Of a stretch of DNA of 64,000 nucleotides, positions 1 through 64,000 are shown in pieces; the stretch's first letter is position 1, and every line of letters starts with the position of its first letter. A model generated the notes under the pieces. That model saw only the letters and a list, made by a program, of their open reading frames with translations. It had not been told where the DNA came from and made no database searches. Both the position numbers and the translations under genes were made by a program. Origin of the DNA: Brachycybe producta (lineage: Eukaryota; Arthropoda; Diplopoda; Playtdesmida; Andrognathidae); contig JAUPFP010000033.1 of NCBI GenBank assembly GCA_036925085.1, positions 2,030,501-2,094,500 of the forward strand. Direction: 5' to 3'.

Positions 1-1155
1 GCCACAATTTGTATCACGGTGTTTCTCTAACAATCTTTTGCTTCCAAATGCTTCATTGCAAATCTTACAAATGAACCGCTTTGAATCTCTTCTTGTATGA
101 CAATTCAAGTGGAGTTTTAGTTTGTAGGGATATTTTGCAACGTAGTCGCATTGATGGCATTTAAGGCTTTTCTTTTCGGTGTCCGTATTATCTGTCGACG
201 TAATTATTTGCGTAGGAACGTCACCTTGAGTTTGATCCTTTGTACGAGTAACAGTGAACCGTTTTGAATCTCTTCTTGCATGACAATTCAAATGGAGTCT
301 TAGTTTGTAGGGATATTTTGCAACGTAGTCGCATTGGTGACATTTGAGGGGTTTCTTTTCGGTGTCCGCATCATCCTTAAGGGACATAGTTATTTGCGAA
401 TGAGCTTCATCTTGAGCTCGATCGTTTGTACGAGTGAAATTCTGCAGAGTTTTTGTTATGTTTTGTCGTCGAACGAATGGATTTGTTTTCTCTTTGAAGT
501 TTTCATCTTCACTTTGACGTTTTTTTAATATTCTATAATTATTTGCTTTCTTTATGGAAAAATAATTAATTTTGTCACTATCTTCGTCAGAACAATCGTC
601 GATACTTTCTGTACTATTGCTTAGACTATCAATAACCTTCGTCGTTTGAGTTCGTGGTCTTAATCGGCTTTGAATCGTCAAACCAACATTCGATTCAATT
701 CCGTTCGCAGGTTTATTCTTGTCGTGCCACCGATCGAGGCTGTCCTTTAAACTATTGATCTCCATGCTGTCTGCGATGCGCATCAGACAATCGGCATGTT
801 GCTTAGGAACGGTTGCCTTCCCGGTGTATGCAAATTGAATCAGGTAGTCCATGTCTTCTGGATGATCAGCAATGTTGTCTAGACTAAGACAATGAACTTG
901 AGATGTCTTTGAGGATCCGTTTGGATTCTCATCGACGTCTGGCTCTTCTCGATCGAGAGACAAATTGCAGGCAACAGACCTAAAAGAATCTCTAAGTATG
1001 GGAAAAAGATGAACTAGGATAAATTTGTGGACTTTCTTCTGTTGCCCATGACAGATGACACTGAAGTCCACCAGATATTCCTCATTGAAGAACTCCCATA
1101 GTTTAGATGACAAGGCTTGGTCGTGACCCTCCCAGTCTAATAACATTTCTCCCAT
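1..1155 (-). CDS. BTB/C2H2 zinc-finger protein, array gene A (3' end off window)
   Basis: The frame is open from the ATG at 1155 to the left edge (385 residues, no stop), so the gene is cut by the window and not visibly broken. It starts MGEMLLDWEGHDQALSSKLW. The BTB domain covers about residues 1-130, with HGQQKKVHK near residue 40. An acidic/basic linker follows. Two copies of finger 1 (CHQCDYVAKYPYKL) lie near residues 271 and 333. The edge falls within or just after finger 2, past its fourth ligand (HRDTNCG); fingers 3-8 should lie to the left. A 3' splice site (TTTCAG) sits 9 bases before the ATG, with a possible donor near 1246. Proteins of this plan are usually nuclear DNA-binding regulators that dimerise through the BTB; the function here is inferred. 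Confidence 0.88.
   Translation of the reverse strand, partial: MGEMLLDWEGHDQALSSKLWEFFNEEYLVDFSVICHGQQKKVHKFILVHLFPILRDSFRSVACNLSLDREEPDVDENPNGSSKTSQVHCLSLDNIADHPEDMDYLIQFAYTGKATVPKQHADCLMRIADSMEINSLKDSLDRWHDKNKPANGIESNVGLTIQSRLRPRTQTTKVIDSLSNSTESIDDCSDEDSDKINYFSIKKANNYRILKKRQSEDENFKEKTNPFVRRQNITKTLQNFTRTNDRAQDEAHSQITMSLKDDADTEKKPLKCHQCDYVAKYPYKLRLHLNCHARRDSKRFTVTRTKDQTQGDVPTQIITSTDNTDTEKKSLKCHQCDYVAKYPYKLKLHLNCHTRRDSKRFICKICNEAFGSKRLLEKHRDTNCG
83..352 (-). repeat. 183-bp in-frame tandem duplication of finger 1 in gene A
   Basis: The stretch starting at 83 recurs at 266, an offset of 183 bp or 61 codons, with only a few differences. Each copy carries one CHQCDYVAKYPYKL finger plus a linker ending DTEKK. 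The high identity suggests a recent duplication. It is in frame and adds one whole finger. Confidence 0.85.
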
Positions 1156-2396
1156 GTTGAATCTCTGAAATTTAAAAAAATGTCCAATAATAGTACATCA
1201 ATAATGTAAATAACTAAAATTCACTATACAACAATTTGAGTTTCACCTGTGTGCCTCTCAATTGATTTAACATTTGAGATAGTTGAGTGTAAGCCAATAG
1301 ATGGTGCAACCTCTACTTAGAGCTAAATATGTTTACATAAAAAAAAACCACGATTCATTGATTACACCTGTGATGGATTTTCTTATAAAACTGTTTCTAG
1401 GTTCTCTTAATAAATAATAAAAAAAATAGAACGATGTAGGAGGAATAGATAAAACCTTTAAACGAGACTATAAAATTGAACCTCTCTCACGCATGACGTT
1501 TCCCCCTCTAACATGGAGTTGAATTACCTCTATATATTTATATTGGAGATAATGTAAAAATCTAAAAAGGGGCAACAGTGAAGATGTCAACTGAAAGATA
1601 GAAATATTCAGGTTGACATCTTGGGTCTTCTTCTAGCTGCCTCTTTTCAATATAATTTATGATGAAATATAACTGCAGTTTTAATTTATTTTTTTAATAA
1701 ATTAAAACAATTTATAGCTTCGACTATTCAAAATATTTAGATTAGAATATTTATTTTCAAAATATTCAGATTAAAAAATTTATTTTAAAAATCATTTAGT
1801 ATTTTTTCAACTTATTTATTTTATGAATTTTCATTTCTACCTGATTTTCTAACTTTGGTTATTCTACTTTTCAAAAAAGCAACACTAAAAAGAAAATGAA
1901 AATTTGCTAGAAACTCGAATGGGTAGCTTGATCACTTGATACTATTTTCATGTTGATATCTTTTAAAATAAACTTCTAATGGACAAAAATTTAAGATTTT
2001 TAAGCAAAAATTTAAAAATTTTAAGCAGCTGGCTTAAACAAAGTTGGGTCATTTTCAAACTCACACACAAAAAGTTCATTTTAAAAAATATCAACATTGA
2101 AATTAGAGAAATTTAAAAACAGATTAAAATTGTAATTAATTTTTCTGATTTAAACGATATTTTAAACCTTGATTTTTTTTAAAAATTCAATAACTTTTTC
2201 AATTGTCTCTTGTGGAATTTTTTTTTAACGTGTTCTTCATTTTAACGCTTGCTTAAGAAATTAATCAAGAAATGAACCAGAGAGAAAGAAGAAATGCTAT
2301 CATATATAGCAAAGAGTTAAAAATATTTAATAACAGTACAATAACAAAAAATTAACATTTAGATACACGATTTTAATAATTTTATTAGTTCATAAA
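1156..2396. other. Intergenic A-1: promoter of gene A, 3' UTR of gene 1
   Basis: It holds the putative 5' UTR intron of gene A (acceptor at 1165-1167, tentative donor at 1246). A repeat-C copy begins with GCCAATAGATGGTGCA at 1293-1308 and runs to about 1545. A family-D fold-back fragment lies at about 1890-2110 (GAAACTCGAATGGGTAG ... ATGTTGATATC). The AATAAA candidate for gene 1 is at 2381-2386 (minus). I see no other gene. Confidence 0.6.
1293..1545 (+). repeat. Interspersed repeat C, copy 1
   Basis: It shares its start (GCCAATAGATGGTGCA, then TACTTAGA) and its end (ACCTCTATATATTTAT) with copies at 22985-23175 and 46237-46495. The middle is diverged. The opening block resembles a CTCF core. 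The class is unknown, and I see no terminal repeats. Confidence 0.55.
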
Positions 2397-3998
2397 TTAT
2401 GAAGTCTGCTTGTCCGTATCTTCCGATTGACATGGATCGTGATTATTGAGTGTTCCCAAATGATCGTCCAGTTCAAGTCCATGTTTCTTCCTCATATGAG
2501 CTCTAAGCTCGAACCTCCTCCTCAAATTGTGTCCGCAGACGTGGCATACGAACTTGTATTCCACTTTACCCTCGTGGCGTTGCATGTGTATCTTAAAACT
2601 TAATATGTCGGAATACTCGGCACTGCAAATGTTACATTTGAAAGGTTTCACACCCTTGTGGCGGACTAAAACATGATGCTTTAGTCTTTCACTAGAGTGA
2701 AATTGGTTCCCACATTCTTCACACATGTAGTTTCTTATATTCTGATGAGTTCTGCGTTCGTGTTGTTTTACGTAATAACTGTAGGGAGCGGCGTAATTGC
2801 AGAGTTTACACTTGTACTTGTTCACGCGTTCGTGTTTTTCTTTCGCGTGGATACGTAGTTGGTGAATTCCATAACATGCGTAGTCGCAATCCGGACACTT
2901 GACATTCTTTTCTAGAGGATTTCCTTCTTCGTCTACTTGGTGTTTCGTCATCAGATGTCTTTGAAAGCTTAGTCTTCGAGGCGCTTTGTGGCCGCAATAT
3001 TTACACACGATAGGCTCTTTTCCACACTTGGTATCGCTGTGCATTTCGAGTGCTCGGCTACTTTCGAATCTTTTCTTACACGTATTACATGAGAAATGCT
3101 TTGGACCCTTTGCCTGTTTTCTAGTGTGACTTCTTAAGTGGCGTTCCATTTTGCATTTAAATAATGCAGTGTAATCACAATGCGGACAGTCGAGGATTTT
3201 CTTCTCTTTGATTTTATTATCTGTCGACGTTGTTGTTGTTGTTTGTTCTTGCGAAGGACCTTCATCTGTAGAATCTTTTTTGGTTTCTTTTTGTCGAGTT
3301 TTTGCTGAATCTTGTCCTTTAAGTGAATTCTTTGTGAGGTGATCACCTTCACTTCGACACTTTCGTAATACTCTAGTCCGTTTAGTTGTCTTCTTTCTTG
3401 GTGTGGTATTTCTTTTGACAACGGCACTCTTGCTCAGACGCGATTCTTTGTCGACAACGGAATCAGAACAATCCATGTCTAAATTTTCCTCATTATGCTT
3501 AAACGCCTTCAGTTGTGTTTGTGGTCTTAGTCTGCTTAGAAGTGGCTCGTCCTCAAGTTTACTCTTGTCGTGCCACTGACTCAGACTGTCCTTTAAACTA
3601 TTAATCTCCATTGTTTCAGCGATGTGCATCATACAGTCGGCATGTTCTTTAGGAACGGTGGCCTTTCCAGTGTACGCAAACCGAATCAGATAGTCCATGT
3701 CCTCTGGATGGTCAGCAATATTGTCCAAATTGAGACATTGAGCCTCTGGTATCTTCAGAGATAAACCTGGAGTTAAATCCGTTGTCAGATCTTGTTGATC
3801 CATACAGAAGGTGCCACTGGACCTGAGAGACTCCTTGAGCATTGGAAAGAGAAATGCCAGTACAAACTTATGGACTTTCACCTGTTGTCCATGACAAGTA
3901 ACATTAAAGTCCACCAGATAATCCTCATTGAAGAACTCCCATAGTTTGGTGGACAAGGCTTTTTCGTGACCCTCCCAGTCTAAAAGCATTTCTCCCAT
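2397..3998 (-). CDS. BTB/C2H2 zinc-finger protein, array gene 1
   Basis: 533 residues from the ATG at 3998 (MGEMLLDWEGHEK). The frame is open further upstream, but that stretch is intronic: a TTTCAG acceptor follows a pyrimidine tract and lies 10 bases before the ATG. The BTB domain is residues 1-130. The linker is Lys/Arg-rich. Finger 1 is single and divergent (CPHCDYTALFKCKMERH). Finger 2 is CCHC (HSDTKCG) and fingers 3-8 follow. The protein ends in the tail CQSEDTDKQTS. Its finger 6 helix (HSSERLKHH) is unlike those of other groups. A CTCF-like site lies 188 bp upstream. With A and 2 it forms the most diverged end of the array. Confidence 0.93.
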   Translation of the reverse strand: MGEMLLDWEGHEKALSTKLWEFFNEDYLVDFNVTCHGQQVKVHKFVLAFLFPMLKESLRSSGTFCMDQQDLTTDLTPGLSLKIPEAQCLNLDNIADHPEDMDYLIRFAYTGKATVPKEHADCMMHIAETMEINSLKDSLSQWHDKSKLEDEPLLSRLRPQTQLKAFKHNEENLDMDCSDSVVDKESRLSKSAVVKRNTTPRKKTTKRTRVLRKCRSEGDHLTKNSLKGQDSAKTRQKETKKDSTDEGPSQEQTTTTTSTDNKIKEKKILDCPHCDYTALFKCKMERHLRSHTRKQAKGPKHFSCNTCKKRFESSRALEMHSDTKCGKEPIVCKYCGHKAPRRLSFQRHLMTKHQVDEEGNPLEKNVKCPDCDYACYGIHQLRIHAKEKHERVNKYKCKLCNYAAPYSYYVKQHERRTHQNIRNYMCEECGNQFHSSERLKHHVLVRHKGVKPFKCNICSAEYSDILSFKIHMQRHEGKVEYKFVCHVCGHNLRRRFELRAHMRKKHGLELDDHLGTLNNHDPCQSEDTDKQTS

Positions 3999-4185
3999 GT
4001 CTCTCTCTCTGAAATGGTAGAAATTCACAAAATTTGTTCAAAAATGTTAATGAATAATTAATAAAGTTATATTTAGTTCATATAAATATTTGTAAAATGT
4101 ACAAAGCTGATACTAAAGTCTTCAGGCGTAAATCAAAACAGATTTCCAATAAAAATGATGAAAATAATTTGACTTAAGTACTAAA

Positions 4186-4200
4186 ACTAGATGGCAGCAC
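4186..4200 (+). promoter_or_regulatory. CTCF-like site upstream of gene 1
   Basis: ACTAGATGGCAGCAC, the left-most copy of the array motif. It keeps AG-A-T-GGC-A-G-C but lacks the upstream CCA. It is 188 bp before the gene 1 ATG. Confidence 0.5.
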
Positions 4201-5035
4201 GGTATTTAGTTCTGATAGAAGTGGTATGCAATGTTTTGCATTGCATAAGACTCAAGTATACCGTTCTGACAGCCATTTTGAGTCTTGTTCCGTATTTCGA
4301 TAATATGGAAACCCAAAAGACTGAAATATGAGTTGCATTTTTTGTTTCCTTTTTTTCTACTGAGTGAAACATAACACTATTCAACTTCGATCACTAATCA
4401 AAATATTTAGATTAGAGTATCTAGTTTCAAAATCTATCATTAGTTTTTTTTCCGATTTGTAGTTTTAATGTTATAATTTTTTGAAAAATCAAATACATTT
4501 ATATGACAGATTTTTTTTCCGTCCTATAATTCAGAGTTAATATTGGTAAGTTGTCAAAAATAATTATTTTTTTGTAATTAAATTACTTCCTAAAGTATTT
4601 TTTACTACATTCCTTTTGAAACTCTAGTTTGAAAAATTGTGATTAATTTTTTGTTACTTTTCAACTTTTTTTCTGTTTTGTATTTTAAACTATTTTCGTT
4701 CGCAAACTACTCATAAGTTGTGTTAATTATTCCTAATTATTGTTGAGGGCCACTTTCTACCTTTATTTAAAAAAAAAACATAATTAAGAAAATAAAACAG
4801 GTACAAAACATTTATCTCCATATTCAAAAATGTTGCTTAAAATAAAGTTAAGCTTTAAACATTGATGCAAGACAAAACTCTATAGTAAGTCTATGGAAAG
4901 TATTTTAATTTTAGCTTTGTTGAAGAAGTAACATTTTAAAATACGACATTTTGCATGTGGTGATGTGACATTCTTAATCATGTGATTTGAATTTCAAAAA
5001 TAATTCGGATGCTTTGAAAAATGAGTAATTATAAT

Positions 5036-5560
5036 TATTTTTTTTTAAATTTAATAATTATTAGTTTTTTTTAATTTAATTATAATTTTTTTTAAAATTT
5101 AGTAATTATAATTTTTTTTAAATTTAGTAATTATAATTTTTTTAAATTTAGTAATTATAATTTTTTTTTAAATTTTGTAATTATAATTTTTTTTTTAAAT
5201 TTAGTAATTATAATTTTTTTAAATTTAGTAATTATAATTTTTTTTAATTTTTAGTAATTATAATTTTTTTTAAATTTAGTAATTATAATTTTTTTAAATT
5301 TAGTAATTATAATTTTTTTTTAATTTTTAGTAATTATAATTTTTTTTAAATTTAGTAATTATAATTTTTTTTTAAATTTAGTAATTATAATTTTTTTTAA
5401 ATTTAGTAATTATAATTTTTTTTAAATTTAGTAATTATAATTTTTTTTAAATTTAGTAATTGTAATTTTTTTTTAATTTAGTAATTATAATTATTTTTTA
5501 AATGTAATAATTATAATTATTTTTAAATTTAGTAATTATAATTAATTTCTTTAAATTTGT
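5036..5560. repeat. AT minisatellite, unit about 23-25 bp
   Basis: About 21 tandem units of the form TTTAGTAATTATAATTTTTT, differing mainly in T-tract length (6-9 T) and rare substitutions near the right end. There is no coding potential. Homogeneous inner units with diverged edge units suggest slippage or unequal exchange. Confidence 0.92.
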
Positions 5561-6143
5561 AATTAATTACTGTTGTGTATCTTTAAAACTTTAAACGTAA
5601 TTTATCTGAAAAAATGTCCAGAAGTCCAATTTAAAATTAGAAAGTTAAAAAACCAAGGAATTTATTTGTGACTACACTAACCACTTATTATTATTAAATT
5701 GGCTCCTTTTAATTATTTTACAAATATTTGAAGAAGTTCATCATGACCTTTATTTAACTTATGAGTCTTCTTTTTCTTTCGCATTTATTTAACAAAAAAG
5801 TTACAAAATATTTAACACCAATAATAACAGTAATAATACAAAAAAACATAGAGACACAGCTTCACATTCATTCACAAATTGGTATACATTCTTATTCGAA
5901 CATGGTTATTCTGTACATTTCAGAAGAGGAGCAACACTGAGGAGAAAGTGAAAGTCTTTAGAAACTAGAACGGTAACTGAATCATTTTAAGTAACCGACT
6001 GACCCTTCTAGTTTCTAAAACACTTAAGGCTTTTTTAAAGTGTAAACGTCTTTTGAACTGTGATGATTCTATCTTTCAGGTGCAGAAATGAAAGTGAAAA
6101 AGTGAACAAGATTTAGAAACTAGAAGGGAAATTCAATCACTTA

Positions 6144-6295
6144 AGGGTCTCTACACATAATCCGGTCATAACACGGTCCGGTTATGATCACCGGTCATTT
6201 TTCTATGCCAACTTTATTAAATACATTGGATTTCAATTGAAAATCTATATAGTTTCCGACCCCACCTTTGACCGTATAGTGTGAATCGACCCCCA
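6144..6295. mobile_element. PIF/Harbinger-like MITE, TTA target duplication
   Basis: The ends are imperfect inverted repeats (AGGGTCTCTACACATAATCC on the left; the complement of the right end reads TGGGGGTCGATTCACACTAT, and both lead into CGGTCA). TTA flanks the element at 6141-6143 and 6296-6298. Removing it rejoins a family-D sequence (CACTTA then GGGTATTTTCATG), so it inserted into D. It is 152 bp with no coding capacity. The superfamily is inferred from the TTA duplication. Confidence 0.7.
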
Positions 6296-6371
6296 TTAGG
6301 GTATTTTCATGTTGATGATATATTTCAAAATAAGCCTTTTTTTAGGTGAGTTTAAAAATGACCCAACTTGA

Positions 6372-6551
6372 AGGCCTTGTTTCCACTGGGGTGAAAATTT
6401 GAACTTCTTGAAAATTTCAACTTGTGAAAAATGGAAGACACGAAACCCCGGGCCCATTCACTATAATAGGCAAAGGCCACGTTTGTTCAATTTTTCACCA
6501 GTTCAAATTTTCAAAAAAGTTCAAATTTTCACCTCAATGAAAACAAGGCCC
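6372..6551. mobile_element. MITE family B, copy 1
   Basis: Inverted ends AGGCCTTGTTTCCACTGGGG and GGGCCTTGTTTTCATTGAGG (right end, complement) continue into GTGAAAATTTGAAC on both sides. A second copy is at 50689-50878. It lies inside the same family-D copy as the MITE at 6144, making a nested cluster. Confidence 0.75.
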
Positions 6552-6753
6552 TTAGCAGACAATATTTTTTTTTTAAATTTTTGTCTATAAAAAGTTTATT
6601 TTGAAAGATACCAACATGAAAACAGGTTTAAATAATTGAGCTCTCCATTTTAATTTTCAAAAAAACACTCTCTAGTTTTCTCTTAATTTTACTCCTGAAT
6701 GACAGAGAGGGCCATTTACACTTTAAAACGAGCTTAAATTATGAAAAAAGTTA

Positions 6754-8430
6754 CTAAGTCGATTTGCACGCGTCTTGTAACTGATTTGCAACGGTTGTTG
6801 CTGACTCTTCATCAAGTTCGATTCCATGTTTCTTTCGAACGTGAATCTTGAGCACAGACTTCTTCCTTAACCTGTGTCCACAAATGTGGCATACGAACTT
6901 GTACTCGACTTTACCCTCGTGACGTTGTATGTGTATCTTAAAGCTCAACGAGTCCGAATACTCGGCACTACAAATGTTACACTTGTATGGTTTCAGTCCC
7001 TTGTGACGGACTAAAACGTGACGTTTTAAATGTGCCATTTTCTGAAAACGGTACCCACATTCGTCACACATGTAATCTCTTATGTTCTGATGTTTTCCGC
7101 GTTCGTGTCGCCGTATGTCTTTAACGTAAGGAGCGGTATAGTTGCATTCTTTACATTTAAACTTTCCCATGCGTTCGTGTTTCGCTCTCTCGTGGACTCG
7201 TAGTTGGTGTTTCGCGTAACATACAAAGTCGCAATCGGGACACTTGACGTTCTTTTCGAGTGGATTTCCGTCAACGTCCATATGATGCAGTGACATTATG
7301 TGTTGCTTAAGAATCTGTTTTCGATGCGTTTTGAAATCGCAATATTTACAAACGGGAGGTTCAGTTCCACAGTTCGAATCGCGGTGTATCTCTAACAGAA
7401 GCCGACTTTCAAATCTCTTCTTACATATTCTGCATGGATACTGCTTTGGACCTTTTGCTTCTTTTTTAGCATGAGTTTCCAAATGCCTTTGAAGTCGATA
7501 CGGATAAATCGCAACGTATTTACAATGAGGGCAATTGAGGTTTTTCTTTTCTTTAACTTTATCATTTTTTGACGTAGCTGTTTCTTCGTTAGCTTTATCT
7601 TCGGAGTCTGTTTTTGTTTCGTTTTCAAGATTTTTCGTCACGTTTTGTTTTCGAAATGATTTATTGACTTTCTCTTTATTGCGATCGACTTCGCTCTTAA
7701 GCTTCCCTGGTCGCCAATTTTGATCGTGATTTTTTTTCTTTCTAGATTTTCTGCTTCTTTCATCGTCGGTGTCATCATCGGAACAGCCGTCGAAACTCTC
7801 GATGTCATCCAAACTCGATTCTTCATCGACAACCGAATGAATACTCATCTCGTCATCATCATCATCATCATCGTCGTCGTCATCAGAGGTAACTTTTTCC
7901 ATTTTTTCCTCGATAACGTTTTTGGACCTAGTTTGCTGTCGTAATCTGCTAAGTGGTGTTACATTATTTTGTTCAATCTTGTTTGTAAGTTTATTTTTGT
8001 CTTGATACTGACCGAGGCTGTCTTTTAAACTATTGATTCCCATGTTATCTGCGATGCGCACTAGGCAATCTGCATGTTCTTTAGGAATAACGGTCTTTCC
8101 GTTGTATGCATACTCGATGAGAAAGTCCATATCTTCCGCATGATCCGTAAGGTTGTCCAAATTGAGACACTGAGGTGTCGGTAACATGTTAGCAGTGTCG
8201 ACGTTCTTGTTGGTAGGCGATTGTTCGTGATCGAGAATCAAAGGGTCCGTCGACCAGATGGACTCTTTAAGTATGGGAAAGAGAAAAGCCATAACAAACT
8301 TATGAACTTTCTTCTGTTGTCCGTGACAGGTGACATTGAAGTCCACCAGATATTCCTCGTTGAAGAACTCTCGTAGTTTTGTAGACAACGCTTTGTCGTG
8401 ATCTTTCCATTCTAATAGTATTTCTCCCAT
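6754..8430 (-). CDS. BTB/C2H2 zinc-finger protein, array gene 2
   Basis: 558 residues, starting MGEILLEWKDHDKALSTKLRE. BTB 1-130. The linker holds a run of 11 Asp encoded by GAT/GAC repeats (7850-7890 region), then a Lys/Asp-rich stretch. Finger 1 is single (CPHCKYVAIYPYRLQRH), finger 2 is CCHC (HRDSNCG), and fingers 3-8 are standard except finger 3 (CKYCDFKTHRKQILKQH) and finger 6 (YRFQKMAHLKRH). The tail differs from the array consensus (VANQLQDACKST). The acceptor upstream of the ATG is weak and I found no donor. Unlike nearly all other members it has no CTCF-like site in the first 500 bp upstream. Confidence 0.93.
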   Translation of the reverse strand: MGEILLEWKDHDKALSTKLREFFNEEYLVDFNVTCHGQQKKVHKFVMAFLFPILKESIWSTDPLILDHEQSPTNKNVDTANMLPTPQCLNLDNLTDHAEDMDFLIEYAYNGKTVIPKEHADCLVRIADNMGINSLKDSLGQYQDKNKLTNKIEQNNVTPLSRLRQQTRSKNVIEEKMEKVTSDDDDDDDDDDDEMSIHSVVDEESSLDDIESFDGCSDDDTDDERSRKSRKKKNHDQNWRPGKLKSEVDRNKEKVNKSFRKQNVTKNLENETKTDSEDKANEETATSKNDKVKEKKNLNCPHCKYVAIYPYRLQRHLETHAKKEAKGPKQYPCRICKKRFESRLLLEIHRDSNCGTEPPVCKYCDFKTHRKQILKQHIMSLHHMDVDGNPLEKNVKCPDCDFVCYAKHQLRVHERAKHERMGKFKCKECNYTAPYVKDIRRHERGKHQNIRDYMCDECGYRFQKMAHLKRHVLVRHKGLKPYKCNICSAEYSDSLSFKIHIQRHEGKVEYKFVCHICGHRLRKKSVLKIHVRKKHGIELDEESATTVANQLQDACKST

Positions 8431-9903
8431 GTTTCTGAATTTTTATTTGGCGAATTCGGTATTCTGTGCAACAATAATAATGAACTCTTTATGAGTTAAC
8501 GTATTTTTTGTTATCATTTATTATACATACCGCTTCAGGGTATTTTTTTGATTAGAAACCGTTAGCCTTCAAGCTAAAGGTTGCAAAGGATGCACACACA
8601 CATACAACAAGGCGAAACAGCTGAAAGGAGCTTCGTGCATAGAGGCTAATTAAGCGGCGGCACCTAGACGAATGAATTTCCCAGCTTGATGGTGGGGGAT
8701 AATTTGTATTTGCTTTATTTTGTTGTTTGATCCAAGCTTCACTTTACCTTAGATCAAATGGTCGAAGATTTATATTTTATCGGAATTATCTTAAAAGATT
8801 TTTTTGAAAATAATGCAAAAAAAATATAGACAAAAAAATGGCAACAATGAGAGAAGTATCTGGCGACTAGAAATTCAGATAGCTTTTTTATGCTATGTGA
8901 TCGAATGAAGGACGTCACTATATAGCCTCTAACTAAAAGATCAGAGCCCATTTTCGGCCGGGGTTCCCTAATTTTTACGGTCTCTCCAAAGGACTAGGAA
9001 CCATAACAGATATAAACTCGCCATTTTACAACAAGGGTCCCATGACCTTTCACAATGTTGAATTTAAATTGTGCCGATAATTTTTATTAGGTACAGCGGA
9101 ACGGCTTCCTATTGTGGCTAAATGTATATACAAATCAAGGAAGATACACTTTAACCCCTGGATGTCCAGGGTGTCGCTGCTGTTGTAACGTGAGAAAGTG
9201 ACGTCATCCATTTGAGCGCTCATGCAGTTGAATTGAGCGGTTAAGTGCACTTTATTTAAAAAGCCACAAGGGGGGGGGGGGTTTCTAGTCACCAACAATA
9301 GTTAATAATAATTAGCATCAATACTGTAATTTACGAGCTAACAAAGTAAACAATTGAATTGAATATGCATCCTACTGCTGCAGTTTGAAAATAATTTTAC
9401 TAGTTAAATTATTTTCGAAAATTGTACATAAAAAATCCATTTTTTTACTGAAAAGCAGGCAAGAAGGCCTATAGCAGAGGGACAAAAGTATAATTGCAGC
9501 ATGCAAAATATGCATTAATTGTCAAACCACAATAACAATTGTAATGTGGTGTCTGTTACAGCTGAATTGAAATGCACTGTCAGAAAATTAAGAGCCCCCC
9601 CCCCCATAATACAAATTCATTTTAATGCATAAAATCCTCTGCAAGGGTTCCGTTGTCGTAACACTCTATGAACATTGAACAGTTGTTCCTAGGGATACGA
9701 GCGTATTACTGTTCATGCACATGTAATGCACAGTATGCACATACACAGTACACACACAGTACACAGTACATGCACAGTAATGTGAGCGACACATCTCCTC
9801 ATCCTACTTTGACCAGCGTTGCTTCCTCTATCGCATGGTTACCATGCGGGTGTTACAGTAATATGCTCGTTATGTATCTGTCCGTGCGGAAATCTCTCTA
9901 AGC

Positions 9904-9930
9904 GTAAGAGTGATCAGTGATCACTCTTAC
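9904..9930. repeat. Short palindrome
   Basis: GTAAGAGTGATCA and GTGATCACTCTTAC face each other with almost no spacer. It could form a hairpin of about 13 bp. Role unknown. Confidence 0.8.
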
Positions 9931-10043
9931 CCAAATACAATGCCCCGCACAGTTTGCTTGAAGTTGGTTTAGGACAAGAGCATTCTATCATGTGCTTAAA
10001 AATGTTAAGCATTTAATTACTGTACGTGAGGCCTATGTATTAA

Positions 10044-10163
10044 ACTATTAACATATGGCATGTGGGGTCACTGGGGGCTTGGTGCAAAATCGGAATAAGT
10101 GGAGAGTTAGAACCAGCAAGGCCGACCCTGCTGCTTGTGGGATAAGGTACAGGAAATGATGAT
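10044..10163 (+). mobile_element. Short retroposon (SINE-like or 5'-truncated LINE) with 16-bp target duplication
   Basis: GAGGCCTATGTATTAA occurs at both 10028-10043 and 10164-10179. The 120 bp between is GC-richer than its surroundings and ends GGAAATGATGAT, a short GAT-repeat tail of the kind found on some LINE/SINE 3' ends. There is no open frame. The long duplication and tail point to target-primed insertion. The family is not identified. Confidence 0.7.
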
Positions 10164-10284
10164 GAGGCCTATGTATTAACAGAGACAATTATTTTTTGTC
10201 ATTTTTAAATTTATTGAAAAAACATACCAAAAAAACGAACAATAAATACCAATAATACAAAAAATATGTAAAAACTCGTTTATA

Positions 10285-12150
10285 TCACGAGGTCAGTTTG
10301 CTCGCATCTTCCGATTGACACGGAACGAGATCATTGCTCGTAGGTAACTCCTCTTGCAGTTCCATTCCATGTTTCTTTCTCATATGATTCCGTAGCTCGG
10401 ATTTCCTTCTCAGATTGTGTCCGCAAATGTGGCACACAAACTTGTATTCCACTTTACCCTCGTGACGTTGCATGTGCACCTTGTAGCTCAACGAGTCCGA
10501 ATATTCAGCATTGCAAATGCTGCACTTATAAGGTTTTATTCCTTTGTGACGGACTAAAACGTGACGTTTCAAATGAGAGATGTTCTGAAATTGGAACCCG
10601 CATTCGTCACACATGTAATTTCGTATATTCTGATGCGTTACGCGTTCGTGTCGTACTAATTGAGTTATGTAGGGAGCTGCGAAGTTGCATTCCTTGCACT
10701 TGAATTTCCCCAAGCGTTCGTGCTTTGCTCTCTTATGCGTACTTAATTGGTGATCTGCATAACATACAAAGTCACAATCTGGACACTTGATGTTCCTTTC
10801 GAGTTGATTTCCATCTTCGTCCACTTGATGGATGGCCTTCATGTGTTGGAGAAGGGAAAATCTACGAACTGTCACGTGTGCACAGTATTTGCAAATGAAA
10901 GGTTCCGTTCCGCATTTTGTCTCACGGTGTGTTTCCAACAGACTTTTAGTTTCCAACTTTTTATTGCATAACTTGCAAGAAAACTGCTTAGGATCCTTTG
11001 TTTGTTTTCTAGTGTGACTTTCCAAGTGATATTGCAGTCGACTTGGATATTTCGCCTCGTAATCACACTGAGGACATTTGAGATTTTTCTTTCCTTCGTC
11101 TTTTGTCTCTAGTTTGCTTGACTGTTCTTCGCCGTCAGTTAACAATTCTCCATTGGAGTCTGTTTCCAACAGATTTGTGGTTTCAGATTTTATCTTGGAT
11201 AACTCGCAAGAAAACTGTTTCTGAGCCCTTGCCTGTTTTCTAGCGTGACTTTCCAAGTGGTATTGAAGTCGACTTGGATATTTTGCCTCGTAATCACACT
11301 GAGGACATTTGAGACTGTTCTTTCCGTCTTCTTTTGTCTGTGTTTCTTCATTTGGCTGTTTCTCACCATCAGTTATCAATTCTCCATTGGAGTCTGTTTT
11401 CGTAATTTTCTCCACAGTTTCTGCAGAGTTTGTTTTTCGAACTGAGTTGATAATTACTACCTCTTTTGTTCGATCGGCGTTATTTTGACGCTTCTGATTA
11501 GTTATTATCTTTCTTGATTTAATGGTTCTTTTGTTGCTGCTGCTGTCGGAACTTGATTCTTCGTCGAGAACCGAATGAAAATCCATATCATCATCATCAT
11601 CATCAAAATCATCATCACCGGAGTTAATCAAATCCACAGATTCTTCACTAACTTTAACTTTCTTTAGACTAGTGCGTGTTCTTGGTTTTTCATGTGTTGT
11701 ACTTTTCGGCTTCGGTTTATCACTGGGTCTCCTCTTGTTGTTTCTTTGATTGAGGCTGTCTTTAAGACATTGGATTTCCATGCTATCTGCAATACGCAAG
11801 AGACAATCGGCATGATCTTTAGGAACGGTGACCTTTCCAGTGTATGCAAACTGAATCAGATAGTCCACGTCCTCCGCATGGACCGCAATATTGTCCAAAT
11901 TGAGACACTGCGGTGTTGGTAGCATTGAGGAACCAACTGTCTCATCTTTCACTGGTTCTTCGGAGGTAGTGGACCTTAGAGATTCCTTGAGTATGGGAAA
12001 GAGAAATGCCATAACGAATTTGTGGACTTTCTTCTGTTGTCCATGACAAGTGACACTGAAGTCCACCAGATATTCCTCCTTGAAGAAATCCCATAGTTTG
12101 GTGGACAATGCTTTGTGATGACCCTCCCAGTCTAATAGTATTTCTCCCAT
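10285..12150 (-). CDS. BTB/C2H2 zinc-finger protein, array gene 3
   Basis: 621 residues from the ATG at 12150 (MGEILLDWEGHHKALSTKLW). A 67-nt 5' UTR intron (12157-12223, GTAAGT...TTTCAG) ends 6 bases before the ATG. BTB 1-130; the linker has an Asp run. A finger 1 + finger 2 unit is duplicated. Both finger 1 copies are intact (CPQCDYEAKYPSRLQYH). The first finger 2 has decayed: its second Cys is Ser, its His is Asp (CELS...LLETD) and the last Cys is missing. The second finger 2 is intact (HRETKCG), followed by fingers 3-8 and a consensus-like tail (CQSEDASKLTS). The BTB half is nearly identical to that of gene 5. Confidence 0.94.
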   Translation of the reverse strand: MGEILLDWEGHHKALSTKLWDFFKEEYLVDFSVTCHGQQKKVHKFVMAFLFPILKESLRSTTSEEPVKDETVGSSMLPTPQCLNLDNIAVHAEDVDYLIQFAYTGKVTVPKDHADCLLRIADSMEIQCLKDSLNQRNNKRRPSDKPKPKSTTHEKPRTRTSLKKVKVSEESVDLINSGDDDFDDDDDDMDFHSVLDEESSSDSSSNKRTIKSRKIITNQKRQNNADRTKEVVIINSVRKTNSAETVEKITKTDSNGELITDGEKQPNEETQTKEDGKNSLKCPQCDYEAKYPSRLQYHLESHARKQARAQKQFSCELSKIKSETTNLLETDSNGELLTDGEEQSSKLETKDEGKKNLKCPQCDYEAKYPSRLQYHLESHTRKQTKDPKQFSCKLCNKKLETKSLLETHRETKCGTEPFICKYCAHVTVRRFSLLQHMKAIHQVDEDGNQLERNIKCPDCDFVCYADHQLSTHKRAKHERLGKFKCKECNFAAPYITQLVRHERVTHQNIRNYMCDECGFQFQNISHLKRHVLVRHKGIKPYKCSICNAEYSDSLSYKVHMQRHEGKVEYKFVCHICGHNLRRKSELRNHMRKKHGMELQEELPTSNDLVPCQSEDASKLTS

Positions 12151-12310
12151 GTCTTTCTGAAATGGTAAATTGTGAGAAGTGTACATTAATTATGATAAAG
12201 GAATTGCTTTTTGTCCTACTTACAAGGTTTGAAGGGGAACAACTTGACTTACTGTCTTCATGTGTGATCCAATGACAATTACAGTGAGTGAGACAAACCA
12301 CAAATGCGTG

Positions 12311-12327
12311 CCACAAGATGGCAGCAC
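12311..12327 (+). promoter_or_regulatory. CTCF-like site upstream of gene 3
   Basis: CCACAAGATGGCAGCAC, 161 bp before the ATG. Its first 15 bases fit the vertebrate CTCF core NCANNAGRNGGCRSY. It also resembles a YY1 site (AAGATGGCGGC). Confidence 0.6.
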
Positions 12328-12380
12328 ATAAATCTGTAGTAATCTCCTCTACTATATCTTTGGTAATATTGTGTGATTGT

Positions 12381-12562
12381 GGCCTGTTTCCATTAGGTCA
12401 AAATATAGGAGAAATAAATTTTGATAAAATCAATTTTTAAAGAATGTCATAAGGTTTATATGAAATTCTTTATTAAATTGATTCGCTCAAAAAGTTACCC
12501 CTATTTTATGACCCGATTAAAATGGACTTTTACCTAATTATTTTGACCTAATGAAAAAGGGC
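12381..12562. mobile_element. Family E MITE next to the gene 3 promoter
   Basis: Inverted ends GGCCTGTTTCCATTAGGTCA and, on the right, TTTTGACCTAATGAAAAAGG. The inside has AATTTTGAT and its complement. A copy follows the CTCF-like site in most array spacers at a near-constant distance, so it was probably carried along in the tandem duplications. Confidence 0.65.
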
Positions 12563-12995
12563 ATTACAATTTATACTTTATCCCTTTTAATTACTGTTTT
12601 TAAACTTGCACTGTCAGATAACTTTTTAATCTGAATAAGCTTAATTTTAAAAACATTATCGTATCTTATAATTGCATATTAATTATAAAATTCCCTTTTT
12701 TTCTTTTAAAAACATATTTTTAAATCTTATATTAAATTATGCAACACCCTGAATCATCTTTTATACTTGCTGCATCAAAGTATACATTTTTTACATGCAC
12801 AAATTTAATTAAGTTTCCTGTTGACAAAGAACTCGTAATTAATAATTATTATTATTTATGTATGAGAGTGACTTGCTTTTTGTCTTTTTCGCATTTATTA
12901 AAAAAAAAACGCATTACAAAAAAAATAATAAAAACCAATAATACAAAAAAAAATGTAGAAACTCATTTACATAATTTCTGGCAAAAGTATTTAAA

Positions 12996-14630
12996 TTACG
13001 AGGTCTGTTTGCTCGTATCTTCCGACTGGTTCAGATCACGAGCATCGAGTGTATTTAGATTTTCTTCCAGTTCCATTCCATGTTTCTTTCTCATATGATT
13101 CCGTAGCTCGGATTTCCTTCTCAAATTGTGTCCGCAAATGTGGCATACGAACTCGTACTCCACTTTACCCTCGTGGCGTTGCATGTGCACCCTGAAGCTC
13201 AACGTATCCGAATACTCTGCACTGCAAATGTTGCACTTGTATGGCTTCACTCCTTTGTGTTGAACTAAAACGTGACGTTTCAAGTGAGAGATGTTCTGAA
13301 ATCGGAACCCGCATTCGTCACACATGTAATTTCTTATGTTTTGATGCATTACGCGTTCGTGGCGTACTAATTGAGTTATGTAGGGAGCTGCGAAGTTGCA
13401 TTCCTTACACTTGAATTTGCCCAAGCGTTCATGTTTTGCTCTCTTATGAGTACTTAGTTGGTGATCTGCATAACATACAAAATCGCAATCTGGACACTTG
13501 ATGTTCTTTTCGAGTGGATTTCCATCTGGGTCCACTTGATGAATGGCCGACATGTGTTGGAGAAGAATAAATCTACGATTTGTCGTGTGCCCACAGTATT
13601 TGCAAACGAGAGGTTCCGTTCCGCATTTGGAATCGCGATGTGTTTCCAACAACGATCTGGTTTCAAATTTTTTCTTGCATAATTTGCAAGGAAACTGTTT
13701 CTGAGCCTTTGCCTGTTTTCTAGCGTGACTTTCCAAGTGGCGTCGAAGTCGATTTGGATATTTCGCCTCGTAATCACACTGAGGACATTTGAGATTTTTC
13801 TTTCCTTCATCTTTTGTTGGTGGCGTTATTTCTTCGTTTGGCTGTTCTTCATCATTTTCTTTTAATTCTCCATTGCATTCTATTTTCGTAAGTTTCTCCA
13901 CAGTTTCAACCAAGTTTGGTTTTAGAACTGATTTGATAATTACTACCCCTTTACTTCGACTGGGTTTAGTCCGACGCTTCTGATTATATGTATTAATTAG
14001 CTTCCTTGATCTAATCGTTCTTTTGTCACTACTGCTGTCGGAACTCGATTCTTCGTCGACAATAGAAGAAAAATCCAAATCATCATCATCATCATCATTA
14101 GAGCTAATCAAGTCCACAATTTCCTCACTAACTTTAATTTTCTCTACAGCAGTTCGTGTTCGTGGTTTCTTATGTGTTGAACTTTTCGGCATCGGTTTAT
14201 CACTGGGTCTTCTCTTGTTGTTTCTTTGATTGAGGCTGTCTTTTAGACATTGGATTTCCATGCTATCTGCAATATGCAAGAGACAATCGGCATGATCTTT
14301 AGGAACGGTGGCCTTTCCAGTATATGCAAACTGAATAAGATAGTCCATGTCCTCCGCATGGACTGCAATATTGTCCAAATTGAGACATTGCAGTGTTGGA
14401 AACATTGAGGAATCAACAGTCTCATTTTTCACCAGTTCCTCGAAGGTAGTGGACCTTAGAGATTCCTTGAGTATGGGAAAGAGAAATGCCATAACGAACT
14501 TGTGGACTTTCTTCTGTTGTCCATGGCAAGTGACACTGAAGTCCACCAGATATTCCTCCTTGAAGAAATCCCACAATTTTGTGGATAATGCTTTGTCGTG
14601 ACCCTCCCAGTCTAATAATATTTCTCCCAT
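12996..14630 (-). CDS. BTB/C2H2 zinc-finger protein, array gene 4
   Basis: 544 residues from the ATG at 14630; the frame is open for 31 codons upstream, but these lie in the 65-nt 5' UTR intron (14641-14705, GTAAGT...TCAG) and exon 1. BTB 1-130; linker with an Asp run. It shows the eight-finger plan plainly: CPQCDYEAKYPNRLRRH; CCHC finger (CKLCKKKFETRSLLETHRDSKCG); CKYCGHTTNRRFILLQH; CPDCDFVCYADHQLSTH; CKECNFAAPYITQLVRH; CDECGFRFQNISHLKRH; CNICSAEYSDTLSFRVH; CHICGHNLRRKSELRNH. The tail is NQSEDTSKQTS. A good reference member of the array. Confidence 0.95.
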   Translation of the reverse strand: MGEILLDWEGHDKALSTKLWDFFKEEYLVDFSVTCHGQQKKVHKFVMAFLFPILKESLRSTTFEELVKNETVDSSMFPTLQCLNLDNIAVHAEDMDYLIQFAYTGKATVPKDHADCLLHIADSMEIQCLKDSLNQRNNKRRPSDKPMPKSSTHKKPRTRTAVEKIKVSEEIVDLISSNDDDDDDLDFSSIVDEESSSDSSSDKRTIRSRKLINTYNQKRRTKPSRSKGVVIIKSVLKPNLVETVEKLTKIECNGELKENDEEQPNEEITPPTKDEGKKNLKCPQCDYEAKYPNRLRRHLESHARKQAKAQKQFPCKLCKKKFETRSLLETHRDSKCGTEPLVCKYCGHTTNRRFILLQHMSAIHQVDPDGNPLEKNIKCPDCDFVCYADHQLSTHKRAKHERLGKFKCKECNFAAPYITQLVRHERVMHQNIRNYMCDECGFRFQNISHLKRHVLVQHKGVKPYKCNICSAEYSDTLSFRVHMQRHEGKVEYEFVCHICGHNLRRKSELRNHMRKKHGMELEENLNTLDARDLNQSEDTSKQTS

Positions 14631-14779
14631 GTTGTTCTCTCTGAAATGGTGAATTGTGATAAGTGTACAATAATGACAAATGAGATTATTATTGGTTTTA
14701 CTTACAAGGTTTGAAGAGAACAATTTGTCTTCATGTGTACTCCAATGACAATTTCAGTGAGATAAACCACAAGTACGTG

Positions 14780-14796
14780 CCACAAGATGGCAGCAC
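14780..14796 (+). promoter_or_regulatory. CTCF-like site upstream of gene 4
   Basis: CCACAAGATGGCAGCAC, 150 bp before the ATG; identical to the gene 3 site. Confidence 0.6.
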
Positions 14797-14813
14797 ATGA
14801 ATCCGTAATTGTG

Positions 14814-14973
14814 GCCTGTTTCCATTAGGTCACAAAAATAAAAAACAGAGAACTGAATTTTTATAAGTCAGTTTTTTTAAAGAATGTCATAAGCGTTATA
14901 TAAAATTCTTTATAAAATTGATCCGATCAAAATTCACTTTCACCTATTATTTTGACCTAATGGAAACAGACAG
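14814..14973. mobile_element. Family E MITE next to the gene 4 promoter
   Basis: GGCCTGTTTCCATTAGGTCA on the left; TTTTGACCTAATGGAAACAG on the right. Same place and orientation relative to the CTCF-like site as at gene 3. Confidence 0.65.
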
Positions 14974-15257
14974 GACAGTACAAGGTATAATTTATAATTA
15001 TATAATTTAATTACGAGGTATGTTTTTAAACTTACACTTTCAGATTACATGGTTCCCTACTGTTCTAGTTTCTAATACACTTTTACCAGAGACCCCCAGT
15101 TACGGCCTATTAATTTAATAATGGATGAATAAACATTATTACTTTTTGTCTTTTTTGAATTTATTAAAAAAGAAACATTTACAAAAAAATCACCATTAAT
15201 ACAAAAAAATGTAAACACACATTTAGGCCTACATCACTTTTAGCAGAAGTATTTAAA

Positions 15258-16874
15258 TTATGAGGTTGGTGTGCTCCTATCTTCCGACTGGCTCGGATCG
15301 TGAGCATCGAGTGTATTTCGATTTTCTTCCAGTTCCATTCCATGTTTCTTTCTCATATGATTCCGCAGCTCAAACTTCCGCCTCAAATTGTGTCCGCAAA
15401 TGTGGCATACGAACTTGTACTCCACTTTACCCTCGTGGCGTTGCATGTGCACCCTGAAGCTCAACAAGTCCGAATATTCAGCATTGCAAATGCTGCACTT
15501 ATAAGGTTTTATTCCTTTGTGAAGGACTAAAACGTGACGTTTCAAATGCGAGATATTCTTAAATCGGAACCCGCATTCGTCACACATGTAATTTCTTATG
15601 TTTTGATGCAATACGCGTTCGTGTCGCACTAATTGAGCTATGTAGGGAGCTTTGAAGTTGCATTCCTTGCACTTGAACTTCCCCACGTGTTCATGTTTTG
15701 CTCTCTTATGGGTTCTTAGTTGGTGATCAGCGTAACATACGAAATCGCAATCTGGACACTTGATGTTTTTTTCGAGTGGATTTCCATCTGCGTCTACTTG
15801 GTGGATGGCCGACATGTGTTGGAGAAGGACAGATCTACGATTTGTCGTGTGCCCACAGTATTTGCAAACGACAGGTTCTGTTCCGCATTTCGAGTCGCGA
15901 TGTATTTCCAATAGATTTTTGGATTCAAATATTTTCTTGCATAACTTGCAAGTCAACTGTTTTGGACCCTTTGCCTGTTTTCTTGCATGACGTTGTAAGT
16001 GGCGATCGATTAGGTACGGAAATGATGCGCTGTAATTACACTGAGGACATTTTAGACGTTTCTTTCCTTTGTCATTTGTAGGCGACGTTGATTGTTCGTT
16101 AGGCAGTTCTCCATCATTGTTAGCTTCTTCCTTGGTTTCGGCTTTTGGAAGCTCCGGAACAGTTTCAGCTACGTTTGATTTTAGAACTGATTCGGTAATT
16201 ACCACCCCTGTACTTCGAACTGGTTTAGTTCGACGCTTCTGATTAGTAATTAGCTTTCTCGATCTAATTGTTCTTTTGTCGCTACTGCTGTCGGAACTCG
16301 ATTCTTCGTCGACAACCGAAGAAAAATCCAAATCATCACCATCGGAGCTAATGGAGTCCAGAATTTCCTCACTAACTTTAACTTTCTTTAGACTAATGCG
16401 TGTTCTTGGTTTTTCATGTGTTGTACTTTTCGGCTTCGGTTTATCACTGAGTCTCCTCTTGTTGTTTCTTTGATTGAGGCTGTCTTTAAGACATTGGATT
16501 TCCATGCTATCTGCAATACGCAAGAGACAATCGGCATGATCTTTAGGAACGGTGACCTTTCCAGTGTATGCAAACTGAATCAGATAGTCCACGTCCTCTG
16601 CATGGATCGCGATATTGTCCAAATTGAGACACTGCGGTGTTGGTAGCATTGAGGAACCAACTGTCTCATCTTTCACTGGTTCTTCGGAGGTGATGGACCT
16701 TAGAGGTTCCTTGAGTATGGGAAAGAGAAATGCCATAACGAATTTGTGCACTTTCTTCTGTTGTCCATGACAAGTGACACTGAAGTCCACCAGATATTCC
16801 TCCTTGAAGAAATTCCATAGTTTGTTGGACATTGCTTTGTGATGACCCTCCCAGTCTAATAGTATTTCTCCCAT
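15258..16874 (-). CDS. BTB/C2H2 zinc-finger protein, array gene 5 (mosaic)
   Basis: 538 residues from the ATG at 16874; a 67-nt 5' UTR intron (16881-16947) ends 6 bases upstream. The 5' UTR, BTB and first half of the linker nearly match gene 3 (shared DKPKPKSTTHEKPRTR). Finger 1 (CPQCNYSASFPYLIDRH) and the linker just before it (DKGKKRLK) match genes 6 and 12 instead. Fingers 2-8 are standard. The tail is PSQSEDRSTPTS. The switch of affinity within one gene suggests gene conversion or unequal crossover between array members. CTCF-like site 166 bp upstream. Confidence 0.94.
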   Translation of the reverse strand: MGEILLDWEGHHKAMSNKLWNFFKEEYLVDFSVTCHGQQKKVHKFVMAFLFPILKEPLRSITSEEPVKDETVGSSMLPTPQCLNLDNIAIHAEDVDYLIQFAYTGKVTVPKDHADCLLRIADSMEIQCLKDSLNQRNNKRRLSDKPKPKSTTHEKPRTRISLKKVKVSEEILDSISSDGDDLDFSSVVDEESSSDSSSDKRTIRSRKLITNQKRRTKPVRSTGVVITESVLKSNVAETVPELPKAETKEEANNDGELPNEQSTSPTNDKGKKRLKCPQCNYSASFPYLIDRHLQRHARKQAKGPKQLTCKLCKKIFESKNLLEIHRDSKCGTEPVVCKYCGHTTNRRSVLLQHMSAIHQVDADGNPLEKNIKCPDCDFVCYADHQLRTHKRAKHEHVGKFKCKECNFKAPYIAQLVRHERVLHQNIRNYMCDECGFRFKNISHLKRHVLVLHKGIKPYKCSICNAEYSDLLSFRVHMQRHEGKVEYKFVCHICGHNLRRKFELRNHMRKKHGMELEENRNTLDAHDPSQSEDRSTPTS

Positions 16875-17039
16875 GTCTTTCTGAAATGGTAAATTGTGAG
16901 AAGTGTACATTAATTATGATGAAGAAATTACTTTTTGTCCTACTTACAAGGTTTGAAGGGGAACAACTTGACTTACTGTCTTCATGTGTGATCCAATGAC
17001 AAATTGACAATTTCAGTGAGATAAAACCACAAGTACGTG

Positions 17040-17056
17040 CCACAAGATGGCAGCAC
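17040..17056 (+). promoter_or_regulatory. CTCF-like site upstream of gene 5
   Basis: CCACAAGATGGCAGCAC, 166 bp before the ATG. Confidence 0.6.
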
Positions 17057-17072
17057 ATAAATCCGTAATTGT

Positions 17073-17252
17073 GGCCTGTTTCCATTAGGTCGCAAAAACA
17101 AAAAAGGAGAAATGAATTTTGATAAAATCAATTTTTAAAGAATCTCATAAGGGTTATATGAAATTCTTTATTAAATTGATCTGTTCAAAAATCTATAAAC
17201 ATTCTTTGACCCGATTAAAATGGACTTTCACCTAATGGGAAACAGACAGGGC
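17073..17252. mobile_element. Family E MITE next to the gene 5 promoter
   Basis: GGCCTGTTTCCATTAGGTC on the left, CACCTAATGGGAAACAGACA on the right; the right end has lost its TTTTGAC part. Confidence 0.6.
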
Positions 17253-17977
17253 ATTACAAGGTATAATACCTTTTAATTGCACGATGTGTATGTTTTTACA
17301 TGGTGTAAGGTATAACTTCATAATCTTAAGTTTAAAAAACATTATTGTCTTTTATAATTGCATATTAATTAAAAAAAAAATCCCCATTTTTATTCTAAAA
17401 ACATTTTTTAAAATCGCGTTTTATATTATATTAAATTATTTGCAACTATGAAAAAGGGGGGGGGGAGTGTTTTTTTTTTTAATAAATCTTAACCTAGGTT
17501 ACCTTAAGATAGTCTTAAAGTTTTAGAAAGTAGAAAGGTCATCACGTAAAGTTATATTCAGTTTATTTTGTAATATTTATTATTATATTATTTGTATTTT
17601 TATAGACGACAAATTGTATGTTTCAAAGTTTGGTCATTTTCCAACTGAATTAAAAAAAGCTTATTTTAAGTTTTTTAATTCAGTTTGAAAATGGCCCAAC
17701 TTTAAAACATACACTTTGTTGTCTTATGAAAATACTATTAAATGATTGCACTACTGTTCTAGTTTCTAACACACTTTCAACACTGAAAACAACCCCTCCC
17801 ACCTACCAGTTATGGCCTTCATAATAATTAATAATTTAATTATGTATCAATAAACGTTATTACTTTTTGTCTTTTTTTAATTTATTAAAACGTTACAAAA
17901 AAATAATGAAAACTATTAATACAAAAAATGTAAAAACTAATTTAGGCCTAACATTACTTTTAGCAAAAGTATTTAAA

Positions 17978-19576
17978 TTACGAGGTCGGCATGCTCGTAT
18001 CTTCCGATTGGCTCGGATCGTAAGCATCGAGTGTATTTAGATTTTCTTCCAGTTCCATTCCATGTTTATTTCTTATATGATTTCGCAGCTCGCACTTTCT
18101 TCTCAAATTATGTCCGCAGACGTGGCACACGAACTTGTACTCCACCTTCCCCTCGTGGCGTTGCATGTGTATTGTGTAGCTCAATTGATTTGAATATTCT
18201 GCATTGCAAATATTGCACTTGTATGGCTTCACTCCTTTGTGTTTAGCTAAAACGTGGCGTTTCATATGAGAGAGTGTCTTAAATCGAAACCCACATTCGT
18301 TACACACGTAATTTCTTATGTTTTGATGCATTACGAGTTCGTGTCGCACTAACCGAGCTATGTAGGGAGCTGCAAAGTTACATTCCTTGCACTTGAACTT
18401 CCCCAAGTTTTCGTGTTTTGCTCTCTTATGGGCTTTTAGTTGGTGATCTGCGTAACATACGAAATCGCAATCTAGACACTTGATGTTCTTTTCGAGTGGA
18501 TTTCCATCTGCATCCACTTGGTGAATGGCCGACATGTGGTGGAGAAGGATAAATTTACGAATCGTCTCGTGCCCACAGTATTTGCAAACGAGAGGTTCCG
18601 TTCCGCATTTCGAGTCACGATGTGTTTCCAGCAACGACCTGGTTTCAAATTTTTTCTTGCATAACTTGCAAGGAAACTGTTTTGGACCCTTTGCCTGTTT
18701 TCTTGCATGACTTTTTAAGTGGCGATCGATTAGGCACGGAATTGATGCGCGGTAATTACACTGAGGACATTTTAGACGTTTCTTTCCTTTGTCGTTTGTA
18801 GGCGACATTGATTGTTCGTTAGATTGTTCTCCATCGTTAGCTTCTTCGTTGGGTTCGGTTTTCGGAAGCTTCTCCACAGTTTCAGTTTCTGATTTGATAA
18901 TTACTACCCCTTCACTTTGAACTGGTTTATCTGGACGCTTCCGATTAGTAATTAGCTCTCTTGATCTAATCGTTCTTTTGTTGCTACTGCTGTCGGAACT
19001 CGATTCTTCGTCAACAACTGAAGAAAAATCCCAATCATCATCATCATCATCGGAGTTAATCGACTCCACAATTTCCTCAGTAACTTCAACTTTCTCTAGA
19101 GTAGTTTGTGTTCTTGGTTTCTCATTTGTTGTACTTTTCAGCTCATCACTTAGTCTCCTCTTGTTATTTCTTTGATTGAGGCTGTCTTTAAGCCACTGGA
19201 TTTCCATGCTATCTGCAATATGCAAGAGACAATCGGCATGTTCATTAGGAACGGTGACCTTTCCAGTGTATGCAAACTGAATCAGATAGTCCAAATCCTC
19301 TGGATGGCCAGCAATGTTGTCCAAATTGAGACATTGTGGTGTTGGTAGCATTGAGGATTCATCTATCTCCTTTTTCACCAGATCTTCGGAGGTAGTGGAC
19401 CTCAGAGATTCCTTGAGTATGGGAAAGAGAAATGCCATAACAAACTTGTGGACTTTCTTCAGTTGTCCATGGCAAGTAACGCTGAAGTCCACCAGATATT
19501 CTTCGTTGAAGAACTCCCATAGTTTGGTGGACAAGGCTTCGTCGTGATCCTTCCATTCTAAAAGCATTTCCCCCAT
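17978..19576 (-). CDS. BTB/C2H2 zinc-finger protein, array gene 6
   Basis: 532 residues from the ATG at 19576 (MGEMLLEWKDHDEALSTKLW). The 5' UTR intron is 315 nt (19583-19897) instead of about 67, because a 238-bp MITE sits inside it. BTB 1-130; Asp-rich linker. Finger 1 is single (CPQCNYRASIPCLIDRH), finger 2 is CCHC (HRDSKCG). Finger 6 reads CNECGFRFKTLSHMKRH and finger 7 CNICNAEYSNQLSYTIH. The tail is PSQSEDTSMPTS. Its CTCF-like site is 409 bp upstream, or 171 without the MITE. Confidence 0.94.
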   Translation of the reverse strand: MGEMLLEWKDHDEALSTKLWEFFNEEYLVDFSVTCHGQLKKVHKFVMAFLFPILKESLRSTTSEDLVKKEIDESSMLPTPQCLNLDNIAGHPEDLDYLIQFAYTGKVTVPNEHADCLLHIADSMEIQWLKDSLNQRNNKRRLSDELKSTTNEKPRTQTTLEKVEVTEEIVESINSDDDDDDWDFSSVVDEESSSDSSSNKRTIRSRELITNRKRPDKPVQSEGVVIIKSETETVEKLPKTEPNEEANDGEQSNEQSMSPTNDKGKKRLKCPQCNYRASIPCLIDRHLKSHARKQAKGPKQFPCKLCKKKFETRSLLETHRDSKCGTEPLVCKYCGHETIRKFILLHHMSAIHQVDADGNPLEKNIKCLDCDFVCYADHQLKAHKRAKHENLGKFKCKECNFAAPYIARLVRHELVMHQNIRNYVCNECGFRFKTLSHMKRHVLAKHKGVKPYKCNICNAEYSNQLSYTIHMQRHEGKVEYKFVCHVCGHNLRRKCELRNHIRNKHGMELEENLNTLDAYDPSQSEDTSMPTS

Positions 19577-19618
19577 GTCTTTCTGAAATGGTAAATTGTG
19601 AGAAATGTACATTTCGCA

Positions 19619-19856
19619 CCTCGGCTGGAATAGTGGCACAACTCAAAAAACCACATTTCTGGGAAAATGAGTTTAAAGTTAAGAGAAGATCCATGTCTTA
19701 CTTTGCTGAGTTTTTCAAGTGCAAAAACCGTTTTAACTATTCACAACATGGGTTTATATGGCTCCCCCTACAATAGATTAATATAGAACCAATGCAACTT
19801 GACTCATTTTTCCAAAAAACGCGGTTTTTTTAGTTGTGCCACTCTACTAGCCGAGG
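19619..19856. mobile_element. MITE inside the 5' UTR intron of gene 6
   Basis: Left end CCTCGGCTGGAATAGTGGCA; complement of the right end CCTCGGCTAGTAGAGTGGCA; both continue CAACT.AAAAAACC. 238 bp, no coding capacity. I see no clear target duplication. It leaves both splice sites untouched. Confidence 0.8.
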
Positions 19857-19984
19857 AGCAATTTATGACGAAAGAATTGTTTTTTTGTTATACTTACAAG
19901 AGAAGTTTAGAGAACAACGTGCCTTACTCTCTTCATGTGTGATCCAATGATAATAAGTTTATTAATATGAATCACGAAAATGGG

Positions 19985-20001
19985 CCACAAGATGGCAGCA
20001 C
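19985..20001 (+). promoter_or_regulatory. CTCF-like site upstream of gene 6
   Basis: CCACAAGATGGCAGCAC. It is unchanged although the intron between it and the ATG has been invaded by a MITE. Confidence 0.6.
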
Positions 20002-20024
20002 AAAATTTTATAATTTTGTGTTAT

Positions 20025-20208
20025 GCCTTGTTTCCATTAGGTCAAAATTTGGATCTCTGGGGGGAAATTAATTTTGATCAGGTCGGTTTTTAGTTTTATC
20101 TGAAATTCTTTCAAATTGACCCGCTCAAAAATCTGCCACATTGTTTGACCAGATAAAAACTCACATCCTTCCACCTATTTATTATTTTGATCTAATTGGA
20201 AACATGGC
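20025..20208. mobile_element. Family E MITE next to the gene 6 promoter
   Basis: GCCTTGTTTCCATTAGGTCA on the left; TTTTGATCTAATTGGAAACA on the right. Confidence 0.6.
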
Positions 20209-20241
20209 ATTACAAGGTATTCTTTATATACCTTTTAACTA

Positions 20242-20682
20242 CAGGTGGGACAAATCCTAAATTTTCTCGAATCTGAATCCTAGAAGGTTCTCGAATCCAA
20301 ATCATAAAAAATCCTTGAATCTCTCGAATCCTTCATATAAGTATCCTATATTATTCATTAAGAAGATACAAATAAATGAAATAATATTAAATATTAAATT
20401 ATTAATAATAAAAAAAACAAGTGTGGCACTCAGGGTGACTGCCACAAGGTGATCCATTGTTAATCCGGATAACCACCGAAATTGCAACAATCGCCTGTTT
20501 TCTTGTTAGTGAACGCTTCTATTGGATGTCAATGGAGTTAAAACTAATTTTACCAAAGTTTTAACAGTTTTTTTTTAGCTTAGGAATCAAACGATTCGAA
20601 AGACGATAAAATTGCGAAGACTCGAGTTTTATCAAGATTCGCTAGATTCGCTGGATTTGAGGATTCGAATGGCCCATCCCTA
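20242..20682. mobile_element. hAT-like MITE, 441 bp
   Basis: CTTTTAACTA flanks both ends (20232-20241 and 20683-20692), containing the 8-bp duplication expected of hAT elements. Ends: CAGGTGGGACAAATCC and, complement of right, TAGGGATGGGCCATTCG. The inside is rich in CTCGAATC and its complement. No transposase frame. Confidence 0.8.
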
Positions 20683-21084
20683 CTTTTAACTACAAGGAAT
20701 GTTTTTTAACTTATACTTTGAGATTACATGCTGTAAAGTATAAACTTTGCAATTGTAAAAAGCAAAAGTTAAAAAACGTTACCATATCTTACAATCGCAT
20801 ATTAATAAAAAAAAAATATCCCCATATTCATCTAAATTTTTTTTTTAAAAAAATCTATTAAATTATTGCTGTATCAAAATATATAAATATACAATTAAAT
20901 AGGTCAATTTAATCAAGTTCTTTGTTGACAGGGAACATGTAATTAATAATTATAATGAAATTAATTATGCATCAAAAGAGACATTTATTTAAAAAAAAAC
21001 ATTACAAAAAATAATAAATACCACTAATACTAAAAAAAAACAAGTAGAAACTAATCTACATAATTATTGGTAAAAGTATTTAAA

Positions 21085-22800
21085 TTACGAGCTCGGTTTG
21101 CTCGGTTCTTCCGATTGGCACGGATCGCGAGCATCGAGTGTAGTTAGATTTTCTTCCAGTTCCATTCCATGTTTCTTTTTCATGTGAATCCGTAACTCGG
21201 TCTTCCTTCTCAAATTATGTCCGCAAATGCGGCATACGAACTTGTACTCCACTTTACCCTCGTGGCGTTGCATGTGTATCGAGAAACTCCACCTAGTTGA
21301 ATATACTGCATTACAAATATTGCACTTGTGAGGCTTTATATCCTTGTGGTGGACTAAAACGTGACGTTTCAAAAGATAGATGTTCTGAAATCGGAACCCA
21401 CATTCGTCACACATGTAATGTCGTATGTTCTGATGCGTTATGCGTTCGTGTCGCACTAATTGATTTATGTAGGGAGCTGTAAAGTTGCAACCGTTGCACT
21501 TGAATTTTCCCAGGCGTTCGTGCTTTACTTTCTTGTGCATACTTAGTTGGTGATCTGCGTAACATACAAAGTCGCAATCTGGACATTTGATGTTCTTTTC
21601 GAGTGGATTTCCATCTGCGTCCACTTTGTGAATGGCTGACATGTGACGGAGAAGGATAAATTTACGACTTGTCGTGTGCCCACAGTATTTGCAAATGAGA
21701 GGTTCCGTTCCGCATTTTGTCTCACGGTGTGTTTGAAACAGATTTCTCGTTTCAAATTTTTTCTTGCATAAGTTGCAAGAAAGCTTCTTAGGATCCTTTG
21801 TCTGCTTTTTAGCGCGACTTTTCAAGTGGCCTCCTCGAAGTTGATTTGGATATTTTGTTTTGTAATCAGACTGAGGGCGTTTCAGACTTTTCTTTCCTTT
21901 ACCTTTCGTCCGCGGTGTTTTTACTTTGCTTGACTGTTCTTTAACAACAGTTAATAATTCTCTCTTGGAGTCTGTTTCCAATAGATTTGCGTTTTCAAGT
22001 TTTTCCTTGGATAACTTGCAAGAAAACAGTTTCTGAGCCTTTGCCTGTTTTCTAGCGTGACTTTCCAAGTGGCGTCGAAGTCCACTTGGATATTTCGCCT
22101 CGTAATTACACTGAGGACATTTCAGATTTTTCTTTCCTTCATCTTTTGTTGGTGGCGTTGTTTCTTTACTTGATTGTTCTTCACTTGATCTTGTGGTTTT
22201 TTTGTCGCTACTGCTTCTGTCGGAACTCGATTCTTCGTCGTCAACTGAAGAAAAATCCGAATCATCATCGGAACTAATCACTTCTGCAATTTCTTCAGTA
22301 ACTTTAACTTTATTTAGACTAGTGCGTGTTCTTGGTTTCTCCTGAGTTGTATTTTTCGACTTTGGCTCATCCCTCAGACTTCTCCTGGTGGCTGTTCTAT
22401 AGAAGCTGTCTTTAAGACATTTGATTTCCATGCTATCTGCAATATGTAACAGACAATCGGCATGTTCATTAGGAACGGTGACCTTCCCAGTGTATGCAAA
22501 CTGAATTAGATAGTCCATGTCCTCAGCATGAATCGCAACATTGTCCAAATTTAGACACTGCGGTGTTAAAAACATTGACGATTCAACTTCTTCCTTTTTC
22601 ACGAGTTCTTCAGAGGTAGTTGCCCATAGAGATTCCTTGAGTATGGGAAAGAGAAATGCCATAACGAACTTGTGGACTTTCTTTAGTTGTCCATGGCAAG
22701 TAACGCTGAAGTCCACCAGATATTCCTCCTTGAAGAACTCCAATAGTTTGGTGGATAATGCTTTGTCGTGACCCTCCCAGTCTAATAATATTTCTCCCAT
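21085..22800 (-). CDS. BTB/C2H2 zinc-finger protein, array gene 7 (two decayed fingers)
   Basis: 571 residues from the ATG at 22800; 68-nt 5' UTR intron 22809-22876. BTB 1-130. It shares with gene 3 a duplicated finger 1-finger 2 unit, but two units have decayed: the first finger 2 reads CKLS...LLETD, and the second finger 1 reads KRPQSDYKTKYPNQLRGGH, losing both Cys and one His. Working fingers should be the first finger 1, the second finger 2 (HRETKCG) and fingers 3-8. Finger 7 is CNICNAVYSTRWSFSIH. The tail is CQSEEPSKPSS. Its CTCF-like site is 405 bp upstream because repeat C lies between. Confidence 0.93.
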   Translation of the reverse strand: MGEILLDWEGHDKALSTKLLEFFKEEYLVDFSVTCHGQLKKVHKFVMAFLFPILKESLWATTSEELVKKEEVESSMFLTPQCLNLDNVAIHAEDMDYLIQFAYTGKVTVPNEHADCLLHIADSMEIKCLKDSFYRTATRRSLRDEPKSKNTTQEKPRTRTSLNKVKVTEEIAEVISSDDDSDFSSVDDEESSSDRSSSDKKTTRSSEEQSSKETTPPTKDEGKKNLKCPQCNYEAKYPSGLRRHLESHARKQAKAQKLFSCKLSKEKLENANLLETDSKRELLTVVKEQSSKVKTPRTKGKGKKSLKRPQSDYKTKYPNQLRGGHLKSRAKKQTKDPKKLSCNLCKKKFETRNLFQTHRETKCGTEPLICKYCGHTTSRKFILLRHMSAIHKVDADGNPLEKNIKCPDCDFVCYADHQLSMHKKVKHERLGKFKCNGCNFTAPYINQLVRHERITHQNIRHYMCDECGFRFQNIYLLKRHVLVHHKDIKPHKCNICNAVYSTRWSFSIHMQRHEGKVEYKFVCRICGHNLRRKTELRIHMKKKHGMELEENLTTLDARDPCQSEEPSKPSS

Positions 22801-22984
22801 GTCGTGATCTGAAATAAATGGTAAATTGTGATAAGTTTACATGAATGATAAACAAATTATTGTTGGTTTTACTTACTAGGTTTAAAAAGAATAACTCAAA
22901 TTTCAATTTCACAAGATACATAAACAAAGGTATATCAACTAAGAGGTTTTCCTATGGAGCACTTCGTGCCAAAACTTGAGTTTG

Positions 22985-23175
22985 GCCAATAGATGGTGCA
23001 GAATGTACTTAGATCTTCAGTTACAGTAGGGTTCAATGGATGTACAAAAAAAATGGATGACATTTTAAGTCAAGATGTCTTCCTTCTGCTTCAAAAAGCA
23101 GACGATGTTTCACTCATTTTTGACATTTTTTTCTTTAACAATGGAGTTGCTTTGCCTTTATGTATTTATCTTGAA
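22985..23175 (+). repeat. Interspersed repeat C, copy 2
   Basis: It begins GCCAATAGATGGTGCA, carries TTCAAAAAGCAGACGA and ends GCCTTTATGTATTTATCTTG. It separates the 5' UTR exon of gene 7 from its CTCF-like site. Confidence 0.6.
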
Positions 23176-23204
23176 ATTTCAGTGAAATAAACCACGAAAA
23201 TGTT

Positions 23205-23221
23205 CCACAAGATGGCAGCAC
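23205..23221 (+). promoter_or_regulatory. CTCF-like site upstream of gene 7
   Basis: CCACAAGATGGCAGCAC, pushed to 405 bp from the ATG by repeat C. Confidence 0.55.
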
Positions 23222-23302
23222 ATAAATCTGTAATTGTGGCCTGTTTCCCATTAGTAATAAAACATTTTCTTGGCTATAAAAATAAACAAATAAAAGATTT
23301 TT

Positions 23303-23555
23303 GATTGTGAAGCCAATAAAAGACTGAGCCTCCAAAAAGAGAAAACAACAGTCAAAATTGAACTTCAATTATGAAGTAAAAATCTCAAATATTAAGCAAA
23401 ATTATTTAAAAAAAAAAGACTATGCAAAATATGGTGTGTATATTCTTTTTAAATTTTTTTGCTCAATATTTGAGATTTTTACTTCATAATTGAAGTTCAA
23501 TTTTGACTGTTGTTTTCTCTTTTTGGAGGCTCAGTCTTTTATTGGCTTTACAATC
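23303..23555. repeat. Near-perfect inverted repeat, 99-nt arms, 55-nt loop
   Basis: 23303-23401 and 23457-23555 are inverted copies with only about two mismatches. The loop is AT-rich. The arms are unlike other repeats here. It looks like a young fold-back MITE inside a family-E copy and would give a long double-stranded RNA if transcribed. Confidence 0.9.
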
Positions 23556-24099
23556 AGGAACCTTTGTTTCCATTATGTCAAAATCAAGGGTGGCCCTTGG
23601 TCAAAATAAGAGATAAAATTAATTTTGATCAAGGGCTCCCGCAGCTATTGGCATTTGGGTGCATATGCATGCTCACCTTTCAAAAGCCTATTAACATGAT
23701 GTGTAGTTTGGGTGTATGTATTTGAGGCTATTTTCTGGGAAAAAAAAAGTCAAGTCATTTTAATACAGATATTTTTAAAGATGCCACTTTTTTTTATTAA
23801 ATTACACAAGCATGAAAAAAGATTTTATTTTTCATATAATTACTGTAACAAAAAATTACAAAATATACATTTAAATTACATGGAGTCAATTTAATTAAGT
23901 TTCCTTTCGACAAACAACTCTTAATGATTAAAATTACTAGTAATTATGTTAGCAGCTGAAACACTAATAATTATTATCTTTTGACTTTTTTTTTTCTGAC
24001 AAAAAAAAATGTAGAAACTCATTTACATGATTTTAATTGTTAGTTTATAAATTACGAGGTCCGTTTTTGTCCGTATTTTCCGATGGACATTGATCGAGA

Positions 24100-25695
24100 T
24101 TATTGAGTGTTTTTAGAAGATAATTCGTCCATTTCAATTCCATGTTTGTTCCTCATATGATACCTCAGTTGGTACTTCCACTTCAAACTGTGTCCGCACA
24201 TATCGCACACAAACTTGTGTTCGAGTGCTTTACCCTCGTGGCGTTCCATGTGTACGTTGAATTTTAACAAGTCTATAAACACGGTATGGCAAATGTTACA
24301 CCGATGTGCTTTCACTCCTTTGTGTACAATTAAAACGTGACGTTTCAAATGTCCGAGTTGCTGAAAACGAAACCCACATTCTTCACACATATGTTTTCGT
24401 ACATTCTGATGTCTGATACGTTCGTGACTCAATAAATAAGTTTTGTAAGGAGCTGTAAAATTACATTCGCTGCATTTGAACTTTCCTGCGTGTTTGTGTT
24501 TTGCTCTCACATGATATTGTAATTGGTGATGCGCATAACAAACGTAATCGCAATCCGGACACTTGACGTTCTTTTCGAGTGGATTTCCATCTACGTCCAT
24601 TTTGTGTTTGGCCATAGTATGTTCTTGTAAACTATGTTTGTAAAGCGTCTTGAAATCGCAGTATTTGCACGATAAAGGTTCCTTTCCACATTCCGAATCA
24701 CGGTGTTTCTCTAACAACGTTTTGGTTTTAAACTTTTTCTTGCATAAACTGCAAGTATATTGACTTCTTGCCTCTTTCCGTGCATGGGCGTTTAAGTGGC
24801 GGTCCATCAGGTACGGAAGTTTCGCAATGAAATCGCACTGTGGACACTTGAGGGTTTTCAATTCTCCATTCTTTAAATGCTTTTTTAAGTGGCGGTTCAC
24901 TAGGTACGGAAATTCTGCAGTGTAATCGCACTTAGGACATTTGGCGGTTTTCTTTATTGTTTGTTCGTTTGACGGTTCACCATCGTTACCTTTCTCTTCG
25001 GTGGAGTCTGTTTTTGGAAGCTTCTCTGGAGGTTGTTGAATAACCAATTTGATTGGTTTTTTCTGACTAGTCCTCCTCGAACTGGTTCTTTTGTAACTAC
25101 TGTTGGAACATTCGACACTGTCCAGACTAGATTCTTTGTCAGCAACACACATATCGTTTGAACTAATTAGGTCCCCACTTTCTTCGATAACCTTAACAAC
25201 CTTTTGTAGACGAGTTCGTGGTCTAAGTCTCTCGAGTTTGTTACTTGTCCAATCAGTTTGGTCGTTACAATCACTCTTCTTAAGGCTGTCTTTTAGACAT
25301 TGTATCTCCATCGCGTTAGCGATACGCATCAGACAATCCGCATGTTCGCTAGGAACTGTGGCCTTCCCGGTGTACGCGAACTGAATCAGATATTCTATGT
25401 CCTCCGCGTGATTTGTAACGTTGTCCAAACAGAGGCACTGTGCCTCGGGTATCTTCAAGGATTGCCGGTTAGTTGCAGGCATTACTGGCTCTTGATGATC
25501 GAAACAGGCGCCACTTGACCTGAGAGACTCCTTAAGTATGGGAAAGAGAAGGGCCATTACAAATTTGTGGACTTTCTTCTGTTGTCCATGGCAAGTGACA
25601 CTGAAGTCCACCAGATATTCCTCCTTGAAGAACTCCCATAGTTTTCTGGATATGGCTTTGTCGTGACCCTCCCAGTCTAATAGTATTTCTCCCAT
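24100..25695 (-). CDS. BTB/C2H2 zinc-finger protein, array gene 8 (shifted tail)
   Basis: 531 residues from the ATG at 25695; 64-nt 5' UTR intron 25707-25770. First member of the 8-11 block, marked by LRSSG.CFDHQEP, QCLCLDNVTNHAEDIEYLIQFAYTG and a linker motif KPIKLVI. Two finger 1 copies (CPKCDYTAEFPYLVNRH; CPQCDFIAKLPYLMDRH), finger 2 CCHC (HRDSECG), fingers 3-8. Finger 7 is CHTVFIDLLKFNVH and the spacer before finger 8 is two residues longer. The tail reads DELSSKNTQ and stops, while the gene 11 nucleotide sequence continues in another frame; a small indel after the last finger removed the conserved CQSEDT tail. Confidence 0.93.
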   Translation of the reverse strand: MGEILLDWEGHDKAISRKLWEFFKEEYLVDFSVTCHGQQKKVHKFVMALLFPILKESLRSSGACFDHQEPVMPATNRQSLKIPEAQCLCLDNVTNHAEDIEYLIQFAYTGKATVPSEHADCLMRIANAMEIQCLKDSLKKSDCNDQTDWTSNKLERLRPRTRLQKVVKVIEESGDLISSNDMCVADKESSLDSVECSNSSYKRTSSRRTSQKKPIKLVIQQPPEKLPKTDSTEEKGNDGEPSNEQTIKKTAKCPKCDYTAEFPYLVNRHLKKHLKNGELKTLKCPQCDFIAKLPYLMDRHLNAHARKEARSQYTCSLCKKKFKTKTLLEKHRDSECGKEPLSCKYCDFKTLYKHSLQEHTMAKHKMDVDGNPLEKNVKCPDCDYVCYAHHQLQYHVRAKHKHAGKFKCSECNFTAPYKTYLLSHERIRHQNVRKHMCEECGFRFQQLGHLKRHVLIVHKGVKAHRCNICHTVFIDLLKFNVHMERHEGKALEHKFVCDMCGHSLKWKYQLRYHMRNKHGIEMDELSSKNTQ

Positions 25696-26571
25696 GTTGT
25701 TTCTTTCTGAAATGGTAAATTGTGATAAGTTTACAATAATGACGAAGAACTTATTGTGAATTTTACTTACAATGTTTGAAAGGAACAATTTGACTTATTG
25801 CATTTACGTGACACCCAAGGAATTCAGTATTTTCTTTTTATATTGCCTAGGACAATTTAAGTGAGATAAGTAGATTATCCACGCAACTACTTTGGAGATA
25901 AACTAAGGAGTCTAAGGTGTGCCACAAGATGGCAGCACAGAATTTATTTTGTTTGATTGTGACCCGTTTCCATTAGATCAAAATATAGTGATTGAAATAT
26001 AGTGAAAATAAGTTTTTATCAGGTCATTTTTTTGTTGAAAAAATGTCGTAGGTCTTTATGACATTTCTTTTAAAAAAAAAATGGCCCGCGAAATACGAAA
26101 ACTTCTAATATTAAAATAATAAATTAATATTAAAATTATTATATATAATATAATTTATTATTATACATTATTACAATATATTTCGCAATGACCATTTCGT
26201 ATCATATCTTTTATTTTAAAACGAAATTTAGGTGAAAATGACAACAAAATCTAACACTTCGTAAATAATTTGATTTCGATATCTGTCTAATAATGATTAA
26301 TATTATTTCTTAAAATAATAAAGCAAAAAACCTCAAACATTTTTTTTTTCTAGAAATATTTTTTAAATCACAATTTTATATTAAATTATGTAACCCTGAA
26401 AAAAAATTATTAATAAATAATATTACTTGTAATAATAGTAACAGTAACAGTTTCGTTTTTCCATTTATTTAACAAACAATTACAAAAAAAATAATGAAGA
26501 ACAATAATAGAGAAGGCATAGAAACGCATTTAGATTACAGTAGAAATCGTTTAACACGAAAGTTCGATAAA
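25696..26571. other. Intergenic 8-9: promoter of gene 8, 3' UTR of gene 9
   Basis: It contains the 5' UTR intron 25707-25770, CTCF-like site 25922-25938, a degraded family-E copy from about 25960 (CCCGTTTCCATTAGATCAAA), AT-rich DNA with nothing else seen, and the 3' UTR block 26450-26540. Just before the stop, CAGTAGAAATCGTTTAACAC (26537-26556) matches the end of the element in the 3' UTRs of genes 10 and 11. Confidence 0.6.
25922..25938 (+). promoter_or_regulatory. CTCF-like site upstream of gene 8
   Basis: CCACAAGATGGCAGCAC, 227 bp before the ATG. Confidence 0.6.
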
Positions 26572-28326
26572 TCAAGAGGTGGTGTTGCTCGTATCTTCCG
26601 ATTGACACGGATCGTATTTATTGAGTGTTCTTAGATGATGATCGTCCATTTCAATTCCATGCTTGTTCCTCATATGACATCTAAGTTGGAACTTCCGCCT
26701 CGAATTATGTCCGCAAATGTCACAGACAAACTTGTATTCTATTTTACACTCTTGCCGTTCCATATGTTCCTTGAATCTCAATGGGTCCTTGAAACTGGCA
26801 TAGCAGATGTTGCATCTGTTTTGTTTTACTCCCTTGTGTACCATTAAAACGTGGCGATTCAAACCGGAAACTTGCTGAAAACGAAACCCACATTCGTCAC
26901 ACATATGTTTACGTTCGTTCTGATGTTTGATACGTTCGTGACGCAATAAATACGGTTTATAAGGAAATGTCACGTTGCATTCGTCGCATTTGAACTTTCC
27001 CGCGTGTTTGTGTTTCGCTCTCACGTGATATCGTAATTGGTGATTTGCATAACAAACGTAATCGCAGTCCGGACACTTGACGTTCTTTTCGAGAGACTTT
27101 CCATCTAGGTCCACTTTGTGTTTGGCCATAGTGTGTTCTTGTAAATTATGTTTGTAAAGTGTTTTGAAATCGCAGTATTTACACACTAAAGGTTCCTTTC
27201 CACATTCCGAATCACGGTGTTTCTCTAACAGCGTTTTTGTTTTCAACCTTTTTTTGCATACACTACAAGTGTATAGCTTCTTTACCACTTTCGGTGCATG
27301 GCTTTTTAAGTGGTGGTCCATCAGGTACGGATGTGTCGCAGTGAAATCACACTGAAGACATTTGAGAGTTTTCAATTCGTCACTTCTTTTTAAGTGTCTT
27401 TTTAAGTGGCGATTCACTAGGTATGGAAATTCTGCAGTGTAATCACATTGAGGACATTTGGCGATTTTCTTGACTGTATCATTTGTCGGCGACGTTGATT
27501 GTTTGTTTGACGGATGTTCTGCAATGTCATCACACTCGGGGGCTGTTTGTTCGTTCGACGGTTCTTCGTTGTTACCTTTCTTTCTGGAGTCTGTTTTCGG
27601 AAGCTTCTCCGGAGGTGGTTTGATAACCAATTTGATAGGTTTTTTCTCTAATACTCTATTCTGACTAGTCCTCCTTGAACTTGTTCTTTTGTTACTGCTG
27701 TCAGAACACTCGACATCGTCCAGACTAGATTCTTCATCAGAAACACAAGGAAAGTCGAAGTCATTATCATCATCATCATCATCATCGCTAGAGCTAATGA
27801 GGTCCCAAGTTTTTTCAATAACATGAACCCTATTTAGATGAGTTCGTGGTCTTAGTCTTCCCAGTTTACTATTTGTAGGTTCAGTCTGGTCGTTACGATC
27901 ACTCTTCTTAAGGCTGTCTTTAAGACATTGTATCTCCATCGCGTTAGCGATACGCATCAGACAATCCGCATGTTCATTAGGAACTGTGGCCTTCCCTGTG
28001 TATGCAAACTGAATCAGATATTCAATGTCCTCTGCGTGATTTGTAACGTTGTCCAAACAGAGACACTGTGCTTCGGGTATCTTTGACGATTCCCCGTTAG
28101 TTGCAGGCGTTACTGGCTCTTGATGATCGAAACAGAAGGAGCCACTTGACCTAAGGGACTCCTTGAGTATGGGAAACAGAAGAGCCAGTACAAACTTATG
28201 GACTTTCTTCTGTTGTCCATGGCAAGTGACATTGAAGTCCACAAGATATTCCTCTTTGAAGAACTCCCATAGTTTTGTGGCCAATGCTTTGTCATGACCC
28301 TCCCAGTCTAATAGTATTTCTCCCAT
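26572..28326 (-). CDS. BTB/C2H2 zinc-finger protein, array gene 9
   Basis: 584 residues from the ATG at 28326; 64-nt 5' UTR intron 28347-28410. BTB 1-130 of the 8-11 type; the linker has a run of 6 Asp (GAT repeats). Two finger 1 copies (CPQCDYTAEFPYLVNRH; CLQCDFTATHPYLMDHH). Finger 2 is CCHC (HRDSECG). In finger 7 the second His is Gln with a Cys two residues on (HMERQEC), a change shared only with gene 10, so zinc binding there may be altered. The tail is CQSEDTSNTTS. Its CTCF-like site has the best CTCF fit of the array. Confidence 0.94.
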   Translation of the reverse strand: MGEILLDWEGHDKALATKLWEFFKEEYLVDFNVTCHGQQKKVHKFVLALLFPILKESLRSSGSFCFDHQEPVTPATNGESSKIPEAQCLCLDNVTNHAEDIEYLIQFAYTGKATVPNEHADCLMRIANAMEIQCLKDSLKKSDRNDQTEPTNSKLGRLRPRTHLNRVHVIEKTWDLISSSDDDDDDDNDFDFPCVSDEESSLDDVECSDSSNKRTSSRRTSQNRVLEKKPIKLVIKPPPEKLPKTDSRKKGNNEEPSNEQTAPECDDIAEHPSNKQSTSPTNDTVKKIAKCPQCDYTAEFPYLVNRHLKRHLKRSDELKTLKCLQCDFTATHPYLMDHHLKSHAPKVVKKLYTCSVCKKRLKTKTLLEKHRDSECGKEPLVCKYCDFKTLYKHNLQEHTMAKHKVDLDGKSLEKNVKCPDCDYVCYANHQLRYHVRAKHKHAGKFKCDECNVTFPYKPYLLRHERIKHQNERKHMCDECGFRFQQVSGLNRHVLMVHKGVKQNRCNICYASFKDPLRFKEHMERQECKIEYKFVCDICGHNSRRKFQLRCHMRNKHGIEMDDHHLRTLNKYDPCQSEDTSNTTS

Positions 28327-28527
28327 TTTTGTCTCTCTCTCTCTCTCTGAAATGGTAAATTGTGATAAGTTTACAATAATAATGAAGAACTTATTGTGGA
28401 TTTTACTTACAATGTTTGAAAAGAATAATTTAGTCTTATTGTTGTTATGTGTGATCCAAGGATTTCAGTATTTTTTTTTTACATATTTCCTATTATTGTT
28501 ATCATTGAGATGAACAAAGAGAGTGCG

Positions 28528-28544
28528 CCACTAGAGGGCAGCAC
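28528..28544 (+). promoter_or_regulatory. CTCF-like site upstream of gene 9
   Basis: CCACTAGAGGGCAGCAC, 202 bp before the ATG. It matches the stricter vertebrate consensus CCASYAGRKGGCRS at every position; the T-to-G change makes it less YY1-like. Confidence 0.65.
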
Positions 28545-29261
28545 AGAATGTACTATTTTGTTTGATTGTGGCCTGTTTACATTAGACCAAAATATAGTAT
28601 CAATAATTGAAAATGAATTTTGAACATTGTTATAACAATTCATTTTTTCCCTCAAGAATTTATTAGGTTTAACATGGCATTCTTTAAAAAGTGACAAGCT
28701 CATTTTGGGATAATTGAAAATCCGAATACTTGGATTAAAAAAAGTAAAACATTCTTAACTACAAGAATAATATTAAAATTATTATTAAAAAGTTTATTAA
28801 ATTACTAAATTTATTATTAAAAAATCTATTAAATTATTAAATTTATTATTGAAATTATTATATAAAATTATTAAAATTATTACGTACACTTTCAGGTTAC
28901 AAGGTATAAGGTATAACCTTGTAATTTAAAAAAAGCAGTAAGTTTAAAAAAACATTGCTTGTTAAGTTTTAAAAATTCCCATTTTTCTTCTAAAAATATT
29001 TTTAAAATCTCAATTTTATTATATAAAATTATGCGACTAAAAAGATATCACTTTTGTATAATTGCTGTTTCAAAATATACAATTATATTCGAAACATTGT
29101 TTCCTTTTGAAAAACAACCCCTAATTAATAATTAAAATTACTCGTAATTAAGTATAAACAAGAGACTTTTTGTAGTTTTTTTTTCATCATTTATTTACAA
29201 AAAAAAAAATAAAAATAATCAAAAACAATAATAGAAAAATATAGAAGCTCATTTACATTAA

Positions 29262-29827
29262 CAGTAGAAACTGTTAAACACGTAAACGGATAACACGAAA
29301 AATTGGATCTACCTAAAATCCTTTTCATAACACGAAATAAGGTTAAAGCCTCCTTTTTCCAAAAGTCGCTTTGAGGCAAGTATCTTTGTTAATAATACAT
29401 TAACAAAGATACTTGCCTCAAAGCGACTTCTGGTCTCGGGAGTAGTTCGGAATGGATGGAGGGGGTCTACGTTATGGTATTCCGCTTCAAACAAAACATT
29501 TTAATAGCTCAGTGGTAATATCTCTTACCTCTTGACACGAAAGGCCCGATATCGATCCTCGTCTTTTCTGTAAAGAAAAAATTACATGATTCACGCTCGT
29601 AATTTTATTTATTGATATTACGAGCTCTCGTATTTACTAAAAATTCAAATAAAATAAAATGCACGATAACAAACGACCTCGGACCTGTGGCGTCAGAAAC
29701 AAGAGACGTTACCACTGAAGCTATTTAAAATGTCTTATTTGAAGCGGAATACCTTAATGTAGACGGTATTAGAAACTATCCAGACTGGTCTCTTCCGGCT
29801 ATTACGTGTTAAACGCGGTTTCCACTG
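29262..29827. mobile_element. Pogo/Tigger-like inverted element in the gene 10 3' UTR, with tRNA-like arms
   Basis: Ends CAGTAGAAACTGTTAAACAC and, complement of right, CAGTGGAAACCGCGTTTAAC, reminiscent of pogo/Tigger ends. Inside are two further inverted pairs: a near-perfect one around 29363-29428 (GTCGCTTTGAGGCAAGTATC and complement), and two facing arms, 29475-29560 and about 29680-29765, each with TATTCCGCTTCAAA and a tRNA-like stretch (TAGCTCAGTGGTAAT, an A-box match; GATATCGATCC, near a B box). No coding frame. The superfamily is tentative. Confidence 0.55.
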
Positions 29828-29844
29828 TATATAATGTTAGTTCA

Positions 29845-31698
29845 TCAATCAAGAGAAGTCGGTTTATCTGTTTCTTTCGATTGACATGGATCATATTTAT
29901 TGATTTTTTTTAGATAATGATCGTCCATTTCAATTTTATGTTTATTCCTCATATGATACCTAAGTTGGAACTTCCTCCTCGAATTGTGTCCGCAAATTTC
30001 ACATACAAACTTGTATTCTATTTTACACTCTTGGCGTTCCATGTGTTCCCTGAACGTCACCGAGTCCTTGAAATTGGTATAGCAAATGTTACATCTGTTT
30101 CGTTTCTCTCCCTTATGTACCATTAAAACATGACTTTTTAAACCTGCGAGTTGCTGAAATCGAAACCCACATTCGTCGCACATATGTTTTCGTACATTCT
30201 GATGCCTGATACGTTCGTGACTTAATAAATAAGCTTTGTAAGGAAATGTCATGTTGCATTCGCTGCATTTGAACTTTCCCGCGTGTCTGTGTTTTGCTCT
30301 CACGTGATATCGTAATTGGTGATTTGCATAGCAAACGTAATCACAATCCGGACACTTGACGTTCTTTTCGAGTGGATTTCCATCTACGTCCACTTTGTGT
30401 TTAGCCATGATGTGTTCTTGTAAATTATGGTTGTAAAGCGTCTTGTGATCGCAGTATTTGCACGATAAAAGTTCCTTTCCACATTCCGAACCACGGTGTA
30501 TCTCAAATCGCGTTTTACCTTTAAACTTTTTCCTGCATATACTACAAGTGTATCGCTTTTTTGCCTCTTTCGATGCATGACCTTCTATGTGGCTGTCCAT
30601 CACGCAAGGAATTGTCGCAGTAAAATCACATTGAGGACATTTGAGAGTTTTCAATTCTTCATTCCTTTTTAAGTGCGTTTTTAAGTGACGATTCACTTGG
30701 TATGGAAATTCTGCTGTGTAATCACACTTCGGACATTTAGCGGGTTTCTTTCCTGTATCATTTGTTGATTGTTTGTTTGATGATTTTTTATATCTTTGGT
30801 GTATTTTTAAGTGACGGTTCACTAAGTATGGGAATTCTGCAGTGTAATCGCACTCAGGACATTTGGCGGCTTTCTTTATTGTTTGTTCGCTTGAAGGTTC
30901 TCCATCGTTACGTTTCTCCTCAGGGGAGTCTGTTGTTTTCTTAAGCTTCTTCGGAGGTTGTTTTATGACCAATTTGATAGGTTTTTTCTCTTTGATTTGA
31001 TCGTCTACACTTCTACGCTTCTGTGGTACTCTATTCTGACTTGTCTTCCTCGAACTGGTGCTTTTATTACTGCTGTTGGGACACGCGACATCGTCCAAAC
31101 TAGATTCTTCGTCCAAACTAGATTCTTCGTCAGAAACACCAGGAAAGTCCAAGTCATTATCATCATCGTGAGAGCTAATCACGTCCGAATTTTCTTCCTT
31201 AACCGTAACCCTCTTTAGATTTGTTCGTGGTCTTAATCTTTCGAGTTTACTAATTGTGGGTTCGTTCTTGTCTTTATGATCACTCTTCTTAAGGCTGTCT
31301 TTAAGACATTGTATCTCCATCGCGTTAGCGATACGCATCAGACAATCCGCATGTTCATTAGGAACTGTGGCCTTCCCTGTGTATGCAAACTGAATCAGAT
31401 ATTCAATGTCCTCTGCGTGATTTATAACGTTGTCCAAACAGAGACATTGCGCCTCGGGTATCTTTGAGGATTGCCCGTTAATTGCTGGCTCTTGATGATC
31501 GAAACAGAAGGTGCCAGTTGACCTGAGAGATTCCTTGAGTATGGGAAAAAGAAAAGCAAGTACAAACTTATGGACTTTCTTCTGTTGTCCATGGCAAGTG
31601 ACATTGAAATCCACCAGATATTCCTCTTTGAAGAACTCCCATAGTCTGGTGGACAAGGCTTTATCATGACCCTCCCAGTCTAATATTATTTCTCCCAT
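29845..31698 (-). CDS. BTB/C2H2 zinc-finger protein, array gene 10
   Basis: 617 residues from the ATG at 31698 (MGEIILDWEGHDKALSTRLW); 64-nt 5' UTR intron 31710-31773 with donor GTATGT. BTB of the 8-11 type. A short in-frame repeat doubles DEESSLDEESSLDD in the linker. Three finger 1 copies (CPECDYTAEFPYLVNRH; CPKCDYTAEFPYQVNRH; CPQCDFTATIPCVMDSH). Finger 2 is CCHC (HRGSECG). Finger 7 has the HMERQEC change seen in gene 9. The tail is CQSKETDKPTSLD, two residues longer than usual. Its 3' UTR is split by the element at 29262-29827. Confidence 0.94.
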   Translation of the reverse strand: MGEIILDWEGHDKALSTRLWEFFKEEYLVDFNVTCHGQQKKVHKFVLAFLFPILKESLRSTGTFCFDHQEPAINGQSSKIPEAQCLCLDNVINHAEDIEYLIQFAYTGKATVPNEHADCLMRIANAMEIQCLKDSLKKSDHKDKNEPTISKLERLRPRTNLKRVTVKEENSDVISSHDDDNDLDFPGVSDEESSLDEESSLDDVACPNSSNKSTSSRKTSQNRVPQKRRSVDDQIKEKKPIKLVIKQPPKKLKKTTDSPEEKRNDGEPSSEQTIKKAAKCPECDYTAEFPYLVNRHLKIHQRYKKSSNKQSTNDTGKKPAKCPKCDYTAEFPYQVNRHLKTHLKRNEELKTLKCPQCDFTATIPCVMDSHIEGHASKEAKKRYTCSICRKKFKGKTRFEIHRGSECGKELLSCKYCDHKTLYNHNLQEHIMAKHKVDVDGNPLEKNVKCPDCDYVCYANHQLRYHVRAKHRHAGKFKCSECNMTFPYKAYLLSHERIRHQNVRKHMCDECGFRFQQLAGLKSHVLMVHKGEKRNRCNICYTNFKDSVTFREHMERQECKIEYKFVCEICGHNSRRKFQLRYHMRNKHKIEMDDHYLKKINKYDPCQSKETDKPTSLD

Positions 31699-31862
31699 GT
31701 TGTTTCTCTCTGAAATGGTAAATTGTGAAAAGTTTACAATAATGATCAAGAAATTATTGTAGATTTTACATACACTGTTTGGAAGGGATGATTTTGTCTT
31801 ATTGTCTTTGTGTCACTTTGCATGTGATCCAAGGATTTTAGTATTTTTTTTTTATTTGTGTG

Positions 31863-31879
31863 CCACAAGAGGGCAGCAC
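31863..31879 (+). promoter_or_regulatory. CTCF-like site upstream of gene 10
   Basis: CCACAAGAGGGCAGCAC, 165 bp before the ATG. Confidence 0.62.
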
Positions 31880-32235
31880 AGACTTTAGTGGCCTGTTTCC
31901 ATTAGATCAAAATAGAGTATCAATAATTGAAAATGAATTTTCATCAGGTCATTTTTGTTTAAAGAATGTCTTAGGTTTATATGACATTCTTTTAAAAATA
32001 TGACATTTATATGACATTCAAGTATCTTAATTTTCAATGTTTCCCAATGAGCGATTGGGAAAAATTGAAAATTCAGATACTTGAATTGAAGAATTAAATT
32101 ATGCAACCCTGATAAATAAAAAAGATACCACTTTACAGAGACTTTTTGTCTGTTTTTTTCCATTTATTTAAAAGAAAAAGTTAAAAAAATAACCAAAAAC
32201 AATAATAGAAAAAATATAGAAACTCATTTACGTTA

Positions 32236-32938
32236 AAGTGGGAAACCGTTTAACACGAAAACGGATAACCGAAAAATCTTCCATCTATCTAAAATCCATT
32301 TCATAACACGAAATAAATCTGGCTTGTCCATCTTGGCTTTTCAGAACCAAAAAGAATCGTTGTAGGTGTTTTGTTAATTGAATCTTATTTAATTGGATTT
32401 CCATCTTCATCTGTTTTTCTGCTCAGACAGTTTTTATATTTAAATTCTTGAAGGATGGGTGACAAACTTTAATGGCGTGGAAACGAAAAAGAAATTTAGA
32501 AATTGCAATGTTTCCTATAGCTATTATGAGAAGGGGTCAATTAGGAGGAAAAAAAGAGCAAATAAAAAGAGGTGTAGTGAAACAGAAAACAGAAAAAATT
32601 GGGTTTCTCCACGTATAATTTCAAAAGAAAAAATGTAACATTAATGAATTTGATAGTCTGTGTCGATTTTTGAGAAGCAATCCTGGATTAACAAGCCAAG
32701 CTGACACAAGCCAAGCTGACACAAGCCATAATTGATCTTTTATTCCAAGCTTAAGGCCTCCTTTTCGAAATTTGCATTGCGATAGAATGATTGTAAGACC
32801 ATTTTCATACACACAAATCAGTGGGTGGGTTTTATAAAAAAAAATAGGCTTAGTTAAATCCATAAATATTTTTTTTAAAGTTTTCTTTTAACACTAAATT
32901 TGATTAACAATTAAAATAAATTAAACGGTTTCCACTTT
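32236..32938. mobile_element. Pogo/Tigger-like element in the gene 11 3' UTR
   Basis: Ends AAGTGGGAAACCGTTTAACA and, complement of right, AAGTGGAAACCGTTTAAT. It is in the same place as the element in gene 10, with a shared left inner sequence (CCATTTCATAACACGAAATAA) but a different middle. The insertion probably predates the split of genes 10 and 11. No transposase frame. Confidence 0.5.
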
Positions 32939-32956
32939 GTATTGTTAGTTCGTAAA

Positions 32957-34858
32957 TCAAGACGTTGGTTTGTTCGTATTTTCCGATGGACATTGATCGA
33001 GATTATTGAGTGTTTTTAGAAGATGATCGTCCATTTCAATTCCGTGTTTGTTCCTCATATGATACCGAAGTTGGTACTTCCGCCTCAAATTGTGGCCACA
33101 AATTTCACATACAAATTTGTACTCCACTTTACCCTCGTGGCGTTCCATGTGTTCCTTGAATCTCAATGGGTCCTTATATTCGGTATAGCAAATGTTGCAT
33201 CTGTTTCGTTTCACTCCCTTGTGTACCATTAAAACATGATTTTTCAAACCTGAAATTTGCTGAAAACGAAACCCACATTCGTCACACATATGTTTTCGTT
33301 CGTTCTGATGTCGAATACGTTCGTGACGCATTAAATTAGCTTTGTAAGGAAATGTCAAGTTACATTCGCCGCATTTGAACTTCCCCGCGTGTTTGTGTTT
33401 TGCTCGCAAATGATATCGTAATTGGTGATGTGCGTAACAAACGAAATCGCAATCCGGACACTTGACGTTCTTTTCGAGAGAATTTCCATCTACGTCCACT
33501 CTGTGTTTGGCCATGATGTGTTCTCTTAAGTTATGTTTGTAAAGTGTTTTGAAATCGCAGTATTTACACGCTAAAGGTTCCTTTCCACATTCCAAATCAC
33601 GGTGTGTCTCTAAAAGCGTTTTGGTTTTAAACTGTTTCTTGCATATACTACAAGCATATTTCCTCCTTGCCTCTTTCGGTGCATGGCTTTTTATGTGGCG
33701 GTCCATCAGGTACGGAAGTTTTGCTGTGAAATCACACTGAGGGCAATTGAGGGTTTTCAATTCTCCATTAATTAAGTGCTTTTTTAAGTGGCGGTTCATG
33801 AGGTATGAAAACCTTGCTGTGTAATTACACTGAGAACATTTGAGAGTTTTCAATTCTTCATTCCTTTTTAAGTGCGTTTTTAAGTGACGATTCACTTGGT
33901 AGGGAAATTCTGCAGTGTAATCACACTTCGGACATTTGGCGGTTTTCTTTAATTTATCATTTATCAGCGGCTTTGATTGTTTGTTTGACGGTTCTCCATT
34001 CTTTTGGTGTCTTCTTTTTACGTGGCGGTTTACTAAGTATGGAAATTCTGCAGTGTAATCGCACTCGGGACATTTGGCGTTTTTCTTTACTGTTTGTTCA
34101 TTCGACGGTTCTCCATTGTTAACTTTCTCCTTAGATTCTGTTTTCCTAAGCTTCTCCGGAGATTGTTTGATAACCAATTTGATAGGTTTTTTCTCTAATA
34201 CTCTATCCTGACTAGTCCTCTTTGAACTGGTACTTTTGTTACTACTGTCGGAACACGAGTCATCGTACAGAATAGATTCTTCGTCAGAAAGACAAGGAAA
34301 GTCGAAGTTATTATCATCATCATCATCATCATCGCTAGAACTAATGAGGTCCCAACTTTTTTCAATAACCTTAACCCTCTTTAAATGAGTTCGTGGTCTT
34401 AGTTTTTCAAGTTCAGTCTGGTCGTTACGATCACTGTTCTTAAGGCAGTCTTTAAGACATTGTATCTCCATCGCGTTAGCAATACGCATCAGACAATCCA
34501 CATGTTCGCTAGAAACTGTGGCCTTCCCTGTGTACGCGAACTGAATCAGATACTCAATGTCTTCTGCGTGGTTAGCGACATTGTCCAAACAGAGACACTG
34601 TGCCTCGGGTATTTCCGAGGATTGCCCGTTAGTTGGAGGCGTTGCTGGCTCTTGATGATCGAAACAGAAGGAGCCACTTGACCTAAGTGACTCCTTGAGT
34701 ATGGGAAAGAGAAGAGCCAGTACAAACTTGTGGACTTTCTTTTGTTGTCCATGGCAAGTGACATTGAAATCCACAAGATATTCCTCTTTGAAGAACTCCC
34801 ATAGTTTTGTGGCCAATGCTTTATCATGACCCTCCCAGTCTAATAGTATTTCTCCCAT
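32957..34858 (-). CDS. BTB/C2H2 zinc-finger protein, array gene 11 (four finger-1 copies)
   Basis: 633 residues from the ATG at 34858; 66-nt 5' UTR intron 34870-34935 with donor GTTAGT. BTB of the 8-11 type; linker with 6 Asp. It has the largest finger set: four finger 1 copies (CPECDYTAEFPYLVNRH; CPKCDYTAEFPYQVNRH; CSQCNYTARFSYLMNRH; CPQCDFTAKLPYLMDRH), then CCHC finger 2 (HRDLECG) and fingers 3-8, eleven in all. Finger 7 keeps the normal HMERHEG, unlike genes 9 and 10. The tail is CPSENTNKPTS. The third copy is absent from gene 10, so finger gain continued after they split, or was lost there. Confidence 0.95.
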   Translation of the reverse strand: MGEILLDWEGHDKALATKLWEFFKEEYLVDFNVTCHGQQKKVHKFVLALLFPILKESLRSSGSFCFDHQEPATPPTNGQSSEIPEAQCLCLDNVANHAEDIEYLIQFAYTGKATVSSEHVDCLMRIANAMEIQCLKDCLKNSDRNDQTELEKLRPRTHLKRVKVIEKSWDLISSSDDDDDDDNNFDFPCLSDEESILYDDSCSDSSNKSTSSKRTSQDRVLEKKPIKLVIKQSPEKLRKTESKEKVNNGEPSNEQTVKKNAKCPECDYTAEFPYLVNRHVKRRHQKNGEPSNKQSKPLINDKLKKTAKCPKCDYTAEFPYQVNRHLKTHLKRNEELKTLKCSQCNYTARFSYLMNRHLKKHLINGELKTLNCPQCDFTAKLPYLMDRHIKSHAPKEARRKYACSICKKQFKTKTLLETHRDLECGKEPLACKYCDFKTLYKHNLREHIMAKHRVDVDGNSLEKNVKCPDCDFVCYAHHQLRYHLRAKHKHAGKFKCGECNLTFPYKANLMRHERIRHQNERKHMCDECGFRFQQISGLKNHVLMVHKGVKRNRCNICYTEYKDPLRFKEHMERHEGKVEYKFVCEICGHNLRRKYQLRYHMRNKHGIEMDDHLLKTLNNLDQCPSENTNKPTS

Positions 34859-35043
34859 GTTGTTTCTTTCTGAAATGGAGAATTACAATATTTGAACAAC
34901 AATGAATAATAAAATTGTATATTGGTTATACTAACAACGCTAGAAGGGACCAATTTGTCCTATTGCTTTCGCGTGTGATCCAAGGATTTAACAAAATAAC
35001 CAATTTCAGTCATTCGGTGAGATGACCTAAAAAAAAAGGTTTG

Positions 35044-35060
35044 CCACAAGATGGCAGCAC
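35044..35060 (+). promoter_or_regulatory. CTCF-like site upstream of gene 11
   Basis: CCACAAGATGGCAGCAC, 186 bp before the ATG. Confidence 0.6.
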
Positions 35061-35579
35061 AACATTTTATAAGCGTGCTAGATTGTGGCCTGTTTCCATT
35101 AGATCAAAATATATTAATAATAATAATCTTAACCAAAGGTTCTATTTATATTAGGCATTACATAAAAGTAATGTAAAGCAAGTTTTATTTGTGCTTTATT
35201 TTGAAAGTGAAGCAACTTACAAATGAAAATGGAAATTTAGCGTTTTGTAAACTAGAATAGTAACATTATCTTGTGAAGATATTTTCATGTTGTTATCTGT
35301 TTAAAATAAAGCTTTTTATGTCAAACCCTAACTTTAAAACAGATGATATTTTTAAAATTTTTATATAAAAAAAGGTTATTTTGAAAGATAGTAACACGAC
35401 AATACTACTACATGATTCAGTTACTTTTCTACTTCCGAACAAACTTTCAATTTCTTCTTGTTCTGAAAACCAAATTATAATCACAGTTTAAAAATCAGCT
35501 GTTCCTAAAAAAAAATATACAACACCAGAAACTAACATTTTTAACTTGCTCATATACATTGTTTGTGAAGGGGGTTAGA

Positions 35580-35850
35580 GAAACTAGAAATGTTTAAAAA
35601 ACTAGAAGAGTAACTCAGTTACTTAAGGGTATATTTTAATGTTGATATCTTTCAAAATGAACTTTTTATAGACAAAAATTAAAAAAAAATGTTCATCTGC
35701 TTTAAGTTGGGTCGTTTTCAAACTTTACATAAAAACAACTTATTTTGAAAGATATCAACATGAAAAACATTCTGAAGTGATTGAGCTACCCTTCTAGTTT
35801 CTAAGACACTTTCAAGTTTCGCTTCATTTTGCACCTGAAAGACAAAATAA
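35580..35850. mobile_element. Family D fold-back MITE, well-preserved copy
   Basis: Inverted arms: GAAACTAGAAGAGTAACTCA then ATGTTGATATCTTTCAAAAT on the left, with complements on the right (AGATATCAACATGAAAA, CCCTTCTAGTTTCTAAGACA). It ends near CACCTGAAAGACAAAATAAT. Other copies or fragments: about 1890-2110, 5925-6700 (nested), 35205-35470, 40795-41040, 56740-57030, 57100-57850, 60405-60475. The most frequent repeat here besides family E. Confidence 0.7.
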
Positions 35851-35974
35851 TCAACAGAAACTGCTACAATTTTTTTGTTCTCGTTTTATTTTTTAAAAAA
35901 GTTACAAAAATATGTGAATAATTAATTTAAAACTGCAGAAACTTATTTACACCACTTTTCTACCAGTAATTATA

Positions 35975-37642
35975 TTACGAAGTCGGCTTGTTCGTATCTT
36001 TTGACTGGCATTGATCGAGATTATCGGCTTTTGCCAGGTCATCTTCCAGTTCCATTCCATGTTTCTTTCTCATATGAGTTCGTAACTCAAACCTCCTCCT
36101 TAAATTATGTCCGCAAATGTGGCATACGAACTTGTATTCCACTTTACCCTCGTGGCGTTGCACGTGTACCTTAAAACTTAACGAGTCCGAATACTCAGCA
36201 TTGCAAACATTGCACTTGTACGGTTTCACTCCTTTGTGTTGAACTAAAACGTGACGTTTCAAATGCGAGATTTTCTGAAATCTGAATCCACATTCGTCAC
36301 ACATGTAATTTCGTATGTTCTGATGCGTTATGCGTTCGTGCCGCACTAATTGAGTTATGTAGGGAGCTTTGAAGTTGCATTCCTTGCACTTGAACTTCCC
36401 CAGGCGTTCGTGTTTTGCTCTCTTATGAGTTCTTAGTTGGTGATCAGCGTAACATACGAAATCGCAATCCGGACACTTGATGTTCTTTTCGAGTGGATTA
36501 CCATCTGGGTCCACTTGGTGAATGGCCGACATGTGTTGGAGAAGAATAAATCTACGACTTGTCGAATGCCCACAGTATTTACAAACGAGAGGGTCCGTTC
36601 CGCATTTGGAATCACGATGTGTTTCCAACAGATTTCTGGATTCAAATATGTTCTTGCATAATTTGCAAGGAAACTGTTTCTGAGCCTTTGCCTGTTTTCT
36701 TGCATGACTTTTTAAGTGGCGATCGATTAGGTACGGAAATGATGCGCTGTAATTACATTGAGGGCATTTTAGAAGTTTCTTTCCTTTATCACTTGTAGGG
36801 GACGTTGATTGTTCGTTAGACGGTTCTCCATCATTGTTAGCTTCTTCCTTGGAGTCCGTTTTCGGAAGCTTCTCTGGAGCTCGTTTTATAATCAATTTGA
36901 TTGGTTTTTTTCCTTTGGAATGATCATTTTCACATCGACGCTTCCGTGGTAATCTATTCTGACTAGTCCTTCTCGAATTAAGCTTGGTTCTTTTGTCGTT
37001 GCTATCGGAACACTGGACACTGTCTCGACTAGATTCTTCATCAGCAACAGAATGAAAATCGAAGTCGTCGTCGTCGTCATCATCATCATCGTTAGAGCTA
37101 ATTATGTCTACACTATCTTCGATAACATTAACTTTCTTTAGACGAGTTCGTGGTCTTAGTCTCTCGAGTTTGTTATTAATTGTCTGTTCAGTCTCCTTGT
37201 TACGATGGCCCTTAGCCTTTTTGATCTTTCCATTAAGGCTGTCTTTTAGACATTGTATCTCCATCGCTTCAGCGATACGCATCATACATTCAGTATGTTC
37301 TTTGGGTACGGCAGTTTTTCCGGTGTACGCAAACTGAATCAGATAGTTCATGTCATCGGCATGTTCTGCAATGTTGTCCAAATTGAGACACTGCGGTTCC
37401 ATTGAGGTTCCAATTTTATCGTTTCTCTTAAGTTCTCCATGATCAAGAATTAAAGGGTCAGTCGATCTGAGAGACTCTTTAAGTATGGGAAAGAGAAATG
37501 CCAGTACAAACTTGTGGACTTTCTTCTGTTGTCCGTGACAAGTGACATTGAAGTCCACCAGATATTCCTCGTTGAAGAACTCCCATAGTTTGGTGGACAA
37601 GGCTTTTTCGTGACCCTCCCAGTCTAATAATATTTCTCCCAT
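35975..37642 (-). CDS. BTB/C2H2 zinc-finger protein, array gene 12
   Basis: 555 residues from the ATG at 37642; 80-nt 5' UTR intron 37659-37738 (GTTAGT...TTTCAG). BTB 1-130. The linker has a run of 9 Asp and the KPIKLIIKR motif typical of genes 8-13. One finger 1 (CPQCNYSASFPYLIDRH) like genes 5 and 6; CCHC finger 2 (CKLCKNIFESRNLLETHRDSKCG); fingers 3-8 of the 3-7 type. So the BTB/linker leans to the right-hand genes and the fingers to the left-hand genes. The tail is CQSKDTNKPTS. CTCF-like site 195 bp upstream. Confidence 0.95.
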   Translation of the reverse strand: MGEILLDWEGHEKALSTKLWEFFNEEYLVDFNVTCHGQQKKVHKFVLAFLFPILKESLRSTDPLILDHGELKRNDKIGTSMEPQCLNLDNIAEHADDMNYLIQFAYTGKTAVPKEHTECMMRIAEAMEIQCLKDSLNGKIKKAKGHRNKETEQTINNKLERLRPRTRLKKVNVIEDSVDIISSNDDDDDDDDDFDFHSVADEESSRDSVQCSDSNDKRTKLNSRRTSQNRLPRKRRCENDHSKGKKPIKLIIKRAPEKLPKTDSKEEANNDGEPSNEQSTSPTSDKGKKLLKCPQCNYSASFPYLIDRHLKSHARKQAKAQKQFPCKLCKNIFESRNLLETHRDSKCGTDPLVCKYCGHSTSRRFILLQHMSAIHQVDPDGNPLEKNIKCPDCDFVCYADHQLRTHKRAKHERLGKFKCKECNFKAPYITQLVRHERITHQNIRNYMCDECGFRFQKISHLKRHVLVQHKGVKPYKCNVCNAEYSDSLSFKVHVQRHEGKVEYKFVCHICGHNLRRRFELRTHMRKKHGMELEDDLAKADNLDQCQSKDTNKPTS

Positions 37643-38710
37643 TGGTGTATATGTCCCTCTGAAATTATAAATTACAATATTTGCACATAATATATATCCA
37701 CAAACACATTTTTGCTTTGTTGCTATGATTATACTAACATAAAAAATGTTTGAAAGAAATGAATATTAATCCTTACGTGTAATTCAGGAATTTGACAATT
37801 TCTGTGAACTGAAATTTTGTAAATCACAAAGATGTTCCTCAAGATGGCAGCACAGTATTTGATGATCAAAAAAAAAATCAAAGTTGTCCACAGCTGTATT
37901 GAATACAGGTGTAATTTATTAGTAGTAGTATATTATATATATTTTTTTAACTTTTTAATAAATTTTTATTAAAACATTTTTGCTAAAAAAATGTTCATTT
38001 CTTTCAAAATTTTATTGAAATTAAAATTAATTTTAACAAAATTTTTTTTAAAAAAAAATCGTTTGCAAATTTTTTTAACATTTGCAGATTTTTATTAAAA
38101 TATTACGCAAATTTTTGTTAATTTCTTGCAAAATTTTATGAGAAACATTTTAAAAACTGTTTATATTATATTTATAGAAAATTGCAAAATGTTTTTAAAC
38201 AATTTGCAAAATGTTTCTAATAAAAGTTTGTAAAATAACAGTTAAAAAAAATGTCAATAAAATTCTGAAACAAATTTTAGAAGAAATTTTTTATAAAAAT
38301 TTGTAAACAAAAATATTTTGCAATTTTTACAAACACTGCAATTTTTTAAAAAATCTTTTACAAAAATTTATTAAAAAGATTTTGCAAAATATTTTAAATT
38401 TCTTACAAAATTTTAATAAAACATTTTGCAAATTTATATTAAAAAATTCTCATTTTATTTCGTTTTTTTAAATTAAAAACCTGAACTTTTATTAGAATAA
38501 ATTAGACAAGCCGTAAAAAACTTACATTTTCAATTGTCATACTGACTCATACATATAAATCAATACAATACAATAATTATTCAACTACTATAGTTTTTGT
38601 CATTTTCTCATTTATTTAACAAAAAAAACGGTTACAAAAATATTTAATACTCATAATGGACAAAATGTAGAGAATTACATGTACATCACTTTGGTTTCCA
38701 ATAATTAAAA
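37643..38710. other. Intergenic 12-13: promoter of gene 12 and AT-rich low-complexity DNA
   Basis: It holds the 5' UTR intron 37659-37738 and CTCF-like site 37837-37853. From about 37910 to 38480 there is low-complexity DNA built of irregular TTTGCAAAATTTT/TTTTAATAAAA words, without a fixed period. The 3' UTR block of gene 13 is at about 38600-38680. There is no family-E copy here. Confidence 0.6.
37837..37853 (+). promoter_or_regulatory. CTCF-like site upstream of gene 12
   Basis: CCTCAAGATGGCAGCAC, 195 bp before the ATG; one mismatch (A to T) in the 5' part. Confidence 0.52.
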
Positions 38711-40462
38711 TTATGAGGTCGGTTTGCTCGTATCTTCTGATTGGCACGGATCGAGATCATCGGTTATCGCTAGCTCTTCCATTTCGATACCATGTTTCTT
38801 TTTCATATGAATTCGCAGCTCGAACTTCCTTCTCAAATTATGTCCACAAATGTGGCATACAAACTTGTATTCCACTTTGCCCTCGTGACGTTGCATGTGG
38901 ACTTTAAAGCTCAACCTATTTGAATACTCCGCATTGCAAATGTTACACTTGTGAGGCTTGACTCCCTTGTGTTGAATTAAAACATGCCGATTCAGTAAGC
39001 CTCTAGACTTGTATCGGTACCCACATTCTTCACACATGTAGTCACGTATGTTACGATGCTTTGTGCGTTCGTGACGCACTAATTGAGTTATATAGGGAGC
39101 TCTAAAGCTGCATTCCTTGCACTTGAACATTCCCAAACGTTCATGCTTTGCTCTCTTATGGGTTCTTAGTTGGTGATCTGCGTAACATACAAAGTCGCAA
39201 TCTGGACATTTGATGTTCTTTTCGAGTGGATTTCCATCTGCATCCACTTGGTGAATGGCCGACATGTGTTGGAGAAGAATAAATTTACGAATCGTTTCGT
39301 GCCCGCAGTATTTGCAAACGAGAGGTTCCGTTCCGCATTTCGAGTCGCGATGTGTCTCTAACAGCTTATTGCTTTCAAATGTTTCCTTGCATAACTTGCA
39401 AGAAAACTGTTTCGGACCTTTTGCCAGTTTCCTTGCATGACTTTGTAAGTGGCGGTCGATTTGGTGCTGATACGATGCTGTGTAATAACACTGAGGGCAT
39501 TTGATGATTTTCTTTTCTTTAACCTTATTTGTCGACGTTGTTGTTGTTGTTTGTTCTGCAGAGTTTATTTTTTTAGCCTCTTTCTTTGCATGGGTTTTTA
39601 AATGGCGGACAACCAGGTACGGATATGGTGCAGTGTAATCACACTGGGGACATTTCGCTGTTTTCCTTCCCTCATCATTTATCGGCAGAAATGCTTGTTC
39701 GTTTGATGGTTCTCCATAGTTGAAGCCTGTTTTCGGAAGATTCTCCGAAGGTTGTTTTATAACCAATTTGATAGGTTTTTTCTCTTCGAAATGAACGTCT
39801 TCACTTCGACGCTTTTGTGACAGTCTATTCTGCCCGGTTCGTTTGTTACTGTTGTCGGAACACTCGACACTGTCCAGACTAGATTCTTCACCAACAACAC
39901 CGTGAAAGTCGAAGTCGTTATCGTCATCGTTCGAACTAATCAAGTCCACACTTTCTTCAATAACTTTAACCTCTTTTAGATGATTTCTTGGTCTTAGTCT
40001 CCCGAGTTGGTCGTTACGATCACTCCTCATTTTGTAACTTCCATTAAGGCTGTCTTTTAGACATTGTATCTCCATCGCTTCAGCAATACGCATCAGGCAA
40101 TCGACATGTTCGCTAGGAACTGTGGCCTTTCCGGTGTACGCAAACTGAATCAGGTATTCAATGTCCTCTGCGTGGTCAGCAACATTGTCCAAACAGAGGC
40201 ACTGAGCCTCGGGTATCTTCAACGGTTGACCTGGAATTACATGCATTGCTGGCTCCTGATGATCGAAACAGAAGGAGCCACTTGACCTTAGAGACTCCCT
40301 GAGTATGGGAAAGAGAAAAGCCAAGACAAACTTGTGGACTTTCTTCTGTTTTCCATGGCAAATGACATTGAAATCCACTAAATAATCCTCATTGACGAAC
40401 TCCCATAGTTTGGTGGCCAAAGCTTTGTTGTGACCCTCCCAGTCTATTAGTATTTCTCCCAT
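38711..40462 (-). CDS. BTB/C2H2 zinc-finger protein, array gene 13 (mosaic)
   Basis: 583 residues from the ATG at 40462 (MGEILIDWEGHNKALATKLWEFVNEDY); 67-nt 5' UTR intron 40469-40535. The BTB and linker match genes 8-11 (CFDHQEPA, QCLCLDNVADHAEDIEYLI, KPIKLVIKQ), while fingers 2-5 match genes 3-7 and finger 6 (YRYKSRGLLNRH) matches genes 15-17. Two finger 1 copies of different types (CPQCDYTAPYPYLVVRH; CPQCYYTASYQHQIDRH). The tail is CQSEDTSKPTS. CTCF-like site 171 bp upstream. Confidence 0.95.
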   Translation of the reverse strand: MGEILIDWEGHNKALATKLWEFVNEDYLVDFNVICHGKQKKVHKFVLAFLFPILRESLRSSGSFCFDHQEPAMHVIPGQPLKIPEAQCLCLDNVADHAEDIEYLIQFAYTGKATVPSEHVDCLMRIAEAMEIQCLKDSLNGSYKMRSDRNDQLGRLRPRNHLKEVKVIEESVDLISSNDDDNDFDFHGVVGEESSLDSVECSDNSNKRTGQNRLSQKRRSEDVHFEEKKPIKLVIKQPSENLPKTGFNYGEPSNEQAFLPINDEGRKTAKCPQCDYTAPYPYLVVRHLKTHAKKEAKKINSAEQTTTTTSTNKVKEKKIIKCPQCYYTASYQHQIDRHLQSHARKLAKGPKQFSCKLCKETFESNKLLETHRDSKCGTEPLVCKYCGHETIRKFILLQHMSAIHQVDADGNPLEKNIKCPDCDFVCYADHQLRTHKRAKHERLGMFKCKECSFRAPYITQLVRHERTKHRNIRDYMCEECGYRYKSRGLLNRHVLIQHKGVKPHKCNICNAEYSNRLSFKVHMQRHEGKVEYKFVCHICGHNLRRKFELRIHMKKKHGIEMEELAITDDLDPCQSEDTSKPTS

Positions 40463-41188
40463 GTTGCTCTGAAATTTAGAATTACAATATTATGTACAAC
40501 AATTGATAAAGAAATTGAATGTTGTTAATACTAACAATCCTAAAAGATAAAAATGTGTCCTATTATTCTCACGTGTGATCCAAGGATTTTTACAAAATTG
40601 ACAATTCTAGTCAAATAAACCATGAAGTTGTGCCACAAGATGGCAGCACAGAATTTTATAATTTTGATAGATTGGTGGCATGTTTCCATTAGAAATCAAA
40701 AAAGCTACTGAAAATGATTTTTCATCAGTTCGATTTTTGTTATAGAAATTGAATTTTAATCAGGTGAAATTTTAAAGAATGTCAATATTTTAAGTGTAAA
40801 CGCCTCTTTCAGGAACAAAATTAAGAAAAACATTAATGTGTTTTAGAAACTAGAAGGGTCACTTCAGAATATTAGTAGATACATGATATTTTTTAATCTT
40901 TGCAAATAAAAAAATTATTTTGAAAGATATCAACATGAAAATACCCTTAATAAATAAATACCCTCTAGTTTCTAAAACATTTCGTAGTTTCTTTTTAATT
41001 TTGCACCTGAAAGACAGTATAAACAAAAGTTCGAAAATCAACAATGTATTAGAATAGATCGACTGTTACTATATTTTCTGTGACAATTTCTTATTTTATT
41101 TGACAAAAAAAAATTACAAAATATTTAATACTAATAAATAATGTAAAAATTTACGTAGAAGCTCGAATTTACAAATTGGTATTTCAAA
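40463..41188. other. Intergenic 13-14
   Basis: It holds the 5' UTR intron 40469-40535, CTCF-like site 40633-40649, a shortened family-E copy (40678 on), a family-D fold-back (about 40795-41040), and the 3' UTR of gene 14. Confidence 0.6.
40633..40649 (+). promoter_or_regulatory. CTCF-like site upstream of gene 13
   Basis: CCACAAGATGGCAGCAC, 171 bp before the ATG. Confidence 0.6.
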
Positions 41189-43195
41189 TTACGAGGACGG
41201 TTTGCTCGTATCTTCGGATTGTCTCGTATCGAGATCGTCAGCTTTTTCTAGGTGCACCTCCAGTTCCATTTCATGTTTCCTTCTCATATGCCTCGCAAGA
41301 TGTCCTTTGCTCTTCAGAGTGCGTCCGCAAACGTGGCACGCAAATTTGTACTCCATATCATCCTCGTGGCGTTGCATGTGTACCTTGAACCACGTAGTGT
41401 TTACGTACCCAACGTTGCAAATGTTGCACACGTGAGGCTTGACTCCCTTGTGGTTGACTAAAACGTGTTTATTCAGTCCACCGCTAGTCGTAAATCGGTA
41501 GCCACATTCCTCACACATGTAGTTTTTTATGTTCTGATGAACAACTCGTTCATGTCTGACTAAATGAATTAAATAAGAAGCGGCGTAATTGCATTCCTTG
41601 CACTTGAACTTGCCCTTGCGTTCGTGTTTCGAACTCTTGTGTTGTCGTAGTTGATAATCCGCATAACAAAAAAAGTCGCAATCTGGACATTTGATGTTTT
41701 TTTCGAGTGGATTTCCGTCTGCGTCTACTTGATGTTTGGCCATCATGTGTTGTAGAAGGATAAATTTACGACTCGTCGAATGCCCGCAATATTTGCAAAC
41801 GAGAGGTTCCGCTCCACATTTCGAATCACGGTGTGCATCCAACAGCTTTTTGCTTTCAAATATTTTCTTGCATATCTTGCAAGGGAACTTCTTTGGACCT
41901 TTTGTCTGTTTCTTTGTGTGGTATCGTAAGTGCCGGTCCATTATGTATGGAAATTTTGCTACGTAATCACACTGCGGACATTTGAGGCATTTCTTTCTTT
42001 CATCGTTTGATGGCGTTGTTACTTGTTCGTTTGACGGTTCTCCATCATTAGCATCCTCCTTTAAGTCCGTTTCCGTCAGCTTCTCCGTAGTTTCTACCGA
42101 TTTGATACCTTTTTTCTCTTTGTCATGATCGTTTTTATTTGGAAGTTTCCGAGTAGTAATTACTTTTCTTGATCTACTAGTTATTTTGTAGCTGCTGTCG
42201 ACAACATCATCATTAAGAATATCCAAATTTATACTTTCATCAGTAACCTTAACCTTCTTTCGTGGTCTTAATCTCTCTCGTTTTTTATTTATCAGTTCAG
42301 TATCGTCGTTACAATTACTATTCTTTTTGCTCTTACCGTTAAGGCTGTCTTTTAGGCATTGAATCTCCATTGCGTCAGCAATACGTAACAGGCAATCGGC
42401 ATGTTTTTGTGAAACGGTTGTCTTTCCAGTGTATGCAAATTGAATGAGGTAGTCCATGTCTTCTGCATGATCTGCAATGTTGTCCATGTTGAGACACAGC
42501 GGTGTTGGTAACATTGCAGATCCAATTATCTCTTTTCTCGCAGGTTCTTTGAAGGTAGTAGACCTGAGAGATTCCTTGAGAATGGGAAAGAGAAGAGCCA
42601 GTACAAATTTGTGGACTTTCTGCTGTTGTCCGTGACAAGTGACGCTAAAGTCCACCAGATATTCTTCCTTAAAGAACTCCCATAATCTTGTAGACAACGC
42701 TTTGTCGTGTCCCTTCAACTCTAAGAGAATTTCTTTCATGTTTCTACAATGGTGAATTTTGTTTTGCCACTGGTCAAGACTTTTCTTCAAACTATTGATC
42801 CCCATATTGTCTGCAATATGAACCAGACAACTCGTATGTTCTTTAGGAACGGTAGTTTTTCCGGTGTAGGCAAACTGAATGAGGTAGTCCATGTCCTCAG
42901 CATGAACAGCAATGTGGTCCAAATTAAGACACTGCGGTGTCGGAGGCATTATTGCTCTTCCAACTTTTTTCTTCTTTTGGGGTTTATTATCTTGATCGAC
43001 AGATAAAATGCCACTTGACCTAAGAGACTCCTTGAGTACGGGAAAAAGAAATGCCAGGACAAACTTATGAACTTTCTTCTGTTGTCCGTGACAAGTGACA
43101 TTGAAGTCCACCAGATATTCCTCCTTGAAGAACTCCCATAGTTTGGTGGACAATGCTTTGTCGTGACCCTCCCAGTCTAATAGCATTTCTTCCAT
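41189..43195 (-). CDS. Double-BTB C2H2 zinc-finger protein, array gene 14
   Basis: 668 residues. BTB 1 is residues 1-150 (MEEMLLDWEGHDKALSTKLW). BTB 2 starts at Met 153 (MKEILLELKGHDKALSTRLW, ATG at 42739) and runs to about 290. The join IHHCRN is encoded by CACCATTGTAG-AAAC, which lines up with the CACCATTTCAG acceptor before the ATG of other genes. So the second BTB came with its old 5' UTR edge, now read as protein. One finger 1 (CPQCDYVAKFPYIMDRH), CCHC finger 2 (HRDSKCG), fingers 3-8. Finger 7 is diverged (CNVGYVNTTWFKVH) and the spacer before finger 8 is DDMEYKFAC. The tail is RQSEDTSKPSS. The donor is not identified; the acceptor is at 43209-43211. Confidence 0.95.
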   Translation of the reverse strand: MEEMLLDWEGHDKALSTKLWEFFKEEYLVDFNVTCHGQQKKVHKFVLAFLFPVLKESLRSSGILSVDQDNKPQKKKKVGRAIMPPTPQCLNLDHIAVHAEDMDYLIQFAYTGKTTVPKEHTSCLVHIADNMGINSLKKSLDQWQNKIHHCRNMKEILLELKGHDKALSTRLWEFFKEEYLVDFSVTCHGQQQKVHKFVLALLFPILKESLRSTTFKEPARKEIIGSAMLPTPLCLNMDNIADHAEDMDYLIQFAYTGKTTVSQKHADCLLRIADAMEIQCLKDSLNGKSKKNSNCNDDTELINKKRERLRPRKKVKVTDESINLDILNDDVVDSSYKITSRSRKVITTRKLPNKNDHDKEKKGIKSVETTEKLTETDLKEDANDGEPSNEQVTTPSNDERKKCLKCPQCDYVAKFPYIMDRHLRYHTKKQTKGPKKFPCKICKKIFESKKLLDAHRDSKCGAEPLVCKYCGHSTSRKFILLQHMMAKHQVDADGNPLEKNIKCPDCDFFCYADYQLRQHKSSKHERKGKFKCKECNYAASYLIHLVRHERVVHQNIKNYMCEECGYRFTTSGGLNKHVLVNHKGVKPHVCNICNVGYVNTTWFKVHMQRHEDDMEYKFACHVCGRTLKSKGHLARHMRRKHEMELEVHLEKADDLDTRQSEDTSKPSS

Positions 43196-43765
43196 GTTCT
43201 CTCTCTCTCTGAAAAGAAAAAATTAAATACACATCTGTGCTGCAATGTTAATGACTGATTCATGCCACTTTCTGAATACATTTTGTAATATTCTCTTGGT
43301 TATTTATACTTGCTTGAATTTTATTTTCAGGTGAGATTCAAGACAGACGACAATATAATCATTACACAAAAAAAATCAAAAGATTTAAAGTACCAAAAAG
43401 CGTCAAAAGATGGCAGCACAAAACTTGTTTCCCCCTGAAAATGTTCAATTTGCAAGTTTTCATTTTAAGGTAGCCATTAGCCACCGAAACAAACAAAAAA
43501 ACAAAAGCCACCCAAACTAAAACCACCATAAAATAATGTTTATATTTTTAAAGATATAATCATGGAAATTATTTATGAAACATAGTTTATTTTTCTAGTT
43601 TCAAATAAACCTTGAAATTCTTCCAAGATTCTTTTTTAAAAATGTTTTGCGTGTTTTTTAATAAATTAAAAAAATAACTTCATTGGAGATTTTATTCAAA
43701 ATATTTACACAATAATTAACAAACTATTTTTTACACTCATTTATATATATTTTTTTTAAAAAAAA
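43196..43765. other. Intergenic 14-15, short spacer
   Basis: It holds the acceptor at 43209-43211, CTCF-like site 43403-43419 and the gene 15 3' UTR. No MITE is recognised. Confidence 0.6.
43403..43419 (+). promoter_or_regulatory. CTCF-like site upstream of gene 14
   Basis: TCAAAAGATGGCAGCAC, 208 bp before the ATG; still fits NCANNAGRNGGCRSY. Confidence 0.52.
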
Positions 43766-45784
43766 TTACGAGGTCGGTTTTCCTGTATCTTGCGATTCGT
43801 TAACGTTGTTTGTTGTTGTTAATTCCTCTTTTAGTTCGATGCCGTGTTTGCTTAGCATATGCCTCCTCAGTTCGAACCTTCTTCGTAAACTGTGTCCGCA
43901 GATGTGGCATACAAACTTGTATTCCACTTTACCCTCGTGACGTTGCATATGTATCTTGAAGCTCAACGAGTCCGAATACTCGGCATTGCAAATGTTGCAT
44001 TTGTGACGCTTCAATCCTTTATGCCAAGCTAAAACGTGACGATTCAATCTTGACCTAGACTTGTATTGGTTCCCACATTCCTCACACATGTAGTCTTTTA
44101 TGTTCTCATGCTTCGTCCGTTCGTGTATCCTTATTTCACTAATGTACGGAGCGGTGTAGTTGCATTCCTTACATTTGAACTTTCCCATTCGTTCGTGCTT
44201 TGCTCTCTGATGAGCTCGTAGCTGATGTCTTGCGTAACATACGAAGTCGCATTCCGAACACTTGACGTTCTTTTCTAATGGATTTCCGTTAGCATCTACT
44301 TGGTGCACGGCTATCATATGATGTCGAAGGATCATTTTACGACTCGTTTTGTGGCCACAATATTTGCAAACGAGAGGTTCGGTTCCACATTTCGATTCGC
44401 GGTGTACCTCTAACAAATGCCTGTTTTCAAATGATTTACTGCATGTTTTGCAAGTATTTGCAAGCTTTGGACCGTTTGCCAGTTTCCTAGCGTGGCTTTC
44501 TAAGTGACGTCTAAGATCGCGTGGAAATTTCGAAACGTATTCACAATGAGGACATTTGCACGTTTTCTTTTCTTTAACTTTATTTGTGGAAGTTGCCGTT
44601 GGTTCGTTCGATGGAGTTCTTTCGTTAGCTTCCACTTTGGAGTCTGTTTTTGTTAGAATTTCTGTCGCATTTTGGTTTTTAGCCTGTTTTCTAACATGGC
44701 TTCCCAAGTGTTTTCGAATTCGATTCGGATATTTAGCAGTGTAATCACACTGAGGACATTTGAGAAGTTTTTTTACATTATCATTTGACGGCACCGTTGT
44801 TTGTTCGTTTGACGGTTCCCCAACATTATGTTCTTTCGGCGAGCCTGTCGTCGTAAGCTTCTGCAGAGATTGTTTTATAACCAATTTAATAGGTTTCTTC
44901 TCTTTAGAGTGATCATCTTCCTTTCGACGCTTCTGTGGTACTCTTCGAGAGCCACTGGTTCCTTCGTCGTTGCTCTCGGAATATTCGACAATGTCCAGAC
45001 TTAAATCTTCGTTAAAGACAGAATGAAAATCAACATCATCATCATCGTCATACAAACTTTCCTTCATCATAACCCTTTTCAGAAGAGATCGTGGTCTTAG
45101 TCTTCCAAATGTTGTATTCGGAAGTTGAGCCTGATCGTGCATGCGCTCACTCTTCTTCGTATTTTCTCGATTAAGGCTATCGTTTAGGAATAAGTCGTTA
45201 TCTTCATTGTTATTACAATCGTCATTATTAGAGCTAACCAAGTCAACGCTTTCCATGATAATATTAACTCCGTTTAGCTGACTTTGTGGATTTTGTCTCT
45301 CGAGTGTCCGTTTACTTTGATCATTACACTTTTTCTTGTTGTTCACTCGTTCGAGGCTATCTTTTAGACACTGTATCTCCATGTTGTTAGAGATACGCAC
45401 GAGACAATCACGATGTTCTTTAGGAACGTTCGTTTTTCCAGTGTAAGCAAACTGGATGAGGTAAATCATGTCTTCCGCGTGGTTAGCAACATTGTCTAAG
45501 TTGAGACACTCAGGTGTTGGTAGCATTGAGGTTGTTTCAATTGTCTCATTCCTCTCAGTTTCTTCTTCTTCTTCTTGATGGAGAGCAGAAAGGCCAGTAC
45601 TAATTGACCTGAGAGACTCCTTGAGCATTGGAAAGAAAAGGGCGATAACGAACTTGTGGACTTTCATTTGTTGTCCGTGACAAGTGACACTGAAATCCAC
45701 TAGATATTCCTCCTTGAAGAACTCCCATAGTTTGGTGGACAAGGCTCTGTCGTGACCCTCCCAGTCTAATATTATTTCTCCCAT
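43766..45784 (-). CDS. BTB/C2H2 zinc-finger protein, array gene 15 (duplicated linker)
   Basis: 672 residues from the ATG at 45784 (MGEIILDWEGHDRALSTKLW). A T-rich acceptor (TTTTTTTTAG) is 11 bases upstream; with the likely donor GTATGG (45894) the intron is 99 nt. The linker is the longest of the array and looks duplicated: DSLERVNNKKK...LERQNPQSQLNGVNIIMESVDL and DSLNRENTKKS...GRLRPRSLLKRVMMKESL. Two finger 1 copies (CPQCDYTAKYPNRIRKH; CPHCEYVSKFPRDLRRH). Finger 2 is CCHC (CKTCSKSFENRHLLEVHRESKCG). Finger 6 is YKSRSRLNRH. The tail is NESQDTGKPTS. Its CTCF-like site lies 755 bp upstream, behind two insertions. Confidence 0.94.
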   Translation of the reverse strand: MGEIILDWEGHDRALSTKLWEFFKEEYLVDFSVTCHGQQMKVHKFVIALFFPMLKESLRSISTGLSALHQEEEEETERNETIETTSMLPTPECLNLDNVANHAEDMIYLIQFAYTGKTNVPKEHRDCLVRISNNMEIQCLKDSLERVNNKKKCNDQSKRTLERQNPQSQLNGVNIIMESVDLVSSNNDDCNNNEDNDLFLNDSLNRENTKKSERMHDQAQLPNTTFGRLRPRSLLKRVMMKESLYDDDDDVDFHSVFNEDLSLDIVEYSESNDEGTSGSRRVPQKRRKEDDHSKEKKPIKLVIKQSLQKLTTTGSPKEHNVGEPSNEQTTVPSNDNVKKLLKCPQCDYTAKYPNRIRKHLGSHVRKQAKNQNATEILTKTDSKVEANERTPSNEPTATSTNKVKEKKTCKCPHCEYVSKFPRDLRRHLESHARKLANGPKLANTCKTCSKSFENRHLLEVHRESKCGTEPLVCKYCGHKTSRKMILRHHMIAVHQVDANGNPLEKNVKCSECDFVCYARHQLRAHQRAKHERMGKFKCKECNYTAPYISEIRIHERTKHENIKDYMCEECGNQYKSRSRLNRHVLAWHKGLKRHKCNICNAEYSDSLSFKIHMQRHEGKVEYKFVCHICGHSLRRRFELRRHMLSKHGIELKEELTTTNNVNESQDTGKPTS

Positions 45785-46018
45785 GATAATGATTGCTAAA
45801 AAAAATGATGAAAAGTTATTTGTGATCACTGATCATGCAGTAATTAACTTGTAATTAATTAAGCAGTAATTAATTATGCTTGTTGAAACCATACCTAATC
45901 AAAAATTGTGTTTTGGTTTCCAATTTGATGGAAAAAGTCTTTAAGATTAAAAAAATTACAAAGACTTTATGTTGCAAGATAAATATATACAGAAGCAAAT
46001 CAACTAAGAGCCCTTCTT

Positions 46019-46224
46019 ACAGGCAATTAGAAATCGGGACAAACAGAAGTTGGCTCCGCCCTTTTCGTGACGACCGGCAACTTCTAATTGGTTTGTTGTG
46101 TGGTTCGACGTTGAAAAGGGCGGAGCATGTGACGTCAGACTACATAACTAACCAATTAGAAGTTGCGTTTGTCATAAAAAGGGGCGGAGCCAACTTATGT
46201 TTGTCCCGATTTCTAATTGCGTGT
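46019..46224. mobile_element. MITE family A, copy 1
   Basis: 206 bp. Ends ACAGGCAATTAGAAATCGGG and, complement of right, ACACGCAATTAGAAATCGGG, then GACAAACA. GC-rich inside with GGCGGAGC and its complement and ACCAATTAGAAGTTGC in both orientations. It lies inside repeat C. Confidence 0.85.
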
Positions 46225-46236
46225 CCTCTACCTACG

Positions 46237-46495
46237 GCCAATAGATGGCGCAAAGTGTACTTAGAGCTTCAGTTACTATACGATTACAGACCATACGAGA
46301 TTCACTCCCCTGATGTCGTCCCCCTTGAAAATAGCTTGCCAGGCCAATACTGTACGAGATTCACTCTCTTTGCCGTCCTCCATGGTAATAGGTCTTCCTT
46401 CTAGCTTCAAAAAGCAGACGACGATTCATCACTCACTTTTGGGCGTTTCTTTTTTCTAACGTGGAGTTGCTTTACCTCTATATATTTATTTTGCT
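46237..46495 (+). repeat. Interspersed repeat C, copy 3
   Basis: It begins GCCAATAGATGGCGCA, has TTCAAAAAGCAGACGACG and ends TACCTCTATATATTTATTTT. The part left of MITE A (ATCAACTAAGAG, near 45998) also belongs to it. Confidence 0.6.
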
Positions 46496-46538
46496 TTGTT
46501 GTAATTTTGCAGTCGTAAATTGAAATGAATGTTTTTAT

Positions 46539-46554
46539 CAATAGAGGGCAGCAC
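46539..46554 (+). promoter_or_regulatory. CTCF-like site upstream of gene 15
   Basis: CAATAGAGGGCAGCAC, the variant shared by genes 15-17; fits NCANNAGRNGGCRSY. It is 755 bp from the ATG because MITE A and repeat C lie between. Confidence 0.58.
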
Positions 46555-46874
46555 CATACAACCATGAGGCCAGCACTGTATCGATTTGGTTCATTTTATT
46601 GGTTGATATTTCCTATTTTATTTTGGTGGGAATATTATCTACACTTGACATGCATTCAAATTTAAACGTTTGTTTTGTTGAATGCGGTCAGTTGATTGCA
46701 TTCTGGCTGCACATTCTAAACACATTTAAAACAGGTAAAGGTACTTGAATACTTCTAATATCAATGTCTATCAATTGGGGGTAAGAACAATTATAAAATG
46801 ACCTTGAAATTCTTTAATATATGCAGTAATATTTCTGTTACTCTTTCAAAAGCAAAATTAAGAGAAACTGTAAA

Positions 46875-47590
46875 ATGTTAAATATTAAACACGTTCTACA
46901 GAGAACTGTGAAGGGCAAATGGACAAAATGTCAAATTTAATTTATTCAGTTAATAATTTCAAAATATTGTCTTAATAATTAAATATAATATATATATTAT
47001 AAAAACTATTGACAAAATATTGATTTAGTATTTCAATTTAAAATATTAATAATGAAGTCAATTTTTATTTGGATTTATGTCCTTAACTGGATTCCGTATA
47101 ATTCACCTGAATACATTTAACTTGAATTCATTTAGCTTATGTGTGTGTACAAGGTATAACCCAATCACTGATTGCTATTTTATATTGATATCTTAGTATT
47201 TAAAATACTTTAGTTTCTTTTCATTTTGCATCTAAAACACAGAATAATCAAAAGTACGAGAGGCGTTTTTACACTTTAAAACCAGCCTTATATAAATTGT
47301 AGACACATGAGTTAAATGAATTCAAATTAAATGTGTTTAGTTGAATTATATGGAATTCAGTTAAGGACATGAACAAAAATAAAAATTGACTTTATTATTA
47401 ATATTTTAAATTGAAATTGACTAAATCCATATTTTGTCAGTAGTTTATATAATTATATTTAAGTATTAACTCAATATTTTCAGATTATAAACTGAATAAA
47501 TTGAATTCGATATATTGTTTGTTTGTCCTTCACAGGGGGCTCTGTAGAAGACGTTTATTATTTAAATGCATTTAAATTATCAGGTGTGTG
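46875..47590. repeat. Large fold-back repeat, arms about 260 bp
   Basis: The left arm (46875-47140) and right arm (47300-47590) are diverged inverted copies; shared blocks include CTACAGAG, GACAAAATAT, ATTTAAAATATTAATAATGA/A and TGTCCTTAACTG. The loop carries a family-D fragment (CATTTTGCATCTAAAACACA). No coding frame. It looks like an old fold-back transposon. Confidence 0.75.
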
Positions 47591-48185
47591 CACTAGGCAT
47601 TAATCTAGCTTGTCTACATCATAAATGTTAAACATATTTTACTTCCTATGTTCACTTCCTTATTTTGGCGACGGGTGAACAGCTTAAAAACCACAAGAAT
47701 TTCGATTATTATTAGAAATTTTTAAAGAAATCCATAGAATTAATTCGCAATAATCATCTAAAACCATAGTGAGTCCTTTAAATTCAGAATTTCGATCGAA
47801 AAGTTTTATTCGATTCAACTCTTGTCATTTCAGGCTCCAGCCAAGAATATTCATTCTTATCTGAACTGGCTTCGAGTCTTTAATTCAGATTTCATGCTTC
47901 CGAGGCCCATTTTAAATAAAGGTAAGGCACATTTAATGACAAGTAAACTCGCCACCTATTTTCATTTTTGAAAATAAATTGTAATTTCTGAAAGTATTTA
48001 AACTTTAAAACCACTTTGAAAATTTTCAAAAAAATAATACGATGATTTCAGTCTTTATTAATAATGATGCTGATGCAACAACATGCTAATGTGTTTCCCA
48101 TTTATTTAATTTATAAATACCTATAAAAATATTGAATACTAATAATTGTAAAAAATGTAGAAACTTTTTACATTTTTTTTTTCTA

Positions 48186-48490
48186 ACGTCGGGTTCACAC
48201 AGACCACTTTGTGGTTCTACAACTTAGTTGATTGGGTTTGCTTCATACAGATCATCGCTGAAAATAAATGGCCTGCTGTCAGTGCAGGTCAATGGTATGA
48301 CCTTGATCCTCACTGACAAACATGCAATTGGTGGTCTCCACTTGTGGCCAGACTCAACCACTAATAACCACTGTGATGCAAAAGAAACGGTGGCTAGTTT
48401 GAATACCCCTCCCCCCTGTGTAATCAATGGTCTGCTAAAAACGACCGCTTTATGTGGCGCCACAAAGTGGTTCGTTATAAAACCGGCCTA
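48186..48490. mobile_element. MITE adjoining the 3' end of gene 16
   Basis: Left end GTCGGGTTCACACAGACCAC; complement of right end GCCGGTTTTATAACGAACCA; both continue CTTTGTGG. About 300 bp, no real frame. It ends 10 bp from the gene 16 stop, so the gene's 3' UTR must lie within it. Confidence 0.65.
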
Positions 48491-48499
48491 AGTAATAAA

Positions 48500-50377
48500 T
48501 TACGAGGTCTGTTTTCCAGTTTCTTGCGATTGGCATGAAACGAGATCGTTGGTTGCAGGTAACTCCTCTTGCAGTTCCAGTCCATGTTTTTTTCTCATAT
48601 GAGTCCGAAGCTCGTACTTTCTTCTCAAATTGTGTCCGCAGACGTGGCATACGAACTTGTATTCCACCTTACCCTCGTGACGTTGCATGTGTATCTTGAA
48701 GCTTAACGAGTCTGAATACTCGGCATTGCAAATGTTGCACTTGTGAGGTTTTATTCCTTTGTGTCGGATTAAAACGTGGCGATTTAGCCTTCCTCTAGAC
48801 TTGTATCGATAACCACATTCCTCACACATGTAGTCACTTATGTTCTGATGTTTCGTTCGTTCGTGCCGTAGTACGTCTTTGACGTAGGGAGCGGTGTAGT
48901 TGCATTCTTTGCATTTAAACTTTCCCATCCGTTCGTGTTTAGCCCTCTCGTGAGCTCGTAGCTGGTGTCTCGCATAACATACAAAGTCACATTCCGGACA
49001 TTTGATATTCTTTTCAAGTGGGTTTCCGTTCGCATCCACTTGGTGCATGGCTATCATATGTTGTATGAGGATCACTTTACGACTAGTTTTGTGTCCACAA
49101 TATTTGCACACGAGAGGTTCCGTTCCACATTTGGAATCACGGTGTGCCTCTAACAACTGCCTGTTTTCGAATGATTTGTTACACGTCTTGCAAGTGTTTG
49201 CAAGCCTTGGACCCTTTGCCAGTTTCCTAACGTGACTTCCTAAGTGTCGTAAGAGTCGATTCGGATACTGTGCAACGTAATCGCATTGAGGACATTTGAG
49301 ATTTTTGTTTCCATCATCTTTTGTCATAGTTGTTGATTGTTCGTTGGATATTTCTTCATCATTGGCTACTTTATCCTCCTGCTTCTCCTTCTCCTCCGGA
49401 AAAAGGCAAAGGAACTGCTTTCGATCCCTTGCCTGTTGCCTAACGTGGCTTCCCAAGTGGCGTAAAAGTCGATTAGGAAATTTCGCAATGTAATCACATT
49501 GAGGGCATTTCAAGAGTTTCTTTCCCGTATTATTTGCCAACGTGTTTGATGGTGCTGCACGGTTAATATCTTTCTTCGAGTCTGTTTCCGATACTTTCTC
49601 GAAAATTTCTGATGAGTTTCGTCTTTGTACCGATTTGATAGTTGCTTTCTCTTTGGAGCGATTATCTTCCCTTCGACGTTTCCGAGGAACTCTCTTCTGA
49701 CTAGTAATTATCTTTTTGGAGTTGCCAGTTATTTTGTCGTTACTGTCGGAACACTCGATAATGTCCATATTAGATTTTTTATCGAAAACAGCATGAAAAT
49801 CTAAATCATTACCATCATCACCACCACCACCATCATCATCTTCGGAGCTGGCGAAGTCATCGATAACCGTCACCTTTTTTAGATTAGTTCGTGGTCTTAG
49901 CCTTCCGAGTGTCGTTTTCAATGATTCATTCTTGTCGTTATTCGTACTCCTCTCAATGTTCCCTCGATGAAGGCTGTCTTTTAAACATTGTATCTCCATA
50001 TTGTCTGCAATATGCTTAAGACAATCGGTATGTTCTTTAGGAACAGTGGTTTTCCCAGTGTATGCAAACTGAATGAGGTAGTCCATATCCTCAACATGGT
50101 CAGCAACGTTATCTAAATTGAGACACTGTGGTGTCCATACCATTCTAGGTGTTTCATTCTTCACAGGTTCTCCTTGATCAAGAATCAAAAGGTCAGTGGA
50201 CCAGAGGGACTCCTTGAGCATAGGAAAGAGAAGGGCCATAACAAACTTGTGAACTTTCTTTTCTTGTCCATGACAAGTGACACTGAAGTCCACCAGATAT
50301 TCCTCTTTGAAGAAATCCCATAGTTTGGTGGACAATGCTTTGTCGTGACCCTCCCAGTCTAATAGTATTTCTCCCAT
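48500..50377 (-). CDS. BTB/C2H2 zinc-finger protein, array gene 16
   Basis: 625 residues from the ATG at 50377; the frame is open 55 codons further but crosses an acceptor (TTATTATAG, 2 bases before the ATG). BTB of the 15-17 type. Linker with mixed Asp/Gly (DDDGGGGDDGNDLD). Two finger 1 copies (CPQCDYIAKFPNRLLRH; CPQCDYVAQYPNRLLRH) separated by an acidic spacer (FPEEKEKQEDK). Finger 2 is CCHC (CKTCNKSFENRQLLEAHRDSKCG). Finger 6 is YKSRGRLNRH. The tail is CQSQETGKQTS. A MITE adjoins the stop. CTCF-like site 200 bp upstream. Confidence 0.94.
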   Translation of the reverse strand: MGEILLDWEGHDKALSTKLWDFFKEEYLVDFSVTCHGQEKKVHKFVMALLFPMLKESLWSTDLLILDQGEPVKNETPRMVWTPQCLNLDNVADHVEDMDYLIQFAYTGKTTVPKEHTDCLKHIADNMEIQCLKDSLHRGNIERSTNNDKNESLKTTLGRLRPRTNLKKVTVIDDFASSEDDDGGGGDDGNDLDFHAVFDKKSNMDIIECSDSNDKITGNSKKIITSQKRVPRKRRREDNRSKEKATIKSVQRRNSSEIFEKVSETDSKKDINRAAPSNTLANNTGKKLLKCPQCDYIAKFPNRLLRHLGSHVRQQARDRKQFLCLFPEEKEKQEDKVANDEEISNEQSTTMTKDDGNKNLKCPQCDYVAQYPNRLLRHLGSHVRKLAKGPRLANTCKTCNKSFENRQLLEAHRDSKCGTEPLVCKYCGHKTSRKVILIQHMIAMHQVDANGNPLEKNIKCPECDFVCYARHQLRAHERAKHERMGKFKCKECNYTAPYVKDVLRHERTKHQNISDYMCEECGYRYKSRGRLNRHVLIRHKGIKPHKCNICNAEYSDSLSFKIHMQRHEGKVEYKFVCHVCGHNLRRKYELRTHMRKKHGLELQEELPATNDLVSCQSQETGKQTS

Positions 50378-50576
50378 TCCTATAATAAAAAGAATAAAAT
50401 TGATGCTTAGCATGCAATAATTAAAAATATTATGTCCATAGAAATGAAAAATAACCGAAAGATACGGTTTTACTTTCCAATTTGAATGTCCCCAGGTAAA
50501 GTTAAGTAAATTAGTAAATTGCAAATTTGCAGTCAAAAACAAAAATCAGTGAAATGAAATTAATGAATGTTTCTAA

Positions 50577-50592
50577 CAATAGAGGGCAGCAC
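50577..50592 (+). promoter_or_regulatory. CTCF-like site upstream of gene 16
   Basis: CAATAGAGGGCAGCAC, 200 bp before the ATG. Confidence 0.58.
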
Positions 50593-50688
50593 CAATAGTA
50601 CTAATGGGGGGTCAGCACTGTATTCATTTCATTGGTTGATGCAGAAGTTGCCCTACCACTTTATTTTGGAGGGAATTTTGTTTGCTTA

Positions 50689-50878
50689 AGGCCTTGTGTT
50701 TCCATTGTGGTGAAAATTTGAACTTTTTGAAAATTTCAACTTATGAAAAATGGAAGAAACGGTGGCTCTCCGCCCATTCCCTATCATAGGCAAAGGTCAC
50801 GTTTCTTCTGTTTTTCACCAGTTTGTGAAATTTTCAAAAAGTTCAAAATTTTCGCCCCAATGGAAACAAAAATGCCTA
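50689..50878. mobile_element. MITE family B, copy 2
   Basis: AGGCCTTGTGTTTCCATTGT on the left; complement of right AGGCATTTTTGTTTCCATTG; the inside matches copy 1 (6372-6551), including ATGGAAGA and ATAGGCAAAGG. Confidence 0.75.
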
Positions 50879-51267
50879 AGAATGCAAGTAGATCATTTAA
50901 TTTGTGCGTATAGCGTTAGATGGCGCCACTAGCCCTCCTCCCTTAGGAATGGTACTGACACTTCTTCAACTCTGACTCACCTTTCAGGGCCCTCTCACTT
51001 TGGTTGTCATTTACTTTGCTTGAAAAGGTCCCAGTTCCTTTTTAGATTGTCTTAAATTAATAATAATAATAATAATAATTTATTAATAATAAAAATAATT
51101 CAAGAACATAATTTTTTTTCTCTCCATTTATTTAATTAACAAAAAATTATAAAAAATATTGATATTTAAGAATAATACGTAAAAAATGTAGAAACTTTTT
51201 ACATTTTTCCTATGTAATAATTTACTAGGCCGGGTTTTCCGCATCTTGTACGAGCTCGTAATTGGCA

Positions 51268-53085
51268 TTAAACAATATCATTGGTTGCAGCTAGTTCCTC
51301 TTCCATGTCCATACCGTGTTTCTTTCTCAAATGAGTACGAAGCTCGTATTTTCTTCTCAAATTGTGTCCGCACACATGGCATACGAACTTGTACTCCACT
51401 TTACCCTCGTGACCTTGCATGTGTATATTGTAGCTTAAAGTATTTGAATATTCCGCATTGCAAATATTGCACTTGTGAGGCTTCACCCCCTTATGTTGAA
51501 TTAAAACATGACGACTTAATTTTCCACTAGACTTGTATCGATGCCCACATTCCTCGCACATGTAGTCACTTATGTTCTGATGTCTTCCCCGTTCGTGTCG
51601 CCGTAGATCTTTAATGTAGGGAGCGGTATAGTCGCATTCCTGACATTTAAACTTTCCCACCCGTTCGTGTTTTGCTCTCGCGTGGGCTCGTAACTGGTGT
51701 CTTGCATAACAAAAGAAGTCGCAATCCAGGCACTTTACGTTCTTTTCAAGTGGATTTCCGTTGGCATCCACTTGATGCATGACTATCATATGTTGTACGA
51801 GGACCTTTTTACGAGTAGTTTGGTGGCCACAATATTTGCACACGAGAGGTTCCGTTCCACACTTAGACTCGCGATGTGCTTCGAACAACTGTCTCGTTTC
51901 AAATGAACTGTTGCATGTCTTACAAGTATTTGCAGGCTTTGAACTCGTTGCTTGTTTTCTAACGTGAGTTCCCAAGTGTCGTACGAGTTTATTCGGATAT
52001 TGTGCAACGTAATCGCATTGAGGACATTTGAGACGTTTGTTTTCATCGTCTTTTGTCACTGTTACTGACTGTTCGTTTGATGGCGCTTCATCATCCTTTA
52101 CTACTGTTTCCTCCTGTTTCTCCTTATCTTCTGGATTAAGGCGAAGGAACTTCTTCCGATCTTTTGCCTGTTGCCTAACATGGCTTCCCAAGTGGCGTAA
52201 AAGTCGATTAGGATATTGCGCAATGTAATCACATTGAGGGCATTTCAGAACTTTCTTTCCCGTAGTATTTGTCGACGTTGCCGTTATTTTGTTTGGTGGT
52301 ACTTCGCAGTTAGCTTCATCCTTCGAGTCTGTTAGAGTTTGTTCCACAGTTTTTGATACGTTTCGTCTTCGTACCGATTTGATTTTTGGTTTCTCGTCTT
52401 CCCTTTGACGCTTCCGAGGAATTCTCTTTCGAATAATAATTATCTTCTTTCTGGAGCTGCCGGTTCTTTCGTTGCTGCTGCTCTCGACGATGTCGAGATT
52501 AGATTTTTCATCAAGCGTAGAATGAAAATCTAAATCATCATCATCATCAACATCATCGGAACTAACCAAGTCTTCCTTCTCCTTCTTTAGATGAATTCTT
52601 GGTTTTAGTTTTGAGAGTGTCATTTTCAACGGTTCAGTCTTGTCGTTATTCGTACTCCTCTTGTTTTCCCTTCGATTGAAACTGTCTTTTAGACATTGTA
52701 TCTCCATATTATTTGCGATATGCTTAAGACAATCGGTATGTTCTTTAGGAACGGTGGTCTTTCCAGTGTATGCAAACTGAATCAGATATTCAATGTCTTC
52801 TGCGTGGTTAGCGACGTTGTCCAAAGAGAGACACTGAGGCTCGGGTATTTTCGAGGATTGTCCGTTAGTTGCTGGCTCTTGTTCATCTAGAGAGAAGGTA
52901 CCGCCTGATCTGAGGGACTCCTTGAGTATGGGAAAGAGAAGGGCCATTACAAACTTATGAACTTTCTTCTGTTGTCCATGACAAGTGACACTGAAGTCCA
53001 CCAGATATTCCTCTTTGAAGAACTCCCATAGTTTGGTGGACAATACTTTGTCGTGACCCTTCCAGTCCAGAAGAATTTCTCCCAT
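51268..53085 (-). CDS. BTB/C2H2 zinc-finger protein, array gene 17 (short tail)
   Basis: 605 residues from the ATG at 53085; acceptor TTATTTATAG 11 bases upstream, donor not found. The BTB mixes features of genes 8-11 (LRSGGTFSLDEQEPA, AEDIEYLI) and 15-16. Two finger 1 copies (CPQCDYIAQYPNRLLRH; CPQCDYVAQYPNKLVRH), CCHC finger 2 (HRESKCG), fingers 3-8 with finger 6 YKSSGKLSRH. It stops at TNDIV; against gene 16 a nonsense change at the Ser codon before CQSQ removes the last 11 residues, whose sequence can still be traced downstream. Last and right-most gene of the main array. CTCF-like site 150 bp upstream. Confidence 0.94.
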   Translation of the reverse strand: MGEILLDWKGHDKVLSTKLWEFFKEEYLVDFSVTCHGQQKKVHKFVMALLFPILKESLRSGGTFSLDEQEPATNGQSSKIPEPQCLSLDNVANHAEDIEYLIQFAYTGKTTVPKEHTDCLKHIANNMEIQCLKDSFNRRENKRSTNNDKTEPLKMTLSKLKPRIHLKKEKEDLVSSDDVDDDDDLDFHSTLDEKSNLDIVESSSNERTGSSRKKIIIIRKRIPRKRQREDEKPKIKSVRRRNVSKTVEQTLTDSKDEANCEVPPNKITATSTNTTGKKVLKCPQCDYIAQYPNRLLRHLGSHVRQQAKDRKKFLRLNPEDKEKQEETVVKDDEAPSNEQSVTVTKDDENKRLKCPQCDYVAQYPNKLVRHLGTHVRKQATSSKPANTCKTCNSSFETRQLFEAHRESKCGTEPLVCKYCGHQTTRKKVLVQHMIVMHQVDANGNPLEKNVKCLDCDFFCYARHQLRAHARAKHERVGKFKCQECDYTAPYIKDLRRHERGRHQNISDYMCEECGHRYKSSGKLSRHVLIQHKGVKPHKCNICNAEYSNTLSYNIHMQGHEGKVEYKFVCHVCGHNLRRKYELRTHLRKKHGMDMEEELAATNDIV

Positions 53086-53234
53086 GATAATGGTTCCTAT
53101 AAATAAAAGTATATCTTTAGAATTACGTTTTGATCAACAACTTGAATGCCTCTTTGGCAAAGTTTAGTAAATTACCAAATTGCAATTTCGCACTCGTAAC
53201 AGAAAATCAATGAAATTGAAATAATGTTTGTAAA

Positions 53235-53250
53235 CAATAGAGGGCAGCAC
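53235..53250 (+). promoter_or_regulatory. CTCF-like site upstream of gene 17
   Basis: CAATAGAGGGCAGCAC, 150 bp before the ATG. Confidence 0.58.
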
Positions 53251-53353
53251 CTGTATTAGTTTCGTTCATCTTATTGGCTGTTACAGAAGTAGGCTTAATA
53301 CTTCATTTTGGTGGGAATTTTGTTTGCTTAGGAATTTTGAATGCTTTATTTTA

Positions 53354-53552
53354 ACAGGCAATTAGAAATCGGGACGAACAGAAGTTTGCTCCGTCCTTTT
53401 TATAACGAACGCAACTTCTAATTGGTTGGGTATGTAGCCTGACGTCACATGCTCCGCCTTTTTCAACGTCGAACCACACAACAAACCAATTAGAAGTTGC
53501 CGGTCGTCATAAAAAAGCCAACTTGTGTTCGTCCCGATTTCTAAATGCCTGT
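53354..53552. mobile_element. MITE family A, copy 2, with 9-bp target duplication
   Basis: Ends ACAGGCAATTAGAAATCGGG and (complement) ACAGGCATTTAGAAATCGGG. TTTATTTTA flanks it at 53345-53353 and 53553-53561. 199 bp. The 8-9 bp duplication suggests a hAT-type transposase acted in trans. Confidence 0.88.
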
Positions 53553-53564
53553 TTTATTTTATGC

Positions 53565-54319
53565 CAGTGTTTCCCCGATTTTATTTGACTACGGGAACTC
53601 TTTTGTCATCTTTAAAATATTACGGGAAATGTGAGAAAAATGTCAGAAAAAGTAGATATCACGATAAAACAATAACAGGCACGTAATTTTTAATAATTAA
53701 AAATGATAATTTCGGGTATCACGTTCACTTTTAATTAATAAAATTTAAAAAAAAATCGCTAAAAAATTACTACAACTCATTTAATTTTTGAGTTGTGTTG
53801 GAATGTCTGAAGATGGATGAACATGCTCTCTGTAACTACTTAAATTTAAATTATTTAAGAAATTATTCCAATTATATTTTAAAAAAATATTCTTTTTTTC
53901 TAAAGTCTAAAATTATTCCATGATTCAATAAAAAAAAAATTTAATTAGTTATATAAAAAAGCCATAAACTTTGGATTTAATGAACTTTTTAATCAACAAT
54001 TATACAATTTTTATATTGATGATGTTAAATCATTTTTCGGTGAAACCCTTGCTCTCTCTTCACGGAAGCCCAGGGTTCCGCGGAACCCAATTTGGCAAAC
54101 AGGCAATTAGAAATCGGGACAAACAGAAGTTGGCTCCGCCCTTTTTATAAAGACTGGCAACTTCTAATTGGTTGGTTATGTAGTCTGACGTCACATGCTA
54201 CGCCCTTTTCGACGTTGAACCACACAACAAACCAATTAAAAGTTGCCAGTCGTTATAAAAAGGGCGGAGCCAACTTTTGTATGTCCCGATTTCTAATTGC
54301 CTGTAATTGGGAAACACTG
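53565..54319. mobile_element. Non-autonomous hAT element with 8-bp target duplication
   Basis: Ends CAGTGTTTCCCC and GGGAAACACTG are classic hAT-type. TTTTATGC is duplicated at 53557-53564 and 54320-54327. MITE A copy 3 has inserted 15 bp from its right end, so its original length was about 550 bp. No transposase frame remains. Confidence 0.9.
54099..54304. mobile_element. MITE family A, copy 3, nested in the hAT element
   Basis: 206 bp, ends ACAGGCAATTAGAAATCGGG on both sides. The flanks AATTTGGCAA and AATTGGGAAA look like a slightly diverged target duplication. Inserted after the hAT element. Confidence 0.88.
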
Positions 54320-54616
54320 TTTTATGCGAAGAAGAGAAGAAGTCATAGTTGAGGTTGGTTTTCTTACAAGAAATAAGAACAAAACAACAGTTAAAAAAGC
54401 TTAATGTTTTATTATATCAATCAGTTTCACACACACAAAAGAAGAAAAAAATGACATATCTATACCTTAGAATTGACATTAAACGATTAAAATATAATTT
54501 TAATATAAAGATATCACAACTCAAATAATTTAAAAGAAAAATGGTCCTATAAAATAATATATAAAGCAGATAATTTATTTCAAAAAAGATATAATGAAAC
54601 GAACATTGTCGAGGAA

Positions 54617-54745
54617 ATTCTTTCGATTAGAAGCCATTATTTAGAAGATTGTCCACCTGTTTCGCCAAACAAGGTCCTTCAGCGCAGCTTGTGTAATAAC
54701 TCGGCATCCTTGGCTTAGAGGCTAGCGGCTTCTAATCGAAAGAAT
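54617..54745. repeat. Short element with 19-bp perfect inverted ends
   Basis: ATTCTTTCGATTAGAAGCC at 54617-54635 and its exact complement at 54727-54745; 91 bp between with no frame. Possibly a small MITE. Confidence 0.7.
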
Positions 54746-55547
54746 ATCGCAGTTTTAATAATTTATAAAATGAAGATTAGGGTTTTTTTTCTCAAATTAG
54801 ATCAAAATAGGAGATGCAAATGAATTTTGATCTGAGTCAATTTTTTTAAGCTTAAAAAAATTGACTCAGATTGATTTGAAATTTCTATTTTGACCTAATG
54901 GAAAACAGGGCCCATTAAGATTATGAAACGAGGCTGGAGACCAGGCTAAATAATAGGTTGTTACTCTTGCTTTCCTTCTCTTCCCCGCTTTTTGCGTCAA
55001 AAGCGTTGAATGAAGATCGTAGTAAAAAAAACAAAAACACTCTTTCATGATTGGTGAAATTGAAATTTGACGTCACTTCTTAATACTGTCTTTTCGTGCA
55101 AGACCTATAGCTGACTTCTTCTTTCTCTGGGCCTGGATCACGTTCGAAACAGTGCAGAGTCGGTCAATGAGGAGAGATGGTAACGGGTCATTCGACCCGG
55201 AATGGGGCGAGATATGTTTTAAATTGACCGTCCGCCCTGCCTGAAGGCAACACCGAAGAACTTATGAAAAACAAACACAATTCAACCATGCTCCAGCCCC
55301 GCTCGATTCGAACCAGGGATACCCCAGTAACACAAACGGAGATTATCACAAAGGTTTATAAAGCGACGAAATAACTTGATGAATTACAAACAAAAAGAAT
55401 ATTTTTTTCATTGAAATGAAGGCTTCACAAAAATGAAGGAAGAAAGTCACGAAAAGTTAAAAACATTGAAACATAATAAAATAAAAACAACCCCTCAAAA
55501 GAAAAAAAGGAACACGAAGAATCGTAACTCATAAGTTACAATTTTCG

Positions 55548-56652
55548 TTACTGTGGGCGTTTTTCGGCTGAAAAAGATGAGGTTGAGGACGACACTGAAG
55601 GTGGTTTTTTCCGTTTCGGTGTCTTTGTAAACTTTTCGTGTACAATTCCGTGCTCGTCACGCAAGTGAGCGTAATATCTGTTCTTCATCTTAAAACGTTG
55701 CTGGCATATATCGCAAACATATTTAAGGTTGTCGTTATACAAATGCCCCTTGATATGATGTTTATAGTTGACTTTACCCGTGCATTCTGCATCGCAAATC
55801 TCGCAAGTATATTTCTTGGCACCGCATAATTTACGATTGCGTTTGCGTTCCGTGGAGACGGAAGCCGTCGTACGGTTGTGCGAAGTCAACAAGTGACTAT
55901 TGAGTTCCGAGCACGAATCGAATCGATTTCCACATTCGAAACATTCGAAGTCTCTGATATTACAATGAACTAGCTGCACGTGTTGCAGTAATGCTCTCTG
56001 ATTAGGAGCTGAAAATTTACAGTCTTTACATTTGAACCTGCCGTAATGCGAGTGTTTATTTATACGGTGAGCATCTAGCTCCCCTTTTAGGTAACATGAG
56101 AAATCACAGTCGGAACATTTGAGGTTCTTTTGGATTCGATTCCCTTTTTCGTCTATCTGATGGTTCAACGCCAGATGTAGTACGAAGCCAACTTTATCGT
56201 ATACCTTGTAGTCGCAATGTTTGCATTTGTAGCTTTCGTCCTCATCGTAATTGTACGATCTACAGTTTTTACACAAGAAGAATGTTTCCAGTCCGCCAAT
56301 CTTGTGCCGTTTGTGTTGCCTGAATTTCAAGTCTTCCGTATACTTTACACGGCACAAGTTGCATTCCAAAGACTTGACACCAGAGTGTCTGATTGCCGAG
56401 TGATATTTGAGTTCTTGTTTCGTACGAAATTGGCACGTACATAAATTGCATTTAAAAATGGTCCCTTCGTGTTGATCCCTCGTGTGGTCGTGGTTTTCCA
56501 ACTTAAATTCTGACTTATACATATGGAAACATTCAGCGCACTGGAACTTCTTTTCACGTTTTTGATTTTCTTTTAAGTCACAATGCGGACACTTGACTGA
56601 GGGGCCGTCCAGTGAGTTTTCATCGGAGTCCATGAAATGATCAACTGTACGT
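55548..56652 (-). CDS. Two-exon BTB/zinc-finger gene, exon 2 (fingers)
   Basis: The frame has no good ATG at its 5' end and instead begins right after a strong acceptor (TTTGATTGTTTTCAG, 56653-56655 on minus). Joined to the BTB exon at 58063-58985 it continues in frame (...EDVEEK-RTVDHFMD...). It encodes about 368 residues with roughly ten fingers or finger-like units, including CPHCDL, CAECFHMYKSEFKLENH, CNLCTCQFRTKQELKYH, CNLCRVKYTEDLKFRQH, CKHCDYKVYDKVGFVLH, CSDCDFSCYLKGELDAH, CKDCKFSAPNQRALLQH, CFECGNRFDSCSELNSH, CEICDAECTGKVNYKHH and CDICQQRFKMKNRYYAH. The spacer QIDEKGNRIQKN equals the array's VDxDGNPLEKN, so the last six fingers align with array fingers 3-8. It ends in a basic, Ser-rich tail. 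Confidence 0.85.
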
Positions 56653-58062
56653 CTGAAAACAATCAAATAACATTTTAAAAAATGGAGATTTATTTTAAGA
56701 TATTTTATGAACAGCAGCTGATTTTCGAACTCTTTTGGTTATTACGCGTTTTAAGGGAAAAATTAACAGAAACTAGATAGTGTTTTAGAAACTAGAAGGG
56801 GTTATTTCCATGTTTGCTATCTTTTCAAAATAATCTTTTCATGGTTTAAATTAACAACTACTGTTTGCACTTTAAAACCATTTTTAAGTGCCTTTAATGT
56901 TACTACGTCAAGTGAGGTTAAATAAATATGAGATTAAAAGCTGATCGACATGAAAATACCTTTAATGATTGATTTACCCTTCTAGTTTCTAAAATAGTTT
57001 TCAAGTTTCTCTTAATCTTGCTATCGAAAGACTGAATAACCACTGTTCGGAGGGGGTGCGGGCTTACACTTTAAAATTTCCATAATGGTAACTTCATGTT
57101 GGTATGATGGAAAATTAAGAGAAACTTGAAAGTGTTTTAGATACTAGAAGGGTAGCTCAATCACTTAAAAGAGTATTTTCATGTTTGATTGATATTACAG
57201 CTGTGCCGAGCCGATTGTGCCGATTTATTGCTAATAGGCAAAATCGGATCGGCGAACAATTGATAACCGATTTTCGATCATTGCGTTAATGATCGAAAAT
57301 CGGTTAACATTTGTTCGCCGATCCGATTTTTGCCGATTAGCAGTAAATCGGCAAAAATCGGTTCACAACATTTAGGTCCAGTTTTGCGCAAATCTGACTT
57401 GGTCTGAGCAGCTTTGGAGTGAGGGGTGGCGGTGGGGCAATTGCCCTCCCTAGCTCATAAAGCCTGTGTGTACAGCTTGCACTTTCTGTACCAGAAATCA
57501 GCTGTGAAACAAACTCCAGCAGCAAAAATCGGTAGTGAAAATCGGCATGATCGGCTCGGTTAAATCGATCGGCATGCCAATTTTTGTTGTTGTGTGATTG
57601 GTTTCGTATTGGCTCGGGGGGGGGGGGGGGGAACGTGTGATCTGTACAGCCTTAATTGATATCAAAAGTTTAAAATAACCTTTTTTATGTCAAGTTTCAA
57701 AAATAAAGAACACCAAGAAGAATATTATTTTTTTAAAAAAAAAACTATATTAAGTGATTGAGATACCCTTCTAGTTTCTAAAACACTTTCCAGTCCCTCT
57801 TAATTTTTGCTCCTGACAGACAGAATAATCAGAATTTGAAAATCACCTGTTCTTAAAACAAGTTAAATCACTTTAAATTAAATGTGATTTTTTTTTTAAA
57901 TAATAAATTTAATGGAAATTCTTTTTTTTTTTCTTCTGAGAAACAAAAAATAATTAAAAATCAACTGCAAATATTTCAAAATAATTTATTTTAATCATGC
58001 AAAAATACTCTTGACAATCAACAGTATGAGTTACAAATTCAATAAATGAATTATCTAATTAC
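56653..58062 (-). other. 1,410-nt intron of the two-exon BTB/zinc-finger gene
   Basis: Donor AA|GTAATT at 58062, acceptor TTTTCAG|A at 56653. It holds one family-D fold-back (56740-57030) and a second (about 57100-57850) split by a hAT-like MITE (57196-57654). The rest is AT-rich 3' spacer. The array genes have no intron here. Confidence 0.8.
57196..57654. mobile_element. hAT-like MITE nested in a family-D repeat
   Basis: ATTGATAT flanks it at 57188-57195 and 57655-57662 (8 bp). Ends TACAGCTGTGCCGAG and, complement of right, TAAGGCTGTACAGAT. The left part is a palindrome (57206-57380) built of ATCGGATCGGCGAAC and complement; a G16 run lies near the right end. 459 bp, no frame. Confidence 0.85.
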
Positions 58063-58985
58063 TTCTCCTCTACATCTTCATCTTTGCTGTCTTTTTCATC
58101 TTCCGATGTTCCGCAAAAGGACAATCGACAGTCATCGGAATCTGTTTGAATCCTCCTTTCAGGCTCGTTGTTGTCCTCCATACTTGCATAAATGACATTG
58201 GATCCTTCCGACAAGTCAATCGGCTCCAATTGTGTTCTTTCAGGCTCCATCGTCGAGTCATTCTCGTTCGAGTTCGAATGCACTCCGACAAATCTCATGG
58301 TTTTCTCGTTTTTATGTTCTTGACGTTTGTCCGATTCAATGATTTCTCTGTCGTTATCTTCTCCTTCAGATGACACGTTACGATCATCGTGTTCTTTTCG
58401 GCTCCTACGAAGCCCTCGAGTCTTGAATTTGGTGTTTCGACTAACGATCCGTTCCTCTTTTTCGACTTCTTTTACTTCTCTTCCTGGTGATACGGTATGG
58501 TTCACTAGTTCTTCGAGGCTTCTCTCGTTTTGAGGTCTTAAATTCTTTACTCTTGCGCTTCGTCGAACGATCTTCGAGTTCTTTTGATCCGTTCCCTCCG
58601 TCGACAGTTTCTCCAACGTGGATCCGTGCTCACTGGAACAAACTCCGACCGTTACGAGACTGTTAACGAGTTCTTCAAGTCCAATGTTCTTTGCTATTTT
58701 CAAGAGACATTCCGCATGTTCTTCTGGAACCGTAACCTTTCCACAGTAGATGAATTCGATCAAACATCTTAGATCTTCGTTGTGATTCGTTACGTTGTCA
58801 AAGTTGAGTTCTTCTGTAGTGATACTTATGGGATAAAAGAGAGACATTATTACTTTGTGTGCTTTGAAGTGTTGTCCTCTACATTTGATTCCTAAGTCGA
58901 CCATGCACTGAGCTTTGAACAGGTTCCACAGTCGAGAACTCAAAACTTTGTCGTGTTCTTTCCACTCAAGTCGATATGTTTTCAT
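58063..58985 (-). CDS. Two-exon BTB/zinc-finger gene, exon 1 (BTB)
   Basis: The ATG at 58985 gives MKTYRLEWKEHDKVLSSRLW. The BTB domain spans residues 1-115 and keeps the array signatures (LEWKEHD, RGQHFKAHK, NHNEDLRCLIEFIYCGKVTVPEEHAECLLKIA), but is shorter, lacking the FCFDHQEP-type insert. A Glu/Asp/Arg-rich linker follows, to EDVEEK. The frame itself stops 3 bases after the proposed donor (TAA at 58059-58061), so read alone it would be a BTB-only protein. Splicing to 56652 restores a BTB-finger protein of about 676 residues. Whether an unspliced short form exists cannot be told. Confidence 0.85.
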
Positions 58986-59136
58986 CTTTGATTTTTACAT
59001 ACACAAATGACAACGGTTAGAAATCAATATTACCGCAGCTCAGAAAGGGGGGGGGAGTTGTCTCGTTAGCGGCAAACAACACTCCCTCTCTCTCTCATTT
59101 GAGTAACGTTTGTTTTCCTTTTCTCCTATTGAAAAA

Positions 59137-59359
59137 ACTAGCGTTAGCCCATTAGTATTAGCAGAGCGCATGCGTATTGCCATCTTATCGTTTTATATAG
59201 GATTTTATGTAGGTTTCCTATAGTGAACGGCTCATCAGCAGTTTCCATTGGTGATCAATAGATGGCGATGCTAACGCAAATCTGCAATCACTTTCCTATA
59301 TAAAACGATAAGATGGCAATACGCATGCGCTCTGCTAATACTAATGGGCTAACGCTAGT
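59137..59359. mobile_element. MITE with 8-bp target duplication
   Basis: TTGAAAAA flanks it (59129-59136, 59360-59367). Near-perfect inverted ends of about 65 bp starting ACTAGCGTTAGCCCATTAGT. 223 bp. The middle includes CAATAGATGGCGATGC. hAT-like by duplication length; no frame. Confidence 0.88.
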
Positions 59360-59908
59360 TTGAAAAATCAATATATACATGCTGGTGGTAGCTCAACTTC
59401 ATTTTAGAGAAAAATTAATATTGTCATTGAGTGAGTTTTAAGTGTGTAGCCGCTTTTTAAGGTTCTCTTACCTTTTCTTATAAGTTCTTTATAATAGAAC
59501 GTTAAATTCATGATTGAATTTTTTTTTCTCACAAAGAAATTTACTGTTTATTCATTGTATTATGAGATTTATCATTTATGACAAAACTGAGAAAGAATTT
59601 AGCTTCAAGTAGATGTAGCGCCATCCATTGACCATGAAACAAAATGTTCTTTGGCAAGATTTATACATTCAGGTAGATCAACTTCATGTTAGACGACAAG
59701 GAGAGGCAAGGATCGCTCACCGAAGATGGTGAGCGAGCTTTATTATAGCCTCTCTTCAAGGTACTCTTTTATTCCTCTTACCTCCAATTAACCTTCTATT
59801 TTTTTTTATCATAACAGAACACGTTTAATCCTTCATTAAATTTCTTTCTCGAGAAAATTCACTGTTTGTCTATTACGACAAAACTGAAACTTACACTTAA
59901 GTTTAGTT

Positions 59909-59923
59909 AGCGCCGTCTATTGG
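59909..59923 (-). promoter_or_regulatory. CTCF-like site in a repeat
   Basis: On the minus strand it reads CCAATAGACGGCGCT, a full match to NCANNAGRNGGCRSY, in the opposite orientation to the array sites. It ends the second of two direct repeats; the first copy (about 59616) is degraded at one key base. Confidence 0.5.
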
Positions 59924-60524
59924 CCACATTCAGCCATTTCACGGAATATCTCATAGTTGAGCTACCTCTATTTTACCATCTATTTTTTAGAGCGCAACTT
60001 ATTAAATAAAAAAAATTACGCTAGATGGCGGGAAAAACACAAATAATTAATATCTGGTCACAATGAGAGAAAATAAATCGTCTGCTTCTGACGACCCCCC
60101 CCCCCCCATCCCTCAAACCACCACCAAAAAAAGACAAAAAAAAATATTACTGGATAAACATTAGATTTTTTTTTAAATTAAAACATCTATGTTAATTTAA
60201 AAAAAAAATACATATTTAAATAAATGCTTAAAATATCTAATTTACATTAATGAGATATCTTTAAATACATTTTTATTGAAATTATTTTAATTATTTTATT
60301 GCATTTATTTTAATCATTTCTAAATTTAATTGTATTAAGTAAAATTTGTTATTAGAAAAATGTCTAAAACATACACACGATTTCAAAACACACTAATGTA
60401 ATTTAGTTACTCTTCTAGTTTCTAAGTCACTTTAAAGTGTTTCCTAAAGTTGTCTTTAAAACGCAAAATAACCAAAGTTTTAGTGGAGGAAAAAAAAAAC
60501 ATTTTTAAAAAAATAAGTTAAATT

Positions 60525-61007
60525 TTATTCGTTTTTCGTATTATTGTATTTATGTCGATCGTAAACCAATAGTCGCTTGGTTTCATCATTTCTCAGTTGC
60601 AATTCTAGTCTGTCCACTTGCCATTGACAGTTCAGTTGGTCTTTACTGGCCCATAAAAATAATTTCCCTTTCTCGTTCGGTCCCTTGACTGGAACTGCTA
60701 ATTTTGCATTAAATTCGTCCACGACGTTGTTCTGTGTGTCGCCCAAATCCACTTTAAGGTCTTTGATCGGTTCTCCGAACATTTCAACCACAGTTCTGAA
60801 CAGAACATAAAAAAACAAAATGATTTAAAATAAAAGATTTAAATCCAAAACAATATACTTATTCTGTTTGAATTCAGTGAGGCATTTCTTATAGTATTCA
60901 GTCCTTCTGAAACGGTCTTGTATTGTGTTTTGAACGAATAATCCTGTTCCCAAGCAGATTAAAGCTCCAGTAACAGTCGCCTTTTTTAAAAAACCTAATT
61001 GAACCAT
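60525..61007 (-). CDS. COA1: COA1-like cytochrome c oxidase assembly factor (two coding exons)
   Basis: Join 61007-60859 with 60795-60525; the 63-nt intron (60796-60858) runs GTATAT...TGTTCAG and joins codon AA|A in frame. The product is 139 residues, close to the roughly 146 of human COA1. Residues about 10-30 form one hydrophobic segment (VTGALICLGTGLFV), suiting a single-pass inner mitochondrial membrane protein. The body (EYYKKCLTEFKQNKTVVEMFGEPIK..., NAKLAVPVKGPNEKGKLFLW) fits the COA1/TIM21-like fold: tyrosine pair, alpha helix, glycine, then beta strands. COA1 helps early complex IV and complex I assembly. A 5' UTR intron (61013-61086, GTAAGT...CTCCAG) lies just upstream. Unrelated to the finger genes. 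Confidence 0.82.
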
Positions 61008-61193
61008 ATTTCCTGGAGAGAGAGAGAGAGAGAGACAAAAATGATCAGAGAAATGAATTTTATTTAAGAACTATAATATAACTTACATTCCTCTGGTTGT
61101 CGTCCAAAATAGTATTATTTCTGCCTGACAACACTGCTTTTTGATAACGGAAGATATTATTGGAGGGGAGTTTTGTGCACGTTCATAGCCAAC

Positions 61194-61394
61194 AAAGGCA
61201 ATTAGAAAACGGGATAAACAGACGTTGGCTCCGCCCTTTTTATGACGAACAGCAACTTCTAATTGGCTTGCGTGGTTTGATCTTGAAAAGGGCGGAGCAT
61301 GTGACGGTAGTCTACATAACCAACCAATTATAAGTTGCGTTCCTCATAAAAAGGGTGGAGCCAACGTCTGTTTATCCCGTTTTCTAATTGCCTG
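61194..61394. mobile_element. MITE family A, copy 4 (variant)
   Basis: Left AAAGGCAATTAGAAAACGGG, complement of right ACAGGCAATTAGAAAACGGG, then ATAAACAGACG. Both ends share differences from copies 1-3, so it belongs to a sub-family. Confidence 0.82.
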
Positions 61395-61415
61395 TCCATA
61401 ACCATAAGCAATGCA

Positions 61416-61584
61416 TGGCCCAGCATTAGAATTTCTTTTGCTCCGCCCTTTGACGTCAACACGAAATACCGAAACCAATTGGAAATTGAAAAGGGCGGAG
61501 CATGTGACATCAGACCAATTAACAAACCAATTAGAAATTGATGACGTTCATAAAAGGGCGGAGCAAAAGAAATTCTCACGCTGG
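61416..61584. mobile_element. GC-rich MITE related to family A
   Basis: Left GCCCAGCATTAGAATTTCTT, complement of right GCCCAGCGTGAGAATTTCTT, both continuing TTGCTCCGCCCTTT. The inside shares AAGGGCGGAGCATGTGAC with family A but the ends differ. It begins 22 bp after copy 4. Confidence 0.75.
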
Positions 61585-62685
61585 GCACAATTGCGTGTTT
61601 TACAGGGTTCCAAAATTAAAATACAGAAATTATTCATTTATACTAGAATAATAATTATACTAGAATAGGCCTATTGTTCGTTTTTATGCAAATGAAAAAT
61701 GTGTATTATACTTTATAACTTAAGCACAATCAGCAATAATAGCCTAAAATCAACAGAAGCTGTAACTGAAAACACAAAATGAAACCAATTTGATTTAAGA
61801 AACCCCTTTGTAGAATTTCTTCTGATGAAAAAGTGTTTTTTTAAGGAAATAAGTGAAATTATGCAAATTTATGCAGATTTTCAAAGATGGTGCATTTTGT
61901 CCGTTTCATGTAACTTTGGCCTTACATATAATTTAATAGCAAACCTTTTATGTAATTAAAAAATAAGAACATATGAATAATTCTAGAAATTAAGGGTTTT
62001 AAATATAAATAAATTTTAACAAAATAAAATATATGTGAAATATTTAATGCTTAAAAACGTCTAATAAAGATTCCGAGTGATCGTAGAAGTACTAAAAATA
62101 CCTTTAAAAATTAACTTTTAGTAGAATTTGAAATTAACAAAGAAAGAAAAAAATGAAGATACTTTTCAAATTGCCATAAAAAGTTTATTTTTTAACAAGA
62201 AACAACCGTGAAGGTATAGATAAGGGCACTCAAAGAATTATTAGCCAGAAATGGTGCATATTTTTGGTCTTTTATGGGATTTTTTTCATGGAATTCTCTC
62301 TTCCAGTAGATAGTTCTTCGTTAGGACGATTTCAATTTAACAACGATGTCTTATTTTTTTATCTAAATGACAATCATTTATGATAGGGAGTAACCCACCT
62401 GCCACATGGCTTTCGAGCTGATTGCAGGCGTACCGAGTTGAATTTTTTAAAAACTTCTAGATAAAATGGCAAACAATTGGAATTTCTGATGAAAAGTTTC
62501 CCCTCGCTTTGTACAGCAACACTCTGAAAAGACTATTTAAATCAAAACAAAAAAGTAACAATTAAACACTTATAATTTAATGGTTTCATTACGTCACACA
62601 CAACAATGATTCAAACTGAAATTGCAATACGAACAGTTGAAACAATTAATACAAATAAAACAACATTATAAATTACACATCCAAA

Positions 62686-64000
62686 TTAAAAATTACACAT
62701 CCACATTCCATAATTATGTTGATAACTATAGTTATTGTTATAAATGGCAGGTTGCGAATGGTTAGCAATGTAAGGTTGAGTCTGAACTTCAACGGTCGGC
62801 TGTACGACAAGAGAAGGTCCAGCACAACTAGAACTGTTACTACTCGAACTCTGAGCCAAAGTCGTCGTCGTGTCCACGTTGGTGGCCGTAGCAGCCGTCA
62901 CCTTCACCTTGTTACCGGTACGGCTTTTATTTCCACTATTTTTTACTCCTGTCTTCCTTCCGCGTCTTTCGTCGACACGACCCGGCAAATGTCTCCTCAT
63001 ATGTTTCTGTAGGCTGAATTTCTTATTCGTTTTGTGACCACAAACGTCGCAAACGAACGGCTTGTAATCGGGATTGTGAACGCTCATGTGCGTCCTCAAG
63101 TATGCGGACCGATTAAACTTCATTCCGCATGTTTCGCAAACGTATTTTCTCTCGTTGTTATGAATTGCTTTGTGCTGAGTCAAAGCTCCTTTTGTTTTAC
63201 TACTATAACCGCATATTTCGCACATAAAGTTCCGCTCTTCGCGATGTACCGAGTTAATATGCAGTTGTAGATGCGCTTTACCGCGCGATTTGTAACCGCA
63301 TTCGTCGCATATGTACATGGGCTTATTGAAATGTTTATTCTTGACGTGTTCTCGTAGTTGTTCGGGATGAACACATTTATATTCGCATTGCGAACAAACG
63401 AACCGCTCTTCTAATTTATTTCCTTCCACGTCCACTTTATGTTTACAAGCTAAATGTGTTTTCAGAGAGAACAATTTCGACGTCTTGTAATCGCATCTCG
63501 GACATTTTAGTTCTTGTTCTCCGTTATTTTCGTGCGTAAGTTGGTGTAAGTCGTACATATCTTTCAAACGAAACGATTTTTCACAACTTTCGCAGTGATA
63601 AACTTTCAATCGGGGCGTGTACACGTGACGAATCCGTACGTGCCGCCTAATGAGATCCAGATATCGTGTCTTGTAATCGCAAACTTCGCAATGCATAAAC
63701 GGAACTCTCTCTCGAAAGATCTGTCTGTCTTTGACGAAGTTTAGCTTCGTTCTGAGAGATCGTGTCTTGTTCATTCTCGGAGCAAACAACTTTCGTTTCT
63801 TTTCCCATTCGTAAACTTCGCCTCGTTCTTCGAAATCGTCGCTCTCGTCGAAAGTGAACTGTTCTTTCTTTCCTTCTTTGTTTTCCATACACGGCTTCAT
63901 AACGTTCGTTTCGACGTAATTCGAAGTCGCTTCTTTCTGCTTCTCGACTAGATTTTTTATCAATTTCACGTCTTCGTCCTTTTCGAATTCGTCGTTTTCA
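62686..64000 (-). CDS. Eight-finger C2H2 protein, 5' end off window
   Basis: The frame is open to the right edge (first whole codons give ENDEFEKDED), so the start, and a BTB domain if there is one, lie outside. About 437 residues are visible: an acidic then basic region (1-100), eight C2H2 fingers (about 110-340), then a Thr/Ser/Asn/Gln-rich tail ending NYGMWMCNF. Finger order matches the array plan: CEVCDYKTRYLDLIRRH, CESCEKSFRLKDMYDLH, CPRCDYKTSKLFSLKTH, spacer VDVEGNKLEERF, CSQCEYKCVHPEQLREH, CDECGYKSRGKAHLQLH, CEICGYSSKTKGALTQH, CETCGMKFNRSAYLRTH, CDVCGHKTNKKFSLQKH. Finger 2 here is ordinary C2H2, not CCHC. GC content is higher than in the array genes, suggesting stronger constraint. Confidence 0.9.
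   Translation of the reverse strand, partial: ENDEFEKDEDVKLIKNLVEKQKEATSNYVETNVMKPCMENKEGKKEQFTFDESDDFEERGEVYEWEKKRKLFAPRMNKTRSLRTKLNFVKDRQIFRERVPFMHCEVCDYKTRYLDLIRRHVRIRHVYTPRLKVYHCESCEKSFRLKDMYDLHQLTHENNGEQELKCPRCDYKTSKLFSLKTHLACKHKVDVEGNKLEERFVCSQCEYKCVHPEQLREHVKNKHFNKPMYICDECGYKSRGKAHLQLHINSVHREERNFMCEICGYSSKTKGALTQHKAIHNNERKYVCETCGMKFNRSAYLRTHMSVHNPDYKPFVCDVCGHKTNKKFSLQKHMRRHLPGRVDERRGRKTGVKNSGNKSRTGNKVKVTAATATNVDTTTTLAQSSSSNSSSCAGPSLVVQPTVEVQTQPYIANHSQPAIYNNNYSYQHNYGMWMCNF

Follow-up and report, generated by a model that had tools for sequence, protein, structure and literature searches.

Same-facing CTCF-like sites at the promoters of a millipede tandem array of BTB zinc-finger genes

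Introduction

CTCF sites that precede gene after gene and all face the same way are familiar from the vertebrate protocadherin and antibody loci. Here we ask whether a CTCF-like motif repeated in this manner along a tandem array of a millipede is indeed a CTCF site, and what it may do there. The same layout in a myriapod family of transcription-factor type, combined with a CTCF that retains its motif for binding cohesin, makes it possible to ask whether the wiring of promoters by CTCF and cohesin is older than the vertebrates or has evolved repeatedly. In a survey of arthropod and outgroup species, CTCF was recorded in 105 and CP190 in 81, crustaceans included (PMC5094011), and given this spread CTCF function outside insects is now directly testable.

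Results

The first-pass annotation's assignment of the DNA to an arthropod is correct, COX1 being closest to that of millipedes. The array spans 201 kb of contig C33 (1,888,107 to approximately 2,089,500); its tandem BTB zinc-finger genes, about 65 in number, lack introns and are all paralogs. The window, by which we mean the whole stretch of 64,000 bp analysed (from 2,030,501 of C33), covers its right part, and the observation is thus larger than the first-pass annotation had described. The array genes lie on the - strand and the motif on the + strand (Table 1). Their products combine a BTB domain with C2H2 fingers and are of nuclear type; a Pfam scan covered 17 of the 18 window genes, the remaining one (48500..50377) being assigned from its ORF and N-terminus. 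The FxLRWN motif, which defines Tramtrack-type BTB domains (PMC11426971), is absent from the array N-termini, which by eye read MGEILLDWEGH or close variants.

The first-pass annotation had placed a site of constant orientation before 16 of the 18 genes. All 16 sites are real, lie on the + strand and are upstream of 16 of the 18 minus-strand ORFs, the genes without a site beginning at 1155 and 8430. Most sites do fit one pattern, since NCANNAGRNGGCRSY is found exactly in 14 of them (exceptions 4184 and 37837), and the window holds 15 exact matches against 0.13 expected, the 15th on the - strand at 59909. The 17-mer at up to three mismatches recovered 13 of the 16 listed sites (shuffles expect 0.07). 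A distance to the ATG of about 150-230 bp was likewise borne out for 13 of the 16 (149-227 bp), the other three lying at 405, 409 and 754 bp.

Table 1. Genes and CTCF-like sites of the window (window coordinates)
Feature	Position	Strand	Remarks
BTB-ZF gene, cut by window edge	1..1155	-	native site absent; repeat-borne CCAATAGATGGTGCAAC 139 bp upstream
BTB-ZF gene	2397..3998	-	
CTCF-like site	4184..4200	+	AAACTAGATGGCAGCAC; 186 bp from ATG 3998
BTB-ZF gene without site	6754..8430	-	C33 ATG 2038930
BTB-ZF gene	10285..12150	-	
CTCF-like site	12311..12327	+	161 bp from ATG 12150
BTB-ZF gene	12996..14630	-	
CTCF-like site	14780..14796	+	150 bp from ATG 14630
BTB-ZF gene	15258..16874	-	
CTCF-like site	17040..17056	+	166 bp from ATG 16874
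BTB-ZF gene	17978..19576	-	
CTCF-like site	19985..20001	+	409 bp from ATG 19576
BTB-ZF gene	21085..22800	-	
CTCF-like site	23205..23221	+	405 bp from ATG 22800
BTB-ZF gene	24100..25695	-	
CTCF-like site	25922..25938	+	227 bp from ATG 25695
BTB-ZF gene	26572..28326	-	
CTCF-like site	28528..28544	+	CCACTAGAGGGCAGCAC; 202 bp from ATG 28326; first 14 letters are the human consensus exactly, by inspection
BTB-ZF gene	29845..31698	-	
CTCF-like site	31863..31879	+	G at position 9; 165 bp from ATG 31698
BTB-ZF gene	32957..34858	-	
CTCF-like site	35044..35060	+	186 bp from ATG 34858; TTATAAAA adjoins upstream in gene sense
BTB-ZF gene	35975..37642	-	
CTCF-like site	37837..37853	+	CCTCAAGATGGCAGCAC; 195 bp from ATG 37642
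BTB-ZF gene	38711..40462	-	
CTCF-like site	40633..40649	+	171 bp from ATG 40462
BTB-ZF gene, two BTB domains	41189..43195	-	
CTCF-like site	43403..43419	+	TCAAAAGATGGCAGCAC; 208 bp from ATG 43195
BTB-ZF gene	43766..45784	-	
CTCF-like site	46538..46554	+	TCAATAGAGGGCAGCAC; 754 bp from ATG 45784
BTB-ZF gene (ORF and N-terminus)	48500..50377	-	
CTCF-like site	50576..50592	+	ACAATAGAGGGCAGCAC; 199 bp from ATG 50377
BTB-ZF gene	51268..53085	-	
CTCF-like site	53234..53250	+	ACAATAGAGGGCAGCAC; 149 bp from ATG 53085
First reverse-facing CTCF-like match right of array	59909..59922	-	CAATAGACGGCGCT; dispersed-repeat flank

Across the array, 58 of 64 genes have a match with up to two mismatches within 1 kb of the ATG when the strand opposite the gene is scanned, as compared to 1 of the 64 when the gene's own strand is, and 54 of the 64 genes keep a match once four repeat-borne matches are removed. 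With a matrix derived from C1 and C2 contig sites, 53 of 64 genes reach 10 bits or more in the orientation opposite the gene, repeat-borne sites included, and 2 of 64 do so in the other; at 10 bits, the parts of the 264-kb stretch outside promoters contain 10 matches on the + strand and 14 on the - strand. The median distance from site to ATG was 198 bp (130-300 bp in 38 of 54), the layout being one of tandem units each with a same-facing CTCF-like element at a similar distance. A native site is absent in 10 of the 64 genes and also in the two leftmost array genes. Constant orientation therefore stands throughout the window but not at the far left edge, where the match of the outermost array gene (1890201) faces the other way. 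That the site is better kept than its surroundings was confirmed: mean pairwise identity was 0.83 for the site, 0.32 (near background) for the 40+40 bp of ungapped flank and 0.56 for four-fold sites of the genes (1378 pairs from 53 array genes, four repeat-borne sites still included).

The published consensus for CTCF is CCASYAGRKGGCRS in human (PMC6746451) and CNNNAGNNGGCGC in Drosophila (PMC8336396). At up to one mismatch, the human consensus matched the 264 kb 28 times on the + strand (25 in promoters) and twice on the - strand, while six resampled sequences gave 0-1 matches per strand. Among the 54 array sites, whose forms include CCACAAGATGGCAGCAC and an AGAGGGC variant, 24 differ from it by 0-1 mismatch, 44 by 0-2 and 10 by 3-4; the Drosophila consensus is matched exactly by only two. 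Base counts in these sites (position 8, A52/G2; position 9, T43/G11; position 13, A50/G3/T1; position 14, G47/C7) reveal a tolerance limited to R at position 8, K at position 9 and R-S at positions 13-14. On the gene tree (49 native sites), at least seven changes fall at position 9, all between T and G, two at position 8, both between A and G, and three at position 14, all between G and C. Outside C33, the CCACNAGNNGGCAGCAC class occurred 37 times (control 0), with C16/T13/A8/G0 at position 5. A dispersed repeat inflates the genome totals of the GCGCC class and makes up much of the excess of the motif across the genome, and the shorter pattern CCANNAGRKGGCRSC has a large reversed-pattern control as well (782 against 464).

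The genome encodes a CTCF ortholog in three exons (C16:1697722-1699045; 61/71/44% identity), two of which have CTCF 7w1m as their best PDB match. All 12 base-contact residues of its ZF4-6 are those of human CTCF, but only 2 of 4 contact positions agree in ZF3 and 1 of 4 in ZF7; SIYDF at its N-terminus aligns with SVYDF of human CTCF, so that the cohesin-binding YDF motif is retained.

Two other readers of the site were weighed. An unrelated promoter factor of the zinc-finger type, specific to the lineage, or the array BTB-ZF proteins acting on their own promoters, would suit an array that codes for many zinc-finger proteins, and two features of the site are atypical for CTCF: position 5 is systematically off-consensus (A in 43 of 54 sites; consensus C/T), and the CAC tail is conserved yet outside the human consensus. 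However, the published CTCF consensus allows the same R, K and S choices, and a constant site requires a constant reader, which counts against the array proteins, given that their finger contacts vary. Among 57 array proteins, finger variability is highest at helix positions 2, 3 and 6 (non-contact position 5 being nearly as variable and position -1 intermediate), dN/dS is 0.48 at finger contacts vs 0.31 at other finger positions (22 pairs), and near-constant contacts are kept by one finger only, at three of four positions. We therefore regard such a factor as unlikely.

The first-pass annotation had also named YY1, and a YY1/Pho site would make the motif an ordinary promoter activator or a Polycomb-linked element. 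The modal array site, with A at position 5 and ATGGC, includes CAAGATGGCAGC, which is close to the YY1 word, and the promoter of the boundary paralogs has a separate AAGATGGCGGC word. On the other hand, C2, A3 and the CAC tail are kept although they lie outside the YY1 word. The four-base core of YY1, CCAT/ATGG (PMC2791781), is intact in 41 of the 54 sites and lost from the other 13 through at least seven T/G and two A/G changes, the rest of the site remaining undecayed; mismatches at eight conserved positions stand at 0.23 in sites without ATGG vs 0.29 in the others, and in a three-gene clade sharing the G the site is 94-100% identical and the flanks 28-42%. The YY1 alternative thus fails at its core and appears quite improbable. 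In contrast, the CTCF reading gains from the substitution pattern, the failure of YY1 and the presence in this genome of an ortholog whose core fingers are conserved, and predicted CTCF binding at the array promoters is well supported by sequence.

Discussion

The sequence comparisons make it probable that the promoter of each array unit carries a predicted CTCF site, which was passed on together with the unit and is held in one orientation by purifying selection. CTCF would bind at or beside the core promoter, could keep every promoter accessible and apart from neighbouring ones, and may halt cohesin coming from upstream, such that promoters could reach regulatory sequences lying right of the array. 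Promoter insulation and tethering is the most likely outcome; exclusive or stochastic single-gene choice is possible but less probable.

The earlier proposal of protocadherin logic, in which CTCF would direct which one or few genes a cell expresses, survives in part. Tandem single-exon genes, a single same-facing site for each at a similar distance from the ATG and a CTCF with a cohesin-binding motif agree with it; the orientation of the sites and the nature of the products do not. Protocadherin promoter sites are forward, and their partners are reverse sites in an enhancer downstream (PMC7811963), whereas in the array the motif and the genes occupy opposite strands, which is the reverse of the relation to transcription that we infer for protocadherins, and any loop would point upstream. 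Right of the array there are reverse matches (C33: 2090409, 2096378, 2104421, 2108016, 2109775, 2144376), some of which are repeat-borne or in an inverted duplication; forward matches (2098038, 2099131, 2103643) lie among them. No shared enhancer was identified for the array. Moreover, the vertebrate clusters, with their promoter CSE/CTCF sites, encode adhesion receptors, whereas the array encodes BTB plus C2H2 finger proteins, among which neither cell-surface adhesion products nor constant exons were seen. Protocadherin-like choice is accordingly very unlikely.

We give similarly little credence to a mirror image of the protocadherins, an independently evolved myriapod CTCF/cohesin promoter-selection cluster for DNA-binding proteins. 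Here most of the approximately 65 promoters would halt cohesin from an upstream regulatory region, one or few zinc-finger specificities would be expressed per cell or allele, and promoters without a native site would be re-equipped by a same-orientation repeat-borne CTCF-type word. Finally, passive carry-over from a founder unit of a site functionless today, which would suit paralogs of one tandem array, is disfavoured and extremely improbable, as the site outlasts both its flanks and the four-fold synonymous sites.

The probable arrangement of CTCF sites at the array promoters can be compared with other known systems. Vertebrate KRAB-ZNF and insect ZAD-ZNF clusters are tandem zinc-finger families with strongly variable base-contact residues; the array shares this variability but differs in its BTB effector domain, and a same-facing CTCF site at each promoter is not known for those clusters. 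The mammalian IgH VH locus resembles the array in that its many V genes have CTCF sites all in one orientation, with a locus-specific sub-consensus and conservation above the surroundings (PMC6746451); unlike the array, it is a recombining antigen-receptor locus, its sites are intergenic, upstream or RSS-associated, and the sub-consensus is a different one. Chelicerate shortened Dscam likewise consists of tandem units in an arthropod, each 5' cassette being preceded by its own promoter, and its authors liken it to protocadherins, but the cassettes belong to cell-surface proteins (PMC5775551); CTCF occurs once in the main text of that paper, within a reference title. The honeybee small heat-shock cluster is an arthropod gene cluster with predicted CTCF sites, but these flank the cluster, and the available sections of that paper describe none before each promoter (PMC8336396).

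As to core promoter elements of the array, TAAAA occurs at a fixed place in only 12 of 58 promoters, and a subset of promoters has a TATA-like box that precedes the site, read in gene sense, by approximately 10 bp.

Array extent and promoter sites

The 18 minus-strand single-ORF genes of the window are the right-hand portion of a larger tandem array of BTB zinc-finger (BTB-ZF) genes, which, with the flanks fetched, runs from 1,888,107 to about 2,089,500 of contig JAUPFP010000033.1 (C33), i.e., 201 kb and about 65 genes on one strand, a few broken ones included. Within this contig the window covers bases 2,030,501-2,094,500. Both the BTB domain and C2H2 fingers were detected by Pfam in 17 of the 17 window genes scanned. 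No more BTB-ZF ORFs were found in the 28 kb read to the left of 1,888,107, and three related genes, one on the minus and two on the plus strand, lie to the right of the array. Word-based searches of 5.8 billion proteins returned no close relatives; the best-scoring hit of the protein search covered 53% of its query at 25% identity, and a query with the BTB part gave no relative at E 0.001 among 70 candidates. Since dN/dS is 0.29 over the 22 closest gene pairs, the array genes look functional. One window gene carries two BTB domains in tandem, and a zinc-finger-only and a BTB-only ORF at the array's right end look like two halves of one broken gene, with comparable splits elsewhere in the array (Table).

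The first-pass annotation had listed 16 CTCF-like sites of constant orientation in front of 16 of the 18 window genes. All 16 were found, on the plus strand only, against a chance expectation in the window of 0.07 (17-mer, up to three mismatches) or 0.13 (degenerate pattern), and the pattern proved larger in scope, with native sites before 54 of 64 genes examined in the array and at its boundary. The 64 comprise 63 genes of the array whose start could be identified, its leftmost two being excluded, and one boundary paralog, and all were searched for the best match to CCANNAGRKGGCRSCAC within 1 kb upstream of the ATG, counting mismatches out of 15 informative letters. A match with at most two mismatches was present on the strand opposite the gene in 58/64 and on the other strand in 1/64, namely gene 1973295 (genes are named by the C33 coordinate of their ATG), which also has a plus-strand site. 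Without four sites borne by a dispersed repeat, 54 of the 64 keep a native site, 53 of them among the 63 array genes and one at the boundary paralog. Native sites lie a median of 198 bp from the ATG, with 38 of 54 at 130-300 bp; the site assigned to gene 1902639 (720 bp) is doubtful.

Constant orientation holds inside the window and breaks down at the left edge, where the outermost array gene has a reverse-facing match; its neighbor has no nearby match among those listed at up to four mismatches. The orientation follows the gene, as the site flips in inverted gene copies to the right of the array, which represent one duplication and count as a single case. All three boundary paralogs carry a CCACTAGATGGCGGT-like word roughly 250 bp upstream, its orientation turning with that of the gene, and AAGATGGCGGC, a YY1-like word, stands separately and farther upstream in the two boundary-paralog promoters read.

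Coordinates of features in and around the array and on other contigs of the assembly
Feature	Contig	Position	Strand	Remark
Outermost left array gene	C33	1888107-1889864	-	
Match of outermost left gene	C33	1890201	-	reverse-facing
Second left array gene	C33	1891992-1894016	-	
Split genes	C33	1904292/1906030; 2001757/2002309/2003414		
Repeat copy within array	C33	2016090	-	
Gene with two BTB domains	C33	window 41189-43195	-	
Zinc-finger-only and BTB-only ORFs	C33	window 55548-56738 and 58059-58994		same strand
Repeat copies at right edge	C33	2090115, 2090407	-	
Boundary paralogs	C33	2093189-2095357, 2104682-2106850, 2110021-2112165		one runs opposite to the others
Boundary site	C33	2095602	+	gene on -
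Boundary sites	C33	2104419 and 2109775	-	genes on +
Five CCACTAGATGGCAGC	C1	2711313-2712206		short tandem run, 157-380 bp apart
Nine CCACAAGATGGCGGC	C1	1925191-1926723		short tandem run, several spaced 23 bp
C2H2 zinc-finger ORF cluster	C68	96130-127646	-	several ORFs
COX1-like copy	C1	12697416-12698753		
COX1-like copy	C17	4027703-4029047		

Identity of the predicted factor

The sites are best read as predicted CTCF sites close to the promoters of a zinc-finger gene array in a myriapod; the literature searched yielded no report of a CTCF site ahead of every gene in an arthropod cluster. A CTCF ortholog is encoded on contig C16 in three exons, which are 61, 71, and 44% identical to the fingers of human CTCF, and VDVDMSIYDF near its N-terminus, with the cohesin-binding YDF motif, corresponds in the alignment to human KDVDVSVYDF. 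With finger 4, which is split over two exons, joined for the comparison, fingers 4, 5, and 6, which read the AG-RK-GGC core, share 12 of 12 contact residues (-1, 2, 3, and 6) with the human protein; finger 3 retains two of four human contacts and finger 7 one of four. The search for the CTCF protein also encountered a further zinc-finger cluster on contig C68 (Table).

Across the 54 native sites (the four repeat-borne ones removed), positions 2, 3, 6, 7, 10, 11, 12, 15, and 16, numbered along the motif, are nearly invariant; elsewhere the sites have A, G, or C at position 4, A52/G2 at 8, T43/G11 at 9, A50/G3/T1 at 13, and G47/C7 at 14. Given the human consensus CCASYAGRKGGCRS (excerpt of PMC6746451), every letter tolerated at positions 8, 9, and 14 is one that CTCF accepts, as is each at 13 with a single exception. 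Position 5 speaks against CTCF, since 43/54 sites carry A there and the consensus C/T. A quick tree of the proteins of 57 array genes, on which 49 native sites could be placed (five of the 54 belong to genes off the tree), gives at least seven changes at position 9, none of them to A or C, two at position 8 (A/G), and three at position 14 (G/C). The class CCACNAGNNGGCAGCAC, taken as non-repeat from its letters with flanks read at two outside places (L001 and L002), has 37 of its 48 places outside C33 (control 0); by hand tally, position 5 is C in 16 of these 37, T in 13, A in 8, and G in none, and R and K occur together at positions 8 and 9 in 24.

YY1, which had been named as an alternative reader of the sites, requires ATGG according to PMC2791781, and ATGG is absent from 13/54 native sites. 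These are no more degraded than the others (0.23 vs. 0.29 mismatches at the eight other conserved positions), and in the clade 2076284/2080877/2083585, which has a common G variant, the sites are 94-100% identical while the flanks are 28-42%. Passive carry-over of a site without function is unlikely, since mean identity over 1378 gene pairs, the four later-dropped repeat-borne sites included, is 83% for the site, but 32% for ungapped 40 + 40 bp flanks and 56% for four-fold sites (proteins 57%), and information content is already low a few bases away on both sides. Regulation of the promoters by the array's own proteins was set aside, as their contact positions are variable, with dN/dS of 0.48 at contacts vs. 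0.31 at other finger positions (BTB part, 0.21). Among finger positions, variability is highest at helix positions 2, 3, and 6 (mean 2.49, 2.16, and 2.51 bits), with 2.13 bits at the non-contact position 5 and 1.76 at -1. The array probably comprises many DNA-binding specificities that share one promoter design, as do other expanding zinc-finger families.

Promoter layout and possible mechanism

In 12/58 promoters, read in gene sense, the first base of a TAAAA lies exactly 9 bases ahead of the site, against two promoters at most for any other position, and TATAAA lies at -11 or -10 in seven, counts that take related genes separately. If these words serve as TATA boxes, the start site would lie near the far end of the CTCF-like word; a TATA-like box beside the CTCF-like site is suggested for a subset of promoters only.

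CTCF motif polarity sets the side on which cohesin is held. Most likely CTCF binds each promoter, and by their facing the motifs would turn this side toward upstream, i.e., toward higher coordinates and away from the gene body, and cohesin coming from the right would be stopped at the promoter site, which may bring the promoter near right-side DNA and set it apart from the next unit. Reverse matches to the right of the array are candidate convergent partners, but they are intermixed with forward ones and partly repeat-borne. The parallel drawn earlier with protocadherin choice does not extend to a claim of membership of that kind, since both the orientation and the product type disagree. CTCF sites are commonest in promoter regions in four Drosophila species (excerpt of PMC3491045), which makes support or insulation of promoters the modest interpretation; stochastic gene choice is the bold one.

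Dispersed repeat

Genome-wide motif totals in the 295-Mb assembly were withdrawn as independent support for CTCF, as a large share of the GCGCC class belongs to a dispersed repeat, the overlap being approximate. CCANNAGRKGGCRSCAC has 409 occurrences (control 0), which make up 409 of 492 for RK (control 2) and 409 of 486 for RS (control 0) when positions are freed; the shorter CCANNAGRKGGCRSC has 782 vs. 464 in the control, and the array word with at most one mismatch 57 vs. 3. The scoring matrix, built from sites of the CCANNAGRKGGCRSC scan, does not depend on the array but does depend on the repeat. The same scan returned two short tandem runs on contig C1 (Table).

The repeat (consensus CCAATAGATGGCGCCACCTCTACTTAGAGCTAA, at least about 50 bp) includes a CTCF-type word, and its 33-base part occurs at 248 genome places with up to three mismatches (123 plus, 125 minus; control 0). 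Mammals have CTCF-bearing SINEs, to which this repeat is comparable. The repeat flank was found on four of the 58 sites first counted (genes 1938714, 2008457, 2025457, and 2031655), and these were dropped from position tallies, distances, and tree counts and kept in the 58/64 strand count, matrix scan, identities, information content, an ATGG count, and the TAAAA counts. The C33 stretch examined holds 13 plus and three minus copies, and 12 of the plus copies stand 139-542 bp in front of an array ATG. A plus copy 60-520 bp upstream accompanies 5/10 genes without a native site vs. 5/54 with one (Fisher p 0.006, a post hoc value on non-independent copies; one gene, 1938714, has a weaker match of native type as well, at 205 bp), and the sequences hint that repeat-borne sites may substitute for lost native ones. 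A second locus (1 kb), on contig C1, shows a BTB-ZF start that is preceded by repeat-type matches alone and is therefore not independent support. The COX1 of the small contig C442 comes nearest to that of the millipedes Antrokoreana and Abacion (85% identity; class Diplopoda), and COX1-like copies beyond this contig, on C1 and C17, are probably nuclear copies of mitochondrial DNA.
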